Source: a virus
IMG/VR virus record: IMGVR_UViG_3300017748_000002
Coordinates: 59,333 to 123,332 of that record
Length of the DNA stretch: 64,000 nt
Direction: 5' to 3' (one strand)
Notes under the pieces: generated by a model
The model's database searches: none
Told to the model about the DNA's origin: nothing
What the model saw: the letters and a program-made list of their open reading frames with translations, nothing else
Shown here: positions 1-64,000 of the stretch, one piece after another
Position numbering within the stretch: the first letter of the stretch is position 1
Layout: the number at the start of each line of letters is the position of its first letter
Position numbers and translations under genes: made by a program

Positions 1-1149
1 ATTGTAAAGGACGTTCGTGTTTCAATGATGAAAGGCGAATGGAATCCTGAATGTGAACGTTGCCGCCAAGAAGAAGTGAATGGTATTAGATCAAGGAGAG
101 AATATGAATCAGAAGATTGGGACCTTACGCTTGAAGAGGCTATGGAAAAAACTAACGAGGACGGATCCATTGATCCTACTGATTTTGATATCGAGTTTTT
201 CGATATTCGTTACGGCAATTTCTGCAACCTTAAATGCCGTATGTGCGGGCCCACCGACAGTCACATGTGGTATTCAGATCATGTCGCCCTTTACAATACC
301 ACCAAGTATAAAGATACTCACGATCTCATCCAACTGACTAAGAATGAAAAAGGTAAATGGTCTACAGACCAGTATGACTGGTTTAAGAACTCAAACTTCT
401 ATTGGAATAACTTCGAGAAACATACTGGTAAAGCAAAGAAACTTTACATTGTAGGTGGTGAACCACTCATCATTGAAGAACACTTTGAATCACTTGAAAG
501 ATTGATTGCTGCGGGTAGAGCCAAAGACATTCAGATTGAATACAACAGTAACCTGACTAACGTTACTGACCGCATCATGAAGATATGGGAAGAGTTTAAA
601 CAGGTTCGTATTGGTGTTTCAATCGATGGTTATGCTGATGTGTTTGAATATCAAAGAACACCAGCTAAGTGGAAGTCTGTTTATAAAAACATGAAAAAAC
701 TAAACGACAATCCGAATATTAATTTAAAGGGTTGGTTTGCTTTTACAGTAACTCCGTTTAATGTATTTCATTTGCCTGAGTTTATGAAATGGAAACTTGA
801 AGAATCTGGACTCACACGGTATAATCCTATCACTGGTCCACGTCCTATTATTACTCAACATATGTGTCATTCACCAAAGTATTACAATGTGAAAGTTCTA
901 CCGCAAATGTTGAAGGATGAAGTCTGTGATACATACCAGGAGTACATTGATTGGGTAATGGATTCAAATCATTCTGATCATGTGAAAAAGAAATTTATTG
1001 AGATACTCGATGGTATTATGGATTTTATGAATTCCGAAGATTTTGCAACAGACCATTTGCAAGAGTTTATTGACCATACAAAGAAACTTGATTTGATACG
1101 TGGCCAGAATATTTTAGATGTAGTGCCACAATACGAGGGATTATTTTGA
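1..1149 (+). CDS. Radical SAM protein with N-terminal twitch-type Cys region (5' partial)
   Basis: The reading frame is open to the first base of the window, so the gene starts upstream. The first visible residues align with the middle of the Cys-rich N-terminal region of the paralogues at 2084, 4686 and 6522 (ECERCRQEE here, GCRKCWEEE there). The radical SAM cluster motif is CNLKCRMC (codons 223-246), followed by GGEPL and a strand/helix pattern ending near a conserved SIDG. The family cleaves S-adenosylmethionine with a 4Fe-4S cluster; the N-terminal cysteines probably hold an auxiliary cluster. The substrate is unknown. The stop overlaps the next start (TTGA), so translation is probably coupled. 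An internal ATG at 25 is unlikely to be the true start because it would cut the Cys domain. Confidence 0.85.
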   Translation: MVKDVRVSMMKGEWNPECERCRQEEVNGIRSRREYESEDWDLTLEEAMEKTNEDGSIDPTDFDIEFFDIRYGNFCNLKCRMCGPTDSHMWYSDHVALYNTTKYKDTHDLIQLTKNEKGKWSTDQYDWFKNSNFYWNNFEKHTGKAKKLYIVGGEPLIIEEHFESLERLIAAGRAKDIQIEYNSNLTNVTDRIMKIWEEFKQVRIGVSIDGYADVFEYQRTPAKWKSVYKNMKKLNDNPNINLKGWFAFTVTPFNVFHLPEFMKWKLEESGLTRYNPITGPRPIITQHMCHSPKYYNVKVLPQMLKDEVCDTYQEYIDWVMDSNHSDHVKKKFIEILDGIMDFMNSEDFATDHLQEFIDHTKKLDLIRGQNILDVVPQYEGLF

Positions 1150-2096
1150 AACAGGTAGCACAAAGAATTAGTTGGAGAACACCTGAGACTCCGTTTGCCG
1201 TTCAATGGTACATGACACCAAGATGTAATTTTGATTGTGTCTACTGTATGCCATGGGATCCGGATAATAAGTGGTCATACTATCATGACGATAAATCTAA
1301 ACCACCAACATTTGATATAATGAAAACTTACGTAGATAAGATTATTGCTCATAGGGGAAATCATATTGAATGGGGTCTTGGCGGTGGCGAACCAACTGTT
1401 ATTAAAGATCTTCCAAAGCTAGTAAAATATATTCGAAAAACAGATCCGTATGACTTGACAATTTGTACAAATGGATCTTTACCAGAAAAGAAGCTTTTAA
1501 AATTATATGAAGATCTTGACGGTATGGTTATGTCATTACACATGGACTATGTTTCAAAGAATCCAGATGAATATATCGAGAAATTGATTGCTCTCGAAGA
1601 ACAACGTAGACCTGACCAAAGTTTGACAGCACGGTTTATTGTCAATCCTCTTCATATGGAATTGATCGATAATATGTACCAAGAACTCATGATGGCTAGT
1701 ATTAATAAGATCGATTTTCGAAATGTAAAGCTATTCAACGGTGAATCATTTTATAGTAATGAGCAAATTAAAGTGATGGAATCATGGTACGACGAGTATG
1801 GTAAACAGACATCTAATATCATTCAAACGTTTGAAGATGGATCTGAAAAAGAAGTTAATTATGAATTAATCACTTTGAATAATGAACATTCATACACTGG
1901 TTGGTCATGTATGGCTGGTATCGAACAATGCAATATTGATCCACTTGGAAGAGTCTCGGTTGGTAATTGTGCAGTTGGAGGATCTATTGGTAATTTAAAT
2001 GATAATGATTTTACTTTCCCAACTGCACCTGTGACATGTACTAAACAATGGTGTTTAGATTATTGCGATATTCGTACGACAAAATGGAAACCTTAA
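1146..2096 (+). CDS. Radical SAM protein with SPASM-like C-terminus
   Basis: The radical SAM motif CNFDCVYC lies at residues 27-34, with GGGEPTV further on. The C-terminal part has a Cys-rich SPASM-like pattern: WSCMAG, then a DPLGRV turn, GNC and CTKQWC..YC, which probably binds an auxiliary Fe-S cluster. It is 316 aa. The start is TTG at 1146, overlapping the upstream stop; the first in-frame ATG would leave only four residues before the cluster motif. Its closest relative in the window by layout is the gene at 18978 (W-x-C-x-x-G, then a xPDGS/xPLGR turn). The enzyme should make a 5'-deoxyadenosyl radical; the substrate cannot be read from sequence. Confidence 0.82.
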   Translation: MKQVAQRISWRTPETPFAVQWYMTPRCNFDCVYCMPWDPDNKWSYYHDDKSKPPTFDIMKTYVDKIIAHRGNHIEWGLGGGEPTVIKDLPKLVKYIRKTDPYDLTICTNGSLPEKKLLKLYEDLDGMVMSLHMDYVSKNPDEYIEKLIALEEQRRPDQSLTARFIVNPLHMELIDNMYQELMMASINKIDFRNVKLFNGESFYSNEQIKVMESWYDEYGKQTSNIIQTFEDGSEKEVNYELITLNNEHSYTGWSCMAGIEQCNIDPLGRVSVGNCAVGGSIGNLNDNDFTFPTAPVTCTKQWCLDYCDIRTTKWKP

Positions 2097-3283
2097 ACTA
2101 TTCTCAAACATTCTGTCCGATGCCTTTCAATCATTCTTATATCGGACCTGAGCAAATTAAAAAACCTTGCTCGCGATTTCTATTTCCGGAAATTGACCAT
2201 GACAACTATGATCAATTCATTAAAGAACTTCAACAGTACAAGTTAAAAGGTGAAAGACATCCGGGTTGCCGTAAGTGTTGGGAAGAAGAAGATGCTGGTC
2301 GAAAAAGATCACTAAGGCAAATTCATCTTGAAGTCGGTGGATTTAACTATCCATTAGTACACGATCTAGATCCTCATGATCCAAAAATTCGTTGGCTTGA
2401 ATTAGCATTTTCAAATCGTTGTAATATTCGCTGTCGTATGTGTGGTCCTTTCTACTCAACAAACTGGTTTAAAGATTGGGTAGCAGTAAATGAATATGCT
2501 TTTGGTGTACCGGGTGTAGGTAAAAAGAAAGAAGACATTGAAACATGGTTAGCAACAAATGGTAATAAACCACAAGGGTTTGACATATCGGAATTAGATG
2601 AGCATATCCCACATTTACGTATGGTAAAGATGACTGGTGGAGAGCCGTTCATCATTCCGGAATATCAACAAATTCTAGAACGTATTGATGAGATTGGTAA
2701 CGCCGAAGGTATGTGGTTGAACTATAGTACTAACCTTACAGTCCGTCCAAAGAAAAGACTCAAAGAACTCTGGCAAAAATACGAAAAGATAATGTTTGCT
2801 GCTTCGCTTGATGGAGTAGGGCATTTCCAAGAATACCAAAGATATCCGACTCAATGGTGTGACGTGAAACAAGTGATGGATGATCTAATGGAGATTCCTA
2901 ATTCTTGGGTTGGAGTCAGATCAACTATTACGATCTATAATGTTCTCAACATGTCAGGTATTGCTAACTGGTTTGCTGAGCAAGAAGATAAATATCATGG
3001 ATTCAGCGAAGACAGTTGGTTGAATTTTGTAGCTGTGTCTGAGCCAAATTTCTTATCAATCACCGTTTTACCAAAGTGGGCTAAAGATATGGTAGCTGAA
3101 AGATTATCATGGTCTGCACCATCAAGAAAAGTCCAAGATAATTTTGATCAAATAATCAATTATATGTACAACCAAGATAATTCACACCTTCTTCCAAAAT
3201 TCAAAGATTACACGAATAAATTAGATGCTGTTCGTAATGAAAGTTTTAAAGAAGTCAACCCTGAATTTGCGAGTCTAGTATGA
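2084..3283 (+). CDS. Twitch-domain radical SAM protein
   Basis: The N-terminal region has CPMPF (C11), KPC (C29) and GCRKCWEEE (C62, C65), an arrangement expected to ligate an auxiliary Fe-S cluster. The core radical SAM motif CNIRCRMC is at residues 113-120, followed by GGEPF and SLDG. An earlier ATG at 2048 would add 12 residues lying entirely inside the upstream gene. ATG 2084 sits in the normal short overlap and is preferred. It belongs to the same subfamily as the genes at 1, 4686 and 6522, which are diverged paralogues. The stop overlaps the next gene by four bases (ATGA). Substrate unknown. Confidence 0.85.
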   Translation: METLNYSQTFCPMPFNHSYIGPEQIKKPCSRFLFPEIDHDNYDQFIKELQQYKLKGERHPGCRKCWEEEDAGRKRSLRQIHLEVGGFNYPLVHDLDPHDPKIRWLELAFSNRCNIRCRMCGPFYSTNWFKDWVAVNEYAFGVPGVGKKKEDIETWLATNGNKPQGFDISELDEHIPHLRMVKMTGGEPFIIPEYQQILERIDEIGNAEGMWLNYSTNLTVRPKKRLKELWQKYEKIMFAASLDGVGHFQEYQRYPTQWCDVKQVMDDLMEIPNSWVGVRSTITIYNVLNMSGIANWFAEQEDKYHGFSEDSWLNFVAVSEPNFLSITVLPKWAKDMVAERLSWSAPSRKVQDNFDQIINYMYNQDNSHLLPKFKDYTNKLDAVRNESFKEVNPEFASLV

Positions 3284-4185
3284 AATACGAAGAGTTATCA
3301 TTTGACGATCTAGGAACTAAACGGCAAAGGCCGATGTTTTTAAGTACCTTTACTCAATTTCGTGCTAGCATGAATATGAGAACATACCCACATGATCCTC
3401 ATGCTTATACAAAACACTTCTTAAATGAAATTGATATGTGGATTCATGCTCATAAATGGGTTCAGTATAGAGGATTAGAACGCTTTCCAATACGTGAAGC
3501 CATACATGGAACGACTCATACACTTGATGAATTGCATTATCTACATAAAGGAAAGATTTGTGTGTTTGACGGTGAATACAGATATCACGAAAGATTGCTT
3601 GGTTGGAAATTAAAAAAGATAAAAGCTGCTGATGAAATTTCGTTTGGTGATGTTCTTGTAGTATCATATCCATCGTGTATTACTACAAATTATCTTCCAG
3701 ATTTTGATGAAGTTCTTGATCATTGCTATAAAATAAATGTGCCAGTTCATATTGATGGAGCTTGGTTTGGTCAGTGTCGAAACTTTTATTTTAATGCTAG
3801 CCATCCAGCAATTCAATCAGTGTCTGTATCTTTATCGAAAGCTCTTGGTATGGGATCAAATAGAATTGGTATTCGTTACAGCCGAGAAAAAGTCGCAGGT
3901 CCTATTTCTATTATGAATGACTATAATTATTGTAATGTGTCTGATATGTGGATCGGTGTTGAAATGATGAAATACTATGGTCCTGATTTTTGGTGGAAAA
4001 ATTATACACCGTTGTATCAAAAAGTGTGTAAAGACTTTGGTTTAGAAGAATGCCACTCAATTCATCTTGGCAAAGGTGATACATATTATGGAATACGTAC
4101 ACCACTTCGATTGTTAATTGAAGGTAAGTACGATGAGCGTGGAACTGATAGAGGATTAAATGACATCGAAAGAAACGAAAAATAG
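3280..4185 (+). CDS. PLP-dependent aminotransferase-fold protein
   Basis: The protein is 301 aa with a fold-type-I PLP enzyme signature. VPVHIDGAWFG carries the Asp (D159) expected to contact the pyridine nitrogen, and SVSLSKALGMGSNRIGIRY carries the candidate Schiff-base Lys (K187) about 28 residues later. The spacing and the 'DxAW...S.SK..G....G' pattern fit aminotransferases and decarboxylases. It is shorter than usual (about 350-450 aa) and seems to lack much of the N-terminal small domain. The start is an ATGA overlap with the radical SAM gene upstream. In this context it may aminate a sugar or act on an amino acid moiety. That role is inference. Confidence 0.6.
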   Translation: MKYEELSFDDLGTKRQRPMFLSTFTQFRASMNMRTYPHDPHAYTKHFLNEIDMWIHAHKWVQYRGLERFPIREAIHGTTHTLDELHYLHKGKICVFDGEYRYHERLLGWKLKKIKAADEISFGDVLVVSYPSCITTNYLPDFDEVLDHCYKINVPVHIDGAWFGQCRNFYFNASHPAIQSVSVSLSKALGMGSNRIGIRYSREKVAGPISIMNDYNYCNVSDMWIGVEMMKYYGPDFWWKNYTPLYQKVCKDFGLEECHSIHLGKGDTYYGIRTPLRLLIEGKYDERGTDRGLNDIERNEK

Positions 4186-4702
4186 AATCATTGATAATCC
4201 ATTTGACATGGATACAATTGACATGATTCTTGAAAATACTCAAGATGAGCGTAGATACCTCGGTAAAGAAAAAAAGAACTGGGTACGAAGATTACCTGAA
4301 GCTGCTCAAGAATATATGAATAGACAGATGGATTGTTTCCAAGGTCGGTGGGTCTTTGAATACTTTCATTCTGATGTCAATGTTTTATATCATACCGACA
4401 CTATCCCTGGTAATGATGGTGATCTTGGTTGTATTGTTCCGATTGATTGGAGTGGTCATCAACCAGCAACTCTTATGTACAAATGGTGGTCAGATCGAAG
4501 AGTAATATATGCTGGGTCAAATCAAGTTCGATATGAAGACACTGGTGAATTAGAATACTTACATTTAGGTTATCATTCAGTTGATATGATTTTTGAATGG
4601 GATAGAGAGAAAGCGCTTATATTCGATTGTAAGCAATTACATTCAGCTCGAAAGTTTAATCAAAGCGCTTGGAAGGATTTTTTAATTGGATTCGTTGTCT
4701 AA
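4160..4702 (+). CDS. 2OG-Fe(II) oxygenase-like protein
   Basis: The 180-aa protein has the facial-triad pattern of 2-oxoglutarate/Fe(II) dioxygenases: H78-x-D80 in VLYHTD, and a distal H161 three residues before R164 in QLHSARKF. The hydrophobic strand GCIVPIDW between them fits the jelly-roll core. It overlaps the upstream PLP gene by 26 bases and the next radical SAM gene by 17. Hydroxylation or oxidative desaturation of an unknown substrate is the likely chemistry. Another protein with the same HxD...FHKTRPF layout is encoded at 47639. The family call rests on motif spacing only. Confidence 0.5.
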   Translation: MTSKETKNRIIDNPFDMDTIDMILENTQDERRYLGKEKKNWVRRLPEAAQEYMNRQMDCFQGRWVFEYFHSDVNVLYHTDTIPGNDGDLGCIVPIDWSGHQPATLMYKWWSDRRVIYAGSNQVRYEDTGELEYLHLGYHSVDMIFEWDREKALIFDCKQLHSARKFNQSAWKDFLIGFVV

Positions 4703-5873
4703 GACAGTATGTATGCTTCCATGGGAATCTTTTACTGTGACGATGAAGAATACGATTCGTCCTTGTTGTAGATTTCCTACTCAAGAAGCAGTAGGTATGC
4801 AAGATTATGAGAATGCTTTTCGTCAATTACGAGAAGACATGTTAGCTGGAAAACAAGATCCACGTTGTTCAAAGTGTTTTGAAGAAGAGGCAAGCGGTAA
4901 TCCAAGTATGCGTACCGCTGCTAATGAGTTTCACGGTTTTGATTTTAAGAAAGAGCATCTTACTTCAGACTTTCGTAAACTAACTCATATTGAATTAAGC
5001 CTAGACAATACTTGTAATCTACAATGCCGAATGTGTTCTAGTCAATTCTCGTCTAAGCTTCTGAAAAGAGATCAATGGTTAGTCAACAGCCATGAGCATC
5101 TCGATTTTCACGTGGCTAAAGTTCAAAAGTCAAGATACGAAACGTTGAAAGATCTCAAGGTTGATTGGTCTGAGCTTCGTAGTGTAAAACTACTTGGTGG
5201 TGAACCATTTCTTTCTCCCAACTTTCTAGACTTCTTGTATTTTCTTGATATGAGAACGGATATCTCAAATGTTCAACTCGAGATCGTAACCAATTGTACT
5301 ACTCAATTGACTGAAGAAATAGTCGAGATTCTCAATCAATTTAAGTTTATTCGATTGTCTGGTAGCTTTGATGGATTACCAAAACATAGCGCATATCAAA
5401 GAGTCGGATCTATTTGGCATAGAGGTCTAGATAATTTTATTGAATACGGTGAACTACTTACCAATTGTAGATCTACTATACACCAAACATTTACTGTTCT
5501 TAATGTAAGTCATTTAGATGAGGCACTCTCTTTATATAAACCTCATTGCGATACTCAATCTTGGTCATATGACGATTATCAATTCTCTTTCTTACACGCT
5601 CCCGATTGGTTTGAAGACTGGGTATTGTCAAGAAATAATAATCAGAAGCTTCGTAATATTTTTAAGAAACGTAAGTATGATCATATTAAATGGCATAGAT
5701 TACTTCACACCATACAAGTATTTGATGATTATCATGGAACAAGTCTGAAAGAAGCGAACCCGGAATTAGCTGAAGCGTTGCGTATAAATACCAAACGATA
5801 TGTGGATGCACACATACGACCTGAAACTCGTGATTGTTATTACTGTGATTTAGTAGATGAAAAAATATTATAA
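4686..5873 (+). CDS. Twitch-domain radical SAM protein
   Basis: The N-terminal auxiliary-cluster cysteines are C9 (VCMLPWESF), C27/C28 (RPCC) and C61/C64 (RCSKCFEEE). The radical SAM motif CNLQCRMC is at 110-117, followed by LGGEPFL and SGSFDG. Unlike its paralogues it ends in a further CYYC pair (C384, C387), a possible extra metal site. The start is TTG at 4686 or TTG at 4695; there is no ATG before the Cys domain. It overlaps the upstream oxygenase-like gene and the downstream FkbM methyltransferase. Substrate unknown. Confidence 0.83.
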   Translation: MDSLSKTVCMLPWESFTVTMKNTIRPCCRFPTQEAVGMQDYENAFRQLREDMLAGKQDPRCSKCFEEEASGNPSMRTAANEFHGFDFKKEHLTSDFRKLTHIELSLDNTCNLQCRMCSSQFSSKLLKRDQWLVNSHEHLDFHVAKVQKSRYETLKDLKVDWSELRSVKLLGGEPFLSPNFLDFLYFLDMRTDISNVQLEIVTNCTTQLTEEIVEILNQFKFIRLSGSFDGLPKHSAYQRVGSIWHRGLDNFIEYGELLTNCRSTIHQTFTVLNVSHLDEALSLYKPHCDTQSWSYDDYQFSFLHAPDWFEDWVLSRNNNQKLRNIFKKRKYDHIKWHRLLHTIQVFDDYHGTSLKEANPELAEALRINTKRYVDAHIRPETRDCYYCDLVDEKIL

Positions 5874-6525
5874 TATTAGAGTTCTGAACGATCTTCTACA
5901 AAAGAAATTAGAACATCGCTGGAATAAAGATGATGAATTTTATTGGGGTGGCAAGGCTGGTCAAAAGCTATCTTATCATATAGATTTACTTTCTTTCCAT
6001 TATATGTATCTTTATGATTTTGATTTTGGTTCGTATGTAGATGTTGGAGCTTTGCAATGCAGTGAAACATTTTTTGAATTGTTTGATGAATGTCACTTAT
6101 TCGAACCAAATCCACTTTATAGCAAAGAACTTAGAAAATGTGATAATGTAAATCTTTACGAAATGGCTCTTACAGACAAAAAAAGTAAAGCAACACTATA
6201 TATCGGAGACGGAACATCTACGTTAAATGGTAAATATGTTGAAGACAATGAAGATTTTTTTAAGCATGAAATAGTAGTAACTACTAATATTTTAGATAAC
6301 TACGATTTTAAAGTAGATTTTCTTAAAATAGATACTGATGGTAGTGACGCAGATGTTATTACAGGTGGTGAAAAAATAATAGCAAAAGAAAAACCACTTA
6401 TCTTTATTGAGCATTTTATGAATAAAGATTCAGTAGAACGTGAATGTCTATTTGATAATGGATTTGTTGAAATATCTGGACAAACAAAAAGTAATAAATT
6501 TTATGTACACAGTGAACGACTATGA
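5857..6525 (+). CDS. FkbM-family methyltransferase
   Basis: The protein is 222 aa. SAM-binding motif I is YVDVGA at about 60-65 and the acidic strand-2 end is HLFEPNP at about 80-86. FkbM-type DFLKIDTDGSDADVITGG follows at about 154-171; the family hallmark is 'lKiDveG.e..vl.G'. FkbM enzymes O-methylate hydroxyls of polyketides, sugars and glycan chains. Here it sits between two twitch radical SAM genes and overlaps both (17 and 4 bases), so it is probably in the same pathway. O-methylation of a sugar or peptide hydroxyl is a reasonable inference. Confidence 0.75.
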   Translation: MKKYYNIRVLNDLLQKKLEHRWNKDDEFYWGGKAGQKLSYHIDLLSFHYMYLYDFDFGSYVDVGALQCSETFFELFDECHLFEPNPLYSKELRKCDNVNLYEMALTDKKSKATLYIGDGTSTLNGKYVEDNEDFFKHEIVVTTNILDNYDFKVDFLKIDTDGSDADVITGGEKIIAKEKPLIFIEHFMNKDSVERECLFDNGFVEISGQTKSNKFYVHSERL

Positions 6526-7703
6526 AATGTAAACTTGCTTGGAGCCATTTAGATTTTAAACCCGGTGGTTATGCCCCGTGTTATAGATTCAAACTACATA
6601 ATGGACATCAATTTGGTAGTGTACCAGAAATGCCTGATGTTAATTCATCAGAGTGGAAACGTGTACGCGAACAATTGATGAATGATGAATGGCCAGCCGA
6701 ATGTATAGATTGTAGGATCCAAGAAGAAAATGGAATCAAATCGTACAGACAAAGATCCGAAGATCTACTGGTTTCAGAACCAGATTATAATAACACGGAA
6801 GTCGTCGTCCGAGACCTCCAGCTCAAACTCAACAGAGCATGCAACTATTCATGCCGGCATTGCACGGTTGCTTCTAACTCTAACTTTATTAAAGTCGGAA
6901 AGAAAAACCCGAAAGTAGGGCAGAAGCTTTGGGATGATCACCACTTCGATCACGTGATCGAAAGACACGATCATCAGATTGATATTCCAACACCTGAAGT
7001 TATTGACCATCTCTTTGAAAATGTATTACCAACAGTAGAACGCATTGAATTCTCTGGTGGTGAGCCGTTCTTTCATGTTGAGATGTATCGGTTTCTTGAA
7101 AGAATGATTGCAGATCCAAAGATTGATACGAGCAAAATCACTCTTGTTTACAATACAAACATGTCAATTACTAAATTTAAGAATTATGACATTGTTAAAT
7201 TATGGGAACACTTCAACCGAGCTGATATTACTGTCAGTATGGACGGAACCGGAGATCTATTTAATTACTTTAGACAAGGCGGTGACTATGAAACTGTCAT
7301 AGAAAATATTCATGATATGTTGAATAGAACAGACAAAGTTGAAAAGCTTCTTTTAGTTTGTACTACCACAGCTTATCATGCTTTTTATATGAATGAAATT
7401 AGTAATGATTTATTTCATCTCAAAGAAGATTTAGAAAGACACTATGGAGTTGAAGTCAAGTATAGAACCACTTTTGTACATTGGCCTGAAGGACTTGATA
7501 TTGTGAACTTAGCAGAAGACACAAAGAAAGAGATTCTACAAAACTTATCTTATAACGATTTTACTCGTGAATTTGAAATGAGACTTCAAGGCAAGAGAAC
7601 AATTCCAGAAGAAACATTCAAAGAAATTGTCAAACTACAAGATCAACTTTATAATAGGGATGCGAGTGAATTAGCTCCAAAGATTTTCGATTATGTCTAC
7701 TAA
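6522..7703 (+). CDS. Twitch-domain radical SAM protein
   Basis: C3, C20 and the C61/C64 pair (ECIDCRIQEE) make up the N-terminal auxiliary-cluster region. The radical SAM motif CNYSCRHC is at 107-114, followed by SGGEPFFH and SMDGTGD. It is 393 aa and overlaps the FkbM gene by four bases (ATGA). The stretch around 6770-6870 uses a more GC-rich codon set than the flanks. It is the fourth member of the subfamily that includes the genes at 1, 2084 and 4686. The C-terminal half is helical and lacks SPASM cysteines. Substrate unknown. Confidence 0.85.
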   Translation: MKCKLAWSHLDFKPGGYAPCYRFKLHNGHQFGSVPEMPDVNSSEWKRVREQLMNDEWPAECIDCRIQEENGIKSYRQRSEDLLVSEPDYNNTEVVVRDLQLKLNRACNYSCRHCTVASNSNFIKVGKKNPKVGQKLWDDHHFDHVIERHDHQIDIPTPEVIDHLFENVLPTVERIEFSGGEPFFHVEMYRFLERMIADPKIDTSKITLVYNTNMSITKFKNYDIVKLWEHFNRADITVSMDGTGDLFNYFRQGGDYETVIENIHDMLNRTDKVEKLLLVCTTTAYHAFYMNEISNDLFHLKEDLERHYGVEVKYRTTFVHWPEGLDIVNLAEDTKKEILQNLSYNDFTREFEMRLQGKRTIPEETFKEIVKLQDQLYNRDASELAPKIFDYVY

Positions 7704-8568
7704 AAAATTACTTATTGCAGTAGGTGATAGTTTTACTGATCCAAAATTATATTCGTTCATTCCTAAGGTCTGGCCAGAATATGTTGCAGAATTGGCAGAC
7801 TGGGATCACATTAATCTAGGGAAAGGTGGAGCGTCTAATTATTACATTTTCAATAAAGCAATTGACGCAATTGAAAAGTACAGTGATAGAGATATTGTAG
7901 TCATTGCTAACTGGTCTGACGTTTTACGCATTAATTTGTTTGATGTTACAAGCGGAATGTTGGAAGGCGAAGAAGAGCTCATTCAAAGATTTGAATCGAA
8001 AGTAAAAGATAAAGGTGTTAACGTTACAGATATGCGAAAATATCTTAGTCGAACTCTACAACTTACTAGTACAATATCTCAATCTATTGATGAGTCAAGA
8101 GAAAGAGATACCACTTTATCTGATATCTACTTTAAAGTAGTAGATTATACACTACGAACTATGTATCTTCTAGAAGAATATTGTGCTTTAAGAGGAATAG
8201 AATTTTATCATTTTTCTAGTATAACTCCGCTGCCAGATGAGACTTTTATTGGAGCAATGACGTCACATCCAAAACATACTTATGAGTTTGAGTCTGAAAT
8301 TAAAGAAATAGAAAAAGGATCTACAAGAATTAAGAATGAAAGTGTATGGTATAATAAACTATTGGAAAGCAAAAAATATATTGGCTTTTCTTGGGATGCT
8401 CACCACTATGTTAAACAACAAGATTTAATGGTGAGTAAAAACGATCATCACCCTAATGCTAAAGGTCATGAGCATTTAGGAAATATCATACACAATTTTG
8501 TTATTTCTAGAGAAGTAGAACCATTAAACGTGAAAAAATTTGAGAGGCCTATATATGTCTATGATTAA
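7693..8568 (+). CDS. SGNH-hydrolase-like protein (paralogue 1 of 6)
   Basis: Block I GDSFTD carries the candidate nucleophile S13 after a short beta strand. LGKGGASN (about 42-49) supplies the block II Gly. The C-terminal DHHPNAKGHEHLG supplies the block V His. The usual block III Gly-x-Asn-Asp is replaced by DIVVIANWSDVLR, a feature shared with the five tandem paralogues downstream. SGNH enzymes include esterases and O-acetyl transferases or hydrolases acting on glycans. It overlaps both neighbours. The fold call is good; enzymatic activity is uncertain because block III is unusual. Confidence 0.7.
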   Translation: MSTKKLLIAVGDSFTDPKLYSFIPKVWPEYVAELADWDHINLGKGGASNYYIFNKAIDAIEKYSDRDIVVIANWSDVLRINLFDVTSGMLEGEEELIQRFESKVKDKGVNVTDMRKYLSRTLQLTSTISQSIDESRERDTTLSDIYFKVVDYTLRTMYLLEEYCALRGIEFYHFSSITPLPDETFIGAMTSHPKHTYEFESEIKEIEKGSTRIKNESVWYNKLLESKKYIGFSWDAHHYVKQQDLMVSKNDHHPNAKGHEHLGNIIHNFVISREVEPLNVKKFERPIYVYD

Positions 8569-9286
8569 GATTCCAGTACAAACAGAAAATGTAATAATAA
8601 GATTGTCAGGTGGAGCCGATAGCGCTTTACTCTTATGGATGATTTGCGATGAGTGGACTAAGGTAAAAAAGCCTTTGACTGTTTGGCCAATTACGGTAGT
8701 TCATGGTGTACGTAATTGGCAAAATTATCACGCTCAACAAGTCTATGACTGGATGCAAGATCACTGGAAATATGCTAACGTAAGGTTTGCTCCTATACAA
8801 TCAATGATGTGCTTAGATCCGGGTGGTAAACCAAATAGTAAGAATGCGAACAATTATGTCGATTACCAAGAAAATCTAATTGATGATACGGTAAAACAAA
8901 TTGGCGAATATACTCAAGTTTTTAATGGTGTAACTGCGAATCCACCTGAAGAGATTGGCCAAAAACACTGGGGATCATCGGACGTGTTCGGTGAAGAAGT
9001 TTGGGAATGCCGAGAAAAACATCGTGATTGGACATGCAGAGAATCAAAACCTCAAGTTGATGACGATGAAGCTAGAAATATATTACACTGCTGTCCTTTT
9101 GTCCAACACCACAAAGGTCATATTGCAGAGCTATACTGGAGACATGACTTAACTAATACCTTGCTTCCATTGACTCGGTCGTGTGAAGGATGGGATTATA
9201 TGACAAAAGGTTTCTCAGAAGAGTGTGGAGAATGCTGGTGGTGTATGGAAAGAGACTGGGCATTTAATAAGCATGGAGAAAAATAA
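8555..9286 (+). CDS. QueC-like PP-loop ATP pyrophosphatase
   Basis: The PP-loop signature is LSGGADSALLL (residues 17-27). The C-terminus CGECWWCMERDWAF (C224, C227, C230, plus an upstream SCEGW Cys) matches the Zn-binding CGxCxxCxxR of QueC, the 7-cyano-7-deazaguanine synthase. Starts at TTG 8540 or ATG 8555 are possible; AGAGG at 8543-8547 places the start at 8555. QueC adenylates a carboxylate and aminates it to a nitrile, but the family also includes other amide- and nitrile-forming enzymes. No QueD, QueE-type or FolE gene and no DpdA-like transglycosylase is visible, so queuosine or deazaguanine synthesis is not supported. It may form an amide or nitrile on a different carboxylate. Confidence 0.62.
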   Translation: MSMIKIPVQTENVIIRLSGGADSALLLWMICDEWTKVKKPLTVWPITVVHGVRNWQNYHAQQVYDWMQDHWKYANVRFAPIQSMMCLDPGGKPNSKNANNYVDYQENLIDDTVKQIGEYTQVFNGVTANPPEEIGQKHWGSSDVFGEEVWECREKHRDWTCRESKPQVDDDEARNILHCCPFVQHHKGHIAELYWRHDLTNTLLPLTRSCEGWDYMTKGFSEECGECWWCMERDWAFNKHGEK

Positions 9287-10025
9287 GACAGTTATATTTC
9301 AGTTCGAGTTTGATCATAAAAAAGAAAATCCTCGAGTTCCTGATATTAGGTTAAAGATAGAGACTCAGTTTGTAATTGACACGTGTATTGAATCTGTGAG
9401 AGATTACGCAGACAAACATGGTTATGACTATTGTTTAATTACAGATCCTCATCCGAACTCACCAGATGATAAGCCATACTATGACAGAGACTTTACTTCT
9501 GAATGGTTATATTGGTTAGGAGATCTTTCAGAAAAATACGATGATATTATTGTAGTTGATACTGACGTATATGTTGTTAATGACGAACATCCATTTCCAC
9601 TAGACAATACTGGATATTTTTGTTATGCGCTTAACATGAGCGCAGATAATCATTTCTTGAATGGAAAAAGTCTTAAAAAAATACAAGAATCTCTTGGGCA
9701 ATCTAAAATAATGTTTACTAATTCCGGAGTAGTAAAGTTAGATAAAAAGACTGCTAAAAAAATAAATGATTGGTTTATTTCAAATAGAGACGACAACTAC
9801 GAAATGGTAACATCGCATGAAATACACTATAGTGATCAGGTTCATATTTTAAAATATTTAATTGAGAATCCAGAAGATTTTAATCCAACGATGCCAAGAC
9901 CGTTCAATTACATTCCAGACACAGAGATAAAGAAAGATCCTGAAGCTTATTTTTATCATTTAACAGATCCACAAGATACACCATTGTATGAAATGCTATG
10001 TACAGTATTAAAAAAGTACACCTAG
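9273..10025 (+). CDS. GT-A-type glycosyltransferase-like protein
   Basis: The 250-aa protein has an N-terminal strand TVIFQFEFD and a DxD motif in DIIVVDTDVYV (D96, D98), where GT-A enzymes bind metal and nucleotide-sugar. A later NSGVVKLDK strand and a C-terminal FYHLTDP segment fit the acceptor-side layout. ATG 9273 is preferred over an upstream candidate at 9225 that lies wholly inside the previous gene. The gene at 12948 encodes a related protein (IFQFF, LALDTDIII, INGGVVLWD). It overlaps the next radical SAM gene by 28 bases. Donor and acceptor are unknown. Confidence 0.62.
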   Translation: MEKNKTVIFQFEFDHKKENPRVPDIRLKIETQFVIDTCIESVRDYADKHGYDYCLITDPHPNSPDDKPYYDRDFTSEWLYWLGDLSEKYDDIIVVDTDVYVVNDEHPFPLDNTGYFCYALNMSADNHFLNGKSLKKIQESLGQSKIMFTNSGVVKLDKKTAKKINDWFISNRDDNYEMVTSHEIHYSDQVHILKYLIENPEDFNPTMPRPFNYIPDTEIKKDPEAYFYHLTDPQDTPLYEMLCTVLKKYT

Positions 10026-10984
10026 AACCAACTCAACTTTGTCAAGCAATGTGTCCAATGTGTGACCGAGTAACGCTTGATGGTGAGTTGAATCATCGTG
10101 TAAACAACACATCGCTTTCTATTCAAGATGTAAAAAATATCTTTTCAAAAGAATTTATTCAACAACTAGATGAAATGTACATGTGTGGTAACCTCGGCGA
10201 TCCGATGTTAGCACCTGACTGTCTCGAGATCTTTGAATATTTTCGTGAAGCCAATCCAAACATCTATCTGTCTATGAATACAAATGGTGGAGCTCGTAAG
10301 CCAGAGTTTTGGAAGAACCTAGCAAATCTAACAAGTCATGTTACATTCTCAATAGATGGGCTTGAAGACACAAATGGGGTTTACAGAAAAGGCGTAATAT
10401 GGTATAATATAATTAACAATGTGAAGGAGTTTATCAATGCCGGTGGAAAAGCAAAATGGGACTATCTGGTCTTTGAACACAACGAACATCAAATCGAATT
10501 GGCAGAACAATTATCAAAAGAACTTGGATTTGTGGAATTCCGTCCAAAAACCACGAATCGTTATGACAAAGAAAGACCAGCATGGCAGACTTACTGGCGA
10601 GGAAAACAGCGAGAAGTCTTAAAGCCGCCAAAGCAAGAGAAATACCAAAGTGAAGTAGTGAACAACCCTTTAAAGGACAGAGAACATGTTGCCATATCTC
10701 CGAAATGCGTCAAAAACAGAGAAATTTACGTGGCTGCTACAGGACACGTCTTTCCGTGTTGCTGGGCTCATACGTCGGCTGTATCGAGTCAAAATATTTC
10801 TTTGGAAGAAAGGTTGGATATCCGATCTTTAGTTGTAGAGAATAATGCTAAAGAAGTCGGAATAAATAAAGCTGTAGAATGGTTTGAAAATATTTTTGAA
10901 CGATGGGATACTGATGATAAGCCGTTTGTTTGTTCGGCTAAATGTAATATGAAACAAGATACGGTAAAACTGCAATATGTATAA
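9998..10984 (+). CDS. Radical SAM/SPASM-type protein (tandem trio 1)
   Basis: The cluster motif CQAMCPMC starts at residue 15, very near the N-terminus. GNLGDP takes the GGEP position, followed by NTNGGAR and FSIDGL. The C-terminal SPASM-like part has PKCVKNREIYVAATGHVFPCCWAH (two adjacent Cys) and FVCSAKCN. It is 328 aa. It forms a tandem trio with the genes at 10977 and 12032, sharing the GN.GDP, TNGG.R and FPCCW blocks. The GTP 3',8-cyclase and SPASM families use such C-terminal clusters for substrate binding or electron transfer. Substrate unknown. Confidence 0.83.
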   Translation: MYSIKKVHLEPTQLCQAMCPMCDRVTLDGELNHRVNNTSLSIQDVKNIFSKEFIQQLDEMYMCGNLGDPMLAPDCLEIFEYFREANPNIYLSMNTNGGARKPEFWKNLANLTSHVTFSIDGLEDTNGVYRKGVIWYNIINNVKEFINAGGKAKWDYLVFEHNEHQIELAEQLSKELGFVEFRPKTTNRYDKERPAWQTYWRGKQREVLKPPKQEKYQSEVVNNPLKDREHVAISPKCVKNREIYVAATGHVFPCCWAHTSAVSSQNISLEERLDIRSLVVENNAKEVGINKAVEWFENIFERWDTDDKPFVCSAKCNMKQDTVKLQYV

Positions 10985-12041
10985 CGTGAAAATGATACAC
11001 TTCGAACCAACTCAAATGTGTCAGGCTTCTTGTCCTATGTGTGATAGGAATAAGAATGGCGGAGAAGTCAATCAACATTTAAAAGACGAGTCAATGACTT
11101 TGGAAGGTTTTCAGAAAGCCTTTTCACCAGAGTTCTTGGCACAACTTGAAACATTTTATTTCTGCGGTAATCATGGTGATCCAATCTTTGCTCCAGAAAT
11201 GTTAGAGATAGCGGAGTATGTACGTGAGTGTAGTCCTGATATTCATATGTTTGTTACTACTAATGGTGGTGCTCGTAAACCTGAATGGTGGGAACGACTA
11301 GCCCCTATTGTAGACTTTGTCAACTTTTCGGTTGATGGCTTACAAGATACAAATCACTTCTATCGCCAAGGTGTAAAGTGGGATCATGTTGAAGAAAACA
11401 TGTCTGCCTTCTGTGATGCTGGTGGTCATGCTAAATGGACATTTCTTGTATTCAACTATAACGAACACCAAATTGAACAAGCTCGTATGTTTTCTAAGAT
11501 TATTGGTGTAAAAGACTTTATAGTTAAAAAGTCAGGCCGATACATTAACACAGCTAATCTACAAAAGAAAGATGATCATCAAGCTGTTTTTCGTGGCCAA
11601 GACTCTATGCGATTATCTCCTCCAAAGAATCCAAAATATAGAAATAAAGCTATTGACGAGGACTATGATAAGATCGTAGAAAAGTTTGGTTCAATGGACA
11701 ACTTTATTGATGTTGCTGAGATCAAACCTAAGTGTATGCAGAAAAATGAGATCTATGTTTCGGCTGAAGGTTTAGTCTTTCCATGTTGCTGGTTAGCTGG
11801 CCAAGTCTATAAATGGTGGAGACCAGTTGAAGACTCACAAGAATATAAAGTGATTATGTCAACTGGAGGTTTTGAAAAGATTAACGTTCACTATACTCCA
11901 CTTGAAAACATTATGGAAGGTGACTTCTTTGCAACAGTTAAGAATAGTTGGGATATTCATGGTGTTGGTCAAGGGCGAATGAAAACGTGTGGAACAAAAT
12001 GTAATGTAGGATTTGATCCCTTCTTAGCGCAATGGACATGA
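10977..12041 (+). CDS. Radical SAM/SPASM-type protein (tandem trio 2)
   Basis: This 354-aa paralogue of the preceding gene has EPTQMCQASCPMCDR at residues 10-24, CGNHGDP, TTNGGAR, FSVDGL, a C-terminal KPKCMQKNEIYVSAEGLVFPCCW and a closing CGTKCN. It carries an insertion of about 25 residues relative to trio member 1 between the core and the SPASM part. The ATG start overlaps the upstream stop by eight bases. The high similarity of the N-terminal ten residues to member 1 (MYNVKMIHFEP versus MYSIKKVHLEP) points to an old tandem duplication. Confidence 0.83.
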   Translation: MYNVKMIHFEPTQMCQASCPMCDRNKNGGEVNQHLKDESMTLEGFQKAFSPEFLAQLETFYFCGNHGDPIFAPEMLEIAEYVRECSPDIHMFVTTNGGARKPEWWERLAPIVDFVNFSVDGLQDTNHFYRQGVKWDHVEENMSAFCDAGGHAKWTFLVFNYNEHQIEQARMFSKIIGVKDFIVKKSGRYINTANLQKKDDHQAVFRGQDSMRLSPPKNPKYRNKAIDEDYDKIVEKFGSMDNFIDVAEIKPKCMQKNEIYVSAEGLVFPCCWLAGQVYKWWRPVEDSQEYKVIMSTGGFEKINVHYTPLENIMEGDFFATVKNSWDIHGVGQGRMKTCGTKCNVGFDPFLAQWT

Positions 12042-12976
12042 AAGTAGCTCAATTACAAGCCGATATTACTACGTATTGTAATAGCCATTGTGGTGGATGT
12101 ATACGAAATATTGATGGAGGAGAAACGTGTGTTGATCTAGTACATCTTCCACTTAATATCTTCAGAAAAATAAACTTTAGTGATATTGAAGTAGTATATT
12201 TTAATGGAGCTTATGGCGATTTTACAATGCACCCTGATGGTATTCAATTTATTGATTCTATTCCTGAGCACGTTGTCATTGATATTTCAACCAATGGTGG
12301 CACAAGAAATAAAGGATGGTGGCAGCTGCTGGCTAAAACACTCAGTAAATTCACAGCAAGAGTTAGCTTTGCAATCGATGGTCTATCCACAAATCATTTA
12401 TACAGACGTGGAGTCGACACTGAAAAAGTTTTAGATAATGCAGAAGCATTTATTCAAGCTGGAGGAAGAGCCAGATGGAAGTATATTATGTTCGAACACA
12501 ATAAGCATGAAATTGAAACTGCAAGTCAATTAGCTCGCGATATTGGATTCGAATCATTCGTAATGGTTGAATCATACAACGAAGAAATATATCAAAAGAA
12601 ATATAAAAACTTTTCAGAAAGCGTTGCAAAAAGAATTCCGCTCGATGAATCGTATAATTGGAGATCAAGAAGTCTAGAATATCCTGAAGACTACGAAGAT
12701 AACCACCCGTGTCGTTGGAGAAATAAAAGACGAGCTCAACTTGATGCGTGGGGTAATATATGGCAATGTTGTTACATGCCTTCGATAGCCACTCAAAAAG
12801 ATACAAAAATGTTTGAAGAATTAAGCATGTTAAAGCTTGAAAATAATTTGCATTCAGATGAATACGACAACATTCTTCAAAGTAGTTTCTTTGCTGAATT
12901 ATTCGATGAACCTCTAGAAGCTTGCAAGAAATGTGAAGAGTACGATAATGAAAAAGTTAATTTTTCAATTCTTTAA
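12032..12976 (+). CDS. Radical SAM/SPASM-type protein (tandem trio 3)
   Basis: The 314-aa protein has CNSHCGGCIR at residues 16-25, NGAYGDF in the GGEP position, STNGGTR and FAIDGL. Its SPASM-like end comprises HPCRWRNKRRAQLDAWGNIWQCCYMP and CKKC near residue 300. The start may be ATG 12032 or ATG 12038; the latter would make an ATGA overlap with the upstream stop. It is the most diverged member of the trio. It overlaps the downstream glycosyltransferase gene by 29 bases. Confidence 0.8.
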   Translation: MDMKVAQLQADITTYCNSHCGGCIRNIDGGETCVDLVHLPLNIFRKINFSDIEVVYFNGAYGDFTMHPDGIQFIDSIPEHVVIDISTNGGTRNKGWWQLLAKTLSKFTARVSFAIDGLSTNHLYRRGVDTEKVLDNAEAFIQAGGRARWKYIMFEHNKHEIETASQLARDIGFESFVMVESYNEEIYQKKYKNFSESVAKRIPLDESYNWRSRSLEYPEDYEDNHPCRWRNKRRAQLDAWGNIWQCCYMPSIATQKDTKMFEELSMLKLENNLHSDEYDNILQSSFFAELFDEPLEACKKCEEYDNEKVNFSIL

Positions 12977-13595
12977 AGAACAGCCTTTGTTTCATGGTGA
13001 TGAACGAGATACACTCGGGGTGCAGATTGTTCCGTATTCTATTCGTACTGTTTCAAATTATGCTCAACGAATAGGTGCTGATTATAAGTTTGTCTCAAAT
13101 AGAAAATTTAACCATTTACCAAGTGTACATTCTGAAAAGCTTCAATGTCTTATGGAAACAGGATATGACAAAGTCTTAGCTCTTGACACAGACATAATTA
13201 TTCCACCAGATACAGAGATAGATATATTTAATGAATATCGGCATTCACAGCTTGCTCTTAGAGGTTCGCCAAAACATTTAGGTTTAATGTCACGAATAAA
13301 CGGTGGTGTTGTTTTATGGGATAAACAAACTATTGAGTTAGTCCAACCTATGTTAAACGAACTTCTTCAGTTAAACACAAAAAGAGATTTAATGTGGCAT
13401 GACGAACATTTTATTCAGAGTTGTTGGATGGAATACGATATTGGTGTGACTGGACTCAAATGGGAATGGAATCGAAACGGTGAAGAGTATCATGACTGGA
13501 AACAACCGGCGTACTTTATACACTATGGCGCTGTAACAGAAGCTCGGCTTGCTTTTGATAAAAAACATTGGGATGACAGACTATGCGGATTTTAG
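12948..13595 (+). CDS. GT-A-type glycosyltransferase-like protein
   Basis: The 215-aa protein opens with MKKLIFQFF, as its relative at 9273 does. The DxD motif is LALDTDIII (D80, D82), followed by a RINGGVVLWDK strand typical of glycogenin-like GT-A enzymes and a C-terminal YFIHYGAV. ATG 12948 is preferred; a GTG at 12933 is deeper in the previous gene. It overlaps the carbamoyltransferase gene by 13 bases, which suggests that a glycosyl product may then be carbamoylated. Donor and acceptor are unknown. Confidence 0.62.
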   Translation: MKKLIFQFFKEQPLFHGDERDTLGVQIVPYSIRTVSNYAQRIGADYKFVSNRKFNHLPSVHSEKLQCLMETGYDKVLALDTDIIIPPDTEIDIFNEYRHSQLALRGSPKHLGLMSRINGGVVLWDKQTIELVQPMLNELLQLNTKRDLMWHDEHFIQSCWMEYDIGVTGLKWEWNRNGEEYHDWKQPAYFIHYGAVTEARLAFDKKHWDDRLCGF

Positions 13596-14905
13596 GTATT
13601 AGTGAAGGTTCACACGACGCAGCATGGACATTGGTTGAAGCAGCTACAATTGTAGAAGCTCATCATGTTGAGAGACATACTCGAGTAAAAAATGATAAGT
13701 GGTTAAACAAAGATCTTCTTCCAGAAGCTGACATTGTTGTAGGACACGAGAATAAGTATCGTGTTCGTAGTCGAAACGCAATTGCTGGTCAAGAACATCA
13801 ACAAGAAAATATCGAAACAGATACTGACTATAACCACTACGACACTCATGCATGGGCTGGCTGGTCTACTTCTTCATTTGAAGACTGTGATATTCTTTGT
13901 GTCGATGCTATTGGTGAAATGGAGACTGGCGCTGCATACACTATGCGAGATCGAGTGTTGACCAAAACATGGGAAATGAAATACCCAAAAAGTATTGGTC
14001 TAGCGTATTCTGCCGTGACTGCTGCTCTTGGTTATAAGCCTATGGAAGAAGAATATATTGTCATGGGTTTAGCTGCCTATGGCGAACCACTATATGACTT
14101 CGACTATCTTATGGATACCAATTGTCATAAAGGAATTGAACTGCCTAACGGAAGACCAGAAGATATTGCTGCATCAATTCAAGTATTCTATGAAAAGCAA
14201 TTATTGAATCTTGTTAAAGAGTATTGCCATCACGAAAATCTAGTACTGATGGGTGGCTGCGCTTTGAATTGTGTAGCCAATTCTAGAATCGAAGGAAAGA
14301 ATATATGGATCATGCCAAATCCCGGAGATGCCGGTTCATCTCTTGGAGCAGTAGCTGCTTTTTACGAAGATAAATTAGATTGGGAGGGACCTTATCTTGG
14401 AACTAATATCGAAAATGAAATTAATCCTCGTGAGATTGCTCGATATATTGCTGAGCACGGTGTGTGTGGCGTGGCTAACGGTCGTGCTGAGTTTGGCCCT
14501 CGTGCCCTTGGTAATCGTAGCCTTCTTGCTGACCCCCGTCGCGATGTTAAAGACACGGTCAACGAAATCAAAAGAAGACAAAAATTTAGACCCTTTGCAC
14601 CGGCCATCTTGGAAGAATGTGCCGAGCAGTTTTTTGAAGGACCAATGAATGAGTACATGCAATTTGTGGCAAAAGCTAAACATGATTATAAGTCCGTCAC
14701 TCATGTGGATGGGACGGCAAGAGTACAAATAGTCAGACAAAAGACTTATGGATCTCAGATTCGAAAGATCCTTGAAGAATTTACTGATATTACTGGTTGT
14801 CCGATGTTATTGAATACAAGTCTCAATATTAAAGGAGAACCAATGGTTGATAGTTGGGAACACGCAGAAGAATGGATGAAAAAATACAACGTAAACGTCT
14901 TTTAA
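13583..14905 (+). CDS. Carbamoyltransferase, NodU/CmcH family
   Basis: The protein is 440 aa. The N-terminal actin-like ATPase-type domain begins ILGISEGSHDAAW and contains MGGCALNC. The C-terminal YrdC-like part has GRAEFGPRALGNRSLLADPR, KFRPFAPAILEE and LLNTSLNIKGEPM, all hallmarks of this family. Members transfer a carbamoyl group from carbamoyl phosphate, through carbamoyl-AMP, to hydroxyls on Nod factors, antibiotics or glycans. It is shorter than usual (about 520-600 aa), with a compact N-terminal domain, but the signature blocks are intact. In this cluster it probably O-carbamoylates a sugar or peptide product. Confidence 0.85.
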   Translation: MRILGISEGSHDAAWTLVEAATIVEAHHVERHTRVKNDKWLNKDLLPEADIVVGHENKYRVRSRNAIAGQEHQQENIETDTDYNHYDTHAWAGWSTSSFEDCDILCVDAIGEMETGAAYTMRDRVLTKTWEMKYPKSIGLAYSAVTAALGYKPMEEEYIVMGLAAYGEPLYDFDYLMDTNCHKGIELPNGRPEDIAASIQVFYEKQLLNLVKEYCHHENLVLMGGCALNCVANSRIEGKNIWIMPNPGDAGSSLGAVAAFYEDKLDWEGPYLGTNIENEINPREIARYIAEHGVCGVANGRAEFGPRALGNRSLLADPRRDVKDTVNEIKRRQKFRPFAPAILEECAEQFFEGPMNEYMQFVAKAKHDYKSVTHVDGTARVQIVRQKTYGSQIRKILEEFTDITGCPMLLNTSLNIKGEPMVDSWEHAEEWMKKYNVNVF

Positions 14906-15699
14906 TTACCGGCGGATGTAGCCACTCAGATAGCAACTATAGTGTTTATAAAAGCCGTAATATCAAGACGTGGCCAGAACTCGTAGCTAGTCAATTAAAC
15001 TGTGATTTAATAAATGTTGCTAAAAAGGGCATGGGAAATGACTATATCAGCGGTGCCTTAATGGATGCTGTGATGGATAATAAAGATCGTGATATTGTAG
15101 TTATGATCTTGTGGACATCCGGTGATAGGTGCAATCTATTCGACGTCGGTACGTTATGGCATCAAAGAGAAACGCTAGCATATCATGAAAAACGAAAATT
15201 AGAACCCGGACCTGATGGACCTGTTCCGGGAGAAGCCGATGCATCGTTTGAAGATGCTGTTTGGCCATATAGTGATGATTGGTTTTATATTGATGAAAAA
15301 ACCTTAAATCATAATTTAAGATCTATATGGACTATTGATCATCTTTGTAGGACGTTAAGAATACCTATATATCATAGACAAGCATATTCATTAGTTAATT
15401 CTATCACGTACACCGGCATGTATCATTATGAAGGCCAATACACCGATCTAGAAATAAAAATGAATCAGCTCGAGAGGCAGCATAAACTTCTTCAAGCAGT
15501 ACCGAAGAGTAGATGGTACATTGATTATCGTGATTGGCGTAATGGATTTAAAATTGGTAATATGCCACAGATGTGGATTAACGATGGAACGAATGGAGAA
15601 CCTGTTGATGGCCATCCAAATCAAAGAGGGCATGAATGGATAGCAAAAGACTTCTTATCACTGCAGGATGCAGCTTTACAGAACCAACGTTCTATTTAG
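14872..15699 (+). CDS. SGNH-hydrolase-like protein (paralogue 2 of 6)
   Basis: The block I-like motif is LLITGGCSHSD (S17 candidate nucleophile; Cys replaces the usual Asp of GDS). KKGMGNDY gives block II, and NKDRDIVVMILWTSGDRCNLFD replaces the standard block III. VDGHPNQRGHEWIAKDF gives the block V His. ATG 14872 is chosen over an upstream TTG at 14854. It is the first of five tandem overlapping paralogues running to 18985. All share a helical insertion between block III and the C-terminus that is richly charged and variable in length. Confidence 0.68.
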   Translation: MDEKIQRKRLLITGGCSHSDSNYSVYKSRNIKTWPELVASQLNCDLINVAKKGMGNDYISGALMDAVMDNKDRDIVVMILWTSGDRCNLFDVGTLWHQRETLAYHEKRKLEPGPDGPVPGEADASFEDAVWPYSDDWFYIDEKTLNHNLRSIWTIDHLCRTLRIPIYHRQAYSLVNSITYTGMYHYEGQYTDLEIKMNQLERQHKLLQAVPKSRWYIDYRDWRNGFKIGNMPQMWINDGTNGEPVDGHPNQRGHEWIAKDFLSLQDAALQNQRSI

Positions 15700-16397
15700 A
15701 AAAAAATATCCTTCCTTGGCCGAATATTATTGCTGATGGAGTAGGATTTGATATTTTAAATGTTGGCAGAGGTGGAGCAGGACAAGACTATATTTCAAAT
15801 GCGGTTATCGATGCAGTGATGGAAAATCAAGATCGAGATCCAATTGTCATGGTGCTTTGGTCAGAGTTTTCTAGAATTAATCTATATGATTTTTGTACAA
15901 AATGGGTATCAACAAATAGCAGAGTTCTTGATACAATTCCTAAGCCTCCATCTGAAAATATGAATCCACATGTGGGTATGACTATGAGTGAAAAAGATAT
16001 TATGATAGCAAGAAATCAATTTAGAATCATGTGGAGAACTAAGAAATTTGTTGAGGATCTAGGCTTTGAGTTTTTTGCAAAGATAGGTATTAGCAGCCTC
16101 TATCAAATCATGCAGATAGCTGATGGTGGAGACAGAGAAAAACGAGCTATTCACTATGGAATGCTGAGAAAAAACATTTTAAAAGATTTTTACTTTCAGA
16201 ATTCTGGTATCACTATGAAAGAACTTGAAGAAGGTTTACCGCAGCATCCAAGAGAAACTGATCCTCAATCTTTTCTAGACACCGGAATATTTTTAGAGTG
16301 TCGACACCCAAATCAGGCAGGACACGAAATCATTGCTGATGCTTTTCTAGGAAAGTATTTAAAAGCACACGAACCACCGGTATTCATCTATGACTAA
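15636..16397 (+). CDS. SGNH-hydrolase-like protein (paralogue 3 of 6)
   Basis: Block I is LLITAGCSFTE (S13), block II VGRGGAGQDY, the block III substitute NQDRDPIVMVLWSEFSRINLYD, and block V CRHPNQAGHEIIADAF. It is 253 aa, the shortest of the set. It overlaps the previous gene by 64 bases; that overlap encodes the block V end of one protein and the block I start of the next. The C-terminal EPPVFIYD resembles the ends of paralogues 1 (RPIYVYD) and 6 (PSFVYE), so this tail is conserved in three of the six. Confidence 0.68.
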   Translation: MDSKRLLITAGCSFTEPTFYLEKNILPWPNIIADGVGFDILNVGRGGAGQDYISNAVIDAVMENQDRDPIVMVLWSEFSRINLYDFCTKWVSTNSRVLDTIPKPPSENMNPHVGMTMSEKDIMIARNQFRIMWRTKKFVEDLGFEFFAKIGISSLYQIMQIADGGDREKRAIHYGMLRKNILKDFYFQNSGITMKELEEGLPQHPRETDPQSFLDTGIFLECRHPNQAGHEIIADAFLGKYLKAHEPPVFIYD

Positions 16398-17307
16398 AAA
16401 ACTTCTTATCACTGGCGGATGTAGTAATACTACGCAGAAATATTGGGCCTATACTGAAAAGTCAATTATCGTTTGGCCAACAATTGTAGCACAAGATATG
16501 GACTGGGATCTATTAAATCTTGGAATTGCTGGTTCATCTAATGATAGTATTGAAAATTCTGTGTATGACGCTGTTTTAGAGAATCAAGATAGAGACATTG
16601 TTGTAATGATGTTCTGGACAGAACCGTGTAGAGGCACATGGTGGGATCTAGATCATTATCAATTACACGGTACACGAGACAGATATACTCTTTGGTCTGG
16701 TGTTGAAAAGAAGTATCCAGAAATCGATCATGTTGAATTTTGTCGAAGATTTGACCAGCTTGATGATTGGAGCTTTTTAGCTTGGTTGAAAGACAGAAGT
16801 TACTTTCCAAACAATTGGGCAAAAGAACCATTTGACCAACATCTCAAATACATGTATCTAATTCAAGATATTATGAAAAGACATTTATTGTCATTAGCAT
16901 ATAACGACGACAGGATGTTAGAAGTCGATGCACAGATGGTAGACTTCAGTCTCAGATCTATGGTTCGTCTAAAAGGTTTTCTCGATTCACTAAAAATACC
17001 AACCGTTCATAAGTATAGTTTATCAATGACAGAAACTATGCCTTGGTCGTATCCTCATTGGAAAGATGATCCATTAGACATTAAAGAAAAAGCAATGATG
17101 ATGAGAAGAAAAGAAGGTCTTCAACGGCATTGTAGTAAACATCCACGTATTAAAGAAATGGGAATGTCTCGCAAAGATTGGCAAAATGGTTGGTGCGATT
17201 TTAATAAGAGAGAACAAGGATATTTACTTGACTGCGGTCACCCTAATCAAAAAGGACAGAACCTTATAGCTGATGAGTTTATCGAATGCGTAAACTCCTT
17301 ATTGTAG
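16390..17307 (+). CDS. SGNH-hydrolase-like protein (paralogue 4 of 6)
   Basis: Block I is LLITGGCSNTT (S12), block II LGIAGSSNDS, the block III substitute NQDRDIVVMMFWTEPCRGTWWD, and block V LDCGHPNQKGQNLIADEF, which keeps an Asp three residues before the His as in classic DxxH. The 305-aa protein has an extra Trp/Asp-rich helical segment in the middle (about 95-145) that is shared in outline with paralogue 5. ATG 16390 overlaps the upstream stop by eight bases. Confidence 0.68.
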   Translation: MTKKLLITGGCSNTTQKYWAYTEKSIIVWPTIVAQDMDWDLLNLGIAGSSNDSIENSVYDAVLENQDRDIVVMMFWTEPCRGTWWDLDHYQLHGTRDRYTLWSGVEKKYPEIDHVEFCRRFDQLDDWSFLAWLKDRSYFPNNWAKEPFDQHLKYMYLIQDIMKRHLLSLAYNDDRMLEVDAQMVDFSLRSMVRLKGFLDSLKIPTVHKYSLSMTETMPWSYPHWKDDPLDIKEKAMMMRRKEGLQRHCSKHPRIKEMGMSRKDWQNGWCDFNKREQGYLLDCGHPNQKGQNLIADEFIECVNSLL

Positions 17308-18173
17308 GCGGAGACAGTAATACAGATTCTACGTATACAGAAAACGTAAAGAACAACATTTTTTCATGGCCACATTCTGTCGCGGACAAAATGGATTGGG
17401 ACTTGCTAAACGTTGCTCAAATGGGACGTTCTAATGAGTCAATAGAGAATAGAGTTTATGACGCTGTTGTAGAGAATCAAGACAGAGATATTGTCGTGAT
17501 GGTTTTATGGTCTCAATCGATCAGGCAATCACCGTTTGATCTTTTTAATATTATATTTACAAACGACAAAAGACAATTCAACGAATTTCAGACTTCTAAA
17601 TTTCTAACAAATTTTCCGGGAATGGATATTGAAAAGTGGGAAGATATTCTTTTTATTGAAAATAATAATTTAAGCTATAATAAATGGATTGAAACAAGAG
17701 AATATTTGCCAAAGTCTGCAGATTATAATCAGCCATATGATTTACAGACTAAACATACGTATATACTAGAACAAATACTTAAATTCAAATTTCAAGATAC
17801 CGATGATGTGTATCATCTTGATGAAAAGATTTTACACTTCAATCTCAGATCTATGAGAAGATTAAAACTTTTTCTTGACAGCTTAGGTATTCGTAGTATA
17901 TTTAAGTCTGGGCTTTCAGTGACTCGTAGCATTCCAGGAATGTTTTCTCCTTGGATTCAAGATCATGATCTAAAGCAAAAAACACTCAATATAAAAAGGC
18001 TAAATAGATTGAATAGTGTTTGTAAAGAAAAGTTAGATTTTGAATTAAGTGATTGGGAAGAAGGATTAATCTGGGCTTTGAGTAAGCACGGTCATGTGAT
18101 GGAATGTAACCATCCAACTCAAACTGGTCATGAAATAATTGCTAAGGAATTTATAAAATGCGCAAACTATTAA
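17286..18173 (+). CDS. SGNH-hydrolase-like protein (paralogue 5 of 6)
   Basis: Block I is LLIVGGDSNTD (S11, with the canonical GDS). Block II is VAQMGRSNES, the block III substitute NQDRDIVVMVLWSQSIRQSPFD, and block V MECNHPTQTGHEIIAKEF. It is 295 aa. SIENRVYDAVVENQDRDIVVM is nearly the same as the corresponding part of paralogue 4, so these two are the closest pair. The start overlaps the upstream stop by 22 bases. Confidence 0.68.
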   Translation: MRKLLIVGGDSNTDSTYTENVKNNIFSWPHSVADKMDWDLLNVAQMGRSNESIENRVYDAVVENQDRDIVVMVLWSQSIRQSPFDLFNIIFTNDKRQFNEFQTSKFLTNFPGMDIEKWEDILFIENNNLSYNKWIETREYLPKSADYNQPYDLQTKHTYILEQILKFKFQDTDDVYHLDEKILHFNLRSMRRLKLFLDSLGIRSIFKSGLSVTRSIPGMFSPWIQDHDLKQKTLNIKRLNRLNSVCKEKLDFELSDWEEGLIWALSKHGHVMECNHPTQTGHEIIAKEFIKCANY

Positions 18174-18985
18174 TTGTTGGCGGATGTAGTTGGTCTAATC
18201 CGAACGAAGAATGCTATCACGTTGCTGGGATCGATAAGATCTGGCCTGAAATGGTAGCAGAATTTCTTGACATGGATTTAATTAACGTATCAGAAGGTGG
18301 AGCTGGAAACGATTATATTTACGGTCAGACATTAGATGCTATCGAAGAAAACAAAAATCGTGATATTGTCGTTATGGCTCTTTGGTCGCAGGCAATCCGA
18401 ATGGTGCCATTTGATTTACCGATCGGTCAATTTACATTTGGTGTTCATACTCCAATGTTGGTACCGCCTATTGGTCCGCTCAAAGAAGATATTCAAGAAA
18501 GATTTAGAGATCTTTTTTGGTTACACGTTTATGATCAGGATGCTCCGATGCATCTTCAATTAACAAAGGAAGAATTCTGGACAAAAATTGCGAATGTTTC
18601 TCTTCGAAATATTTACATGCTTGATCACTACTGTAAAACAAGAGATATTCCTATTCTTCATCACCGTGCTCTTCATACTCTTGCTGGCATTGAATGGTTA
18701 TTGAAAAAGCAAATCAATTTTCAATTGAGAAAACAAGTCTTTGATGCTTGCCAAAACAATCAATATTATCAGAAGATTCAAAAATTTAAAAATATCGTAG
18801 GACATCCAAATTTCTTTGAACCGGGTTCTAGTTGTTTTGATCTCTACGAAAAATATTACATTACACCACAAGAAAAACACCCAAATACACAAGGGCATAT
18901 GTTAATTGCTAACAGTTTTGTAAACAAATATATAGAACTATACGAAGAAAGATCTACATCAGAACCGAGTTTTGTCTATGAATGA
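18158..18985 (+). CDS. SGNH-hydrolase-like protein (paralogue 6 of 6)
   Basis: Block I is LLIVGGCSWSN (S11), block II VSEGGAGNDY, the block III substitute NKNRDIVVMALWSQAIRMVPFD, and block V EKHPNTQGHMLIANSF. It is 275 aa. The first codons (MRKLLIVGG) match those of paralogue 5, which suggests recent duplication of at least the 5' end. It overlaps the last radical SAM gene of the cluster by eight bases. Confidence 0.68.
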   Translation: MRKLLIVGGCSWSNPNEECYHVAGIDKIWPEMVAEFLDMDLINVSEGGAGNDYIYGQTLDAIEENKNRDIVVMALWSQAIRMVPFDLPIGQFTFGVHTPMLVPPIGPLKEDIQERFRDLFWLHVYDQDAPMHLQLTKEEFWTKIANVSLRNIYMLDHYCKTRDIPILHHRALHTLAGIEWLLKKQINFQLRKQVFDACQNNQYYQKIQKFKNIVGHPNFFEPGSSCFDLYEKYYITPQEKHPNTQGHMLIANSFVNKYIELYEERSTSEPSFVYE

Positions 18986-20078
18986 TTTGAAATGGAGTCA
19001 ATACGACTTCACAAAAATACCTTTTAATGATATTGTAAGTGTCGGCCAACGCACGATGATGTATCGTGACTTGTTTACAGTGAGTTGGTTGCTCGGTCGA
19101 TTCTGTAATTATTCTTGTTCATATTGTTGGCCATACGCATCAAGTCGTGAAAAAGACCATAGGCCAATTGATTTGATTCTTATGACAATTGACGAGATTA
19201 AAAGACAATCTCGCAAGAATGAATATAATTCTTTTCATTTTAGTTTTAGTGGCGGTGAACCTACGTTCCATCCACAATATTTAGAAATTATGGAATACCT
19301 TGCTGATGATGTTCCTAACTGTAACTATCATTCAGTCCATATGACTTCTAATATTTCTCGTAAGATGAAGTGGTTTGAAGAATATGCTAAAATATGTTCG
19401 CGGTTTAATCGATCAAGTATCACAGCTTCATGCCATAGAGAACATGTTAATACCCAAGAAAAAGTTGCAGAGTTCGCTGACAAGCTTGAATACTGCCAAT
19501 CACAAGACATCCAAGTAACTATTAACCAAGTGATGCTACCAGACAAATTTGAGCAGTGTTGGGAAGACGCACTATATTTCCACGAAAGAGGTATCAATGT
19601 TACTCTTAAACCTCAGTCTGATCCTACTGCCAGTTTTATTGTTGATGGATATACTGAATCAATGCTTGAAAAATTACGTAACGGCATGCCTCAAAGAGGA
19701 TTTACCGACATCAAAAAACAAATTACCAGACCGAGACCGAACGTCGAATTAGATCTTCGTTATGAAACAACTGGTGTTCCACAACATATGCAAGTTGAAC
19801 TTGAAGATTCAAAAGGACAAAAATATTATATGGATCAAGCTGAACGGTTCAACACATTCGAGTTTAATAAATTTGAAGGTTGGAATTGTGAATCCGGATA
19901 TAGATCTATTATAATCAGAGAACCGGACGGATCTATAAAAAGATCTTACTCGTGTAATGATGAGCCACTTGGTTATATTCAATCTGGGTTTAAATTATTC
20001 GATAAACCAATGCCGTGTATCACAAAAACATGTGTTTCTTCTGCAGATTCTAAGATCCCAAAGAAGAAAATTGTATAA
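18978..20078 (+). CDS. Radical SAM protein, last gene of the accessory cluster
   Basis: The cluster motif is CNYSCSYCW (residues 43-51), followed by FSGGEPTFHP and a TSNISR segment. The C-terminal part has WNCESG, a REPDGSIKRSYSC turn and CITKTC, similar in plan to the gene at 1146. ATG 18978 is chosen over TTG 18972. The stop codon is embedded in a TATAAATA late promoter (20074-20081), so the cluster ends exactly where late virion transcription begins. Substrate unknown. Confidence 0.82.
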   Translation: MNDLKWSQYDFTKIPFNDIVSVGQRTMMYRDLFTVSWLLGRFCNYSCSYCWPYASSREKDHRPIDLILMTIDEIKRQSRKNEYNSFHFSFSGGEPTFHPQYLEIMEYLADDVPNCNYHSVHMTSNISRKMKWFEEYAKICSRFNRSSITASCHREHVNTQEKVAEFADKLEYCQSQDIQVTINQVMLPDKFEQCWEDALYFHERGINVTLKPQSDPTASFIVDGYTESMLEKLRNGMPQRGFTDIKKQITRPRPNVELDLRYETTGVPQHMQVELEDSKGQKYYMDQAERFNTFEFNKFEGWNCESGYRSIIIREPDGSIKRSYSCNDEPLGYIQSGFKLFDKPMPCITKTCVSSADSKIPKKKIV

Positions 20079-20081
20079 ATA
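20074..20081 (+). promoter_or_regulatory. T4-type late promoter (TATAAATA)
   Basis: An exact TATAAATA match to the T4 late promoter, recognised by the gp55 sigma factor with the gp45 clamp. The predicted +1 is near 20087, giving a leader of about 47 bases to the structural gene at 20134. It overlaps the stop codon of the radical SAM gene. Confidence 0.75.
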
Positions 20082-20096
20082 ACCGTATAGAGGCAG

Positions 20097-20108
20097 GGTC
20101 GCAAGACC
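20097..20108 (+). promoter_or_regulatory. Leader hairpin with GNRA loop
   Basis: GGTC-GCAA-GACC can form a four-base-pair hairpin closed by a GCAA tetraloop, about ten bases inside the predicted late transcript. It might stabilise the mRNA 5' end. It is short and could be chance. Confidence 0.3.
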
Positions 20109-20133
20109 GACAAGGAACTCATTGGAGTAGTTC

Positions 20134-20484
20134 ATGGCTGAGTACGAAGAATTCACAATTGACCAAGGCAGCGATGTGGCTATTGAGCTAGAGCTCGTAG
20201 ATCACACAGGCGCGAAAAAAGACTTGGTTGGCCATACCGTAACAGCTTCAATGAAGAAAAGTTATAGCGATAGTTCTGGGGAAGCAACCAACTTCACTTC
20301 TATCGTTTCAACTCCATCTACTTCCGGAGTTGTTAACCTCAGCCTCACTAGCACTCAAACCTCGGCGTTAAACAAAGGCCGGTATGTATATGATGTAGAA
20401 CTTTCTTTTGTCGATAGTAGCTCGACTACAATTACAGAAAGAATTCTTGAAGGCCGGATCCAGGTTACGCCATCTGTAACATAA
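20134..20484 (+). CDS. BppU-like small virion protein
   Basis: The 116-aa protein is rich in beta strands. The opening DQGSDVAIELELVDHTGAKKDLVGHTVTASMKK resembles the N-terminal domain of phage baseplate or fibre attachment proteins (BppU-like). It is expressed from the late promoter at 20074 and has a GGAGTAG-type ribosome site upstream. It is placed just before two fibre-like genes, so it may be a fibre or baseplate connector. No catalytic motifs. Contains an SDSS/VDSSS pattern shared with the neighbouring virion proteins. Family assignment is tentative. Confidence 0.5.
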   Translation: MAEYEEFTIDQGSDVAIELELVDHTGAKKDLVGHTVTASMKKSYSDSSGEATNFTSIVSTPSTSGVVNLSLTSTQTSALNKGRYVYDVELSFVDSSSTTITERILEGRIQVTPSVT

Positions 20485-20493
20485 GGATCGAAT

Positions 20494-23400
20494 ATGGCCA
20501 GCACTAGACGGACATACGTAAAACGTATATCGATTGGGCGCCCTATTGCAAGTGTCAATCAGGCAGCATCCGGTGTTGTATCTGCGCAATCGAGGGCTGC
20601 TGGTCAAATACTAATAAATGACGCAAGCACTAATCTTTTCCAAGCAGGTGATTTAATTGCTGGTCACGGTATTAACAAAGTTTTTGATTCTACCGGCCGG
20701 TCACTTTCGCTTGCTCTTGATTCTTCCGATCTTAAATCTATAATCGATTCTAACTACGTTGCTTTTGTGATGGGACAGGACGTTGATCGTGTCTTTGTTG
20801 ATTCAGCATACGTTGAACAAAATTCTCTTGATTCCGAAAGAACATTATCGTTACTTGATTCTGAGCTTAAGAATTGGACTACAAGTATAATTCCATACTA
20901 TGATAGCCAATTAGATCTTGGTAGTCCAACTAATAAGTGGCGTAAACTATATCTTTCTGGTAATACTATTGTTCTTGGTGGTTTAAACCTTGGAGATCAA
21001 GGTGGAACATTTGCTGTTACAGATTCAGCCGGTGTTGTAGCTGCATACGATCTTACAGGTAATACCACAAATGATCTAGCAGAAGGTAGTAATAATTTAT
21101 ATTATACAAGAGCTCGATTTGATTCTGCTCTTGGTGATGATGTATCAACAGCCACTATTCGTAGTTACTTCTCGTCTATTGATTCTGGCGGTGATGGTGC
21201 TTTCTCATACGATTCAACAAATGGTGTATTCACTTATCGCGGACCAAGTGCTGCAGAAGTCAGAGCGCATTTCTCGGCTCAAGGTGATCTATCATACGAT
21301 TCTTCGACTGGCGTATTTAGCTTTGATGTTGAGCAAGTTTATACTCAAGCAAACTTTGAATCTGATCTCAGTCTAGCTGTTGCTGGTGGAACTGGTATCA
21401 CTTATGATTCTTCCACTCAAACAATTAGTATTACAAACACTGGTGTAGGTGCTGGAACTTATGGTTCATCAACTCTTATTCCGGTCTTTACTGTCAATGC
21501 TCAAGGTCAATTAGATTCTGTTGGTGAAGTCTTAGTTGCTGGAGTGACTGGAGTATCTTGGGATTCAAGTGTTGAACAACTTACAATATCAACTGCAGAT
21601 GGTGGATCATTTGTTGCAACCGTCAATGGGTTCAATAACCTTCAGGCAGATTCCGCTTCAATTACAAATGTATCTGGTACCTCTGCGAATTATGCTACAA
21701 TTAATGCGACAACTGGTACTATCAGTCAGCTCTCTGTTGATTCTGCTCATATTGGTGTTATTGACAACAACACTTTAAGAACAAATTCTCTTGATGCAGA
21801 TTCAGGCGTTGTAACTAATATCTCTGGTACAAATCTGAATTATGGCGCTGGTCATGTAAGTCAACTCACTTCAGATTCAGCTAGATTGGCAATTATTACT
21901 ACTCCTAATCTTACTGCAGATTCTGGTGTTGTTACTAATATCTCAGGTACTTCATTAAATTATGGAACTGGTAACTTTACAAGTGCTACTGCGGATGGTT
22001 TAACAGTCAATGGAGTATCAAATCTAGATTCAACAAATGTTGACGGATCTCTTTATGTTACTGGAAACCTTACTGTACAAGGTACAACCACAACTGTTAA
22101 TTCGACAACTGTAACTATAAACGATAAAAATATTGTCGTAGCAGATTCCGCTGCTGATTTAACTGCGCTAAACGGTGCTGGTTTCACTATGGGTGGAGCG
22201 AATATCACAACTCCGCCTGAAATGAAGTATGTATCAACTGGCGATTTGATTAATTTCAATAGAGCAGTTGATATTGATGGTCATGTTAATGCAGACTCTG
22301 CAACGTTTGTCAACTTAAATATTACAGGATTATCCACCCAGACAATTACTAGAGCTGCTACAGTCGATTCAGGTACTTATGGTAGTGCTACACTCATTCC
22401 CGTAATGACTGTGAATGCTTCAGGTTTCATTGATAGTATTGGCGAGATTGCAGTTGCCGGTGTTTCAGGAGTTTCATGGGATTCTGGAAACGAGCAGCTC
22501 ACAATTAACACCGCTGATGGTGGATCATTTGTAACAACAATTAACGGATTCGATTCAGCACAGATTACGAATCTATCTGGTACTGCATTAAATTACGCTC
22601 AAGTTCTTTCAGATTCAGCCAAAGTTATTGATATATCTGGTACTACTTTGAATTATGGTACTGGGCAAATCAGTCAATTAACGGTTGATTCTGGTACGTT
22701 TACTACATTAGCAATTAATGGTGTAACAGTTGATTCTGATTGGGTAACGTCATTAGCTAAGAATTTTGAAGGTGATATTACAATCACCGAAACTGTTAGT
22801 GGTTCTACAGCAGCACCAACTCTTACTCTCTTTAAAGATAATAGCTCACCATCAGATTCTGATATATTAGGTGAAATTGCTTTCAAAGGTCACGACAGCG
22901 CTGGTAATGCTGAAGTATACGCCAACATTAGAGGTGTTATTGGCGATGCTACTAATGGTCAAGAAGAAGGAATTCTAGAACTTTCGGTAATTGATTCGTC
23001 TCAGCTGAAAGCTGTTGCTCGTATCACACCTAGTAGTGTTGATATTAGTAGCGCTCATGTGAATGTTACAGCTGGCGATTTATTCGTCAACGGCAACACT
23101 GATATATCTGGTGACTTATCATTAAAAGATGAATTTGTTGATTCATCATGGGTAGCAGCTCGAGCGACTGTTCTTACTGCATCTCAGTTTAGCATAACAA
23201 ACGTTGATGGTGGCCCTGATTTTGGTCCGAACGTACTTCTTGATAGAAATAGTGCTTCTCCTCAGGCAAATGATGACCTTGCAAAAATTACCTTTAGAGG
23301 TAGAAATTCTGCAGATTCAAACTTAGATTATGCTGCAATTGAATCAATGATTGCTGATCCTACCGCTAATACTGAAGACGGTTCACTAAGGTTTTTAATC

Positions 23401-23787
23401 GCTCAAAATGGTTTCAATCGTCTTAAAGCAACTATTGATAACACGGGATTTGTATTAGGTCCACAAGAAAAAATAATCTTTAGCACAGATTCGTATACAC
23501 AAAGTGTCGCACCTGGTTCTTATACAAGCAATCATGCGCTTCTTTTACCAGATTCGTCTGGTACGCTTTTGACTAGAGATTTTGTCACAACTCTGATTGA
23601 CTCAGCATACGTTGGAGCTCGTCAAGGCGCAACTGGTCTTCTTCTTAATATTAAAGATAGAGACTCAAATGTAACAGAAGTTGTAATTACACAGGCAGCA
23701 ACAGTTGTATCTGGTGCTCCTATTGGGTTTGGTAATACCATACAAGTATTGCTCGAAGATAGTTCAGCTTTTACTATCGGTCTTTAA
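20494..23787 (+). CDS. Asp-Ser-rich tail fibre / virion structural protein
   Basis: The 1097-aa protein is low in Lys and Cys and built from short beta-rich repeats. [18 protein letters not shown] (about 140-157) matches a common marine T4-like fibre motif repeated in the next gene (SYDIGTSSLKFRDIYLSSG). GPSAAE.RAH and [11 protein letters not shown] are also shared with it. A stretch of about 60 residues is duplicated (codons 21454-21635 and 22372-22554), and TNISGTxLNYG units recur. It contains about 40 Asp-Ser dipeptides. A likely host-contact or baseplate-attached fibre. AAGGA precedes the ATG. No chaperone gene follows directly. Confidence 0.7.
21454..21635 (+). repeat. Intragenic duplication, copy 1
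   Basis: Encodes [19 protein letters not shown] and onwards to the [14 protein letters not shown] block. It aligns without large gaps to copy 2 at 22372-22554, mostly conservative at the protein level and diverged at third codon positions. An old in-frame duplication within the fibre. Confidence 0.75.
22372..22554 (+). repeat. Intragenic duplication, copy 2
   Basis: Encodes [19 protein letters not shown] and onwards to [14 protein letters not shown], the second copy of the unit at 21454-21635. Both copies are followed by ISGT.LNYG-type repeats, so the true duplicated module may be about 100 residues. Confidence 0.75.
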
Positions 23788-23789
23788 TG

Positions 23790-23797
23790 TATAAATA
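23790..23797 (+). promoter_or_regulatory. T4-type late promoter (TATAAATA)
   Basis: Exact TATAAATA directly after the fibre stop codon. The predicted +1 near 23803 leaves a 24-base leader containing TAAAGGAAT before ATG 23827. Confidence 0.75.
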
Positions 23798-23826
23798 GAA
23801 CAAAGGTAACTTAAAGGAATCAAAAA

Positions 23827-25170
23827 ATGGCAGATCGTATTCCACTCGTGATTGAAGGCTCTCAGATTAGAGAGATTTCAAATGGTGATCGAATTGATAT
23901 TAGCGGAAACGCTTTACAAGTCGGTGGTCATATTACACCAGATACAGATTCATCGTATGACATTGGTACTTCATCTCTAAAATTTAGAGATATTTACTTA
24001 TCGTCTGGCACTATTCACCTTGGTGGTGTTAAGTTACGTGCTGATGGAAATAAGTTATCGATACAAGATAGCACAGGATCAACCGCAGGTATTACAGCCG
24101 CAACACTCGGCACATTAGGAACTGATGATCTTGCTGAAGGTTCAACTAATCTCTTTACTACAGCTGCTCGGACACGAAGTCATCTTCAAGTAACAGATGC
24201 TGGTGGTGATGGTTCTTTTGCCTTTGATTCTGCCTCAGGTAAATTTACATACACCGGACCAAGCGCTGCTGAAGCAAGAGCACATCTAAATGTTGCAACT
24301 GGTACTGGATTAGGAAGTTTAGCTTACGATTCAGCCCGAGGTCAATTTACATTGACTGGAATAACACAAGCTAATGTTATGTCAACCATGCAAGCAGGCA
24401 CTGGAGTGGGTATCGATTCTGCCAGCGGTACACTTTCTATTGGTCAGGCTGTAGGAACAACTGACTCAGTAACATTTGCTGGTTTATACTCTTCAGGTAA
24501 CGTAGTTCTTGGTGGTAACCTTACAGTTAACGGAACAACTACAACAGTTAATGCAACAAATAGTTTAATTGCTGATCCTTTGATTGAATTGAATACAGGT
24601 GCAGGTTCGAATGCCAACGATCTTGGATTTGTATTTGAACGTGGTTCAACTGGAGATAACGCAGCATTAATTTGGGATGAGTCAGAAGACAAGTTTAAGA
24701 TAGGTACAACCACTGCGACCGGTGCTTCAACTGGCAATATGACAGTTACAACAGGATCCTTAATAGCCAATCTTGTTGGTAACGTAACAGGTAACGTATC
24801 TGGTTCGGCTGGTTCTGCAACTGGTAACGCTGCTACTGCAACAGCATTAGCAACCGCTAGAGCAATTGCTCTCAGTGGCGATGTTGTTGGTACTGCAGAC
24901 TTTGATGGTACTGCGGGTATCAGTATTAGCACCACAATACAAGCAAATAGTGTTGCTCTTGGAACTGATACAACTGGTAACTATGTTGGTACGATTACTG
25001 GTGGAACAGGCATTACTTCAAGTGGAGCAACTTCTGGTGAAGGTATCGCTCATACGATTTCAATAACAGCTGGATCAATTAGTTCAACTCAACTGGCCAG
25101 TGCTTCTACTTTGACAATTAAGAATACTTCTGGAACTGTACTCAAGACAGTAATTGGAGCCGGTAGCTAA
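23827..25170 (+). CDS. Fibre-like virion structural protein
   Basis: The 447-aa protein is related to the first half of the upstream fibre. It shares ISGNALQVGGHITPDTDSSYDIG, LKFRDIYLSSGTIHLGG, FTYTGPSAAEARAHL and LTVNGTTTTVNAT. The C-terminal third is a Gly/Thr/Ala-rich low-complexity region (GNVTGNVSGSAGSATGNAA...) ending in a short strand-rich cap. It has its own late promoter. The stop overlaps the gp13 start (TAATG). It could be a second fibre or a baseplate wedge-associated fibre. Confidence 0.65.
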   Translation: MADRIPLVIEGSQIREISNGDRIDISGNALQVGGHITPDTDSSYDIGTSSLKFRDIYLSSGTIHLGGVKLRADGNKLSIQDSTGSTAGITAATLGTLGTDDLAEGSTNLFTTAARTRSHLQVTDAGGDGSFAFDSASGKFTYTGPSAAEARAHLNVATGTGLGSLAYDSARGQFTLTGITQANVMSTMQAGTGVGIDSASGTLSIGQAVGTTDSVTFAGLYSSGNVVLGGNLTVNGTTTTVNATNSLIADPLIELNTGAGSNANDLGFVFERGSTGDNAALIWDESEDKFKIGTTTATGASTGNMTVTTGSLIANLVGNVTGNVSGSAGSATGNAATATALATARAIALSGDVVGTADFDGTAGISISTTIQANSVALGTDTTGNYVGTITGGTGITSSGATSGEGIAHTISITAGSISSTQLASASTLTIKNTSGTVLKTVIGAGS

Positions 25171-25925
25171 TGGCTAATCCTAACTCTAGGACAACTCTGA
25201 TCGATTACTGTAAGCGCCGACTCGGTGACCCAGTTATCGAGATCAACGTTGATGAAGATCAAGTTGAAGATAGAGTTGACGAAGCAATACAGTATTATCA
25301 AGAGTTTCATTCTGATGCGACTTATCGTGGATATTTGCAACATCAATTAACATCTACTGATATTACGAATAAGTATGTCGAAGTTACTAATGATGTTCAC
25401 TTTGTTTCTAGAGTGTTTCCATTTATCTCAAGTACTACATCATCGAAAAGCTTATTCAATCTTCGATACCAAATGCACTTATCAGAATTAACTGATATGT
25501 CTCAGTTTGCTGGTGATATTGCTTATTACGAACAAATCCAACAATATCTTTCTCTTCTTGACCAAACACTCAATGGCCAAGCGATGGTTGATTTTTCTCG
25601 TAAACAAAACAGAATTTATATTCATGGCCATATTGAAGACTTAGATATTACGGCTGGAGATTATCTTGTAGCTGAAGTCTATTATACTGTGGCTCCAAAT
25701 ACTCACACATCGGTTTATAACGACATGTGGCTAAAAGAATATACAACTGCGCTGATTAAGCAACAATGGGGTATGAATCTAATGAAATTTGAGGGAATGC
25801 AACTTCCCGGCGGTGTTATTCTAAATGGTAGACAACTTTTTGATGATGCGACCGGCGAAATTCAGGATCTCAGAGAAAGGATTAGACTAGAACACGAAAT
25901 GCCAGCTGATTTCTTTGTGGGGTAA
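25170..25925 (+). CDS. gp13: Neck protein gp13
   Basis: The 251-aa protein opens with NSRTTLIDYCKRRLGDPVIEINVDEDQVEDRVDEAIQYYQEFH, the conserved N-terminus of T4-like gp13 head-completion proteins. T4 gp13 is longer (about 309 aa). It acts with gp14 to seal the filled head and join the tail. Followed three bases later by gp14, which confirms the assignment. Confidence 0.85.
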   Translation: MANPNSRTTLIDYCKRRLGDPVIEINVDEDQVEDRVDEAIQYYQEFHSDATYRGYLQHQLTSTDITNKYVEVTNDVHFVSRVFPFISSTTSSKSLFNLRYQMHLSELTDMSQFAGDIAYYEQIQQYLSLLDQTLNGQAMVDFSRKQNRIYIHGHIEDLDITAGDYLVAEVYYTVAPNTHTSVYNDMWLKEYTTALIKQQWGMNLMKFEGMQLPGGVILNGRQLFDDATGEIQDLRERIRLEHEMPADFFVG

Positions 25926-25928
25926 TAA

Positions 25929-26846
25929 ATGGCTCGAAATTTATACATTAGAGACAACGTAAGGTCTGAGCAAAACCTATACGAAGATATCGTTATTGAG
26001 TCTCTCAAAATCTATGGGCAAGACGTGTTTTATCTTCCTCGAGATACTGTCTATGAAGACAGAGTCTTTGGAGATGAGATTCCTGCGCGCTATAATTCAA
26101 GCTATAAAATAGAAATGTATATCGATAACCTTGAAGGATTCGACGGAGAAGGAGATTTATTTACTCGCTTCGGAGTTGAAATCCGCGATGAGGCTACTTT
26201 TGTTGTGTCTAGGCGTAGATGGCGTAGCACTATTAGTATGTTTGATAACGAGATCAATAGTGAAAGACCAAGAGAAGGTGATCTCATTTATCTTCCACTT
26301 TCTAATTCTATGTTTCAAATCACACATGTCGAGCATGAAACACCGTTCTATCAATTAGCGAATCTTCCAGTTTATAAATGCAGAGCACAACTCTTTGAAT
26401 ATAACGATGAAGACTTTGATACAAGTGTTGATGTTATTGATGATATTGAGCGGCAAGGTGCTTATCAATATACTCTTACACTCGACTCGGCAAGTGCGTA
26501 TACTTTACCGGGTCAAACAGTATCACAGACTCTTTCAAGTGGAGTGACTATTAGCGGCGAAGTAATTCGATATTCTGATAGCGATGGAATTCTATACGTT
26601 GGCCACGTCGGTTCAGACGATGGATTATACCACAACTTCTACGTATCTGATTCTGCAGGATCTAAACTTACGATTAGTGGTAGAACTAACCTTGCGATTG
26701 GTGATTCTGATCTTACAGTCACTGCAATAGGCGAAGTCAATACTATATCAGAAAACGAACAAAATGCTGATTTTGGCGCAGCCGGAGATGATTTCCTCGA
26801 CTTTAGTGAAGCAAATCCGTTTGGTGATATATCGGGGAATGACTAA
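25929..26846 (+). CDS. gp14: Neck protein gp14
   Basis: The N-terminal 150 residues (NLYIRDNVRSEQNLYEDIVIESLKIYGQDVFYLPRD, VSRRRW, PREGDLIYLPLSNSMFQITHVEHETPFYQL) match T4-like gp14 neck proteins. It is longer than T4 gp14 (305 versus about 256 aa) because of a C-terminal beta-rich Asp-Ser extension (LDSASAY, YSDSDG, VSDSAG, GDSDLT) from about residue 185. That extension is interesting and may be exposed on the neck. Confidence 0.85.
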   Translation: MARNLYIRDNVRSEQNLYEDIVIESLKIYGQDVFYLPRDTVYEDRVFGDEIPARYNSSYKIEMYIDNLEGFDGEGDLFTRFGVEIRDEATFVVSRRRWRSTISMFDNEINSERPREGDLIYLPLSNSMFQITHVEHETPFYQLANLPVYKCRAQLFEYNDEDFDTSVDVIDDIERQGAYQYTLTLDSASAYTLPGQTVSQTLSSGVTISGEVIRYSDSDGILYVGHVGSDDGLYHNFYVSDSAGSKLTISGRTNLAIGDSDLTVTAIGEVNTISENEQNADFGAAGDDFLDFSEANPFGDISGND

Positions 26847-27109
26847 TGGCAGATGATTTTTTTGATTTTGGTTTCACGGCAGTTGACGAAGATGAACTGC
26901 AATCTGTACAAGACGCACAAAAAGTTGTTGGTGATACTCAAGTTGAAGCTAAAACAACACAAGAAAAACTGGATAAATTATATAACGCGGTTGTACCTTT
27001 ATTGAACAACTTAAAGAAAAACCCAGAAAAGGAGTATATCCTCTGGCCTGATAGATTAACGAAAGTTGAAGCTTTTGAAGATCATTTGCAAAAGATATAT
27101 AAAAGCTAA
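26846..27109 (+). CDS. Small conserved protein between gp14 and gp15
   Basis: The 87-aa protein has an acidic Asp/Phe-rich start (MADDFFDFGFTAVDEDEL) and a helical remainder (QEKLDKLYNAVVPLLNNLKKNP). It is coupled to gp14 and gp15 by TAATG overlaps. A small gene at this position is usual in marine T4-like phages. Function unknown; a neck or tail-completion accessory is possible. Confidence 0.7.
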   Translation: MADDFFDFGFTAVDEDELQSVQDAQKVVGDTQVEAKTTQEKLDKLYNAVVPLLNNLKKNPEKEYILWPDRLTKVEAFEDHLQKIYKS

Positions 27110-27900
27110 TGTTTGGTGGGCACTTTTATCACGAAAAGACTAGAAAGGCAGTTGCTATCTTTGGCAAACTGTTTAATAACATCTATGTGCTTCGTAAAGA
27201 CGGCAGTGGAAATGGAACGTCTCAAGTAAAAGTTCCTCTTGCTTATGCGCCAAAATCAAAATATCTAGATAGAATTCGTGAAAATCCTGACCTTGATACA
27301 AATACAAAGGTTGCAATTAAATTACCACGAATGTCTTTTGAAATTACAGCTATCACGTATGATAATCAAAGACAAATTTCTAAGATTAATAACATCTCGA
27401 AGTTTGGTACTGACGTTAGTAATAGAAATAAGATTTTTACTGGTGTTCCGTATTTCTTATCATTTCAATTAAACATATACGCAAAAACTCAAGATGATGC
27501 TCTTCAAATGGTTGAGCAAATCTTACCAACTTTTAATCCTCAGTATACTGTAACAATGAGACCCTTTCCTGAGTTTACTGACATTAAAGAAGATGTTCCT
27601 ATTACAATCACAGGCGTAAGTTTTCAAGATGATTTTGAATCAGAGCTCGGAGCTCGTAGAACAATCCTCTATACTCTTGATTTCGAAATGAGAGTTACCT
27701 ATTATAGAAGTATTGGTACTTCGGCTGTTATTCGCGATTCAAGAGCTAAGATCTTTGGAATTCAAAATGGTCTTGCTGATTCAGACATGAGACTAGAAAC
27801 ATTGAGAGTTACTCCTGACTCAGATGGTATAAATATACTTTACGATTCAGACTTTGGATTTACAACTACGTTCTATGGAGCGGACAGCGATGCCCCATGA
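27109..27900 (+). CDS. gp15: Tail sheath stabiliser / tail terminator gp15
   Basis: The 263-aa protein begins MFGGHFYHEKTRKAVAIFGKLFNNIYVLR, as in T4-like gp15, and has the conserved PRMSFEITAITYD and YTVTMRPFPEFTDIKEDVPI blocks. gp15 caps the tail tube and sheath and joins the tail to the head. The C-terminus carries further Asp-Ser units (TPDSDG, LYDSDFG, GADSDAP). A TATAAATA at 27828-27835 lies inside the 3' end. Confidence 0.85.
   Translation: MFGGHFYHEKTRKAVAIFGKLFNNIYVLRKDGSGNGTSQVKVPLAYAPKSKYLDRIRENPDLDTNTKVAIKLPRMSFEITAITYDNQRQISKINNISKFGTDVSNRNKIFTGVPYFLSFQLNIYAKTQDDALQMVEQILPTFNPQYTVTMRPFPEFTDIKEDVPITITGVSFQDDFESELGARRTILYTLDFEMRVTYYRSIGTSAVIRDSRAKIFGIQNGLADSDMRLETLRVTPDSDGINILYDSDFGFTTTFYGADSDAP
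27828..27835 (+). promoter_or_regulatory. Possible internal late promoter
   Basis: TATAAATA inside the gp15 coding region, 55 bases upstream of the gp16 start. The predicted +1 is near 27841. The position suits a promoter for the terminase genes, but the sequence also encodes GINILY, so it may be fortuitous. Confidence 0.4.
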
Positions 27901-28246
27901 TAAAGATAATGCTAAGAATGATTACGATTATTCTCGTGAAACATACTATGAATTAATTGAAAAGGGTAAAGACGCTCTTGAAAGTATGATTGAAGTAGCT
28001 AGAGAATCAGAACATCCTCGAGCTTACGAAGTATTAGCCACTCTAATTAAAAATGTTTCAGACGTTAACGACAAGCTAATGGACGTTAATAAGAAACAAA
28101 AAGATCTTGACCAAAAGGATGAAGTAAAGCAAGTTGAAAATCAGCAAAACAATTTCTATTTAGGATCTACTGCCGATGTTCAACGAATGCTTCAAGGTGA
28201 TATAATTGATGTTGAACCCACTAAAGACGTACTTAGGGAATCCTAA
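27890..28246 (+). CDS. gp16: Small terminase subunit gp16
   Basis: The 118-aa protein is helical and charged: YDYSRETYYELIEKGKDALESMIEVARESEHPRAYEVLATLIKNVSDVNDKLMDVNKKQ is the conserved coiled-coil core of T4-like small terminases, which assemble into rings that regulate gp17. It is shorter than T4 gp16 (about 164 aa). ATG 27890 is preceded at the right distance by GGAG at 27877-27880. It overlaps gp15 and gp17. Confidence 0.83.
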   Translation: MPHDKDNAKNDYDYSRETYYELIEKGKDALESMIEVARESEHPRAYEVLATLIKNVSDVNDKLMDVNKKQKDLDQKDEVKQVENQQNNFYLGSTADVQRMLQGDIIDVEPTKDVLRES

Positions 28247-29795
28247 TCTTAAGCGAGACGGTGTTCAAGAACAATGGACTCCTGAAAAGCTTAGAGAATA
28301 TAAGAGATGTATGGATGATCCTGTATATTTCGCTGAGACGTATATAAAAGTAATTTCACTTGATCAAGGTTTAGTATCATTTAAGCTATATCCTTATCAA
28401 CAAGACATGTTTGAGCATTTTAATGAGCATCGGTTTAACATTGTACTGGCTTGCAGACAATCGGGAAAATCAATATCCGCGTGTGCCTACCTGCTCTGGT
28501 ATGCGCTGTTTCATCCGGAAAAAACTGTTGCAATCCTCGCAAACAAAGGAGCCACTGCCAGGGAAATGCTCGGCAGGATCACGCTTATGCTGGAGAACTT
28601 ACCGTTCTTTCTTCAACCCGGATCAAAAGCTGTCAACAAAGGCTCTCTTGAGTTTGCTAATAATTCTCGAATCATTACTGCTGCGACCTCTGGGTCTTCT
28701 ATTCGTGGTCTATCCATCAATTTGCTTTACCTTGATGAGTTTGCTTTCGTAGAAAGAGCATCTGAGTTTTATACGTCAACATATCCGGTGGTATCTGCTG
28801 GTAAAGATACTAAAGTCATTATAACGTCAACGGCTAATGGTATCGGCAATATGTTCTATAAAATATGGGAAGGTGCAGAGCAAAAAGTCAATGAATTTAA
28901 TTCTTTCAGAGTCGACTGGTGGGATGTTCCGGGACGAGATAAAGAATGGAAAGCACAAACAATTGCTAACACTAGTCAATTGCAGTTTGATCAAGAATTC
29001 GGTAATACATTCTTCGGCACTGGTGATACCTTAATCGGTGCAGAAGCTCTTATGAAATTAAGAGCATCAAATCCAAAAGAGTATTTTGAAGGCGGAGATT
29101 TTCTTGTCTATAAACAACCTGTCAAGAAGCATGAATATATTATAACTGTTGATGTTGGAAAGGGAAGAGGTCAGGACTATTCTACATTTAACGTAATCGA
29201 TATTAGCGTGGCGCCGTTTGAACAGGTTGCTGTGTACCGCAACAATACTATCTCGCCTTTGCTCTTCCCTAATATTATATATAAGTACGCAAAAATCTAC
29301 AACAATGGTTATGTAATTGTAGAATCTAACGACCAAGGATCGTTAGTTGCTAATGGTCTATACCATGAATTAGAATATGAAAATGTCCATGTAGAGTCTG
29401 CAATTAAGTCAAATGCCATTGGTGTTACAATGACTCGAAAAGTCAAAAGGCTTGGATGTTCGGGTTTAAAAGACATCTTAGAAAATAATAAATTAAATGT
29501 AGTAGATGAAGAAACTATACTAGAAATATCTACTTTTGTAGCAAGAGGCCAATCATACGAAGCATCGGATGGGAATCATGATGACTTAGTTATGACGCTA
29601 GTTATGTTTGGATATTTTGCTCAGACTCAATTTTTCTCAGACATGACAGATATTGACTTAAAACAAATGTTGTTTGAAGATAGAATGAAACAAATTGAAG
29701 ACGATATTGTACCATTTGGATTTGTTGATGATGGTTCAGATTATATAGAATCAATCGAAAAACCTGATTGGGTAGTTGAATTTGATGAAATTTAA
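28209..29795 (+). CDS. gp17: Large terminase subunit gp17
   Basis: The 528-aa packaging motor has the ATPase Walker A ACRQSGKS at about 80-87 and Walker B LLYLDEF at about 172-178. ITSTANG follows as coupling motif. The C-terminal RNase H-like nuclease begins IITVDVGKGRGQDYS and includes ESNDQGS and DGNHDDLVMTLV. T4 gp17 is about 610 aa. The start may be TTG 28206 or ATG 28209. Codons 28450-28620 are richer in CTG, AGG and GCC than the rest of the gene, so a recombination patch is possible. Confidence 0.92.
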   Translation: MLNPLKTYLGNPNLKRDGVQEQWTPEKLREYKRCMDDPVYFAETYIKVISLDQGLVSFKLYPYQQDMFEHFNEHRFNIVLACRQSGKSISACAYLLWYALFHPEKTVAILANKGATAREMLGRITLMLENLPFFLQPGSKAVNKGSLEFANNSRIITAATSGSSIRGLSINLLYLDEFAFVERASEFYTSTYPVVSAGKDTKVIITSTANGIGNMFYKIWEGAEQKVNEFNSFRVDWWDVPGRDKEWKAQTIANTSQLQFDQEFGNTFFGTGDTLIGAEALMKLRASNPKEYFEGGDFLVYKQPVKKHEYIITVDVGKGRGQDYSTFNVIDISVAPFEQVAVYRNNTISPLLFPNIIYKYAKIYNNGYVIVESNDQGSLVANGLYHELEYENVHVESAIKSNAIGVTMTRKVKRLGCSGLKDILENNKLNVVDEETILEISTFVARGQSYEASDGNHDDLVMTLVMFGYFAQTQFFSDMTDIDLKQMLFEDRMKQIEDDIVPFGFVDDGSDYIESIEKPDWVVEFDEI

Positions 29796-29800
29796 TTTTA

Positions 29801-29808
29801 TATAAATA
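29801..29808 (+). promoter_or_regulatory. T4-type late promoter, distal of two before gp18
   Basis: TATAAATA six bases after the gp17 stop. A second copy lies 42 bases downstream, so the sheath gene appears to have a double late promoter, as might suit a very abundant protein. Confidence 0.65.
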
Positions 29809-29842
29809 TATCATATAGTGAACAGAACCGTATTATGAAACT

Positions 29843-29850
29843 TATAAATA
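29843..29850 (+). promoter_or_regulatory. T4-type late promoter, proximal of two before gp18
   Basis: TATAAATA with predicted +1 near 29856, followed by AGAGGG at 29860-29865 and ATG at 29870. The short leader keeps the ribosome site. Confidence 0.75.
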
Positions 29851-29869
29851 GAACCTCAAGAGGGAACTC

Positions 29870-31651
29870 ATGGCACTTTTCGCACCATCACAATCCCCTG
29901 CAGTTGTTGTCAAAGAAGTAGATCTGACTGGCGGCGTGCCAAATGTTCAGACTTCTACTGGCGCATATGTAGGTAAGTTTAAGTGGGGTCCGGTAGACAA
30001 AGCGACCTTGGTAGCTAACGAAGAAGAACTCGTTGGTACTTTTGGATCGCCAGATACCTCCCACAACATCAATTTCCATGACGCAGCGTATTTCCTGCGT
30101 TATTCAAACGCTCTTCAACTTGTCAGAGTTGTAGATGCTACTGCAAAGAATGCTGCAGCGACAACCGGTCAAACATCCGCATTTGTCCATACTGCAGTAA
30201 CTAATCCCGTTGTTAAAAATTTAGATAATTTTAACGCTCAGATTACTGCACTTGATTCCGATGGCCACACTTTTGTAGCTCGGTTTCCTGGAGTGCTTGG
30301 CAACTCATTGAGAGTTTCAGTATGTCCACCATCTCTGAATGATTCAGCGTTTAATGGTTGGACTTACAAAGGCTCTTTTGATGCTGCTCCATCAACATCA
30401 GACTGGGCAGTTGCTAGGGACGCTTCTGATGATGAACTACACGTTGCAGTTGTTGACGTAAATGGTTCATTCAGTGGAACTAAAGGGACAGTTCTTGAAA
30501 CATATCCTTTCCTTTCAGTTGCATCTGACGCAAAAAGCGTTGAAGACGGGACTGCACTCTACATCAAAGATGTAATCAACAGTCGTTCATCGTACGTACA
30601 CTTTGTAGACTTTGATTCCAACTTTACAAACTTTGGTAGTGCTGGTACAGCTACTACATCTGGAACACCTAAGTCGTTCTTAGGAACTGCTGTAGAAACT
30701 TCGGCTACTACTAACTTTGAATTTGATTCTGGCCTCGATGCAGGAACTCTAACAACTTCAAATTATCTAAGTGGTTTCGACCTCTTCGAAGATAAAGATC
30801 AAATTGAAGTTGATTTCTTGATTGCTCCGGGCATGGGATCTGCTGGTAACCAAACTACAGTTACTAATGATCTGATCTCTACTGCGAACGCTCGTAAAGA
30901 TTGTATCGTTGTTACTTCTCCTGCGAGAAGCGACGTCGTAAATCAAACCAACGAAGCTACGATCACATCAAATATTACTACAACAACTGGAACATTTACC
31001 CGGTCAAGCTATTCTGTGGTAAACGGTAACTACCTTAAAGTATACGATAAGTACAATGACGTATACATTGAGATTCCTGCTAGCTCTTCGGTTGCTGGTC
31101 TTATGGCCGAAACTGATAGAGTTGCAGCTCCTTGGTTCTCACCAGCTGGTACTCGGAGAGGATTACTTCTTGGTGTAACTTCGGTTAATTACAATCCGAA
31201 CAAAACACGCCGAGACACTCTTTACAAAGCCGGTGTTAACCCGATTGTGAATCTTCCCGGTCAAGGAATTTTACTTTACGGCGATAAAACAGCATTGAAT
31301 AGACCATCTGCTTTTGATCGCATCAACGTAAGACGTTTGTTCCTTACACTTGAAAGAGCAATTGAAAGAGCTGCTCAAAACGTACTCTTTGAATTCAACG
31401 ATGAGTTTACTCGCGCTGAGTTCGTAAATATTATCGAGCCTGTACTTCGCGATGTCAAAGGACGCCGTGGTATTACAGACTTCCGGATTATTGCTGATGA
31501 ATCAGTAAATACTCCTGCAGTTGTTGATCGTAACGAGTTTATTGCTAACATCTTTATCAAGCCTGCTCGCTCGATTAACTACATCACTCTTAACTTTGTC
31601 GCTGTCCGTACCGGAGTTTCTTTTGAAGAAGTTACCGGTCAGGCATTTTAA
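29870..31651 (+). CDS. gp18: Contractile tail sheath gp18
   Basis: The 593-aa protein has the N-terminal QSPAVVVKEVDLTGGVPNVQTSTGAYVGKFKWGPVDK. The C-terminal AGTRRGLLLGVTSVNYNPNKTRRDTLYKAGVNPIVNLPGQGILLYGDKT and VLRDVKGRRGITDFRIIADESVNTP blocks are conserved in all T4-like sheaths. The variable middle domain (about 100-340) is exposed and Ser/Asp-rich. T4 gp18 is about 659 aa. Strong late expression is suggested by the two upstream late promoters. gp19 follows 20 bases later with AAGGAGG. Confidence 0.93.
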   Translation: MALFAPSQSPAVVVKEVDLTGGVPNVQTSTGAYVGKFKWGPVDKATLVANEEELVGTFGSPDTSHNINFHDAAYFLRYSNALQLVRVVDATAKNAAATTGQTSAFVHTAVTNPVVKNLDNFNAQITALDSDGHTFVARFPGVLGNSLRVSVCPPSLNDSAFNGWTYKGSFDAAPSTSDWAVARDASDDELHVAVVDVNGSFSGTKGTVLETYPFLSVASDAKSVEDGTALYIKDVINSRSSYVHFVDFDSNFTNFGSAGTATTSGTPKSFLGTAVETSATTNFEFDSGLDAGTLTTSNYLSGFDLFEDKDQIEVDFLIAPGMGSAGNQTTVTNDLISTANARKDCIVVTSPARSDVVNQTNEATITSNITTTTGTFTRSSYSVVNGNYLKVYDKYNDVYIEIPASSSVAGLMAETDRVAAPWFSPAGTRRGLLLGVTSVNYNPNKTRRDTLYKAGVNPIVNLPGQGILLYGDKTALNRPSAFDRINVRRLFLTLERAIERAAQNVLFEFNDEFTRAEFVNIIEPVLRDVKGRRGITDFRIIADESVNTPAVVDRNEFIANIFIKPARSINYITLNFVAVRTGVSFEEVTGQAF

Positions 31652-31670
31652 TCTAAGGAGGATTTAACCA

Positions 31671-32210
31671 ATGGCACTAGGTAGTGTAGACGAATTTAAG
31701 TCAAGGCTGACCGGCGGTGGTGCTCGCGGTAACCTCTTTCAGGTTACTCTTGCCAATCCACGTGGCGGTTTAGGTGTTGATCTGGATGTTGACTTCGCGT
31801 CATTTATGTGTGAGACAGCCCAGCTTCCGGCTTCAACGGTAGGAACAATTGTGATTCCTTTCCGTGGACGCCAGTTAAAAGTTGCTGGTGATCGTACATT
31901 CGATGCTTGGACAATAACAGTCATCAACGACACAGAGTTTAAGATCAGGAACGCAATGGAGCGTTGGATGAATGCCATCGCAAACCATGCAGATGCCGGT
32001 GGTACACAGGCACCTGATGTTTACTTTACTGATCTTAAGGTTGATCAATTTGATCGTGAAGAAAATGTCATTAAGACATACACGTTCAAAGACGCTTGGC
32101 CTTCAGAGGTAGCTCCAATTGATCTCAGCTATGGTGATAATGATACAATCGAAAGATTCTCTATCACATGGCAGTATCAATACTGGACATCAAACACCAC
32201 TGATAATTAA
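31671..32210 (+). CDS. gp19: Tail tube protein gp19
   Basis: The 179-aa protein contains DEFKSRLTGGGARGNLFQVTLANPRGG, FMCETAQLPASTVGTIVIPFRGRQLKVAGDRTFDAWTITVINDTEFKIRNAMERWMNAI and a C-terminal SYGDNDTIERFSITWQYQYW, all typical of T4-like gp19. It polymerises into the inner tube inside gp18. AAGGAGG at 31656-31662 gives strong initiation. A terminator follows. Confidence 0.93.
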   Translation: MALGSVDEFKSRLTGGGARGNLFQVTLANPRGGLGVDLDVDFASFMCETAQLPASTVGTIVIPFRGRQLKVAGDRTFDAWTITVINDTEFKIRNAMERWMNAIANHADAGGTQAPDVYFTDLKVDQFDREENVIKTYTFKDAWPSEVAPIDLSYGDNDTIERFSITWQYQYWTSNTTDN

Positions 32211-32218
32211 TAATATAT

Positions 32219-32250
32219 AGAAGGAGCAGGAAAAGCTTGCTCCTTCTTTT
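32219..32250 (+). terminator. Rho-independent terminator after gp19
   Basis: A ten-base stem AGAAGGAGCA / TGCTCCTTCT with a small A-rich loop is followed by a short U tract. It lies nine bases after the tail tube gene and ends the gp18-gp19 unit. Confidence 0.85.
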
Positions 32251-32263
32251 ATAAGGAATTAAC

Positions 32264-33760
32264 ATGGCAGAAAACAATCGCGGATTTAGATTATTTGGTT
32301 TCGAAATCAAAAGAAATACGCCTGAAGAAGATCCAAAAAAGGCTGCTTCGATTGTCCCCGCGCGAGATGAAGATGGTGCTGGTTATGTAACAGCATCCGG
32401 ATCTCATTATGGCCAATATATTAATCTAGATGGAACCGACGCTAAAGACAACCACTCTCTTATCATGAAATATCGTGGAGTTGCGATGCATCCAGAAGTT
32501 GATGCAGCAATTGAAGATATTGTAAATGAAGCAATTGTCGGTGGTGAAGATCCAATTACTATTGACATGGATAACTTGGACGTTTCTGACGGAATCAAAA
32601 AACAAATCAAAGATGAATTTGATGGTATTTGTTCAATGCTTAGTTTTAATGAGCTTGGACACGATATGTTTAGACGTTGGTACGTAGATGGTAGAATCTA
32701 TCATCACCTTGTTGTTGATGAGACAAATCTAAAAAAAGGTATTGTAGACATTCGGCCGATCGATGCTGCTCGGATTCGTAAAGTCAAACAAGTTAAAAAG
32801 AAAAAAGATCCAGCAACTGGGGCTGATCTGATTGAAAATGTAGATGAGTATTTTATCTATCAAGAAAAGCCAGGAGCTCAGACTTCAGGCGTTAAACTTT
32901 CTCTTGATTCTGTCTCATACGTTACTTCTGGTCTTCTTGATGAAACTAGACGTAAAGTATTATCCTACATTCACAAATCACTGAAGCCAATCAATCAGTT
33001 AAGAATGATGGAAGACTCTTTGGTCATCTATCGCTTAGCTCGTGCTCCAGAGCGTCGTATCTTCTATATTGATGTTGGTAACTTACCACGTGGTAAAGCC
33101 GAACAATATATGAAAGACATCATGACACGCTATCGTAATAAGCTTGTCTATGACGCAGCGACCGGTGAAATTAAAGACGATCGTAAACATCAATCATTAC
33201 TTGAAGATTTTTGGCTTCCACGTCGTGAAGGTGGTAAAGGTACTGAGATCTCAACTCTACCGGGTGGTGATAACCTCGGTCAGATTGATGACATTGTTTA
33301 CTTTCAAAAGAAACTCTATCGTGCTTTGAATGTTCCAATTAATCGTTTAGAACAAGAATCACAATTTAGCCTCGGTAGATCAAGTGAAATTTCTCGTGAT
33401 GAGCTTAAGTTTCAGAAGTTTATTGATAGACTACGTTCTCGGTTTAGTCACCTCTTTATGGGTATTCTCAAAACTCAACTTATTCTCAAAGGTATCGTGA
33501 CTGACCAAGACTGGGTTGACATGAAAGAAGACATTCTTGTCAACTTCATGAGAGATAACCACTTTACAGAATTAAAAGAAACAGAACTTTTAAGAGAAAG
33601 AATTCAAACACTAGACCAAATGTCTAATTATATTGGTGAATATTTCTCGAAAGAATGGGTAATGAAAAACGTTCTAATGTTCTCTGATGATGATATTGAA
33701 CAACTTGCAAAACAGGCTGGTGATGAAGAACAGCCACAAGGAGAAAATGAAAATGAGTGA
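32264..33760 (+). CDS. gp20: Portal protein gp20
   Basis: The 498-aa protein has all main blocks of T4-like portals: HSLIMKYRGVAMHPEVDAAIEDIVNEAIV, RRWYVDGRIYHH, IRPIDAARIRKVKQVKK, LVIYRLARAPERRIFYIDVGNLPRGKAEQYMKDIMTRYRNKLVYDAATGEI and LPRREGGKGTEISTLPGGDNLGQIDDIVYFQKKLYRALNVP. It forms the dodecameric packaging vertex. An acidic/Gln tail (GDEEQPQGENENE) overlaps the next gene. Confidence 0.94.
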   Translation: MAENNRGFRLFGFEIKRNTPEEDPKKAASIVPARDEDGAGYVTASGSHYGQYINLDGTDAKDNHSLIMKYRGVAMHPEVDAAIEDIVNEAIVGGEDPITIDMDNLDVSDGIKKQIKDEFDGICSMLSFNELGHDMFRRWYVDGRIYHHLVVDETNLKKGIVDIRPIDAARIRKVKQVKKKKDPATGADLIENVDEYFIYQEKPGAQTSGVKLSLDSVSYVTSGLLDETRRKVLSYIHKSLKPINQLRMMEDSLVIYRLARAPERRIFYIDVGNLPRGKAEQYMKDIMTRYRNKLVYDAATGEIKDDRKHQSLLEDFWLPRREGGKGTEISTLPGGDNLGQIDDIVYFQKKLYRALNVPINRLEQESQFSLGRSSEISRDELKFQKFIDRLRSRFSHLFMGILKTQLILKGIVTDQDWVDMKEDILVNFMRDNHFTELKETELLRERIQTLDQMSNYIGEYFSKEWVMKNVLMFSDDDIEQLAKQAGDEEQPQGENENE

Positions 33761-34058
33761 AGTTGAAACACAAGAACCTGAAATTGAAGAAAATCCACTA
33801 GCAGGTCTAGTACAAGCTGCATTGGATAAAGATTATAATAAGGCTAATGAACTTTTTGGCCAAGCTATTACTGTTAAACTTGATGACATTATAGATCAAG
33901 AAAAAATTAAAGTTTCTGATCAATTGTTTAATGGAGCAGAAGAAGAACAGGAGGAAGAGCCAGATGAAGATACTGACGATTCTGAAGATGATTCTGAAGT
34001 GGAAGATACTGAAGCTGAAGATGATGTGGATGCTGATGAAGAAAATTCTTCTGAGTAG
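33753..34058 (+). CDS. gp67: Acidic prohead core protein (gp67/gp68-like)
   Basis: The 101-aa protein has a short helical N-terminal half (NPLAGLVQAALDKDYNKANELFGQAITVKLDDIIDQ), then an extreme Asp/Glu-rich tail. Position between portal and protease matches the T4 prohead core genes 67/68. ATG 33753 lies nine bases after AAGGAG (33738-33743); ATG 33747 is also possible but too close. Distinguishing gp67 from gp68 is not possible by eye. Confidence 0.7.
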   Translation: MSEVETQEPEIEENPLAGLVQAALDKDYNKANELFGQAITVKLDDIIDQEKIKVSDQLFNGAEEEQEEEPDEDTDDSEDDSEVEDTEAEDDVDADEENSSE

Positions 34059-34071
34059 AAAATAATAAAGT

Positions 34072-34079
34072 TATAAATA
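34072..34079 (+). promoter_or_regulatory. T4-type late promoter before gp21
   Basis: Exact TATAAATA with predicted +1 near 34085, two bases before an in-frame ATG at 34087 and 29 bases before ATG 34114. This decides in favour of the second ATG unless the message is leaderless. Confidence 0.72.
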
Positions 34080-34113
34080 TATAAGAATGAATGAAACAAA
34101 AGGTTTGTGTAAA

Positions 34114-34770
34114 ATGAAATTAATTTCCGAATTTACAGACATTCAAATCGGTTACGAAGTTATCACCGAAGAAAAAAGTGGTAAGAAAAAATACGTGATT
34201 GAAGGTGTTTTCGCGCAAGCCGATAAAAAGAATAGAAACGGTCGAGTATATCCACGCGGAGTAATGGAATCAGCAATCGGTAAATATAACGATGTGCAAG
34301 TTTCTAAAGGCCGCGCAGTTGGTGAATTGAATCACCCTGAAGGACCGACCGTTAACTTAGATAAAGTTTCTCATAAGATCGAATCTCTTCAATTTGAAAG
34401 AAACGATGTTATGGGCAAAGCCACAGTATTGGATACACCTATGGGACAGATTGTTAAAGGTCTTCTCGATGGAGGTGTTCAGCTGGGCGTTTCGACTCGT
34501 GGTATGGGAAGTTTGACGCAACAAAATGGCGCAATGATCGTCAAAGACGATTTTATGCTTAACGCTATTGATATAGTACAAGATCCATCGGCACCGTCTG
34601 CATTTGTTAATGGGATTATGGAAGGTGTAGATTGGGTTTGGCATAACGGCATTATTGAGGCAAGAACTATTGAAAAAATGGAGACTGAAATTAAGAAAGC
34701 TCCACGTGCTGATCTCTATGAGACACAGGTTCGTGAGTTCAAGAATTTCCTCTCGTTACTCAAAACTTAG
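34114..34770 (+). CDS. gp21: Prohead core protease gp21
   Basis: The 218-aa protein contains KKKYVIEGVFAQADKKNRNGRVYPRGVMESAI, GELNHPEGPTVNLDKVSHKIESL (candidate catalytic His in NHPE) and QLGVSTRGMGSL (candidate catalytic Ser in VSTRG). These match the herpes-type serine protease fold of T4 gp21. It matures the scaffold and capsid proteins. The start at 34114 has AAAAGG at 34098-34103; an ATG at 34087 would sit almost on the predicted late transcription start. Confidence 0.88.
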   Translation: MKLISEFTDIQIGYEVITEEKSGKKKYVIEGVFAQADKKNRNGRVYPRGVMESAIGKYNDVQVSKGRAVGELNHPEGPTVNLDKVSHKIESLQFERNDVMGKATVLDTPMGQIVKGLLDGGVQLGVSTRGMGSLTQQNGAMIVKDDFMLNAIDIVQDPSAPSAFVNGIMEGVDWVWHNGIIEARTIEKMETEIKKAPRADLYETQVREFKNFLSLLKT

Positions 34771-34791
34771 ATAAAATAAGGAGTCAATAAA

Positions 34792-35835
34792 ATGACTGAT
34801 CAAGAAAATCTCGATCAAGATGTTGAACTCCATGATGACGAGACTGTCATGGAAATGTCTGATCACGAATCAGATTCAGTAAAAAGTGCTGATTCTGCCG
34901 CAGACGCTTCTGGTAATGCACCAAAGCGTACCGGCGACCAAACAAAGCAAGAACCAATGCCAAAGACCAAAGCGGCTCTTATGGCTGCTATGATGCATAA
35001 CATGGGAAAGATGGATAAGAAATCTCTCCAAGCTATGTATGGCAAGCATAAAGAAATGTATCACAACGAAGATATCGACGTTGACGGTGAAGTAATTGCC
35101 GAAGCTCCAAAAGCAGAAATTGCTTATGAAGCTAACTTCGACGACGATCTTAACGCATTGGTATCTGAAGAAGCAACTCTTTCAGATGAGTTCAAAGACA
35201 AAGCATCTACAATCTTTGAAGCTGCTATTAAGTCTAAGCTCTCAGCTGAAGTTGATCGTTTGGAAGAAAAGTACAACGAAGAACTTGCTGAAGAAATCTC
35301 AACAACCAAAGCTGATCTTGTAGAAAAGGTAGATTCATATCTTAACTACGTTGTAGAAAAGTGGTTGGAAGATAACAAGGTAGCTGTTCAAGCTGGCCTT
35401 CGTACAGAAATCGCTGAAAAGTTCATGAACAACTTGAAAGAATTGTTTGTTGAATCTTACATCGATGTACCAGAGTCTAAAGTAGACCTAGTTGACGAAC
35501 TTGCTAGTGAAGTTGATGAGCTCGAAGAGCAACTCAATAACTCTACAGGTAAAATCATCGAAATGACCGAGGAGCTGGAAAGCTTTAAGCGTGATGCGGT
35601 TATCCGTGAAGCGTCTAAAGACCTTGCAGAAACTCAGGTAGAAAAACTCAAGTCTCTTGTAGCTGATATCGACTTCAATGAAAGCTTTGCTAACAAAGTC
35701 AATACAGTAAAAGAGTCTTACTTCAATAAACCGGCAACTACTGAAGCCGTTACAGAAGAAGATGATACCTTTGAGGTTGAAGCTTCAGACGTAATGGGTA
35801 AATACCTTAGTGCCATCAAAAAGCAATCGAAATAA
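34792..35835 (+). CDS. gp22: Prohead scaffold core protein gp22
   Basis: The 347-aa protein is acidic and mostly helical. A low-complexity N-terminus is followed by KTKAALMAAMMHNMGKMDKKSLQAMYG and a long coiled coil from about 110 to 300 (LVEKVDSYLNYVVEKWLEDNKVAVQAGLRTEIAEKFMNNLKELF, ELASEVDELEEQLNNSTGKI). These are typical of marine T4-like gp22. It is longer than T4 gp22 (about 269 aa). AAGGAG precedes the start. gp21 is expected to digest it. Confidence 0.88.
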   Translation: MTDQENLDQDVELHDDETVMEMSDHESDSVKSADSAADASGNAPKRTGDQTKQEPMPKTKAALMAAMMHNMGKMDKKSLQAMYGKHKEMYHNEDIDVDGEVIAEAPKAEIAYEANFDDDLNALVSEEATLSDEFKDKASTIFEAAIKSKLSAEVDRLEEKYNEELAEEISTTKADLVEKVDSYLNYVVEKWLEDNKVAVQAGLRTEIAEKFMNNLKELFVESYIDVPESKVDLVDELASEVDELEEQLNNSTGKIIEMTEELESFKRDAVIREASKDLAETQVEKLKSLVADIDFNESFANKVNTVKESYFNKPATTEAVTEEDDTFEVEASDVMGKYLSAIKKQSK

Positions 35836-35851
35836 TAGGGAGTCCTAAACG

Positions 35852-37180
35852 ATGCAAAACGTAGTATCTTACGATAATCTCGTAGAAAAGTGGGCACCGG
35901 TTCTCAATGAAGAAGCTGCCGGATCCATTAAAGACAATCACCGGAAAGCTGTTACTGCAGCTATCTTGGAAAACCAAGAGCGCGCCCTCCACGAAGAAGG
36001 CCTGCTTGAAACAACTTCAACTGGCGACGCTGCAAAGTGGAATCCAGTACTGATCGCACTCGTACGTCGCGCAATGCCTAACCTCGTTGCTTACGACATC
36101 TGTGGCGTTCAGCCAATGTCTGGTCCAACTGGTTTGATCTTCGCAATGAAGGCAGCTTACCAAAAGACCAAAGCTGGCCAAGCAAGTGGCGACGAAGCTC
36201 TCTTCAACGAAGCTGCTGTCGGTTACTCAGGCGACTCAAGCACAACTGGTAACGGAACACGCGGACCATCTGGTCTTGCTGGTACATTAGACGGTGACGG
36301 TGACTCAACAATCCTTGACTCCGCCACAGACCACGTACCATATACCGGTGATGCTTACACAGCTGCTGAAGGCGAAGTACTCGGCGGATCAGGCCAAGAA
36401 GAACTGGCTCCAATGGGCTTCACCATCGAGAAGGCAACAGTTACTGCAAAGACACGTGCTCTACGCGCTAACTACACCCTCGAACTTGCACAGGATCTGA
36501 AAGCTATCCACGGTCTGGATGCTGAAACAGAACTGGCAAACATCCTTTCAACTGAAATTCTGGCTGAAATCAACCGTGAAGTTGTTCGTACAATCAACGC
36601 ACAAGCTAAGATTGGTGCCCGTCAGACTTCTAACCAGACACTGGGTGTCTTCGATCTGGCAACAGACGCTGATGGCCGCTGGTCAGTTGAGAAGTACAAA
36701 GGTCTGATCATGCAGATCGAGCGTGAAGCTAACGTAATCGCAAAAGAAACACGTCGCGGTAAAGGTAACTTTATCCTGTGTTCATCTGATGTTGCTGCTG
36801 CTCTTAACGCTGCTGGCATGTTGGATTACACTCCAGCACTTAGCTCAAACCTGAACGTTGACGATACTGGCAACACATTCGCTGGTACACTGAACGGACG
36901 CATTAAGGTCTACATCGATCCTTATTCGACCCGTGACTATGTTAACGTCGGTTATAAGGGTACAAACCCATACGATGCTGGCTTGTTCTACTGCCCATAC
37001 GTACCATTAACAATGGTCAAGGCTGTAGGCGAGGAAGACTTCCAGCCGCGGATCGGCTTCAAGACACGTTACGGAATGGTATCAAACCCATTCGTTGGAG
37101 CTACTCCAGCTGACGGTCTTGCAACTAACCGTACAAACCAATACTATCGTGTCATGGCAGTTAACAACATCCTTTCATAG
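35852..37180 (+). CDS. gp23: Major capsid protein gp23
   Basis: The 442-aa protein has the conserved LIALVRRAMPNLVAYDICGVQPMSGPTGLIFAMK block. It also has GFTIEKATVTAKTRALRANYTLELAQDLKAIHGLDAETELANILSTEILAEINREV and the C-terminal FQPRIGFKTRYGMVSNPF block of T4-like capsids. L-x-E sites at residues 38-40 and 51-53 are candidate gp21 cleavage points. The gene is visibly GC-richer, with C-ending codons, as expected for the most expressed protein. It is followed by a strong terminator. Confidence 0.95.
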   Translation: MQNVVSYDNLVEKWAPVLNEEAAGSIKDNHRKAVTAAILENQERALHEEGLLETTSTGDAAKWNPVLIALVRRAMPNLVAYDICGVQPMSGPTGLIFAMKAAYQKTKAGQASGDEALFNEAAVGYSGDSSTTGNGTRGPSGLAGTLDGDGDSTILDSATDHVPYTGDAYTAAEGEVLGGSGQEELAPMGFTIEKATVTAKTRALRANYTLELAQDLKAIHGLDAETELANILSTEILAEINREVVRTINAQAKIGARQTSNQTLGVFDLATDADGRWSVEKYKGLIMQIEREANVIAKETRRGKGNFILCSSDVAAALNAAGMLDYTPALSSNLNVDDTGNTFAGTLNGRIKVYIDPYSTRDYVNVGYKGTNPYDAGLFYCPYVPLTMVKAVGEEDFQPRIGFKTRYGMVSNPFVGATPADGLATNRTNQYYRVMAVNNILS

Positions 37181-37212
37181 GGTGAAAATAAAAAACTGTT
37201 AAGATAAACACT

Positions 37213-37236
37213 GGCCCCGCTTCGGCGGGGCCTTTA
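37213..37236 (+). terminator. Rho-independent terminator after gp23
   Basis: GGCCCCGC-TTCG-GCGGGGCC, a perfect eight-base-pair GC stem with a UUCG tetraloop, followed by TTTATT. It ends the capsid transcript and insulates the next late promoter seven bases later. Confidence 0.92.
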
Positions 37237-37242
37237 TTCTAA

Positions 37243-37250
37243 TATAAATA
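37243..37250 (+). promoter_or_regulatory. Late promoter whose +1 falls on the next start codon
   Basis: TATAAATA occupies -13 to -6 relative to 37256, which is the A of the next gene's ATG. No ribosome site lies between, so the late transcript is predicted to be leaderless. Confidence 0.7.
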
Positions 37251-37255
37251 GAATC

Positions 37256-37756
37256 ATGGCTATACTAACAACAAACATTAATTACCTTCAGCCTACCAGT
37301 TTTAAGCTGGTAATTGATCGTGAGAATTATCCAAATCTCGAATATTTTGCTCAGTCTATTAGTCATCCAAGTATGACTGTGACAGCGGCAGAACTTCCAT
37401 TTCGCAAATTTAGAAGTATTCCTATGCCGGGCGAAAGTCTAGACTTCGGTGAATTTAGCGCTCAAATTATCATTGATGAAAACATGACTGGTTATTCAGA
37501 AATGTATGGTTGGTTGACGAGACTTGTAGAACAAAATCTAAAAGGAGCTCTAGACAGAGGCGATGGTGTAGTACCAGCAACATCAGATATTACGCTTTCA
37601 ATATTGTCTAGTCACAATAATACCGTAAAGCAGATCAGATATATTGGAGCTATACCAACAAGCTTAGGCGAAATTTCTTTTGAAGCAACTGCTGCTGGAA
37701 CTGAATTTTTAACTTTCTCTGCTTCGTTTAGATTTTCTCATTTTGAGATAGTTTAA
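37256..37756 (+). CDS. gp3: Tail tube-like / tail completion protein (gp3-like)
   Basis: The 166-aa protein has the tail-tube-like pattern seen in gp19/gp3-type proteins: LQPTSFKLVIDRENYPNLEYFAQSISHPSMTVTAAELPFRKFRSIPMPGESLDFGEFSAQIIIDENMTGYSEMYGWL and a closing SFEATAAGTEFLTFSASFRFSHFEI. A gp3 tail terminator gene normally sits after gp23 in marine T4-like phages, and the length agrees (T4 gp3 about 176 aa). It could instead be another tube-fold protein. No ribosome site is seen before ATG 37256. Confidence 0.62.
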   Translation: MAILTTNINYLQPTSFKLVIDRENYPNLEYFAQSISHPSMTVTAAELPFRKFRSIPMPGESLDFGEFSAQIIIDENMTGYSEMYGWLTRLVEQNLKGALDRGDGVVPATSDITLSILSSHNNTVKQIRYIGAIPTSLGEISFEATAAGTEFLTFSASFRFSHFEIV

Positions 37757-37789
37757 ACATTAGATATATAGTATTGATTAATTTATAAT

Positions 37790-38245
37790 GTGAGTAACAA
37801 CATGATTGACTTGAAAAGCGTCCTCGCTCAATGGGCAGAGGATAATACCATTGGCATCCATCTGGATGAAGATTCTAGAAGAACACCTCTCTTACATGCA
37901 AAATATCTTGAATTGTTATCAAATGCTAAGTTGCTTTTGAAGAGAGCAGAGTTTTCTCAAAAGACATTATTAAAGCAAAAATGGTTGTATTATAATGGAA
38001 AGATGGACCAAGAAGAAGTCGTTGAATTAGGATGGAATCCAGATCCTTTCAATGGTCTTAAGATTTTAAAAGGTGAACTTGAATATTATTACGATGCTGA
38101 TCCTGAAATTCAAAAGTCAGAAGAGAAGATTCAGTATTACAAAACACTAGTTGAAACATTAACAGAGATAGTGAGTAACATTACATGGCGTCATCAAACA
38201 ATCGGGAATATTATTAGGTGGAAACAGTTCGAATCAGGAAACTGA
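37790..38245 (+). CDS. uvsY: Recombination mediator UvsY
   Basis: The 151-aa helical protein has DLKSVLAQWAEDNTIGIHLDEDSRRTPLLHAKYLELLSNAKLLLKRAE, KQKWLYYNGKM and KILKGELEYYYDADPEIQKSEEKIQYYKTLVETLTEIVSNITWRHQTIGNIIRWKQFESG, the conserved UvsY core. UvsY loads UvsX onto gp32-covered ssDNA. The start is GTG 37790 or ATG 37802. It overlaps uvsW by 28 bases, as in related phages. Confidence 0.9.
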   Translation: MSNNMIDLKSVLAQWAEDNTIGIHLDEDSRRTPLLHAKYLELLSNAKLLLKRAEFSQKTLLKQKWLYYNGKMDQEEVVELGWNPDPFNGLKILKGELEYYYDADPEIQKSEEKIQYYKTLVETLTEIVSNITWRHQTIGNIIRWKQFESGN

Positions 38246-39699
38246 ATCATGCTAATCTCCACATTGATTGTGATTGGGGACAAGCTGAAGAGCTAAATGA
38301 GTTTTTCTCGTTTTTTGTTCCCGGACATAAATTCATGCCAGCATTCAAACGGCGAGTGTGGGATGGAAAGATTCGCCTATTTGATAAGAGAACCGGTGAG
38401 TTACCAGCTGGTCTCATATATCATCTTGTCCAATTTATGGAATCACGTGGCTATAACTACGAACCTGTTCGTACTTTATATGGCATGCCGTATTCTGAAG
38501 ATAAGCCTGATGCTGAAGAACTGGTCAACTTTATTAAAAAACTAAATCTACCTCATAATATGAGAGATTATCAGTTCCTTGCAGTTATTGAAGGTTTAAA
38601 AAGACAAAGAGGTATACTTTTATCTCCAACCGGTTCCGGTAAATCACTTATTATATACGTGCTTCTATCTTATTATCTTGCAAAGTTGCGTGGAGATAGT
38701 AATAAGAAAGTTTTAGTTATTGTACCAACTACTTCGCTTGTTGAGCAAATGACAAACGATTTCGAAGAATATAACATGCCAAAAGGATTAGCGCATAAGA
38801 TTTATTCTGGTAAAGATAAAGACACCGAATGTCCTATTATTGTATCAACTTGGCAGTCAATTTATAAACTTCCAAAAGCTTGGTTCGAACAGTTCGGTAT
38901 GATTATTGGTGATGAGTGCCACGGCTTTAAATCTAAATCTCTTATGCAGATTATGAATAAAGCTACCGAAGCGCCATATCGGTATGGAACTACTGGTACT
39001 CTTGATGGAACTCAAACACATGAGTTAGTACTCCAAGGCTTATTTGGTAAGATATATAAAGTTACAACTACGAAAAAACTGCAAGATAACGATACTCTGG
39101 CTCAATTGAATATCAACAGGATTGTCCTTGATTATTCTGATCAATCGAAAAAAGAGTTTGGAAAGAGAACATACCAAGAAGAAATTGAGTACATTGTTAC
39201 ACAAGAAAAAAGAAACAAGTTTATTACTAACCTCTCTATTGATCAAAAAGGAAATACGCTAGTTCTGTTTAATTACGTTGAGAAGCACGGTATACCACTT
39301 TTCAAAATGATTCAAGAAAAAGCAAACGAAGATCGTAAAGTCTTCTATGTCTCCGGAGATGTTCAGACATCAGACAGAGAAGCAATTAGAGGAATAGTGG
39401 AGAAACAGAAAAATGCTATCATTGTTGCATCCTTGGGTACCTTTAGTACTGGCATTAATATCCGTAATCTTCATAATATTGTTTTTGCGTCGCCATCTAA
39501 ATCTCAAATCAGAGTTCTTCAATCGATTGGACGAGGATTAAGAAAGTCAGATAACGATGAACCAACTACACTTTATGACATTATAGATAATATTAGTACC
39601 GAGAGTAATATGAATTTTGCGTGGTTACATGGTCAAGAACGATTAAAAATCTATCAACGTGAACAATTTAACTTTAAAACATATAAAGTAGATCTATGA
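38218..39699 (+). CDS. uvsW: UvsW DNA/RNA helicase
   Basis: The 493-aa SF2 helicase has the N-terminal DNA-binding domain ending in RDYQFLAVIEGLKRQRG. Motif I is SPTGSGKS at about 135-142 and motif II GDECH at about 231. Motif III is TGTLDGT, and motif VI QSIGRGLRKS. UvsW unwinds R-loops and branched DNA and helps shift from origin-dependent to recombination-dependent replication. The start is GTG 38218, inside the uvsY end. The stop overlaps the next ATG (ATGA). Confidence 0.93.
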   Translation: METVRIRKLNHANLHIDCDWGQAEELNEFFSFFVPGHKFMPAFKRRVWDGKIRLFDKRTGELPAGLIYHLVQFMESRGYNYEPVRTLYGMPYSEDKPDAEELVNFIKKLNLPHNMRDYQFLAVIEGLKRQRGILLSPTGSGKSLIIYVLLSYYLAKLRGDSNKKVLVIVPTTSLVEQMTNDFEEYNMPKGLAHKIYSGKDKDTECPIIVSTWQSIYKLPKAWFEQFGMIIGDECHGFKSKSLMQIMNKATEAPYRYGTTGTLDGTQTHELVLQGLFGKIYKVTTTKKLQDNDTLAQLNINRIVLDYSDQSKKEFGKRTYQEEIEYIVTQEKRNKFITNLSIDQKGNTLVLFNYVEKHGIPLFKMIQEKANEDRKVFYVSGDVQTSDREAIRGIVEKQKNAIIVASLGTFSTGINIRNLHNIVFASPSKSQIRVLQSIGRGLRKSDNDEPTTLYDIIDNISTESNMNFAWLHGQERLKIYQREQFNFKTYKVDL

Positions 39700-40157
39700 A
39701 TTTAAAACATATTAAATTAACTAATGGCGAAGAATTCATCGCTAATATTATCGAAGCAGAAGAAGAAGAAGGCGTTATGATTATGAGCCATGCTTTAAAG
39801 ATAGTAGAGGTAGAAAACTTCGATGAAGGATACAGTTATTTTGCATTTAGACCACTTATGTCATTTACTGAAAATCCTGAAAAGCTTCACATTCTTAACA
39901 TGTCTCACGTAATGGTAGAAACAAATCCATCAGACAATATTATGGTACATTATAACAGGACTATAGAGAAGATGGACAAGGTGGCGCGCGGTGGACTTAC
40001 TATGGAAGAGCTGGAAGAAGCAAGTGATGAAGATTATGAAAGATACATGGCTATGCTCGACGATTTAGATACCGATGAAAAAGCATCAAAAGAGACTTTA
40101 GGAAAGAACGTTTTAATGTTCAAGAAGAAGAAATCTAACGATGACACGTTCCACTGA
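39696..40157 (+). CDS. Small conserved protein after uvsW, Sm-like N-terminus
   Basis: The 153-aa protein opens HIKLTNGEEFIANIIEAEEEEGVMIMSHALKIVEV. This resembles an Sm/LSM-like beta-barrel start found in many marine T4-like hypotheticals. A central YFAFRPLMSF and an acidic helical C-terminus with a Lys-rich patch (LMFKKKKS) follow. It is coupled to uvsW by four bases. Function unknown. A minus-strand promoter starting at about 40182 would transcribe antisense to it. Confidence 0.65.
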   Translation: MNLKHIKLTNGEEFIANIIEAEEEEGVMIMSHALKIVEVENFDEGYSYFAFRPLMSFTENPEKLHILNMSHVMVETNPSDNIMVHYNRTIEKMDKVARGGLTMEELEEASDEDYERYMAMLDDLDTDEKASKETLGKNVLMFKKKKSNDDTFH

Positions 40158-40188
40158 GTATATCCTCTCTCCCCAAATAACTTAATTT

Positions 40189-40217
40189 ATTATACACCAT
40201 TTGTTCAGGTTTGTAAA
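40189..40217 (-). promoter_or_regulatory. Minus-strand sigma70-type promoter
   Basis: Read on the minus strand: TTTACA (40217-40212), a 17-base spacer, TATAAT (40194-40189), with expected +1 near 40182. It has the same 18-base box upstream and including the -35 (40230-40213) as the gp43 and 53743-gene promoters. It points leftwards over the 39696 gene and uvsW, where no minus-strand gene is visible. Confidence 0.7.
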
Positions 40218-40272
40218 CAAAATAATGAGCAAAAACTTAGATAACTTTTTTTATGAGAATGAAACTTAATAG

Positions 40273-40301
40273 TATACAAACACCTCCTAACGTGTTATAA
40301 T
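40273..40301 (+). promoter_or_regulatory. Sigma70-type promoter for gp55
   Basis: TATACA-N17-TATAAT with expected +1 near 40308, 23 bases upstream of the gp55 ATG, whose GGAG is at 40320-40323. The 155-base intergenic region 40158-40312 holds this promoter and the divergent one, and no gene that I can support. Confidence 0.7.
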
Positions 40302-40330
40302 ATACCTATATTTTGAAACGGAGATATATC

Positions 40331-40921
40331 ATGGCCAAAAGAGCAAGCATTCATTACGTAAATAATGCTGACTTTTCGCAAGCAGTTGTCGAATATGTAA
40401 GGATTGTAAATACAGCTAAACAATCTGAGACAGAGATTCCAAAAGTACCTGACTACGTAGCTCAATGCTTTATGCGCATTGCCGAAGGTTTATCACATAA
40501 ATCTAACTTTATTCGATATACGTATCGTGAAGAGATGGTAATGGATGCCGTAGAAAATTGTTTAAAAGCAATCAATAACTACGACATTGAAGCCGCTACT
40601 CGAACTGGTAAACCAAACGCTTTTGCCTACTTTACTCAGATTACGTGGTATGCTTTTCTTCGACGAATCGCTCGCGAGAAAAAACAACAAGACATTAAGA
40701 TGAAGTACATCGCCAACTCTGGTATTGAAGACTTTATGGTGAATGAACATGGAGATGAAACATCGGGGTTAGTCGCTGAAGCATTCGTTGACACACTCAA
40801 GACTCGTATCGATCGAGTAAAGTTTGTTGATAACGAAGTAAAGGAATATAGCAAAGCAGAAAAGAAACGTAAGAAACGTACTATTACAGCTGATTCAGAT
40901 CTGTCGGAGTTCCTTGAATGA
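40331..40921 (+). CDS. gp55: Late sigma factor gp55
   Basis: The 196-aa protein has the region-2-like core FMRIAEGLSHKSNFIRYTYREEMVMDAVENCLKAINNYD...KPNAFAYFTQITWYAFLRRIAREKKQQDIK conserved in gp55. It directs host RNA polymerase to TATAAATA sites; eight such sites are noted in this window. The C-terminus (DSDLSEFLE) carries the hydrophobic/acidic tail that in T4 binds the gp45 clamp. ATG 40331 follows GGAG; an ATG at 40313 lacks one. Confidence 0.92.
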   Translation: MAKRASIHYVNNADFSQAVVEYVRIVNTAKQSETEIPKVPDYVAQCFMRIAEGLSHKSNFIRYTYREEMVMDAVENCLKAINNYDIEAATRTGKPNAFAYFTQITWYAFLRRIAREKKQQDIKMKYIANSGIEDFMVNEHGDETSGLVAEAFVDTLKTRIDRVKFVDNEVKEYSKAEKKRKKRTITADSDLSEFLE

Positions 40922-41979
40922 AAATAGCGGTACTCAACGATACGCACACGGGAATCCGTAATTCATCTCAAATATTTCTAGATAATGCTGAAGACTTCTA
41001 TAAGAATGTTTTCTTTCCAGAATGTGAGAAACAAAATGTAACTCAAATCTTACATCTTGGAGATTACTACGATAACCGCAAAGTAATTAACATAAAAGCT
41101 CTTCACCATAATCGTAAGTGTTTCTTAAACGAAATGCGTAAACGTAGTATGACTATGGATATTATTCCAGGGAACCATGATACGTATTTCAAGAATACTA
41201 ACGACATGAATAGTTTAAAAGAACTACTTGGCCACTTTATGAACGAGGTCAACATCATCATGGAACCAACCGTAATGGAATACGGTTCTTTGAAGATTGC
41301 TGCATTACCGTGGATTTGTCAAGATAACTACGATCAGTCTATGGATTTTATTTCTAATTGTAAAGCAGATTGGATGGCTGCTCATCTTGAGCTTGGTGGA
41401 TTTGAAATGATGAGAGGTGTTGTAAATAAACACGGCATGGCTGCTGAGTTATTTAAACGGTTTGAGTTAGTACTCACTGGTCATTTTCATGTTGGATCTC
41501 GTCAAGATAATATCTGGTATCTTGGTAGCCAAATGGAGTTCTTTTGGTCAGATGCTCATGATCCAAAATATTTCCACATCATTGATACTGAGACTAGAGA
41601 AGTAGAACGTATTAGAAATAATTACACTTTGTTTCATAAAGTTGTGTACAATGACAAAGAAACCGATTATAATAACTATAATACTTCGATATTAGATAAG
41701 AAGTTTGTCAAAGTAGTTGTAGTGGAAAAAACAGATACGTTTGCTTTTGATCGGTTTATTGACCGTATTCAGAATCAAGATATCTATGATTTGAAAATCT
41801 CTGAAAACTTTAATGAGTTTATTGGAGCTAATGTTGAAGACGACGGTCTTGAGATTGATGATACGCCACAATTGATGGATGACTATATTGAAGGCGTAGA
41901 TACTGATCTAGACAAGGATCGTATTAAAGTGATGATGAGAGACCTGATGACTCAGGCTCAAGCTTTGGAAATTGTATGA
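40918..41979 (+). CDS. gp47: Recombination nuclease subunit gp47 (Mre11-like)
   Basis: The 353-aa metallophosphoesterase shows the Mre11 motif series LNDTHTG, HLGDYYDN, IPGNHD, AAHLELGG, LTGHFHVG. It pairs with gp46 to process double-strand ends for recombination-dependent replication. ATGA overlaps link it to gp55 and gp46. T4 gp47 is about 339 aa. Confidence 0.93.
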   Translation: MKIAVLNDTHTGIRNSSQIFLDNAEDFYKNVFFPECEKQNVTQILHLGDYYDNRKVINIKALHHNRKCFLNEMRKRSMTMDIIPGNHDTYFKNTNDMNSLKELLGHFMNEVNIIMEPTVMEYGSLKIAALPWICQDNYDQSMDFISNCKADWMAAHLELGGFEMMRGVVNKHGMAAELFKRFELVLTGHFHVGSRQDNIWYLGSQMEFFWSDAHDPKYFHIIDTETREVERIRNNYTLFHKVVYNDKETDYNNYNTSILDKKFVKVVVVEKTDTFAFDRFIDRIQNQDIYDLKISENFNEFIGANVEDDGLEIDDTPQLMDDYIEGVDTDLDKDRIKVMMRDLMTQAQALEIV

Positions 41980-43685
41980 TTGTATTTCAAAAAATTCGTT
42001 ATAAAAACTTTCTATCCACTGGTAATAATTTTACAGAAATTGATTTGACTCGACATAAGACTACTTTAGTTGTTGGTCAAAATGGTTCTGGTAAGTCTAC
42101 TATGTTGGATGCTATATCGTTTGGTCTTTTCGGTAAAGCTCATAGAAAGATTGGTAAGACTCAACTCATAAATTCTGTTAATGGTAAAGGTAGTCTTGTT
42201 GAAGTTGAGTTTGCTATTGGTGCTTCTCAATTTAAAATTATACGTGGAGACCGGCCAGTTAAGTTTGAAATCTGGAAAAATGGCGAGATGATTAACCAAT
42301 CTTCTCATTCAAAAGAATACCAACGTATTTTAGAACAAAATATTCTTAAGCTGAATCACAAATCTTTTCATCAGGTTGTAGTATTAGGTTCATCTAACTT
42401 CGTACCATTTATGCAATTGAATCCTGCTCTACGTCGTGGTGTGATTGAAGATTTGCTTGACATTGGTGTATTCTCTAGAATGAACCAGATCTTAAAAGAA
42501 GAAACTAATATTATCAAGGAAGCTATCAAAGATTTTTCTTATCAGATTGATATAATAAAGAACAAACTAAGTACTCAGAAAAAGTATATTGCTGACGTCA
42601 AGAAAATTACTAATGAAGCTATTACTTATAAAGAAACTCAGATCTCTACGAAGCGTAGTCAGATAGACGCTTTAGAATCTGAAAATTCTGAATTAAGTAA
42701 AGAAATAGAAGGCAAGTATGATGACATCCAAAATACACTCAGTCAACTCCACGATAGAAAGCAATCGCTCTTACAATACAACGCGCAGTTCAAACAGCAA
42801 ATGGCGGCAGTCGTTAAAGATGCGAAGTTTTATGAAGAGCATAAACAATGTCCAACCTGCGATCAAGATATTGATTCGGGAGTACGGGACGAAAAACTCT
42901 CCACGGCTAAGTCTAAAGCAAAAGAATTACAAAGCGCTATGGGTCAGCTCGCTGAAGAGTCAGATCAGGTTGAAGAATCTATTTCAACAACAAATGACAC
43001 ACTTTCCGAGATGCGAGACAAACAAAGTAGTTTACATTCTAACATACAACAAATTACTAGGCTCCAAAGCGAGATTGCAGATTTCAGAAAAGATATCGCT
43101 GGATCAGCTACAGCCGATCTCAAAGAAGCAGAAAACGATTTAGTAGAAATTCAAGATAATCTTTCATCGATGTCTGACGAGAAGATGAAAGCAAACGATG
43201 AATATTCATATAAGACTGCACTTGGAGAAATGTTAAAAGATACTGGTATCAAGACTAAGATTATCAAGCAATATCTTCCAGTTATGAATCAGCTAATCAA
43301 CCAGTATCTTCAAGTGCTGGATTTCTACGTACACTTTGATTTAGATGAAGAGTTTAACGAAACAATTCGTTCTCGTCATCGTGATAATTTCGGATATGAT
43401 TCTTTCTCTGAAGGTGAAAAACAACGTATTGATTTGTCGTTGCTCTTTACTTGGCGGCAGATTGCTAAGATGAAGAACTCAGTATCCACCAATCTCTTGA
43501 TGTTAGATGAAACGTTTGACTCAAGTCTTGATCATGAAGGTGTGGACAACTTGCTAAAGATTCTCTATACTCTTGGTGATGATACGAATATCTTTATTAT
43601 CTCTCATAAAGGTGATATTCTTGATGGTAAATTTGAGAACAAAATTGAATTCATTAAAGAAAAGAATTTCTCAAAAATCAAATAA
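41976..43685 (+). CDS. gp46: Recombination nuclease subunit gp46 (Rad50-like)
   Basis: The 569-aa SMC-like ATPase has Walker A VGQNGSGKST at about 33-42 and a long coiled coil interrupted by a zinc hook CPTC at about 292-295. The signature FSEGEKQRIDLSLLFTW and Walker B LLMLDETFDS (about 505) follow. It works with gp47. An AAAAGG...CCTTTT inverted repeat just past the stop overlaps the next promoter and could be a weak terminator. Confidence 0.94.
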   Translation: MIVFQKIRYKNFLSTGNNFTEIDLTRHKTTLVVGQNGSGKSTMLDAISFGLFGKAHRKIGKTQLINSVNGKGSLVEVEFAIGASQFKIIRGDRPVKFEIWKNGEMINQSSHSKEYQRILEQNILKLNHKSFHQVVVLGSSNFVPFMQLNPALRRGVIEDLLDIGVFSRMNQILKEETNIIKEAIKDFSYQIDIIKNKLSTQKKYIADVKKITNEAITYKETQISTKRSQIDALESENSELSKEIEGKYDDIQNTLSQLHDRKQSLLQYNAQFKQQMAAVVKDAKFYEEHKQCPTCDQDIDSGVRDEKLSTAKSKAKELQSAMGQLAEESDQVEESISTTNDTLSEMRDKQSSLHSNIQQITRLQSEIADFRKDIAGSATADLKEAENDLVEIQDNLSSMSDEKMKANDEYSYKTALGEMLKDTGIKTKIIKQYLPVMNQLINQYLQVLDFYVHFDLDEEFNETIRSRHRDNFGYDSFSEGEKQRIDLSLLFTWRQIAKMKNSVSTNLLMLDETFDSSLDHEGVDNLLKILYTLGDDTNIFIISHKGDILDGKFENKIEFIKEKNFSKIK

Positions 43686-43689
43686 AAGG

Positions 43690-43718
43690 TTTACAAATCA
43701 GCCTTTTTGTGATATAAT
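43690..43718 (+). promoter_or_regulatory. Sigma70-type promoter for gp45
   Basis: TTTACA-N17-TATAAT, five bases after the gp46 stop. The expected +1 near 43725 gives a 22-base leader with CAGGAGC before ATG 43747. It shares GGTTTAC with the promoters at 51886 and 56973. Confidence 0.85.
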
Positions 43719-43746
43719 AATCTAATAATGAAACAGGAGCTATATA

Positions 43747-44424
43747 ATGGAACTTAGCGATAATACTCTTACTACTCTAAAAAACTTTTCCAGCATCAAT
43801 CCTAACATGATGATTCGATCTGGAAATACTATTAAAACGATCTCTGAAGCTCGTACCGTTCTTGCTACGGCCGGTATAGTTGAAGAGTTTCCAATTGATT
43901 TTGGTATCTACGACCTCAATGAATTTATGGGTGTCCTCGGTCTGGTTGACAAACCAAGTCTTAAATTTCAAGATGACTTTGTTATTGTCAATGATTCTAC
44001 CGGTCGCTCTAAAGTCAAGTACTTCTATTCTTCTGAAGATACTTTGACAACACCACAAAAAGACATCACAATGCCACAAGCAAATGTGAAGTTCACTTTA
44101 GACAATGATACGATGAATAAGTTAAAACGTGCAGCATCGACTCTTGGTCATAGTGAAATCTGTATTTCTGGTAAAGATGGTGTACTCAGTCTTTCTGTGG
44201 TTGATTCTCAGAACATGACATCGAATGCTTTCTCTATTGACGTCGATGGAGAATTTGCTGAAGATGATACGTTCAACTTTATCCTGAGTACAAACAACTT
44301 AAAGATTCTGCCTGGTGATTACGAGGTAGAAATATCTTCTAAATTAATCACGCAATTCAGTCATAAAAGTCTAGACGTAAAATACTGGATTGCTCTTGAA
44401 AAATCGTCGACGTTTGGAGTATAA
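43747..44424 (+). CDS. gp45: Sliding clamp gp45
   Basis: The 225-aa protein begins MELSDNTLTTLKNFSSINPNMMIRSGN, as T4-like clamps do, and has EEFPIDFGIYDLNEFMGVLGL, INSTG-like VNDSTGRSKVKYFY and the C-terminal LDVKYWIALEKSSTFGV. The trimeric clamp tethers gp43 and, on DNA, activates gp55-dependent late transcription. It has its own promoter. T4 gp45 is 228 aa. Confidence 0.94.
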   Translation: MELSDNTLTTLKNFSSINPNMMIRSGNTIKTISEARTVLATAGIVEEFPIDFGIYDLNEFMGVLGLVDKPSLKFQDDFVIVNDSTGRSKVKYFYSSEDTLTTPQKDITMPQANVKFTLDNDTMNKLKRAASTLGHSEICISGKDGVLSLSVVDSQNMTSNAFSIDVDGEFAEDDTFNFILSTNNLKILPGDYEVEISSKLITQFSHKSLDVKYWIALEKSSTFGV

Positions 44425-44428
44425 CGAC

Positions 44429-44644
44429 ATGTCAGAAACTATGGATCAACTTCGAGATCTATCTAATCGAACCTCTCGCTCAATTGTAGCTGTAATTGAT
44501 GCTATGACTCAGCGCGGTGCGATTAAAGGCGAAGAGCTATCAACTATTGGCGGCCTTCGTGATCAGTGTATTCAGATCATTCAATTGGCTGAACAGGCTG
44601 AACAAGAACAAGCTATGGCTGATGCCGAAGCTGAACAAGGTTAG
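44429..44644 (+). CDS. Small conserved protein between gp45 and gp44
   Basis: The 71-aa helical protein: ETMDQLRDLSNRTSRSIVAVIDAMTQRGAIKGEELSTIGGLRDQCIQIIQLAEQAEQEQ. ATG 44429 lies four bases after gp45 and has TTGGAG upstream. Small proteins at this locus are common in marine T4-like phages. Function unknown; expression with the clamp genes suggests a replication-accessory role. The 66 bases after it contain a weak GGGGA/TCCCC hairpin (44662-44683). Confidence 0.7.
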   Translation: MSETMDQLRDLSNRTSRSIVAVIDAMTQRGAIKGEELSTIGGLRDQCIQIIQLAEQAEQEQAMADAEAEQG

Positions 44645-44710
44645 TCGCTCAATAGACTCGCGGGGAGCCACGGTTAGTTCCCCACCCTTATTTTATTATG
44701 GAGCACGTGA

Positions 44711-45634
44711 ATGTCAAATGATTTCCTCTGGGTCGAGAAGTATCGTCCCAAAACTATTGCTGAGACTATTTTACCAAAATCGCTAAAAGAAACTTTCCAG
44801 AAGATTGTCGACTCTGGAGAACTTCCTAATATGCTACTTTCTGGTACTGCTGGTCTTGGTAAAACTACAGTAGCTAAAGCGCTGTGTAATGAACTAGACC
44901 TCGATTACATTGTAATCAACGGTTCTGAAGAAGGCAATATTGATACCCTTCGCGGTAAAATTAAACAGTTTGCCTCTTCAATCTCTCTTCAAGGTGGCTA
45001 TAAAGTAGTTATTCTTGATGAGGCTGATTATCTCAATCCACAATCGACTCAACCAGCTCTTCGTGGTTTTATTGAAGAATTCTCTAATAACTGTCGATTT
45101 ATTCTTACTTGTAATTTCAAAAATCGTATCATTGAACCACTTCATTCTCGGTGTGGTGTCTATGAATTTAACACAACAAAGAAAGATATGGTCTCTCTTT
45201 GTGAAATGTTTATGGATCGAGCTTGTACTATCCTAGACGCTGAAAGTGTTGAATACGATAAGAAAGTATTACCGCCAATTATTATGAAATTTGCTCCAGA
45301 CTGGCGGCGGATTCTTAATGAATTACAACGTGGTTCTCATACTGGATTTGTTGTCAACGAATCGACAACAAGTTACGATGATCTTTTCGAACATTTAAAA
45401 AGCAAAGACTTCAAAAAGATGCGAGCATGGGTAGTCAACAATATCGATACTGATGCCGCAGCTATCTTTCGTGCGATGTATGATCGCATGTCAGATAAAG
45501 TAGATCCACAATCAATTCCACAACTGGTTCTTATTCTTGCTGACTATCAATATAAGAATGCTTTTGTTGCAGATCATGAGCTTAATGTTGTCGCTTGTCT
45601 TACGGAGGTAATGGCCAATGTCAAATTCAGTTAG
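44711..45634 (+). CDS. gp44: Clamp loader ATPase gp44
   Basis: The 307-aa AAA+ protein has WVEKYRPKTIAE, Walker A GTAGLGKTT (about 45-53), Walker B VVILDEADYL (about 98-107), sensor 1 ILTCNFKNRI and the arginine-finger SRC (HSRCGVYEF). It loads gp45 with gp62. GGAG at 44701-44704 precedes the ATG. T4 gp44 is 319 aa. Confidence 0.95.
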   Translation: MSNDFLWVEKYRPKTIAETILPKSLKETFQKIVDSGELPNMLLSGTAGLGKTTVAKALCNELDLDYIVINGSEEGNIDTLRGKIKQFASSISLQGGYKVVILDEADYLNPQSTQPALRGFIEEFSNNCRFILTCNFKNRIIEPLHSRCGVYEFNTTKKDMVSLCEMFMDRACTILDAESVEYDKKVLPPIIMKFAPDWRRILNELQRGSHTGFVVNESTTSYDDLFEHLKSKDFKKMRAWVVNNIDTDAAAIFRAMYDRMSDKVDPQSIPQLVLILADYQYKNAFVADHELNVVACLTEVMANVKFS

Positions 45635-45905
45635 ACTTACACTATACACACAAGTTAATTGCGTATTCTGTGAAATCATGAAAGCAAAGCTGGATGATTG
45701 GGGATACTCATATAATGTTATAAACGTCAGCGAAGATATAAGTGGACGTGAATGGTTACGTTCAAACAATCATAGAACTGTGCCGCAACTATATTGGAAC
45801 ACCAAACACTTAAACAAAGTTAATACTCAAGAATTGACAGAAGAAATACTTGAAGCAGAACTCAATTTTGATGATTACGTTGGTGGCGTGGAGAACTTTC
45901 AATGA
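45618..45905 (+). CDS. Glutaredoxin-like protein
   Basis: The 95-aa thioredoxin-fold protein has LYTQVNCVFCEIMKAKLDDWGYSYNVINV (CxxC in CVFC), REWLRSNNHRTVPQLYW with the cis-Pro TVP, and a C-terminal acidic helix. It probably reduces ribonucleotide reductase or other disulfides, or carries an Fe-S cluster. GGAGG at 45604-45608 inside gp44 drives ATG 45618. The ATG-rich overlap couples it to gp44 and gp62. Confidence 0.82.
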   Translation: MSNSVRLTLYTQVNCVFCEIMKAKLDDWGYSYNVINVSEDISGREWLRSNNHRTVPQLYWNTKHLNKVNTQELTEEILEAELNFDDYVGGVENFQ

Positions 45906-46279
45906 ACCCATTCGAGTATTGTAATGACATCAACTATGGTAAATCTAATATTATGGTTGATGATATCGCCGAAAAATCTTATAACGCGTTTATGGTAAAT
46001 CGGCAACTATCTTATTTTAATGACACGGTTCTTATAGCAAATGAGATGAATCTCAACGCACATTTGGATAATCGCCTTCAATTCGATTTTCTTATAAATA
46101 TAGTACGGAAGAAAAGAAGATTCTCCAAATGGGCAAAAGCTCAAAAGAATGATGACGTTGAAGTGATCAAGGAATATTATGGCTATAGTAATGAAAAAGC
46201 CCGCCAAGTCCTCAGCCTTCTATCGTCTGAACGAATTAACGATTTGAAAAAGAAGGTTTATCGAGGTGGAAAAAAATAA
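45902..46279 (+). CDS. gp62: Clamp loader small subunit gp62
   Basis: The 125-aa protein begins MNPFEYCNDINYGKSNIMVDDIAEKSYNAFMVNRQLSYFNDTVLIANEMNLNAHLDNRLQFDFLINIVRKKRRFSKWAK. This is the conserved N-terminal block of marine T4-like gp62, which is shorter than T4 gp62 (about 187 aa). It is overlapped by the glutaredoxin-like gene and regA. A TATAAATA inside the gene (46093-46100) is probably coding coincidence. Confidence 0.9.
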   Translation: MNPFEYCNDINYGKSNIMVDDIAEKSYNAFMVNRQLSYFNDTVLIANEMNLNAHLDNRLQFDFLINIVRKKRRFSKWAKAQKNDDVEVIKEYYGYSNEKARQVLSLLSSERINDLKKKVYRGGKK

Positions 46280-46679
46280 TATAGTAGAGTGGACTCCCGC
46301 CTCTATGCTAGAGGTGACTTTGAACGAGCCAGACGATTTTCTCAAAGTACGAGAAACGTTGACTCGGATTGGCGTGGCATCAAGAAAAGAAAATACACTC
46401 TTTCAATCTTGCCATATTCTCCATAAACAAGGACGGTATTTCATCGTCCATTTCAAAGAACTCTTTTTGCTTGATGGGAAAAAGTCCAACTTAGAAGAAA
46501 ACGACGTTGCTCGTCGTAACACAATCGCGACACTTATGAGCGATTGGGGATTGGTATCAATTGATGACACAGCGACGGCTAAACCATTAGCGCCAATGCG
46601 TCAAATTAAAATTATTCCTTTCAAAGAAAAAAACAATTGGACTTTACAACCAAAATATAATATTGGTAACAAGTCTTAA
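46266..46679 (+). CDS. regA: Translational repressor RegA
   Basis: The 137-aa protein has VEWTPASMLEVTLNEPDDFLKVRETLTRIGVASRKENTLFQSCHILHKQGRYFIVHFKELFLLDGKKSNLEENDVARRNTIATLMSDWGLV, the conserved RegA fold. It represses early messages by binding near start codons. The start is GTG 46266, inside gp62. The position gp62-regA-gp43 matches T4, though here about 2.7 kb of insertion separates regA from gp43. Confidence 0.93.
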   Translation: MEKNNIVEWTPASMLEVTLNEPDDFLKVRETLTRIGVASRKENTLFQSCHILHKQGRYFIVHFKELFLLDGKKSNLEENDVARRNTIATLMSDWGLVSIDDTATAKPLAPMRQIKIIPFKEKNNWTLQPKYNIGNKS

Positions 46680-46687
46680 TATAAATA
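46680..46687 (+). promoter_or_regulatory. T4-type late promoter for hsp20
   Basis: TATAAATA beginning one base after the regA stop. The predicted +1 (46693) falls inside the 5' arm of the hairpin at 46688-46718, so late transcripts would lack most of the outer stem. Confidence 0.75.
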
Positions 46688-46718
46688 GTAGTGGATGCCG
46701 AATAATCGGGTCCACTAC
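46688..46718 (+). promoter_or_regulatory. Stable leader hairpin upstream of hsp20
   Basis: GTAGTGGA (46688-46695) pairs perfectly with TCCACTAC (46711-46718). CCGA/TCGG nests inside with an ATAA loop. No U tract follows, so it is not a classic terminator. It should form only in read-through transcripts that begin upstream of the late promoter. AGGAGG for hsp20 lies downstream at 46735-46740, outside the stem. Confidence 0.7.
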
Positions 46719-46744
46719 ATAACCTTGCTTAACAGGAGGCAAAT

Positions 46745-47209
46745 ATGACTGGAACATTCGCATTTCCGCGAAACGCATTTCTTGGTTTCGACCACATCTT
46801 CGATCAGCTAGATAATATTCATAGCCATGCGAAGGATACCTATCCACCACATAACGTAGTCAAAGAAGAAGAGTTAAAATATACTCTCGAAATGGCTGTG
46901 GCTGGATTTAAACAAGAACATATTGACATTGAAGTAAAAGACCACATCTTGTCTATCAAGGGTGATCGACCTGCTCGTCGAGAACAAACAAAATATGTTC
47001 ATAAAGGTATTAGTGCTCGTAACTGGAAAAAGTCATTTAGACTGTCGGAATATACCGAAGTAACTGGAGCAGATCTAACGGATGGAATCTTGACTGTCAA
47101 TCTTGAAGTCGTCCTTCCCGATGAGAAGCTGCCTCGTAAAATTTCAATCGGAAAAAACGAGGTAAAAAATGGCAACCATAGCGCTGAACTACTCGCAGAA
47201 TCTCCTTAA
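46745..47209 (+). CDS. hsp20: Small heat shock protein (Hsp20/IbpA-like)
   Basis: The 154-aa protein has an alpha-crystallin domain: NVVKEEELKYTLEMAVAGFKQEHIDIEVKDHILSIKGDRP and a second half DLTDGILTVNLEVVLPDEKLPRKISI. The N-terminus (FPRNAFLGFDHIFDQL) matches IbpA-type chaperones. Hsp20 genes between regA and gp43 are a known feature of marine T4-like phages. They may protect folding during virion assembly, which fits the late promoter. Confidence 0.92.
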   Translation: MTGTFAFPRNAFLGFDHIFDQLDNIHSHAKDTYPPHNVVKEEELKYTLEMAVAGFKQEHIDIEVKDHILSIKGDRPARREQTKYVHKGISARNWKKSFRLSEYTEVTGADLTDGILTVNLEVVLPDEKLPRKISIGKNEVKNGNHSAELLAESP

Positions 47210-47411
47210 TTGGATTGTTTCTGCAACAAAGAAAACTTTTCAAGGTGTGTTGATTGGCTATATCATGGCTCGTCAGACTCAAGCAAATTCTCATATTGCT
47301 CGTTTGATAATTCATGAATATAGAGAAGAAGGTCACACAGTCGAATCTTTAACACATGAACTGAATGTTAAATCTCTTCAAAGAATTAGAAAGGAATATA
47401 ACATTGACTAA
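47169..47411 (+). CDS. Small basic helical protein
   Basis: The 80-aa protein has a hydrophobic N-terminal helix (NLLNWIVSATKKTFQGVLIGYIMA, about 12-35) and a helical charged remainder. The first helix could be amphipathic or membrane-associated. GAGG at 47158-47161 precedes ATG 47169, and it overlaps the hsp20 end by 41 bases. Reminiscent of short DUF1127-type bacterial proteins, but too diverged to call. Function unknown. Confidence 0.6.
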   Translation: MATIALNYSQNLLNWIVSATKKTFQGVLIGYIMARQTQANSHIARLIIHEYREEGHTVESLTHELNVKSLQRIRKEYNID

Positions 47412-47541
47412 ATGGTTTAAGGGTTGGGTAAAACAATTAAGTATGTCTCCAAGTGAAAGATATCTCGCTCAAGCTACTGATAGGTACGATCTTGAGTATA
47501 GATTACAAGCACTTCAACGTGGAAAGGCAAACTTATTCTAA
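47404..47541 (+). CDS. Small protein, DUF3563-like
   Basis: The 45-aa frame starts at TTG 47404, eight bases inside the previous gene, with AAAGGA upstream. The product has a Trp/Lys-rich start (WFKGWVKQL), then MSPSERYLAQATDRYDLEYRLQALQRGK. The 'ERYLA.A.D..DLE.R.R.L.RG' pattern is that of DUF3563-type small proteins known from proteobacteria and their phages. Function unknown. Confidence 0.6.
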   Translation: MTKWFKGWVKQLSMSPSERYLAQATDRYDLEYRLQALQRGKANLF

Positions 47542-47582
47542 TGTGGCCGTATACCGAAGAAGAATCTAAGTTTTTAAACTAA
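47541..47582 (+). CDS. Possible 13-aa microprotein
   Basis: MWPYTEEESKFLN, started at the ATG of a TAATG junction with the preceding small gene. Peptide-sized frames beginning MWPYT seem to recur in phage and proteobacterial genomes (from memory). It may be a translated linker only. No independent ribosome site. Confidence 0.25.
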   Translation: MWPYTEEESKFLN

Positions 47583-47588
47583 TAAATA

Positions 47589-47614
47589 AAGGGGCGAGCA
47601 ATTGCCCTTTTATA
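47589..47614 (+). terminator. Probable terminator
   Basis: AAGGGGC / GCCCTTT inverted repeat with the loop GAGCAATT, followed by a T-rich run (TTTTATAATTTTT). The stem is about seven pairs including one G-U. It would end the hsp20 unit before the oxygenase-like gene. Confidence 0.6.
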
Positions 47615-47638
47615 ATTTTTGTCTTTATGGAGATACCC

Positions 47639-48613
47639 ATGCTTGAAACAAAACACATTAACGATTTTTTATCAAAATCGGAAGTAGACGAAATCGTTTC
47701 TGCACATGTTTTATATAATAAACTTTTGAAAGAAGAATATATCAAAACAGATAAACATGTACACTTAGTGCAGTTTCAAACATCTGGATTCTGGTTCCTT
47801 GATGATTTAGATCTAGATCGATCTCCAAAGTTTGAATGGGATAAAGTTCATACCGAATATAAAATAGATGATGACTGGATTATGCCAGATAAGAAACCAG
47901 AGTTTCTACAATTTTTGCAAGACATAAAACCCCAATTAAATGTAGAAGATTTTCACAATCATCTTTTTGACTTACTTAATTCAAAAATTTCAGAAGTTGT
48001 TTCAGATCATGGCGAATTATATTGGTGTGCTCTTTATGACATCCCTTATAATTTTGAATTACATTGTGATGGTCGCGATGTGAAACGTAAAAGAGATCCT
48101 AGACCAGACAATTGGGACGATTTAAAATACGAAGATTGGCATCACGAAGATAACATTCAATATACTCGACAAGGATTGATTAATTTAGATGTCCATGATA
48201 GCCATGATGGTACTTGTATTTTCGATCAAAGTTTTCCATACTCAATGTATGTCGATTTTTCAAAAGATATGGAAGAATTTCCAGTTCTTAAAAAACAAAA
48301 ACCAAAACTAAAATTTGCTAAAGGCGATAGCATAGAACGCTATGGCACTGAAATAGCAAAGTTTACTCATAAAGAATTTGATCAAGACGATCATGATTAT
48401 ATTATGGAAAATTGTATTGATGAAAGCGTTTGGCCAATCGAAGCTGGATATGGATTAAGCTTAGAACAAATTCTTACATTTGATACTCCCGGCACAATGT
48501 ACAGCTGGGACACTACAAAATTTCATAAAACTAGACCATTTACCGAAAAATTTCAAATGGATGAAATTCGTAGGAGATTAACAATAGCATTTACTTGTGG
48601 GAGATTCACGTGA
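47639..48613 (+). CDS. 2OG-Fe(II) oxygenase-like protein
   Basis: The 324-aa protein has FELHCDGRD (H-x-D candidate metal ligands) and, near the C-terminus, MYSWDTTKFHKTRPF (distal His three residues before Arg). RRLTIAFTCGRF follows as closing strand. This is the facial triad of 2-oxoglutarate oxygenases. GLINLDVHDSHDGTCIFDQ lies in the barrel. ATG 47639 follows GGAGA; an ATG at 47627 has no site. Substrate unknown; could act on a nucleobase, protein or small molecule. No promoter was recognised directly upstream. Confidence 0.5.
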   Translation: MLETKHINDFLSKSEVDEIVSAHVLYNKLLKEEYIKTDKHVHLVQFQTSGFWFLDDLDLDRSPKFEWDKVHTEYKIDDDWIMPDKKPEFLQFLQDIKPQLNVEDFHNHLFDLLNSKISEVVSDHGELYWCALYDIPYNFELHCDGRDVKRKRDPRPDNWDDLKYEDWHHEDNIQYTRQGLINLDVHDSHDGTCIFDQSFPYSMYVDFSKDMEEFPVLKKQKPKLKFAKGDSIERYGTEIAKFTHKEFDQDDHDYIMENCIDESVWPIEAGYGLSLEQILTFDTPGTMYSWDTTKFHKTRPFTEKFQMDEIRRRLTIAFTCGRFT

Positions 48614-49053
48614 ACTTAGAACAACTTAGAGAAGAAATTGCCGAAGACGAAGGAGTAAAATATGAGATCTACTTGGACCATTTGGGTCTGCCTACTTTTG
48701 GTATTGGTCACTTGGTCATCGATTCAGATCCGGAACACGGTGAGCCAGTCGGAACAGAAGTTTCAGAAGACAGAGTCAACGAGTGCTTCGACAAAGACGT
48801 CGCAATCGTATTGTCTGACTGCGAAACCCTCTATCCAGACTATAACGAATTGCCCGAAGAAGTCCAACTAATCATTGCTAATATGATGTTTAATATGGGC
48901 CGGCCTCGTTTATCTCAATTTAAAGGAATGAAACGTGGAGTCGATGCTCGTGATTGGAACAGCGCTGCTGACGAAATGGTTGATTCTCGTTGGTATCGTC
49001 AAGTAACTAATAGAGCTCAAAGATTAGTAGATCGGATGAGAGCCGTTGATTAA
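48610..49053 (+). CDS. T4-type lysozyme (GH24 endolysin)
   Basis: The 147-aa protein shows EEIAEDEGVKYEIYLDHLGLPTFGIGHLV, with the catalytic Glu in the EDEG context and the downstream Asp/Thr of the T4 lysozyme pattern. NMMFNMGRPRLSQFKGMKRGVDARDWNSAADEMVDSRWYRQVTNRAQRLVDRMR follows. It cuts peptidoglycan at lysis or could be a gp5-like baseplate enzyme. The start is GTG 48610 with GGGAG before it, overlapping the upstream stop (GTGA). No signal peptide, so a holin would be needed. Confidence 0.9.
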   Translation: MNLEQLREEIAEDEGVKYEIYLDHLGLPTFGIGHLVIDSDPEHGEPVGTEVSEDRVNECFDKDVAIVLSDCETLYPDYNELPEEVQLIIANMMFNMGRPRLSQFKGMKRGVDARDWNSAADEMVDSRWYRQVTNRAQRLVDRMRAVD

Positions 49054-49327
49054 TTTAACGGAAGCAGCCCAAGAATATATGAGTAAAGTAGGACAACCAA
49101 ATGTCTACCTGAGTGTAAAAGGTGGCGGTTGTTCTGGCTTTACTTATGTCTGGGATGTGACTGATAAGACACCTACTGTTGGAAACCTAGTGATCGATGA
49201 TATGGCTGAAATGTTTGTTATTGGTTGTACAGTTGACTATGTCACTGAACTAGGTGGATCATATCTCAAAGTAATTAATCCGAATGCAACTGCGTCCTGT
49301 GGTTGTGGAGAATCTTTTGCTGTCTAG
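49046..49327 (+). CDS. A-type Fe-S cluster carrier (IscA/HesB-like)
   Basis: The 93-aa protein has AAQEYMSKVGQPNVYLSVKGGGCSGFTYVWDV and the closing NPNATASCGCGESF. These supply the three conserved Cys of IscA/ErpA/SufA (GCSGF and CGCG). Such proteins deliver or hold Fe-S clusters. It may help mature the nine radical SAM enzymes at the left of the window. The start is TTG 49046, inside the lysozyme end. The gene just precedes the gp43 promoter. Confidence 0.88.
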   Translation: MINLTEAAQEYMSKVGQPNVYLSVKGGGCSGFTYVWDVTDKTPTVGNLVIDDMAEMFVIGCTVDYVTELGGSYLKVINPNATASCGCGESFAV

Positions 49328-49368
49328 CTCATTATTTTGTTTACAACTCCTCCCAAATAGTGTATAAT
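49327..49368 (+). promoter_or_regulatory. Promoter for gp43 with conserved 18-base box
   Basis: GCTCATTATTTTGTTTAC (49327-49344) includes the -35 TTTACA (49340-49345). After a 17-base spacer comes TATAAT (49363-49368), preceded by AAATAGTG. The expected +1 is near 49375, with GGAGGT before ATG 49391. Confidence 0.85.
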
Positions 49369-49390
49369 AGTTCATGTATTTGGAGGTAAT

Positions 49391-51880
49391 ATGTCGTTTT
49401 ATACTAACATCTGCCGTTATGGCAACACTATTCTGTACCGTGGTTACAATCAACACGGTAAGCGCATCTATAAACGCGATACAGAATTTAAACCAGTTTT
49501 CTTTACAGAAACAAAAACTCTTACTGAATGGACGTCACTAGACGGTAAGCGTATTGCGCCTATTGAAATGGCCAGCATGCGTGATGCGAAAGAATGGCTA
49601 GAATCAAACCGTGATGTTGCTGGTCGTAAGATCTATGGCAACGCAAAGTATCTTCAACAATACGTCACTCAACGTTTTCCACGCGATATTGAATTCAAGC
49701 GTGAATGTATTGATGTTGGTACCTTCGATATTGAAACAGAATATGACGATGGATTTCCGCATCCAGCTGAAGCATCTCAAAGAATTCTTTCAATTACTTA
49801 CAAGTCTAGTAAGTCAAAACTATATCACGTCTGGGGTTATGGCGATTTCGATACTGAGAAGAGTCTTATTCAACCTGTTCGCTATTATCGGTGCCGAGAC
49901 GAAGCAAGTCTCCTCGGTAAGTTCCTTGACTTCTGGTCCGATCCTGATAAGACTCCAGACGTAATTACTGGTTGGAATATTCGTTTCTTTGATGTTCCAT
50001 ACCTTATTAATCGTACTGCTAAAATTCTTAGTATCGACTCTTGTAAAGCGTTCTCTCCTTGGAGAATGGTTGATCATCGAGAAATAACTCGCCGTGGTCG
50101 GACAGAAATCGCTTATGATATTAAAGGTATCGAACAGCTTGATTATATGGAACTCTTCCAAAAGTTTGGATATTCCTATGGCGCTCAAGAATCATATGCT
50201 TTGAATCATATTGCCTACGTCGTTCTTGGTGAAAAGAAGTTATCATACGAAGAAGCCGGCTCTTTGAAAAATCTCTACAAACAAGACTTTCAAAAGTACA
50301 TTGACTATAACATGAAAGACGTTGAGTTGGTTGAACGCATCGAAGACAAGATGGGTTTGATTACTTTGGCTATGACTATGGCGTATAAGGGTGGTGTGAA
50401 CTATTCTGATACGTTTGGTGTAACGAATATTTGGGAATCGATCATCTATCGTAAACTCAATTCTGAAAAACGTGTACCACCGGTATGGACTCCTGATTTT
50501 GGCAAGTCTAAGTTTGCTGGCGGTTACGTCAAAGAACCGCATGTTGGCGCTCATGACTGGGTAGTATCGTTTGATTTGAATTCACTTTATCCTAACATTA
50601 TTGTTCAGTGGAATATGAGTCCTGAGACTCTTATCAATCAAGCTGAAATATCTGGTGTTGAATATTACATGAATTCTGATCCATACACCGGTGAAGGTGC
50701 TCTTGCTGCAAATGGTTCTACCTATCGAAAGAATATCGATGGTGTGATTCCCTCTATCATTGTTGACTACTATGATGATCGTAAGTCAATTAAGAAAATG
50801 ATGTTGGCAGCAGAATCTCAATATCAAGAAGAAAAAACAACTCAACTTGAGAAAGAAATCAATAAGCTTAATAACCAGCAAATGGCAATTAAGATTCTGA
50901 TGAATTCTCTTTATGGCGCTCTCGGCAATCAATACTTCAAATACTTCGACCTCCGACTTGCCGAGGGCGTTACTCTTACCGGTCAATTGGCTATTCAATG
51001 GGCTGAACGCAATGTCAATAAGTATATGAATGAAATACTTGAGACAACCGATATTGACTATGTTATCGCTATCGATACTGATTCGCTTTATGTTAACTTT
51101 GGTCCAATGGTTGAAAAGTTCAAACCAGAAAATCCAGTCAAATTCCTTGACATGGTTTGTAAGACAAAGTTTGAAACTGAAATCGGTAAATGCTATGAAA
51201 AACTCTTTCATAATATGAGTTGTTACAAACCACGTATGGAAATGGGTCGTGAAGTAATTGCTGATCGTGGTATATGGACCGCAAAGAAACGATACATATT
51301 AAATGTACACAACTCTGAAGGAGTACAGTACGCTGAACCAAAACTCAAAATCATGGGTATTGAAGCCATCAAGAGTTCTACTCCGGAAGTTTGCCGCGAT
51401 AAGTTCAAAGAGATCTTCAAGATCCTAATATCTGGATCTGAAGATGACGCTCAGGCTTATATCAAAAACTTCAAACAAGAGTTTAAATCGCTCCCTGCAG
51501 AAAAGGTCGCGTTCCCTAGGTCGGTCTCGAATATTACTGACTGGTCAGATCGAAAGTCTATATACAAAAAAGGATCTCCTATTCACGTTCGAGGTAGCCT
51601 TCTCTACAACAAGTTATGTAAGGACAACAAACTTACAAAGAAGTATGAGCTGATTCAAAATGCGAATCGAATCAAATTCTGCTACATGAAGATGCCAAAT
51701 CCAATTCATGAGAATGTTGTAGCTTTTCCAGAAGTACTTCCGCCTGAATTGAAACTCGATCACTATATAGATTATGATTTACAGTTTGATAAAACTTTCG
51801 TTGAACCACTCAAACTTATTCTTGACGCGATTGGTTGGAATCCAGAACCAGTCGCAAGTTTAGATGAATTTTTCGCATAA
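49391..51880 (+). CDS. gp43: DNA polymerase gp43 (family B)
   Basis: The 829-aa polymerase has Exo I FDIETE (about 112-117) and Exo II VITGWNIRFFDVPYL. Motif A is VVSFDLNSLYPNIIVQWNMSPE (about 391-412), motif B KILMNSLYGALGNQYF (about 500-515) and motif C IAIDTDSLYVNFG (about 560-572). The KKRY-type motif is WTAKKRYIL. The 3'-5' exonuclease is intact. A C-terminal clamp-binding tail (SLDEFFA) is present. T4 gp43 is 898 aa. It is undivided, without intein or intron. Confidence 0.96.
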   Translation: MSFYTNICRYGNTILYRGYNQHGKRIYKRDTEFKPVFFTETKTLTEWTSLDGKRIAPIEMASMRDAKEWLESNRDVAGRKIYGNAKYLQQYVTQRFPRDIEFKRECIDVGTFDIETEYDDGFPHPAEASQRILSITYKSSKSKLYHVWGYGDFDTEKSLIQPVRYYRCRDEASLLGKFLDFWSDPDKTPDVITGWNIRFFDVPYLINRTAKILSIDSCKAFSPWRMVDHREITRRGRTEIAYDIKGIEQLDYMELFQKFGYSYGAQESYALNHIAYVVLGEKKLSYEEAGSLKNLYKQDFQKYIDYNMKDVELVERIEDKMGLITLAMTMAYKGGVNYSDTFGVTNIWESIIYRKLNSEKRVPPVWTPDFGKSKFAGGYVKEPHVGAHDWVVSFDLNSLYPNIIVQWNMSPETLINQAEISGVEYYMNSDPYTGEGALAANGSTYRKNIDGVIPSIIVDYYDDRKSIKKMMLAAESQYQEEKTTQLEKEINKLNNQQMAIKILMNSLYGALGNQYFKYFDLRLAEGVTLTGQLAIQWAERNVNKYMNEILETTDIDYVIAIDTDSLYVNFGPMVEKFKPENPVKFLDMVCKTKFETEIGKCYEKLFHNMSCYKPRMEMGREVIADRGIWTAKKRYILNVHNSEGVQYAEPKLKIMGIEAIKSSTPEVCRDKFKEIFKILISGSEDDAQAYIKNFKQEFKSLPAEKVAFPRSVSNITDWSDRKSIYKKGSPIHVRGSLLYNKLCKDNKLTKKYELIQNANRIKFCYMKMPNPIHENVVAFPEVLPPELKLDHYIDYDLQFDKTFVEPLKLILDAIGWNPEPVASLDEFFA

Positions 51881-51885
51881 AATGG

Positions 51886-51914
51886 TTTACTTTTACAGCA
51901 AAATAGGATATAAT
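51886..51914 (+). promoter_or_regulatory. Promoter for the MazG-like gene
   Basis: TTTACT-N17-TATAAT six bases after gp43. The expected +1 (about 51920-51922) coincides with the first ATG of the downstream gene, so the message may be leaderless or begin at a later codon. Confidence 0.78.
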
Positions 51915-51919
51915 ATACT

Positions 51920-52333
51920 ATGAATAAAAAATGGCACGAAGATATCTGGGACATGCACTACAAGTTTGGTGTACACCAGTGGATTATGGAAAACATTGAC
52001 GACAAAGAAAAGATGTCAAAGTTTCTAGAATTTAGAATGAAGTTTCTTGATGAAGAGCTTACTGAAACAAAGAACGCTGTAGAGAATAAAGATCCACAAG
52101 AAATTGTTGATGGCCTCATCGACTTATGTGTTGTGGCAATCGGTACTCTTGATGCTTTTGGCGTAGATGCTCAAGTAGCTTGGGATCAAGTTCACAACGC
52201 AAATATGGCCAAGAATCCGGGTGTAAAAGAAACACGTCCGAATCCACTTGGTCTACCAGATTTGATTAAACCTGAAGGATGGACTGGACCTGAACATGAC
52301 GACAACACCGGGCATTTCCCTCACGCTCTTTAA
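51920..52333 (+). CDS. MazG-like nucleotide pyrophosphohydrolase
   Basis: The 137-aa helical protein has FRMKFLDEELTETKNAVENKDPQEIVDGLIDLCVVAIGTLDAFGVD, the EELxE...DxxxD metal-binding pattern of all-alpha NTP pyrophosphatases. The conserved phage tail MAKNPGVKETRPNPLGLPDLIKPEGWTGPEH follows. Marine phage MazG proteins hydrolyse dNTPs or alarmone-like nucleotides. It overlaps the next gene by 38 bases. Confidence 0.83.
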   Translation: MNKKWHEDIWDMHYKFGVHQWIMENIDDKEKMSKFLEFRMKFLDEELTETKNAVENKDPQEIVDGLIDLCVVAIGTLDAFGVDAQVAWDQVHNANMAKNPGVKETRPNPLGLPDLIKPEGWTGPEHDDNTGHFPHAL

Positions 52334-53237
52334 AAATATATTCGATAACAAAACAAACAAACGCATCGATGCTCCAAATTTTGATGCGTTTGAACGCGTG
52401 TTATATGATCTTTCAAAAAAGCCTTTTGAAAGTAAAGAAGAAGCGATGTTAATGTCGCCGGCTATCTATGAGAAAAACACTACACGTAAGAATGATAATG
52501 TTGTTGAATGGGCTGGTTGGTGTGCGGTTGATGTCGATGATTACGAACCAAAAGGAGATCTAGAAGATGATTTGGTTAAACGCTTTGCTACCTATCGTTT
52601 TGTGTGTTATAGCACTGCGAGCTCGAAGATTGAGCAACCTAAATTCCGTCTCGTCTTTCCTCTTAGAAGACCAGTTGGAAAAGATGCAATCAAACGTTTT
52701 TGGTACGCATTACAATCCGAACTCGGAGATCTCGGAGACAGACAAACTAAAGATTTATCTCGTATGTATTACATCCCAGGAAACTATGATAACGCTTTTA
52801 ACTTTATATTCAGCCATCATGACGGGGCTAGTATTGATCCTTCTGAGTTAATCTTTAAACACCCAATGCCTGAAAAGACGAATCTGAATAACTTCTTTGA
52901 TCGTCTACCAGATGCTTTACAAGAACAAATTGTACAATATCGTAAAGATCAACTTGACCAAAACTTTGAATGGTCTTCGTATCATGATTGTCCATTTTGG
53001 CCAAAACAAATTGCTGCTGAATACCAAACAATCTCAAAGACTGGTTGGTATGCTAAGATGTATGCTATTATGGTTGCAGTTGCTGGTAACGCAGTACGTA
53101 AGAAATATCCAATTACTGCTAATGAGATCTCTCAACTTTGCCGGCAGTTTGACGAAGACACTGGTAACTGGTATAAGAACCGTCCACTTGATAAGGAGGC
53201 AGATCGTGCTCTCGAATACGTCTACAAAAATCTCTGA
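52296..53237 (+). CDS. Putative primase/primase-polymerase-like replication protein
   Basis: The 313-aa protein has WCAVDVDDYEP (candidate metal-binding Asp pair) and FVCYSTASSKIEQPKFRLVFPLRRPV. These, with DLSRMYYIPGNYDNAFNFIFSHHDG, resemble the archaeo-eukaryotic primase core of plasmid and phage replication proteins. The helical C-terminus (YPITANEISQLCRQFDEDTGNW..R) resembles PriCT-type ends. T4 uses a DnaG-like gp61, which is not in this window. The alternative is a helicase-associated regulator. Confidence 0.5.
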   Translation: MTTTPGISLTLFKNIFDNKTNKRIDAPNFDAFERVLYDLSKKPFESKEEAMLMSPAIYEKNTTRKNDNVVEWAGWCAVDVDDYEPKGDLEDDLVKRFATYRFVCYSTASSKIEQPKFRLVFPLRRPVGKDAIKRFWYALQSELGDLGDRQTKDLSRMYYIPGNYDNAFNFIFSHHDGASIDPSELIFKHPMPEKTNLNNFFDRLPDALQEQIVQYRKDQLDQNFEWSSYHDCPFWPKQIAAEYQTISKTGWYAKMYAIMVAVAGNAVRKKYPITANEISQLCRQFDEDTGNWYKNRPLDKEADRALEYVYKNL

Positions 53238-53670
53238 TGTTTTTAATATGGATATGTCTTTTAATATTGACGATATTCAAGATAAAGGCGAATGGTCTGA
53301 AAGGGCTTCATACGAAGCAACACAAATTCATAGTAAGCCATCAACTGCTCGTGGTAGAACGTTTAATCAAATATATGAAGCATGTTTGTATGGCCATGCC
53401 GCAGAACAATATCTGATTGAAACTGGTTGGGAAGATGACGAAAGAAAATTTAAAGATGTTATCGATCCTCAAGGTGATCCAGTAGAAATCAAAGTTACTG
53501 AACATCTAGGCAATGTTCCATTTGTTCTAGCTCGTTGTCAAACTGCCAAGCTTGAAACATGGAGAAATTATCCAGACATTGTCTATATTTTTATTAATGA
53601 TCGAAAATCTAAAGAATATATCCATGAAGGAACCTACGTTTGGAATGGAAAAAAATTCAAAAAAGTTTAG
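53206..53670 (+). CDS. Putative PD-(D/E)XK nuclease
   Basis: The 154-aa protein has GRTFNQIYEACLYGHAAEQYLIETGW and FKDVIDPQGDPVEIKVTEHLG, fitting E...D...ExK of the restriction-like nuclease fold. A strand YPDIVYIFINDRK follows. The start is GTG 53206, decided by the perfect AAGGAGG at 53193-53199 inside the previous gene. ATG 53248 or 53254 would lack a site. Could be a junction or end-processing nuclease. No specific family recognised. Confidence 0.5.
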   Translation: MLSNTSTKISDVFNMDMSFNIDDIQDKGEWSERASYEATQIHSKPSTARGRTFNQIYEACLYGHAAEQYLIETGWEDDERKFKDVIDPQGDPVEIKVTEHLGNVPFVLARCQTAKLETWRNYPDIVYIFINDRKSKEYIHEGTYVWNGKKFKKV

Positions 53671-53675
53671 CATAT

Positions 53676-53717
53676 GCTCATTATTTTGTTTACGAATGAG
53701 AAAAAATAGTGTATAAT
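53676..53717 (+). promoter_or_regulatory. Promoter with conserved 18-base box
   Basis: GCTCATTATTTTGTTTAC (53676-53693) is identical to the box at the gp43 promoter. The -35 TTTACG (53689-53694), 17-base spacer and TATAAT (53712-53717) preceded by AAATAGTG follow. It drives the gene block from 53743. Confidence 0.85.
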
Positions 53718-53742
53718 ATATCTAATAATTGAGGAGAATGTT

Positions 53743-54048
53743 ATGCAAGAAGATTATATTATGTCAGGTGCTCTTTATGATCATATCATGAAGCAGCGTA
53801 GAGAAGCTGAAGAATTCAGCAAGCAACCTGGGTGCTTCATGGGGATGATGCCTCATCCGTCTGAGACCAAGTATTGGTCGCAGCGTGTTCCTACTGGTAC
53901 TCTTATTGAGTACAAGCGTATTGAGCTAGAAGAAACAGCTTACTACATTACCGCAGATAAGACAAGTAAGTCTTATGCTCGGACTCTTGATTTTGAAGCG
54001 TGGTCCGATGAAAAGATCGAGGCCCATATCGAAAGGATGTGTGCGTAA
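53743..54048 (+). CDS. Conserved hypothetical protein
   Basis: The 101-aa protein has a helical N-terminus (YDHIMKQRREAEEFSKQPGCFMGMMPHPSETKYWSQRV) and a strand-rich middle (LIEYKRIELEETAYYITADKTSKSYARTLDFEAW). No known motif. It has the best non-structural promoter of the region and GAGGAG, so it is probably made early and in quantity. A host-takeover or regulatory role is possible but not shown. Confidence 0.55.
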   Translation: MQEDYIMSGALYDHIMKQRREAEEFSKQPGCFMGMMPHPSETKYWSQRVPTGTLIEYKRIELEETAYYITADKTSKSYARTLDFEAWSDEKIEAHIERMCA

Positions 54049-54395
54049 TGAAATACTCACTCAAAGTTCTGCAAAAAGCTGCAGAAATTCAAACTAAAAA
54101 ATCTTCTGATTATCAGAATCCAAACTCACGGATCAAACAAGCAGACTACTATTGTCGTGGTTGTTCTACTATCCTTGACACTATGCATGCCAAAGTTCTT
54201 CGTATGCAGTCTGTTATGGAAGCTATGGAATCTGATCCAAACTATGGTCAAAACTTTGAATCGCTCGAAGATTCATGTATCGATCTGATCAACTATGCTT
54301 CTTTCTTTGCCTCATATCTTGCTGGTGAAATGGAAGGTCAAAAGCCTGATCGTGATTTTTTAAATCGTCCTAGGAATACTACAGATGAAAATTAA
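54048..54395 (+). CDS. DUF1599/Nmad1-like nucleotide modification-associated protein
   Basis: The 115-aa protein has QKAAEIQTKKSSDYQNPNSRI, DTMHAKVLRMQSV and FESLEDSCIDLINYASFFASYL, the core pattern of DUF1599 (nucleotide modification-associated domain 1). Members are found in phages that carry modified bases. ATG 54048 overlaps the previous stop (TAATGA). Its exact biochemical role is not known to me. Confidence 0.65.
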   Translation: MKYSLKVLQKAAEIQTKKSSDYQNPNSRIKQADYYCRGCSTILDTMHAKVLRMQSVMEAMESDPNYGQNFESLEDSCIDLINYASFFASYLAGEMEGQKPDRDFLNRPRNTTDEN

Positions 54396-54726
54396 TATTA
54401 ATGATATTGGTGGTGAAGTCGTCAAAGAAGACGATCGTTATAAAGTAGTTGACAATAAGACACTAAACAATCTTGTAGTAAGTAGTACTGACTTATACGC
54501 TTTTAAGGCTACTAGTGGCCATGCTCACGTTGGTCAAGAAGAAGTTTACAATTTTGTCAAAGGTTCTGGTAAGATGGAAATGATTGACTTGAATGGAAAA
54601 CACCACGACCAAGTTGTAAAAGAAGGCGATGTTGTTTTGATTCCAGATGGTTGGTTTCACCGAGTTCATGCTGGTCCACATGGTTGTTACTTTGTTTGTG
54701 TCTTTGACGGAAAGCGCAGTCACTAA
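54385..54726 (+). CDS. Cupin-domain protein
   Basis: The 113-aa protein has cupin motif 1 SGHAHVGQEEVYNFVKGSGKMEM (His-x-His...Glu) and motif 2 EGDVVLIPDGWFHRVHAGPHG. It is a single-domain metal-binding beta barrel, perhaps a sugar or nucleotide-sugar isomerase or epimerase, or a binding protein. It overlaps the neighbours (TAATG downstream). Confidence 0.82.
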   Translation: MKININDIGGEVVKEDDRYKVVDNKTLNNLVVSSTDLYAFKATSGHAHVGQEEVYNFVKGSGKMEMIDLNGKHHDQVVKEGDVVLIPDGWFHRVHAGPHGCYFVCVFDGKRSH

Positions 54727-54932
54727 TGTCTGAACTCAAAGAAAAAATTAATCAACGAATGGATATTCTCCAAAATTGGATGGAGAAAAATTATCACTTA
54801 AAACGACCAGAAGTAGTTTCAAGTCATATTGAATCAGTAAGTAAATTTTGGTCTATTTTATCTGAAGAAGATCGTGACTATATACAGTGTAGTCAACATG
54901 CAATTGAAGATCAAAGGGAATGGATCGTATGA
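54726..54932 (+). CDS. Small helical protein
   Basis: The 68-aa protein: SELKEKINQRMDILQNWMEKNYHLKRPEVVSSHIESVSKFWSILSEEDRDYIQCSQHAIEDQREW. It is all-helical and charged. It overlaps the cytidylyltransferase-like gene by four bases (ATGA). Similar small proteins are frequent in marine T4-like genomes. Function unknown. Confidence 0.6.
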   Translation: MSELKEKINQRMDILQNWMEKNYHLKRPEVVSSHIESVSKFWSILSEEDRDYIQCSQHAIEDQREWIV

Positions 54933-55351
54933 AAATAGGATTAACTGCATCAACGTTTGATCTCCTCCACGCAGGTCATGTAGCCATGTTGAGAGAAGCA
55001 AAATCTCAATGTGACTACTTGATCTGTGCTCTTCAGGTAGATCCGACTTTTGATAGAGCTACAAAGAATGCTCCAGTACAAAGTATTGTCGAAAGGCAAG
55101 CTCAATTGGCTGCAATTAAATATGTCGATGAAGTCATTATTTATTGTACAGAAGCTGATTTACTTGATATAATAAACATGTATCCAATTAATGTGCGGAT
55201 ACTTGGCGAAGAGTATCGTCAAAAAGATTTTACTGGTAAAGACGAATGTCGTAACCGTGGAATCGAATTATACTTTAATAAACGAGACCACCGGTTCTCG
55301 TCTAGTGATTTGAGAGAAAGAGTAAAAGATGCGACAGCTAACCGTAAGTGA
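54929..55351 (+). CDS. Cytidylyltransferase-like nucleotidyltransferase (TagD-like)
   Basis: The 140-aa protein has TASTFDLLHAGHVAMLREAKSQCDYLICAL (HxGH motif HAGH) and the C-terminal HRFSSSDLRERV (ISSTxLR-like). These are the signature of glycerol-3-phosphate cytidylyltransferases and related adenylyl/cytidylyltransferases. It forms an NDP-alcohol from a phosphorylated substrate. It may activate a small group for transfer to DNA, lipid or glycan. Start at ATG 54929 by overlap with the previous stop. Confidence 0.83.
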   Translation: MKIGLTASTFDLLHAGHVAMLREAKSQCDYLICALQVDPTFDRATKNAPVQSIVERQAQLAAIKYVDEVIIYCTEADLLDIINMYPINVRILGEEYRQKDFTGKDECRNRGIELYFNKRDHRFSSSDLRERVKDATANRK

Positions 55352-56009
55352 TATTCGTAAATTTTTTATTGGAGAACTAAATGATGAATCATACACCACC
55401 GACAAAACTGGACAAAAGACAATTGAACTGCTTGGCGCTTCATTTCTTGCAGACGAACCAGCCATTTTTGGTACTCCCAACCAAGAGTACATTGATCGAG
55501 AAATCGATTGGTATTGCAGTGGTAGTACTAATATCAATGACATTTATGGTGATGAGCGCGAACCTCCTGAAGCATGGAAATATGCTGCCAATAAACATGG
55601 AGAAATCAATTCTAACTATGGTCGACTGATTTTCGACGATATATATTATAGGCAGTACGAAAACGTTCTTTGCGAATTGGCAGATACCAATGATACTACA
55701 AGACGTGCTACAATGGTTTACAACCGACCAAGCATCTGGGCAGAGTACCAAGATGGTAGTAAAAACGATTTTATTTGTACTAATGCTGTCACTTATTACA
55801 TTCGCAATGGTGAACTCCAAGCTGTTGTCCAGATGCGATCCAACGATGTCGTGTTCGGATACAAGAATGATTATGCTTGGCAGCGTTATGTAATGGGATT
55901 AATTTGCCAAGATCTTGGTGGTGGTAGAGATACACTCAAACCGGGCAACTTAATCTGGCAAGTACAAAATTTACATGTCTATGAAAGGCATTTCCACCTT
56001 GTCAAATAA
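55329..56009 (+). CDS. Thymidylate synthase / dNMP hydroxymethylase-like protein
   Basis: The 226-aa protein belongs to the thymidylate synthase superfamily. The segment ICTNAVTYYIRNGELQAVV and following QMRSNDVVFGYKNDYAW aligns residue by residue with the catalytic Cys...RS(C)D...N region of thymidylate synthase. It keeps the nucleophile Cys and phosphate-binding RS. The C-terminus HVYERHF resembles the NHxxQ/HxY end. The usual His after the nucleophile is Thr. The Asn in KNDYA matches the uracil-selective Asn rather than the Asp of T4 dCMP hydroxymethylase. A dUMP hydroxymethylase is therefore possible. Confidence 0.7.
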   Translation: MRQLTVSDIRKFFIGELNDESYTTDKTGQKTIELLGASFLADEPAIFGTPNQEYIDREIDWYCSGSTNINDIYGDEREPPEAWKYAANKHGEINSNYGRLIFDDIYYRQYENVLCELADTNDTTRRATMVYNRPSIWAEYQDGSKNDFICTNAVTYYIRNGELQAVVQMRSNDVVFGYKNDYAWQRYVMGLICQDLGGGRDTLKPGNLIWQVQNLHVYERHFHLVK

Positions 56010-56436
56010 ATGGGATGAAAGATATTTAGACTTAGCCGCGGGTGTTGCTGGCTGGTCTAAAGACCCGTCACGGAAGATCGGAGCCGTGGCAGTTGGATCA
56101 AAGGGCAGTGTTCTTGCTCAAGGGTTCAACGGGTTTCCTCGTGGGATTAGTGATTCACCTAATCGTTATGAAGATCGCACGAGAAAATACGAACTGGTAG
56201 TCCACGCAGAAATGAATGTAATTTATAATGCGACTTATAATGGTGTCTCTCTTGACGGTGCTACATTATACGTGCACGGGCTACCAGTTTGTTCCGATTG
56301 TGCCAAAGGGATTATTCAAGTTGGCATAAAACGAGTGGTCATGAAAGACCAAGAGATACCAGATCTCTGGCAACAATCATGGACTAAAACAGAAGAAATG
56401 TTTAACGAAGCAGGAGTCGACTATGAGTTCATATGA
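55975..56436 (+). CDS. dCMP deaminase
   Basis: The 153-aa zinc enzyme has VVHAEMNVIYNA (His, Glu) and VHGLPVCSDCAKGIIQVGIKRVV (two Cys ligands). RKIGAVAVGSKGSVLAQGFNGFPRGI forms the N-terminal strand pair. It converts dCMP to dUMP, which feeds the adjoining thymidylate synthase-like enzyme. It overlaps that gene by 35 bases. The start may be ATG 55975 or 55981. Confidence 0.9.
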   Translation: MSMKGISTLSNKWDERYLDLAAGVAGWSKDPSRKIGAVAVGSKGSVLAQGFNGFPRGISDSPNRYEDRTRKYELVVHAEMNVIYNATYNGVSLDGATLYVHGLPVCSDCAKGIIQVGIKRVVMKDQEIPDLWQQSWTKTEEMFNEAGVDYEFI

Positions 56437-56632
56437 AGCTTATATGGTGAAGCGTCTTAGAGAAGAAGACGAAAAGGCAGGTATTACTATTCAACATAGT
56501 AATTTACGATTGACTAAAGAAGTTGAAGAATTAAAAGCTAGAATTAAACAACTTGAAACTGATATGGCATATCAAACAAAACCATTTGCTACTAGTCCAG
56601 AAGAACAACGAATATACGATTTGAAAACATGA
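56423..56632 (+). CDS. Small coiled-coil protein
   Basis: The 69-aa protein has a heptad region LRLTKEVEELKARIKQLETDMAYQ. It overlaps the dCMP deaminase end and the next start (ATGA). No known family. It may oligomerise with a neighbour. Confidence 0.6.
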   Translation: MSSYEAYMVKRLREEDEKAGITIQHSNLRLTKEVEELKARIKQLETDMAYQTKPFATSPEEQRIYDLKT

Positions 56633-57000
56633 CACACGTATTAGTTATTGGACACAGCCCAAGCCCTTCTTCTACCAAGAGGAAGGGCAATCCTACATTA
56701 AACCGGCTAAACCGGTGGCTCGATGCATGTGATGTAAGAATATACAGCTTCACGAATCTTGCTCACTCGAGCGCCGGTTCTCTCAAAAAGGCTGAAATAT
56801 GTGATACTATGTTTCACGATATCTTTAAGAATTATACTAAAGTAATAACTTTAGGTAAAGAAGTGAAACAATATACTAATAAAATGGGCTACGATTTTTA
56901 TGAGCTTCCGCATCCAAGTCCGCTAAACCGTAATCTCAACGATAAAAAGTACGAAGAAGACGTAATTAAAGGTTTACAAAGCTTCATACATATGGTATAA
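56629..57000 (+). CDS. Uracil-DNA glycosylase superfamily-like protein
   Basis: The 123-aa protein has an N-terminal VLVIGHSPSPSS...GNPTLNRLNRWLD resembling UDG motif 1 and SFTNLAHS. KVITLGKEV leads to LPHPSPLNRNLND, resembling UDG motif 2 (HPS...). It is shorter than typical UDGs, so it may be a minimal family member. In a cluster with dUMP-level enzymes it could excise or sense unmodified uracil/thymine analogues. Assignment by motif only. Confidence 0.5.
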   Translation: MTHVLVIGHSPSPSSTKRKGNPTLNRLNRWLDACDVRIYSFTNLAHSSAGSLKKAEICDTMFHDIFKNYTKVITLGKEVKQYTNKMGYDFYELPHPSPLNRNLNDKKYEEDVIKGLQSFIHMV

Positions 57001-57001
57001 T
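56973..57001 (+). promoter_or_regulatory. Sigma70-type promoter for the 57029 gene
   Basis: GG then TTTACA-N17-TATAAT, overlapping the 3' end of the UDG-like gene. The expected +1 is near 57008, with GAGGA before ATG 57029. Confidence 0.83.
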
Positions 57002-57028
57002 ATAAACACAATTGAGGAATAGTATATT

Positions 57029-58120
57029 ATGAAAAAAATCTTAGTAACTGGGATGAACCACGAGCAAACACGCTATGATGGTTATCTCTCAAAACGCATT
57101 GGAGTGATCCTTTGCCATTACGGTCTTATTCGTTGTCTTGAAGATATGGACTTCGAAGTAACTCAAAAACATACTCAACCCGGTGAAGATCTTTCTGAAT
57201 ACGATCATGTGATTGTATATCTACACAGTCCTAATGGTTTTTGTCAACGTATCTTTGACGGGCTATGGGCACTCAACCAAAGACCGGATGCTATTCTAGC
57301 TTTTGACGATTGGCAAGTCAAAGATATTTTCAATGGTGTAATTGGTTATGGTAAAGCTCTGAAGGAACGTCCTGAGTCTGCTTATCGTGGTCATATCCTT
57401 GATCAATATCATACAGTCAAAGATGTAGATCAGGTAAAGAAGTATCACCAAGCTTACATTGACGCAATCGATATGGTTGCTGAAAAGAAGAATAAAGTTT
57501 TGATGTGTGCTTTTGCTGGTGGTGATCTCAGTAAGTTGATGGATTATCCACAAGAACTGGTTTATAGTTTCAACCCTAATCCATACCACTTAAATCGTTC
57601 TCATGAAAATAATTATGGAATGGAAGCTGGTGGTCTAGACGATTTCTTTGGTGGACCTGAAGCTCCGTCTCCAGAGAAGAAATCAAAAGCGTGGATCTTT
57701 AGTTCATTGGTACAAACTAAAACACGTAAGTGGTTAGACAAACAAGAATTGAATTGGGATGTACGTATCTACGGTGCTCAACGCGGAGCATTCAAAACCG
57801 AACGCCTGACCGAAGATAAAATGGTACAAGAATACGAAACTACTTGGGGTAACCTGATGCCGGGATACGATCATTCAGGATCTGGCTGGTGGAGAACACG
57901 AGTATTACAATGCGCTGAAGCTCGATCAATTACTATTTGTGATCCTGTTGAAGGTAAAGTTTATGGTGAAGAGTTCCTTATTACTCCAGCCGAAGTTGAA
58001 GCAATGGATGATAGTCAGCTATGGAAGAAAGCAAACGCACAGCGTGAAAACTTCCTAGATAATCACCCACTAAATAAGGATGTCACCAAACAAGAAATTA
58101 TGGAGGTCTTAAATGGCTAA
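57029..58120 (+). CDS. Possible GT-B glycosyltransferase
   Basis: The 363-aa protein has a Rossmann-like N-terminus (KKILVTGMNHEQTRYDGYLSKRIGVILCHYGLIRCLEDMDFEV) and an interdomain segment VLMCAFAGGDLSKLM. The C-terminal Rossmann-like half has WIFSSLVQTKTRKWLDKQELNWDVRIYGAQRG and GYDHSGSGWWRTRVLQCAEARSITICDP. The Glu/Arg-containing donor-site pattern of GT-B enzymes could lie in 'ARSITICDPVEGKVYG'. It is the start of a promoter-driven unit with UDP-sugar genes, so it is a candidate DNA-base or glycan glycosyltransferase. No clear family match by eye. Confidence 0.42.
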   Translation: MKKILVTGMNHEQTRYDGYLSKRIGVILCHYGLIRCLEDMDFEVTQKHTQPGEDLSEYDHVIVYLHSPNGFCQRIFDGLWALNQRPDAILAFDDWQVKDIFNGVIGYGKALKERPESAYRGHILDQYHTVKDVDQVKKYHQAYIDAIDMVAEKKNKVLMCAFAGGDLSKLMDYPQELVYSFNPNPYHLNRSHENNYGMEAGGLDDFFGGPEAPSPEKKSKAWIFSSLVQTKTRKWLDKQELNWDVRIYGAQRGAFKTERLTEDKMVQEYETTWGNLMPGYDHSGSGWWRTRVLQCAEARSITICDPVEGKVYGEEFLITPAEVEAMDDSQLWKKANAQRENFLDNHPLNKDVTKQEIMEVLNG

Positions 58121-59069
58121 AATTTGTATCACCGGTGGAGCAGGCTTTATTGCATTCCATCTCACACATAAACTAATAGAACTAGGTCACGAAGTTGTTG
58201 GCTTTGATAATTACAACGATTATTACGATCCAGGGCTAAAACATACTCGAGCAAATATTCTTCACGATCGATTCGGCGTTATCATGGAAAACGTAGATCT
58301 ATTGGATCGCAAGAAGCTTACTCAGTGGATGAAAACAAATAGTCCAGATGTTGTAATGCATTTAGCAGCATATGCCGGAGTACGTCATTCGCTTGATTAT
58401 CCGGATGACTATATTTCAAACAATATTGTCGGTACACATAATCTTATCGAAGCGTGTAATGATGCTCGTATAACTAAAATCACATATGCCTCAACCTCGT
58501 GTGTAATGGCTGATAATCCTCTCCCATGGAATGAAGACGAAAAGATTGGAGTAGCTAAGAATCCATACGGTTATTCTAAAGCTACCAATGAAGCACAGAT
58601 GATCTCTTCTAAAATTGATTCAACTATTGGCTTACGTTTCTTTACAGTGTATGGTCCTTGGGGCCGGCCTGATATGGCGCTGTTTGACTTTACTAAAAAC
58701 ATTGTTGCCGGCAATCCAATCCAACTTTTCAACTATGGTGATATGGTTCGTGATTTTACGTACGTCGAAGATATTGTTCAAGGCATCGTAATTATTATCA
58801 ATCGTCTTTTAGATAATCAAGACATTAACGAAATCTATAATATTGGTTTTGGTGATCAAATTCAGCTGGTTGATTTTGTAGAACATATTGAGAAGAACTT
58901 AGATCGTACAGCTATTCGTGAATTAGTTGAAATGCATCCTGCCGACACTCAAGCAACATGGTCTGATACGACTAAGTTACAAGCACTCGGTTACAAGCCA
59001 ACTACAAATATTGCGGAAGGTGTAGCTAAATTTATTGAATGGTACAAGGAATATTATAATGTCAATTAA
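58113..59069 (+). CDS. UDP-glucuronate 4-epimerase-like SDR
   Basis: The 318-aa extended short-chain dehydrogenase has the NAD motif ITGGAGFIAFHL and the FDNYNDYYDPGLKHTRA block typical of UDP-glucuronate 4-epimerases. Catalytic YGYSK (YxxxK), TSC in ASTSC and RFFTVYGPWGRPDMA are present. It should interconvert UDP-glucuronate and UDP-galacturonate. The adjoining UDP-glucose dehydrogenase would supply its substrate. It overlaps both neighbours. Confidence 0.87.
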   Translation: MAKICITGGAGFIAFHLTHKLIELGHEVVGFDNYNDYYDPGLKHTRANILHDRFGVIMENVDLLDRKKLTQWMKTNSPDVVMHLAAYAGVRHSLDYPDDYISNNIVGTHNLIEACNDARITKITYASTSCVMADNPLPWNEDEKIGVAKNPYGYSKATNEAQMISSKIDSTIGLRFFTVYGPWGRPDMALFDFTKNIVAGNPIQLFNYGDMVRDFTYVEDIVQGIVIIINRLLDNQDINEIYNIGFGDQIQLVDFVEHIEKNLDRTAIRELVEMHPADTQATWSDTTKLQALGYKPTTNIAEGVAKFIEWYKEYYNVN

Positions 59070-59883
59070 TATCGCAATCATTGGTCATGGTTACGTAGGT
59101 AAAGCTGTTGACCACGGCTTTTCCACAAGTCAAGTTGAGAAGTATATTGTAGATCCACTTTATGGAACTACACTCGATCAACTGAAAGGTAAAGTTCGAT
59201 TAGATGCTGCCTTTGTTGCAGTACCAACTCCCTTTGGTTCAGACGGTGAAATCGACGCTTCAATCGTAAAAGATGTTGTACGTCAACTAGAACATTTTAG
59301 TTGTCCGATTATTATTAAGTCAACCACAACTCCAGATATTGTAGATGAACTCTATCTTGAAAACGAACGTGTAGTTTACAACCCAGAGTTTTTGACTGAA
59401 AAGAATGCTCTTGACGATTTCATTAATCCACCAATGCACGTACTTGGTGGTAAGAGAAAGTATTGTGAACGTGTTCTTGATCTATATGAAAACTATTCGC
59501 AATGTAAACCATGTCAAGTTTTCTATATGACAGCCAAAGAAGCTTCATTCGTTAAATACGGAATCAACTCTTACCTCGCTACTAAAGTTCTATGGTTTAA
59601 TCAATTCAAAGATATTGTTGAAGACTGGGAAGGCAAGTATAATGTGATTGTGAATGCGATTGGTAGTGATCCACGTATTGGCCATAGTCATACTCAGGTT
59701 CCAGGGCCAGACGGACGTAAAGGTTTTGGCGGAGCTTGTTTCCCAAAAGATACTAACGCTTTCTCTACCTTTTCAAAAGGAGACTTTGGCGTCCTTGACG
59801 AAGTAATCAAACATAATAACGTATATAGAAAATCTTACGATCTTGATGAACGTGAAAAAGAACAGAAAGTAAATTATGGTTAA
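59059..59883 (+). CDS. ugd: UDP-glucose/GDP-mannose 6-dehydrogenase
   Basis: The 274-aa protein has IAIIGHGYVGKAVDHGF (NAD site), VAVPTPF, STTTPDIVDEL, YNPEFLTEKNALDDF and the active-site Cys motif KGFGGACFPKDTNAF. It is shorter than bacterial Ugd (about 390-440 aa) and lacks most of the C-terminal NDP-binding domain, as seen in compact phage forms. ATG 59059 follows AAGGA. It should oxidise UDP-glucose to UDP-glucuronate. Confidence 0.85.
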   Translation: MSINIAIIGHGYVGKAVDHGFSTSQVEKYIVDPLYGTTLDQLKGKVRLDAAFVAVPTPFGSDGEIDASIVKDVVRQLEHFSCPIIIKSTTTPDIVDELYLENERVVYNPEFLTEKNALDDFINPPMHVLGGKRKYCERVLDLYENYSQCKPCQVFYMTAKEASFVKYGINSYLATKVLWFNQFKDIVEDWEGKYNVIVNAIGSDPRIGHSHTQVPGPDGRKGFGGACFPKDTNAFSTFSKGDFGVLDEVIKHNNVYRKSYDLDEREKEQKVNYG

Positions 59884-61066
59884 TTATGCCAGTATAGTAC
59901 CACTTATTGGTGGTGAAACAATTGCTATGCAGAATGTCGTTGGAAATAAACCCGAGTACATTCTGTCGTACGAAGGTTTTGAAAGTAATGATAAACACCT
60001 ATTGGAATATTATAAAAACGAAGTTCCCTATCATCTTATCAAAGACGGTGAGCTTCCTGATGTTAATAGTGTTGATATTGTTAACACTGTTTGCCCTTGT
60101 GCTGGCTTGTCTAGTCTCAGTCCTTCAAGTAATTCTGAGTCTGCTACTAATGATTGGATGCGTATGTCTGCAGAGTATATACTCGATAGCGTCAAACCAA
60201 AAGTGTTTTGGGGAGAAAACGCACCAAGACTTGCTAGCAAGATGGGAGAGCCAGTTGTCAAAGATTTACGACAAATTGGCCAAAAATACGGATATACTTT
60301 TTCAATATTTAAAACAAAAAGTCTCTTGCATGGACTTTCTCAAGTAAGAGATAGAGCTTTTTATTTTTTCTGGAAAGGTGATAAGGTTCCAGTATTTGAA
60401 TATATAAATCGTACGCACCAAACAATCGAAGATGCCATTCGATCTGTCAACAGAAATCCAGCAGATCCAATGGACATTCTTGCCAATGAGGCAAAGCCAA
60501 CTGATAACGCATACTATAAGTATGTTCTTCAATTGTTGAATACAACTCATCAAAAGTTTGCTGCTAGTATCGAAAAAACTACGAATCCTATGGAATGGAT
60601 CTATGCTAATGATTCATTCTTAAAAGCAGCCGATTGGATGGATGCTAATGGATATGAAAGAGAAGCCGCTAAGTGCCGACGTAAGTTTGACAAGTTAGCT
60701 TCAGGCGGTAATATTATGTGGCACAATATTGAAATTCCAAAAGACCACATCGGTGCTTTTGTAGGTCATCGACCAACATCAATAGCGCATCCAGATGAAG
60801 ATCGCTTTTTGACTATTAGAGAATGTCTATCACTAATGAAAATGCCAGATGATTTTATTCTCCAAGGTGGTCGTAAAAATCTCAATCACATTTGTCAAAA
60901 TGTACCTGTCACCACTGCTGAAGACATGGCCTCTGAAGTAGTCAAGTTTGTAGAAGGTCGTTCTGATAACAGGCTCATCGAGACAAACTATTTAATTCAA
61001 GATAACAAAAATAATTCATGGTGGTCTGAAAAAAGTAGTGTACAACTCGATGATTTTATGGTATAA
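59876..61066 (+). CDS. DNA cytosine-5 methyltransferase-like protein
   Basis: The 396-aa protein follows the C5-MTase motif order. A motif-I-like VPLIGGETIAMQNV is followed by DIVNTVCPCAGLSS with the PC dipeptide (catalytic Cys, motif IV) and PKVFWGENAPRLA (motif VI ENx). GLSQVRDRAFYFFW is motif VIII (QxRxR). DRFLTIRECLSLMKMPDDF and ICQNVPVTTAEDMASEV are motifs IX-X. Motif I and motif IV are unusual (CPC instead of GPPC). It may methylate phage DNA or carry out a related C5 reaction. Confidence 0.75.
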   Translation: MVNYASIVPLIGGETIAMQNVVGNKPEYILSYEGFESNDKHLLEYYKNEVPYHLIKDGELPDVNSVDIVNTVCPCAGLSSLSPSSNSESATNDWMRMSAEYILDSVKPKVFWGENAPRLASKMGEPVVKDLRQIGQKYGYTFSIFKTKSLLHGLSQVRDRAFYFFWKGDKVPVFEYINRTHQTIEDAIRSVNRNPADPMDILANEAKPTDNAYYKYVLQLLNTTHQKFAASIEKTTNPMEWIYANDSFLKAADWMDANGYEREAAKCRRKFDKLASGGNIMWHNIEIPKDHIGAFVGHRPTSIAHPDEDRFLTIRECLSLMKMPDDFILQGGRKNLNHICQNVPVTTAEDMASEVVKFVEGRSDNRLIETNYLIQDNKNNSWWSEKSSVQLDDFMV

Positions 61067-61067
61067 T
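61039..61067 (+). promoter_or_regulatory. Sigma70-type promoter at the uvsX block
   Basis: TGTACA-N17-TATAAT overlapping the end of the methyltransferase gene. The expected +1 near 61074 is just past ATG 61070 of the small gene, so it may serve the genes from 61239 and uvsX. Confidence 0.7.
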
Positions 61068-61069
61068 AT

Positions 61070-61237
61070 ATGGATCAGCTAAAGGAAAGACTAGAAATAG
61101 TCTTAAAAGAAATAAGTCAGGTGATGCAAGAACGTAAAGATCAAGTTGAAAGTATACGTGATCAAATCACTCGGCTAGAAAATGACAACGAAGATCTTGA
61201 AAAAAAGATCAGCGAACTTGTAAGAGATTATATATGA
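61070..61237 (+). CDS. Small coiled-coil protein
   Basis: A 55-aa frame: DQLKERLEIVLKEISQVMQERKDQVESIRDQITRLENDNEDLEKKISELV, with a clear heptad pattern. ATG 61070 is four bases after the upstream stop. If the 61039 promoter is active, its transcript would start inside codon 2 and the gene would depend on upstream transcription, or begin at ATG 61124. Function unknown. Confidence 0.55.
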   Translation: MDQLKERLEIVLKEISQVMQERKDQVESIRDQITRLENDNEDLEKKISELVRDYI

Positions 61238-61238
61238 G

Positions 61239-61409
61239 ATGTATAATACAGAATTTAAATTAACACTTCGAGATATCGAAATAATTGAAGCCGGCTTGCG
61301 TGAATTAGACAGGCCGGATATCGATATAACAGAAATTACTAATCTACTGGGTAGACTTCATAATCAAAAGAACTGGTATCGACCAGGTGAAATCTATTTC
61401 AGTGGCTAA
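61239..61409 (+). CDS. Small conserved protein upstream of uvsX
   Basis: The 56-aa product: YNTEFKLTLRDIEIIEAGLRELDRPDIDITEITNLLGRLHNQKNWYRPGEIYFSG. Helical with a strand-like end. It fills the gap to uvsX with the coding pattern of neighbouring genes. Similar small genes near uvsX are known in marine T4-like phages. Function unknown. Confidence 0.6.
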   Translation: MYNTEFKLTLRDIEIIEAGLRELDRPDIDITEITNLLGRLHNQKNWYRPGEIYFSG

Positions 61410-61427
61410 CCCTAAGGAGACTATGCT

Positions 61428-62468
61428 TTGAGTATTATGGATAAATTGAAAAAGAATTCGAAAGTTAAAACAACTGAAGTTTTGGCTGAATCGAAATTCT
61501 TTAATGATAAAGATATGATCCCAACCGAAGTACCCATGATGAACGTTGCTTTATCTGGCTCTACTGATGGTGGATTGGCACCCGGACTCACAGTGCTTGC
61601 TGGTCCATCAAAACACTTTAAGACATCATTTGCTTTGATTATGGCAAGTGCTTATTTGAAAAAGTACAAAGATGCTGTACTTTTATTTTATGATTCAGAG
61701 TTTGGTTCACCTGAACAATATTTTAAGATGTACGATATTGATACCAATCGTGTACTTCATACACCAATTACAAATGTTGAAGAATTGAAGTTTGATATTA
61801 TTGGTCAAATGGAATCTTTAGATCGTAAAGACAATGTTATTATTGTTATCGATTCAGTTGGTAACCTCGCATCAAAGAAAGAACTTGAAGACGCTATCAA
61901 CGAAAAATCAGTTGCTGATATGTCTCGAGCAAAAGCACTCAAAGGTTTGTTCCGTATGTGTACACCATACTTGAATATGAAAAACATTCCATTGATTGCA
62001 GTAAACCATACTTACCAAGAAATTGGTTTGTTCCCGAAAGCGATTGTATCCGGTGGTACCGGTATCTATTATTCTGCTGACAACATCTGGATTGTTGGTC
62101 GTCGTCAGAATAAAAAAGGTACTGAAGTTACTGGCTATGATTTTGTAATCAATGTAGAGAAATCGCGTTATGTTAAAGAAAAGTCTAAGATTCCCATTAG
62201 TGTTAGCTGGGAAGGTGGAGTACAGAAGTGGTCTGGTCTGCTTGACGTTGCTATGCAAGGTAAATATGTGGCTAAGCCATCTGCAGGCTGGTATTGCCGC
62301 GTTGACCAGACGACTGGTGAATTATCTGAGTCTAAAGTACGAGAAGCCCAAACTCTAGAAGAAGACTTCTGGAAACCAATCTTTGCTGAAACCAACTTTG
62401 CCGAATATCTAACCGAATGTTATAAGATCGGCGGTAAATCTCATGTTGACATTGAGGATGAAGAATGA
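61428..62468 (+). CDS. uvsX: Recombinase UvsX (RecA-like)
   Basis: The 346-aa recombinase has Walker A LAGPSKHFKTSFAL at about 56-69, LLFYDSEFGSPEQYF, Walker B VIIVIDSVGNL and AVNHTYQEIGLFPKAIVSGGTGIYYSADNIWIVGRRQNK. It forms filaments on ssDNA with UvsY. The start is TTG 61428, eight bases after AAGGAG (61414-61419); ATG 61437 is too far from that site. T4 UvsX is about 391 aa. Confidence 0.94.
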   Translation: MSIMDKLKKNSKVKTTEVLAESKFFNDKDMIPTEVPMMNVALSGSTDGGLAPGLTVLAGPSKHFKTSFALIMASAYLKKYKDAVLLFYDSEFGSPEQYFKMYDIDTNRVLHTPITNVEELKFDIIGQMESLDRKDNVIIVIDSVGNLASKKELEDAINEKSVADMSRAKALKGLFRMCTPYLNMKNIPLIAVNHTYQEIGLFPKAIVSGGTGIYYSADNIWIVGRRQNKKGTEVTGYDFVINVEKSRYVKEKSKIPISVSWEGGVQKWSGLLDVAMQGKYVAKPSAGWYCRVDQTTGELSESKVREAQTLEEDFWKPIFAETNFAEYLTECYKIGGKSHVDIEDEE

Positions 62469-62782
62469 AGGAAGGTACTGACTACGTATTAATTGAACCA
62501 GATTCTGAATCCGATCCGTGGAATGCTCGAATCCTGACTGGTGAATTTCCTGAAACAGTTATTCAATTTGGTGCTGTAGCTCTAAATGAAGTTGAAGGTC
62601 ATTTATCATTTGATTTTGGTATTATCTCAAGCCCTGATCCTGAAGCAGTACCTGAGAATGAGCGTCTACAAGAAGTAGCTCATGATGTTCTTCAAAGCAT
62701 ATTTGATATTGCTTTAGAAGAAGGGTTTGCGAGAGTCACTGATCGGAAAAGCGGTAAAGAAATTGAGTATTGGAAAGAGTAA
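62465..62782 (+). CDS. Small conserved protein between uvsX and gp41
   Basis: The 105-aa acidic protein has DYVLIEPDSESDPWNARILTGEFPETVIQFGAVALNEVEGHLSFDFGIISSPDPEAVPENERLQEVAHDVLQSIFDIALEEG. A protein of this kind is usual between uvsX and gp41 in marine T4-like phages. It overlaps uvsX by four bases. It may associate with the primosome, but this is not shown. Confidence 0.7.
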   Translation: MKEGTDYVLIEPDSESDPWNARILTGEFPETVIQFGAVALNEVEGHLSFDFGIISSPDPEAVPENERLQEVAHDVLQSIFDIALEEGFARVTDRKSGKEIEYWKE

Positions 62783-62783
62783 C

Positions 62784-64000
62784 TTGCAAGCAAACATTGA
62801 ACAAACAATCTTAAGAAATCTTCTCACAGACGAGAAGTATATGCGGAAAGTTCTGCCTTTTATTAAGCCAGATTATTTCCAAGGTGTTTACAAAACGTTA
62901 TTTAAAGAAGCCGGTAAGTACGTTGCTAAATACAATCGGCTTCCGACGAATGAGTCTTTAGCAATTGAACTTCAAGATACTAACATGTCTGAAGATCAGT
63001 ACACTATGGCTATGGATATAGTTCCTCAACTCTTTTCAAAAGAAAAGATTGACGAAGACTGGTTGCTAGATCATACCGAAAAGTGGTGTCAGGATCGAGC
63101 AATCTATAATTCTATCATGGAGTCCATTAGTATTATTGATGGAAAACATGAAACTCTTACTAAGAATGCTTTGCCAGAGTTATTACAAAAAGCTTTGGGA
63201 GTTGCGTTTGATACAAATGTAGGCCATGATTATGTCGAACAAGCAGAAGAACGTTGGGAATTCTATAATAAAGAAGAAGATCGAATCCCGTTTGATCTCG
63301 AATATTTCAACAAGATTACAAAGGGTGGTATACCAAATAAGACACTTAACATTGCCCTTGCAGGTACTGGCGTTGGCAAGTCTCTATTCATGTGTCATGT
63401 TGCTGCTAGTGCTCTTGTAGAAGGTCGTAACGTTCTTTATATTACGATGGAAATGGCAGAAGAAAGAATCGCTGAGCGTATCGATGCTAACTTATTGAAT
63501 GTTCCTATTGACCAACTTGAAAACATGTCAAAGGATATGTTTACCGAGAAAGTCAAGAACTTAGCTCGTAAGACTACTGGCCGTTTAGTGGTCAAAGAAT
63601 ATCCAACCGGTTCTGCTCATTCTAGCCATTTTAGAGCTCTTTTGAATGAACTGAAGCTTAAAAAAGAATTTGTTCCAGATATTATCTTTATTGATTATCT
63701 CAATATCTGTGCTTCAAGTAGAATGAAAGGAATGGGAGGATCTATCAATTCATACACTTACATTAAAGCAATTGCTGAAGAATTACGTGGCCTTGCGGTC
63801 GAGTTCGACGTACCGGTCTTCTCTGCAACGCAAACGACTCGTTCTGGTTATGGTAACTCGGATGTTGGGCTTGAAGATACGTCCGAGTCTTTTGGATTAC
63901 CCGCGACAGCCGATCTAATGTTTGCCTTGATCTCAACCGAAGAGCTTGAAAAAGACGGACAGATGATGGTCAAACAATTGAAGAATCGTTACAATGATCC
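62784..64000 (+). CDS. gp41: Replicative DNA helicase gp41 (3' partial)
   Basis: The DnaB-type helicase runs off the right edge (405 residues visible; T4 gp41 is about 475). The N-terminal domain is helical. Walker A is ALAGTGVGKSLF at about 191-202. VLYITMEMAEERIAERIDANLLN, Walker B IIFIDYLNI and SATQTTRSG follow, with VKQLKNRYNDP at the edge. The start is probably TTG 62784, two bases after the upstream stop, with AAAGAG before it; TTG 62763 is an alternative. Confidence 0.93.
   Translation, partial: MQANIEQTILRNLLTDEKYMRKVLPFIKPDYFQGVYKTLFKEAGKYVAKYNRLPTNESLAIELQDTNMSEDQYTMAMDIVPQLFSKEKIDEDWLLDHTEKWCQDRAIYNSIMESISIIDGKHETLTKNALPELLQKALGVAFDTNVGHDYVEQAEERWEFYNKEEDRIPFDLEYFNKITKGGIPNKTLNIALAGTGVGKSLFMCHVAASALVEGRNVLYITMEMAEERIAERIDANLLNVPIDQLENMSKDMFTEKVKNLARKTTGRLVVKEYPTGSAHSSHFRALLNELKLKKEFVPDIIFIDYLNICASSRMKGMGGSINSYTYIKAIAEELRGLAVEFDVPVFSATQTTRSGYGNSDVGLEDTSESFGLPATADLMFALISTEELEKDGQMMVKQLKNRYND

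Follow-up and report, generated by a model that had tools for sequence, protein, structure and literature searches.

What would a phage make with nine radical SAM (rSAM) enzymes encoded side by side? The question is raised by the first 20 kb of a 64,000-nt window of an IMG/VR virus record (IMGVR_UViG_3300017748_000002; record positions 59,333–123,332), for which the initial annotation proposed a dedicated biosynthetic pathway yielding a surface glycan, a modified host-surface molecule, or a modified virion protein or peptide. Our preferred but tentative reading is a pathway that would make and decorate an unusual glycan late in infection, most likely borne by the tail fibres or some other component of the virion.

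Extent and genomic niche of the cluster

The genes called in positions 1–20,078 (Table 1) are retained, but the cluster extends beyond them: g1 truly starts 173 nt 5' of the window, and the whole cluster comprises ~30 genes over 26 kb, including 12 rSAM enzymes, with 6.4 kb of it upstream of the window. The upstream part (record positions 52,964–59,162) contains the rSAM genes p0, m3, and m4 together with m1, m2, m5, m6a, and m6; the m genes form a minus-strand block (m-block), and p0 is the first plus-strand gene. Neighboring genes overlap throughout, by 4–64 bp, as had been claimed, and the focal cluster has no intergenic gap >55 bp.

The cluster lies between a VrlC-like gene (record 45543–50766) and neck genes (84502–86178). 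T4-like marine phages keep their host recognition cluster in this interval, together with tail-fibre genes, and rSAM “gene cassettes” have been described from it (Zaragoza-Solas 2020, PMC7029224). The focal block has the VrlC-to-neck (gp13/gp14) position, tail fibres together with glycosyltransferase (GT)/LPS-type genes (GT calls by motif, with a PHROG match for m6), and hypervariability. The joint reading, in which this block of a T4-like (Kyanoviridae-type) marine phage is its host-recognition-cluster island and also serves to make a virion glycan, is plausible but short of probable. The tail niche was rejected as a general rule for other lineages, since recognizable tail genes adjoin the cluster in 4 of 79 other g22 phages; a conserved HNH-endonuclease gene lies beside it in four of five sampled g22 phages.

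Table 1. Features located in the window (positions are window coordinates; cut-offs in bits).
Feature	Position	Strand	Evidence
g1, N-terminal-twitch rSAM	25..1149	+	NF033640 324.7 bits, cut-off 170
g2, rSAM, Cys-rich C-terminal tail	1146..2096	+	PF04055 52.5 bits
g3, N-twitch rSAM	2048..3283	+	NF033640 292.7 bits
g4, PLP-dependent fold-type-I enzyme	3280..4185	+	AF2 pLDDT 81.6; Foldseek to aminotransferases/decarboxylases
g5, 2OG-Fe(II)-oxygenase-like	4160..4702	+	invariant HxD...H (8-member alignment)
g6, N-twitch rSAM	4686..5873	+	NF033640 208.6 bits
late promoter motif TATAAATA	5783..5790	+	exact; 66 nt before g7
g7, FkbM-type methyltransferase	5857..6525	+	PF05050 43.7 bits, cut-off 22.7
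g8, N-twitch rSAM	6522..7703	+	NF033640 222 bits
g9, SGNH-like	7693..8568	+	family alignment
g10, QueC-like PP-loop, QueC-type Cys tail	8540..9286	+	PF06508 24.5 bits, cut-off 22
g11, glycosyltransferase-like (weak)	9225..10025	+	DxD-type motif; no family match
g12, rSAM/SPASM-like	9998..10984	+	PF04055 39.6 bits
g13, rSAM, three-enzyme core member	10977..12041	+	PF04055 46.9 bits
g14, rSAM/SPASM-like	12032..12976	+	PF04055 32.8 bits
g15, glycosyltransferase-like (weak)	12933..13595	+	DxD-type motif; no family match
g16, short O-carbamoyltransferase, TobZ/GdmN/NovN type	13583..14905	+	PF16861 166.5, PF02543 125.5 bits
g17, SGNH-like	14854..15699	+	family alignment
g18, SGNH-like	15636..16397	+	family alignment
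g19, SGNH-like	16390..17307	+	family alignment
g20, SGNH-like	17286..18173	+	family alignment
g21, SGNH-like	18158..18985	+	family alignment
g22, rSAM, three-enzyme core member	18972..20078	+	PF04055 54.9 bits
late promoter motif TATAAATA, cluster end, before g23	20074..20081	+	exact
g23, L-shaped-tail-fibre-assembly-like, downstream border	20134..20484	+	55% to C48C1 “L-shaped tail fiber protein assembly”
g24, tail-fibre-like, adjoins cluster	20494..23787	+	weak End_tail_spike match; position
g25, tail-fibre-like, own late promoter	23827..25170	+	promoter motif; niche comparison
A-type Fe-S cluster carrier, possible rSAM helper	49046..49327	+	PF01521 38 bits, cut-off 26.3
nucleotide-sugar epimerase/dehydratase	58113..59069	+	PF01370 175 bits
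UDP-glucose dehydrogenase-like	59035..59883	+	PF03721 57, PF00984 49 bits

Radical SAM enzymes and a linked three-enzyme core

All nine rSAM genes reported in positions 1–20,078 pass a curated family cut-off in Pfam/NCBIfam profile searches, and all nine proteins contain CxxxCxxC. Eight reach the PF04055 cut-off of 29.5 (29.5–54.9 bits); the ninth, g3, scores 27.9 bits against PF04055 and passes in NCBIfam NF033640, a twitch-domain rSAM subfamily that also takes in p0 (400 bits), g1, g6, and g8. Three functional assignments were rejected on cut-offs or context. Viperin, and with it an anti-phage-defense role, fails on NCBIfam NF038283 (cut-off 180; g2 47.3 and g22 42.7 bits) and PADLOC pVip (≤49.7 bits); a preQ0/queuosine pathway would need QueE as well as the QueC-like g10, yet none of the rSAM proteins tested reaches the QueE cut-off; and a RiPP precursor gene has no gap >55 bp to house it. 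The A-type Fe-S carrier, considered as a marker of multi-rSAM phages, occurs in 10 of 24 records without clean association.

The enzymes p0, g13, and g22 constitute an evolutionarily linked rSAM core, described here for the first time. Among 22 g22-bearing viral records, 16 have orthologs of both p0 and g13, one has p0 only, and five have neither (Fisher p 2e-4). The same set recurs on Bdellovibrionota chromosomes, in loci taken from MAGs: g22 in 20/20, the p0 family in 17/20, and the g13 family in 16/20, accompanied by GT2 in nine, the DxD protein F3 in ten, and m5 in eight; NDP-sugar genes also lie beside the core on bacterial chromosomes. Identity of g22 is 63–92% among phages and 52–62% on Bdellovibrionota chromosomes, where its occurrence is patchy (15 of 144 genomes in a class-level search of Bdellovibrionia); in the g22 tree a single change splits bacterial from phage rows, with low branch support (46). 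At least 564 viral loci contain g22; tblastn gave no match to it in 50,697 phage records, nor did phage records yield anything by tblastn for the SGNH-like g18, m1, or m6. For g1 (61–94% identity across 34 viral loci), a cellular search found no relatives.

Around these conserved enzymes, the accessory genes change rapidly. Conserved rSAM enzymes recur among relatives and the SGNH genes are variable, a pattern that is new here: g1 and g22 are at 79–94% identity in close relatives, whereas SGNH identity is mostly 27–54% (g9 reaches 82% in one relative), with some genes missing, and neck gp13 is at 80–85%. The six SGNH-like genes do form one family with invariant Ser, Gly, and His-Pro, although their scores fall below Pfam cut-offs; a PDB search with the family profile gave weak matches, SGNH/GDSL hydrolases among them. 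An SGNH gene adjoins the carbamoyltransferase gene in 73 of 80 loci.

The strong turnover of the SGNH genes and of g2, g7, g11, g12, g14, and g15, in a niche described as hypervariable (PMC7029224), could mean that accessory genes simply piled up in a plastic island and do not belong to one pathway. We consider this very improbable: gene order is conserved, with 426 of 477 adjacent gene pairs overlapping, p0, g13, and g22 co-occur, and g1 and g22 are still at 63–64% identity in a 518-kb phage. The claim of a dedicated pathway is supported by dense overlapping genes, synteny conserved in relatives, and a core inherited together.

Among the other enzymes, the carbamoyltransferase, FkbM methyltransferase, and QueC-like PP-loop protein score above family cut-offs, and the PLP gene is assigned to fold type I by AlphaFold/Foldseek; g4 is at 58–65% identity, even in a 518-kb phage, and g7 has no counterpart in the relatives compared. 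The 2OG-oxygenase call keeps its invariant motif, with no family match in Pfam or NCBIfam, and the glycosyltransferase call likewise retains its motif in g11 and g15 but no family. The GT-like assignment of m1, m2, m6, g11, and g15 is by DxD motif, with one PHROG match for m6 (4e-7); profile and fold searches for these five gave nothing usable, as did PDB profile searches with m1, m6, g1, and g4. The AlphaFold model of m6 was of low confidence (pLDDT 58), making a fold search with it meaningless. Weak profile matches of m5 to staphylopine synthase CntL (E 0.013) and to methyltransferases hint at a SAM-fold protein.

Late promoters and the product of the pathway

The annotation's view that no promoter is visible is not wholly correct: exact copies of the T4-type late promoter motif TATAAATA occur at window positions 5783 and 20074, and another, 33 nt before p0, falls outside the window. 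In total, 19 exact copies are on the plus strand (~6.5 expected) and one is on the minus strand; the motif also precedes capsid-region, sheath, and fibre genes, and the cyanophage late promoter is NATAAATA (PMC2984593). The motif is upstream of g23 in 20/20, g25 in 16/16, and p0 in 10/37 loci, counts in which some contigs are represented by more than one overlapping view. Because of the exact copy before p0, the plus-strand block is probably expressed late with the virion genes, a promoter-based finding that is new here; the m-block, on the minus strand, lacks an exact late promoter.

We propose that the cluster is the phage version of a mobile pathway centered on p0, g13, and g22, often with m5. 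The core, further rSAM paralogs, the PLP enzyme, and the QueC-like PP-loop protein would most likely form or alter an uncommon sugar or glycan; the GT-like proteins (m1, m2, m6, g11, g15), FkbM methyltransferase, carbamoyltransferase, and rapidly varying SGNH proteins would then assemble and decorate it. Since a late promoter would time the plus-strand block with the virion genes, the product would likeliest serve as a decorated glycan carried by tail fibres or other parts of the virion. Of the three products first suggested, glycan decoration is the best supported, indirectly, by the glycosyltransferase-like, carbamoyltransferase, FkbM, and SGNH genes and by the GT2 and NDP-sugar genes that neighbor the core in bacterial chromosomes. 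With no room for a precursor gene, a stand-alone peptide is disfavored. The phage's own NDP-sugar genes and Fe-S carrier are in line with the proposal. Counted against it are the m-block's promoter status, the weak GT assignments, the rarity of tail-gene neighbors in other g22 phages, and the fact that peptides or proteins are frequent substrates of SPASM/twitch rSAM families.

The last point bears on an improbable alternative, in which the rSAM enzymes act on proteins or peptides, for instance the tail fibres or a different virion protein (introducing crosslinks, epimerization, or hydroxylation), and the sugar-like genes add on. The NF033640 twitch and SPASM-like enzymes resemble peptide or protein maturases at sub-threshold scores, and both the tail-fibre neighbors and the late promoter would suit such a role. 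However, no RiPP-maturing rSAM/SPASM equivalog cut-off is reached (peptide-maturase scores ≤~38 bits against cut-offs ≥265), the cluster has no gap for a precursor, and on bacterial chromosomes the core lies beside GT2 genes without a virion. Asp-Ser-rich fibre repeats, enriched in g24 and u-5, were rejected as a modification motif, as they are also present, more weakly, in the fibres of C48C1, which is without the cluster.

Somewhat unlikely, in our view, is that the pathway acts during infection on the surface of the host cell, altering the LPS O-chain or another glycan so as to block co-infection or progeny adsorption to debris. Such a role has been suggested for the glycosyltransferases that pelagimyophages carry in their host recognition clusters (PMC7029224) and for the LPS genes of P-SSM2 (PMC2984593). 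On Bdellovibrionota chromosomes the core has EPS-type GT2 genes as neighbors, and these cells would apply it to their own surface. Yet the promoter motif is late, not early, and the cluster encodes no membrane protein of any kind (no transmembrane-like segments; 19-residue hydropathy ≤1.6), including the flippase, polymerase, and initiating transferase of lipid-linked polysaccharide synthesis (Wzx/Wzy) or the membrane proteins of GtrABC; export would therefore rely wholly on the host.

Known systems and significance

The kind of cluster is already known, and the block is not singular as had been supposed: rSAM cassettes in this niche and multi-rSAM phages have been reported (PMC7029224; PMC2853527; PMC5332604), and some relatives have 17–22 rSAM genes. 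The block is found widely, without an established function. The host recognition cluster of pelagimyophages and cyanomyophages shares its position, tail fibres, GT-like genes, hypervariability, and rSAM cassettes, but here twelve rSAM genes stand in one block with six SGNH genes and a carbamoyltransferase; the sections of that paper dealing with the cluster define no rSAM core and give the rSAM genes no function (PMC7029224). The island of the cultured Pelagibacter phage Mosig EXVC030M (MT647606) occupies the same niche and encodes distant homologs of g16, SGNH, m1, m2, m5, and g23 along with MoaA-like rSAM genes, but has two or three rSAM genes (22–25% identity) and no p0 ortholog. The T4-like marine contig TARA_ERS488813_N000010, reported in terms of Fe-S metabolism (Nishimura 2017, PMC5332604), resembles the focal phage in gene content, with 12 rSAM genes and phage-borne Fe-S assembly genes. 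Campylobacter phages CP220/CPt10 have 11–12 rSAM genes, five of them in one exchangeable module near tail genes (Timms 2010, PMC2853527); that module includes a glycine amidinotransferase, its best matches are 23–37%, and it has no g1- or p0-type ortholog, while no amidinotransferase family match was found in the genes scanned.

Bdellovibrionota loci share the p0, g13, and g22 core with the phage, the three lying side by side and sometimes with m5, but are chromosomal and include GT2 and F3; no SGNH array or carbamoyltransferase match was seen within 10 kb. We know of no rSAM core in mycobacteriophage virion glycosylation. Compared by description, that system is a precedent for a phage-encoded virion glycan, found on capsid and tail tube (Freeman 2023, cited in PMC12619734).

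A bolder proposal, which we regard as rather unlikely, is that p0, g13, and g22 form the center of an undescribed rSAM route to surface sugars or glycans of a new class, common to Bdellovibrionota chromosomes and many uncultured large aquatic phages; in the phages, interchangeable enzymes would re-tailor the product for display on virions. Phages with many rSAM genes have been on record since 2010, yet nothing gave a handle on their function; the three-enzyme core, found across many viral contigs and in bacterial chromosomes, offers one. The abundance of g22 in viral loci and its absence from the phage records searched imply that culture collections miss much of such biology. A cultured Bdellovibrionota strain with the core locus could serve for gene deletion and analysis of the product. 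A product displayed on the virion would represent chemically unusual phage glycosylation; a change to the host surface would instead put a name to the chemistry by which abundant marine phages control superinfection.

Gene content and extent of the radical SAM cluster

Within the 123,332-base record, of which the window spans positions 59,333–123,332, family searches bear out the radical SAM (rSAM) content that the initial annotation ascribed to the 22 genes g1–g22: eight of the nine rSAM genes reach the Pfam cut-off, the ninth (g3) passes the 170-bit cut-off of NCBIfam NF033640 with 292.7 bits, and all nine proteins contain CxxxCxxC. The proposed carbamoyltransferase is certain (g16, a short TobZ/GdmN/NovN-type protein), and the FkbM and PP-loop genes exceed their family cut-offs, the latter being QueC-like, with the QueC-type Cys tail kept across the family. 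The six SGNH-like genes constitute a single family with invariant Ser and His-Pro, and the putative PLP gene, g4, has the predicted fold of a PLP type-I enzyme. Two assignments stand in part: g5, proposed as a 2OG-oxygenase, keeps the HxD...H pattern without any family match, and only motifs mark g11 and g15 as glycosyltransferase-like. The described tight packing also holds, with nearly every neighbouring pair overlapping and a largest gap of at most 55 bp.

The cluster begins upstream of the window edge, with p0, m1–m5, m6a, and m6. The p0 product is an N-twitch rSAM protein (NF033640, 400 bits), m3 and m4 are two further rSAM genes, m6 matches a PHROG glycosyltransferase (4e-7), m1 and m2 encode DxD-type motifs, and m5 is probably a SAM-fold protein. 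In full, the cluster comprises approximately 30 genes, including 12 rSAM genes, over 26.4 kb. In the compared loci L033 and L041, the m-block (m1–m6) lies downstream of g22 on the same strand. The related phage C48C1 encodes a NifU-like gene instead of the Fe-S carrier found here, just past the stretch that corresponds to where this record ends.

Coordinates of cluster genes and other features (L-numbers denote compared loci)
Feature	Location	Strand	Remarks
g1–g22	window 1-20,078	plus	
p0, m1–m5, m6a, m6	record 52,964-59,162	p0 plus; m-block minus	
m-block	L009:12964-17736	minus	upstream of window; inverted in focal group
g7	window 5857-6525	plus	no counterpart in relatives examined save near-identical contigs
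g15	window 12933-13595	plus	as g7
g20	window 17286-18173	plus	as g7
Fibre-like proteins	window 20494-23787; L009:10965-11552		Asp-Ser dipeptides 3.1-3.6/100 residues (~0.9 expected)
A-type Fe-S carrier	window 49046-49327		phage-encoded
C-5 cytosine DNA methylase	window 59876-61066		PF00145, 70 bits; adjoins nucleotide-sugar genes
Bdellovibrionota GT2s with CxxxCxxC	L169:6437-9385; L167:13684-15186; L172:14195-15700		

Conservation and the p0–g13–g22 core

Scanning IMG/VR with g1 yielded 34 loci (61–94% identity), which lie in syntenic clusters. The conserved set comprises p0 (76–91% identity to close relatives), g1 (79–94%), g13 (70–87%), and g22 (81–91%), compared with 80–85% for neck gp13; g1, g4, and g22 are still 63–64% identical in a 518-kb phage. 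SGNH genes are mostly 27–54% identical to those of close relatives, and adjoin the carbamoyltransferase in 73 of 80 viral loci. Counterparts of g7, g11, g15, and g20 occur in few or no relatives; g7, g15, and g20 are perhaps recent gains by this phage. PF04055 has 11 matches here vs 21, 22, and 17 in other records of the same cluster family.

Three rSAM enzymes, p0, g13, and g22, form a core that recurs in viral records and on Bdellovibrionota-type contigs. At least 564 viral g22 loci were confirmed, with at least four rSAM-type genes near g22 in 71 of the 79 inspected. Among 22 whole viral records, p0 orthologues occur in 17 and g13 orthologues in 16 (both in 16, p0 only in one, neither in five; Fisher p 2e-4, which is optimistic because the records are related to an unknown degree). 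At E 1e-80, p0 had no match in any of the six named phages and seven bacterial genomes lacking g22 that were tested, and a tblastn search of 50,697 phage records with g22 found nothing. In four loci from other phage lineages (L212, L248, L218, and L189; 14–20 kb) the g22 cluster stops at a strand switch near a conserved HNH endonuclease (phrog_1314), accompanied in three by an ATPase (phrog_1297).

Cellular genomes gave nothing for g1 and 25 loci for g22, 20 of these on Bdellovibrionota-type contigs (52–62% identity), some hundreds of kilobases long with housekeeping-type neighbours (Peptidase S49, DUF58). Beside or near g22, these 20 loci encode p0-matching (17) and g13-matching (16) families, as well as m5 (8), a DxD protein (10), and GT2 glycosyltransferases (9); NDP-sugar epimerase and PP-loop genes also occur nearby. 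Within that bacterial class, g22 is present in 15 of 144 genomes. Judged by gene content, the other five loci are apparently phage contigs placed in other MAGs during binning; these rSAM-cluster contigs (L150, L151, L162, L168, and L174; Rickettsiales, Gammaproteobacteria, Chloroflexi, Acidimicrobiaceae) are probably mis-binned or host-linked. Three Bdellovibrionota GT2s with CxxxCxxC are possibly rSAM-like/GT2 fusions; rSAM profiles gave no match in the two that were scanned. The g22 tree separates bacteria from phages by one branch, and because this branch is weakly supported the tree does not fix the direction of transfer.

Genomic setting and late-promoter motifs

The source record is a T4-like phage, with C48C1 (Kyanoviridae) the nearest named record (TerL 71%, portal 67%, capsid 66%). 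One flank of the cluster consists of VrlC-like and fibre-like genes; at the opposite flank come g23 (L-shaped tail fibre assembly-like), two fibre-like genes, and neck genes. In pelagimyophages and cyanomyophages this position is known as the 'host recognition cluster', and PMC7029224 reports glycosyltransferases, LPS genes, and rSAM cassettes there.

Across the whole record, the plus strand carries 19 copies of TATAAATA, the exact T4 late motif, where a first-order model predicts approximately 6.5; the minus strand carries a single copy. The window alone holds 10, a total reached by seven of 100 shuffles and thus only mildly above chance; strand and placement, rather than number, carry the argument. 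Most of the sites lie directly 5' of genes, including sheath, fibre, and other virion genes, and one is 33 nt upstream of p0 inside the short divergent p0/m6 region; the exact motif is absent from the minus-strand m-block. In related loci (counts include overlapping views of some contigs), TATAAATA precedes g23 in 20/20, the tail-fibre-type gene g25 in 16/16, and p0 in 10/37, and NATAAATA, a reported cyanophage late promoter (PMC2984593), precedes p0 in 15/37; few other cluster genes are preceded by a late motif. Motif strand and placement, together with the identity of NATAAATA, make late expression of the block probable.

Earlier papers already describe the niche, rSAM cassettes, and phages with multiple rSAM genes (PMC7029224; PMC5332604; PMC2853527). 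New relative to the literature found are the linked p0–g13–g22 core, the counterpart of this core on Bdellovibrionota chromosomes, the scale on which it occurs among uncultured viruses, and the late promoter of the cluster.

Predicted product and its use

Sugars are indicated by the glycan-type tailoring genes, by the NDP-sugar epimerase and UDP-glucose dehydrogenase-like genes that the record itself encodes, and by the GT2 genes beside the bacterial core copies; CxxxCxxC in three members of that GT2 family is a further, weak hint. Modification of a protein appears improbable; the cluster has no room for a precursor peptide gene. It also encodes no membrane protein, and its enzymes therefore probably act in the cytoplasm, where the product would be attached to phage proteins, or from which it would be passed to the host's own export. 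A change of host O-chain is proposed for the host recognition cluster in PMC7029224; late timing and fibre neighbours favour virion use in this phage, and we consider remodelling of the host surface rather unlikely, if less so than protein modification. Virion use is not generalised to other g22 phages, since a recognisable tail gene is near g22 in 4/79 viral loci (a count that would overlook divergent tail genes) and a conserved HNH-endonuclease gene in 4/5 sampled other phages. For the phage studied here, we tentatively prefer a glycan-type decoration, which would serve the virion first.

Follow-up and report, generated by a model that had tools for sequence, protein, structure and literature searches.

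A candidate DNA-hypermodification operon with a UDP-uronate cassette in a marine T4-like phage

Between the DNA polymerase and uvsX genes of a marine T4-like phage lies a run of genes in which nucleotide enzymes are followed by enzymes of sugar nucleotide metabolism, and the question is whether the sugar is destined for the phage DNA or for a glycan. The window analyzed here, a stretch of 64,000 nucleotides, makes up the right-hand half of a viral contig of 123 kb. The initial annotation read part of it as a pathway in which a hydroxymethyl-pyrimidine is made and then capped with a uronic acid, and gave as an alternative that the sugar genes serve a glycan. All of the genes that it named are present on the + strand (Table 1), with weak matches for the DUF1599-like and UDG-like proteins. 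The cluster really extends further than that annotation had it, from the polymerase to uvsX, and includes the MazG-like gene.

Table 1. Genes of the polymerase-to-uvsX interval, in window coordinates, with the matches that identify them
Feature	Position	Strand	Evidence
DNA polymerase, T4 gp43 type, left border of slot	49391..51880	+	phrog_262, 1018 bits
MazG-like nucleotide pyrophosphohydrolase	51920..52333	+	phrog_671 E 9e-23
DUF1599-like (nucleotide modification associated domain 1)	54039..54395	+	weak: Pfam E 0.034 (below cut-off); phrog_1485 E 4e-11
Small cupin	54385..54726	+	Cupin_1 E 9e-7
RfaE2/TagD-type nucleotidyltransferase	54920..55351	+	PF01467 E 6e-12
dCMP hydroxymethylase, T4 gp42 type	55329..56009	+	gp42 50% identity; 1b49 E 1.5e-67
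dCMP deaminase	55975..56436	+	PF00383 E 6e-19; phrog_174 E 3e-44
UDG-superfamily-like protein	56629..57000	+	weak: Pfam UDG E 3e-4 (below cut-off)
Predicted DNA hmC glycosyltransferase (GT)	57029..58120	+	AlphaFold model + BGT-family profile comparison
UDP-glucuronate 4-epimerase (GAE) homolog	58113..59069	+	PDB 5u4q E 1.5e-72; 6zl6
Short UDP-glucose 6-dehydrogenase (UGD)	59059..59883	+	PF03721 + PF00984
C5-cytosine methyltransferase-like protein	59876..61066	+	PF00145 E 2e-19
UvsX recombinase, right border of slot	61428..62468	+	phrog_97 E 1e-88

The genes of this run share the + strand, and many of them overlap by a few bases. Overlaps of 8-11 bases join the reading frames of the GT, epimerase, dehydrogenase and C5-methyltransferase (C5-MTase), as in an operon. 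The dehydrogenase starts at 59059; the ORF listed from 59035 begins at an upstream TTG. Because the gene order recurs in independent contigs, the adjacency is not due to chance. The order in T4 is pol-imm-42-b-gt-uvsX, with gene 42 and b-gt occupying the slot of this block, and in RB69 the arabinosylation genes fill the same pol-uvsX interval (PMC6024577).

The hydroxymethylase identifies the base. Its best match in the PDB is T4 dCMP hydroxymethylase (1b49), and alignment with 1b49 and with the D179N mutant (6l18) showed that the catalytic Cys and Asp179 are both present. We take Asp179 of gp42 to be the residue that gives dCMP specificity. The protein scored 230 bits against gp42 versus 28 bits against RB69 ORF048c, which is of the 5-hydroxy-dCMP synthase type. 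The residues and the scores together suggest that the product is most likely 5-hydroxymethyl-dCMP, and the pyrimidine of the proposed pathway would be cytosine rather than uracil. In Mosigvirus, it is reportedly 5-hydroxy-dC that is arabinosylated, and this base is produced by a distinct TS homolog (PMC13390438).

The T4 dNMP kinase gp1 and dCTPase gp56 gave no phmmer match in the contig, which is incomplete; the MazG-like protein, whose gene accompanies the block in loci L014-L018, is a possible candidate for the removal of dCTP and dUTP. The DUF1599-like gene is a recurrent upstream neighbor of the hydroxymethylase in relatives, and the UDG-like gene recurs beside the same genes. The nucleotidyltransferase gene was found in 34/80 short-UGD loci, and in relatives often adjoins UGD. 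A search of the contig for a TET_JBP oxygenase gave no match, but neither did the control genomes. In the C5-MTase-like protein the catalytic motifs are kept, with PC, ENxP and QxRxR invariant in 51 homologs; fully hydroxymethylated cytosine would leave this protein without a substrate.

The protein encoded at 57029 belongs to no Pfam or NCBIfam family, and its PHROG (phrog_14998) is labeled 'unknown'. It had been described as a possible GT-B enzyme, with structural comparison to DNA glucosyltransferases proposed as a check. An AlphaFold (AF2) model built from a 33-member alignment (mean pLDDT 88.7) bore this description out, T4 beta-GT (BGT) being the top match in the PDB with both aligners: Foldseek returned 1qkj (E 1.2e-8), and VIA-align returned 1nzd (Z 18.7, 301 residues, rmsd 3.6, 14% identity). 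Other GT-B enzymes reached Z scores of up to 17.1 (glycogen synthase), and T4 alpha-GT (AGT) scored 15.9.

Because the GT-B fold is common, sequence profiles were also compared. Local hhalign alignments of the 57029 family with the BGT family gave 77% for the C-terminal part and 69% for the N-terminal part. As controls, the AGT family gave 0.1-0.2% and the dehydrogenase family 1.6%, and none of 60 BGT profiles with shuffled columns exceeded 3.5%. Family profiles were required for this result, as the single-sequence comparison with T4 BGT was weak (12%). RB69 ORF003c and T4 AGT showed no profile similarity to the 57029 protein. BGT Arg269 corresponds to the invariant R291; BGT Glu272 corresponds to Gln294, and Gln is likewise present in the distant BGT L112. 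The invariant D94 (FDDWQ), matched by eye to LFTD100 in a stretch that hhalign leaves unaligned, is probably the counterpart of the catalytic Asp100 of BGT. By model and by profiles, the protein is a remote homolog of T4 BGT, and we predict that it is a GT acting on hmC, the structural match lists leaving room for other GT-B families.

The two genes that follow would supply the sugar. The nearest PDB entries of the epimerase are 5u4q and the UDP-glucuronate 4-epimerase of B. cereus (UGAepi, 6zl6). Alignment to 6zl6 showed that T126, S127, Y149, K153, T178 and R185 of UGAepi are retained, and the catalytic Thr/Ser-Tyr-Lys and the carboxylate-binding Thr178/Arg185 are invariant in six homologs. 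In UGAepi, the carboxylate of UDP-galacturonate is held by Arg185, and the enzyme becomes a decarboxylase when this contact is disturbed (PMC12338863). The dehydrogenase has invariant Glu110, Lys166, Asn170, Cys227, Lys230 and Asp231. Its Pfam domains do not include the C-terminal UDP-binding domain PF03720, and it is therefore called a short UGD-like enzyme; marine phages widely carry this short form, and it is conserved among them. Acting in turn, the two enzymes would make UDP-galacturonate (UDP-GalA) from host UDP-glucose. A second epimerase-like gene, present in relatives L011 and L014, was considered as a UDP-xylose synthase; its closest PDB chains belong to the same 4-epimerase group, and a pentose is unsupported.

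To survey the arrangement of these genes, viral contigs were gathered by three anchors (GT, dehydrogenase and uvsX). The results are given as counts instead of a probability, because the loci are anchored on the cluster genes and are not independent of one another. The hydroxymethylase, dCMP deaminase and GT are neighbors in nearly all GT loci, and in L014-L017 the block is relocated as a unit away from uvsX. The genes beside this core vary. Most relatives carry a gene for UDP-galactopyranose mutase (UGM) in this slot, frequently along with one for a GalE-like or short SDR; Aeromonas phage 25, Erwinia phage FBB1 and phage C48C1 are among those with UGM next to the GT. In the window clade, GAE and UGD take the place of UGM, and in the remaining relatives a second GT is present or the cassette is missing. 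UGD was present in 11/12 window-clade contigs and in 0/38 others (fragments included). Within loci, GAE-type SDRs occurred with UGD in 72/75 cases, and UGD or GAE together with UGM in 0/49.

The GAE-UGD pair also accompanies other GTs. Sister loci likewise have the order GAE-UGD-C5MT-uvsX, with an enzyme of the T4 alpha-GT family (PF11440 E 1.4e-54, 33% identity to T4 AGT) in the place of the GT, and still other loci carry a TAGT (PF20691) in the pol-to-uvsX interval; a TAGT search of the window's own contig gave no match. All of the pol-to-uvsX contigs with both GAE and UGD (12/12) hold a BGT-like, AGT or TAGT enzyme, and in the uvsX-anchored sample one of these DNA-base GT families was found in 17/17 loci with a gene visible upstream of the pair. 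The pair follows three unrelated families of DNA-base GT. In the GT tree, the window clade (support 100/100, stem 1.14) lies inside a UGM-dominated family, and Arg15 and Arg23, near the GT N-terminal loop, were gained in this clade only. The long stem and the two gained arginines would fit a change of donor.

The locus is probably a DNA-hypermodification operon, in which hmC in DNA is capped with a uronic acid, most likely galacturonate and possibly glucuronate. The hydroxymethylase would convert dCMP to 5-hydroxymethyl-dCMP, for incorporation into DNA by the phage polymerase. The short dehydrogenase would oxidize host UDP-glucose to UDP-glucuronate, the epimerase would convert this to UDP-galacturonate, and the BGT-like enzyme would transfer the uronic acid to hmC in DNA. 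The analysis establishes the families of the enzymes, their active-site residues and the linkage of the genes, all of which agree with the capped hydroxymethyl-pyrimidine first proposed; the modification itself, the activities, the choice of donor and the extent of replacement are inferred, and the capped base may also protect the DNA against host nucleases. The alternative that the sugar genes serve a glycan is disfavored by the three DNA-base GT families that the pair follows in the replication region, and by the galactofuranose cassette that replaces the pair in the same slot.

That cassette suggests a different donor, with the GT transferring galactofuranose and GAE-UGD serving some other product. 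The contig itself encodes a UGM (G000:18689-19777, ~98 kb upstream of the GT), and UDP-Galf could therefore be made. In phage C48C1, the GT relative lies beside a TET_JBP oxygenase and UGM, 14 kb from a GAE-UGD pair that sits between pol and uvsX. Given the contig UGM and the C48C1 arrangement, the donor could be galactofuranose, or the product could be mixed. The UGM of the window phage, however, lies among LPS-type GT-like genes; it is 58-73% identical to GT-linked UGMs (70-73% to the closest ones), and its nearest homolog, in L084, is not linked to a GT closely related to that of the window. Moreover, in the window clade the GT reading frame runs into GAE-UGD and not into UGM, and the pair and UGM exclude each other within loci. 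We consider galactofuranose transfer from this UGM unlikely, although it deserves to be kept in mind. Morganella phage Rgz1 carries a relative of the window GT inside an arabinose module; the relatives in C48C1 and Rgz1 are again in DNA-modification settings.

Transfer of glucose from host UDP-glucose to hmC, as in T4, would make the sugar genes unrelated passengers. T4 BGT uses UDP-glucose. No donor cassette lies near the GT in relatives L025-L036, and UGM and UGD are both absent from the 125-kb contig G017. The conservation of GAE and UGD with their catalytic residues, their overlap with the GT gene and their association with DNA GTs of three families make this improbable. A similarly small chance is given to a further step ahead of the transfer, in which UDP-GalA would be converted to, for instance, a furanose or pentose and another sugar would end up on hmC. 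The second epimerase-like gene of L011 and L014 would be in keeping with such a step, as would the nucleotidyltransferase and cupin, to which the favored pathway gives no role; the cluster contains no decarboxylase (UXS) gene, however, and the residues whose loss turns UGAepi into a decarboxylase are intact (PMC12338863). Least probable is that UGD and GAE modify host LPS or capsule, the usual reading in marine myophages, as in a pelagiphage paper that ascribed rfaE and UDP-glucose 6-dehydrogenase to LPS (PMC7029224): LPS-type genes do occur elsewhere in the phage, but the pair lies in the replication region with a hydroxymethylase and a DNA GT, outside the tail-fiber/LPS island, and is found with three families of DNA GT.

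For uronic acid capping of hmC, the points on the other side are the contig UGM, the C48C1 layout, the missing UDP-binding domain of the dehydrogenase, and the undetected gp1 and gp56 in an incomplete contig. A broader proposal, whose chances we consider even, is that in marine T4-like phages the hydroxymethylase core is constant and both the sugar cassette and the DNA GT can be exchanged, giving galacturonosyl-, galactofuranosyl- or galactosyl-hmC, with the window phage having the anionic uronic acid form. If so, every modified cytosine would bear a charged sugar, and this would alter DNA packing, enzyme access and recognition by restriction, CRISPR and glycosylase defenses. Genes commonly labeled as LPS-modifying would be reassigned to DNA modification, and the cassettes would provide candidate new donors for DNA glycosyltransferases. 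Swappable cassettes suggest a marine arms race over the chemistry of DNA sugars.

The DNA of T4 contains glucosylated hmC. Known variations on this theme include arabinosylated cytosine in RB69 (PMC6024577), a pentose on the DNA of Thanatos (PMC12838424) and phosphoglucuronate on a modified uracil in SP-15 (PMC5977210). No report of a uronic acid or galactofuranose on hmC was found in the literature searched. The window resembles T4 (gp42, b-gt, a-gt) in its gp42-type hydroxymethylase, its BGT-like GT and the slot between gene 43 and uvsX. Unlike T4, it has a phage-encoded UDP-uronate supply and carries the deaminase and C5-MTase in the operon, and its GT is remote (~14% identity in the structural alignment). 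Like the arabinosylation system of RB69 and other Mosigvirus members, it combines sugar-supply genes and a TS-family enzyme between pol and uvsX (PMC6024577, PMC13390438), but the TS homolog and the sugar genes are different, and the RB69-type arabinose-5-P isomerase and ORF53_52 had no phmmer match in the window's contig. Bacillus phage SP-15 likewise combines a uronic acid on DNA with a phage UDP-glucose dehydrogenase (gp146) (PMC5977210); there, however, the base is dihydroxypentyluracil, the link is a phosphodiester, the GTs are others, the dehydrogenase is full-length and the cluster has no 4-epimerase. Further parallels are the AGT- and TAGT-type marine phage loci found here (L121, L132 and others), which have the same GAE-UGD cassette and slot with a different family of DNA-base GT. 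On the reading favored here, the locus would glycosylate hmC in the manner of T4, but with a donor cassette that is new and swappable.

An RfaE2/TagD-type nucleotidyltransferase adjoins the short UDP-glucose 6-dehydrogenase in 34 of the 80 loci carrying the latter, and because of this recurrence its substrate may be the sugar or else a phosphoglycerol-like group. In the related viral contigs L064, L065, L068 and L074-L077, an extra glycosyltransferase gene, GT1/GT4-like (361 aa) or GT8-like (227 aa), is flanked by the dCMP deaminase and the BGT-like glycosyltransferase (GT), an arrangement that suggests a disaccharide on the DNA base. The oxidoreductase, SDR and isomerase-like genes of L066, another related locus, are possibly a further sugar cassette.

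Many hydroxymethylase-GT modules end with a C5-cytosine MTase-like gene. The C5 position should be blocked in hmC DNA, which is at odds with the presence of this gene.

The cluster at the start of the window, with SGNH/GDS-like proteins at 7693, 14854, 16390, 17286 and 18158, bears no relation to the proposed DNA-modification block.

Location and composition of features in the window and related loci
Location	Feature	Details
Window 1-20078	Long cluster of radical-SAM-like and repeated SGNH/GDS-like proteins	CxxxCxxC (radical-SAM-like)
Window 54920-55351	RfaE2/TagD-type nucleotidyltransferase	
Window 59876-61066	C5-cytosine MTase-like gene	Motifs intact
L066:9071-11654	GT, then DAO-type oxidoreductase, SDR and TIM-barrel sugar isomerase-like protein, then C5-MTase	
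L005:8001-9068	BGT-like relative, Morganella phage Rgz1	Between arabinose-5-P isomerase and ORF53_52 homologue

The arabinose modules of Morganellaceae phages are missing a transferase (PMC8056088), and the Rgz1 BGT-like protein could be this absent enzyme.
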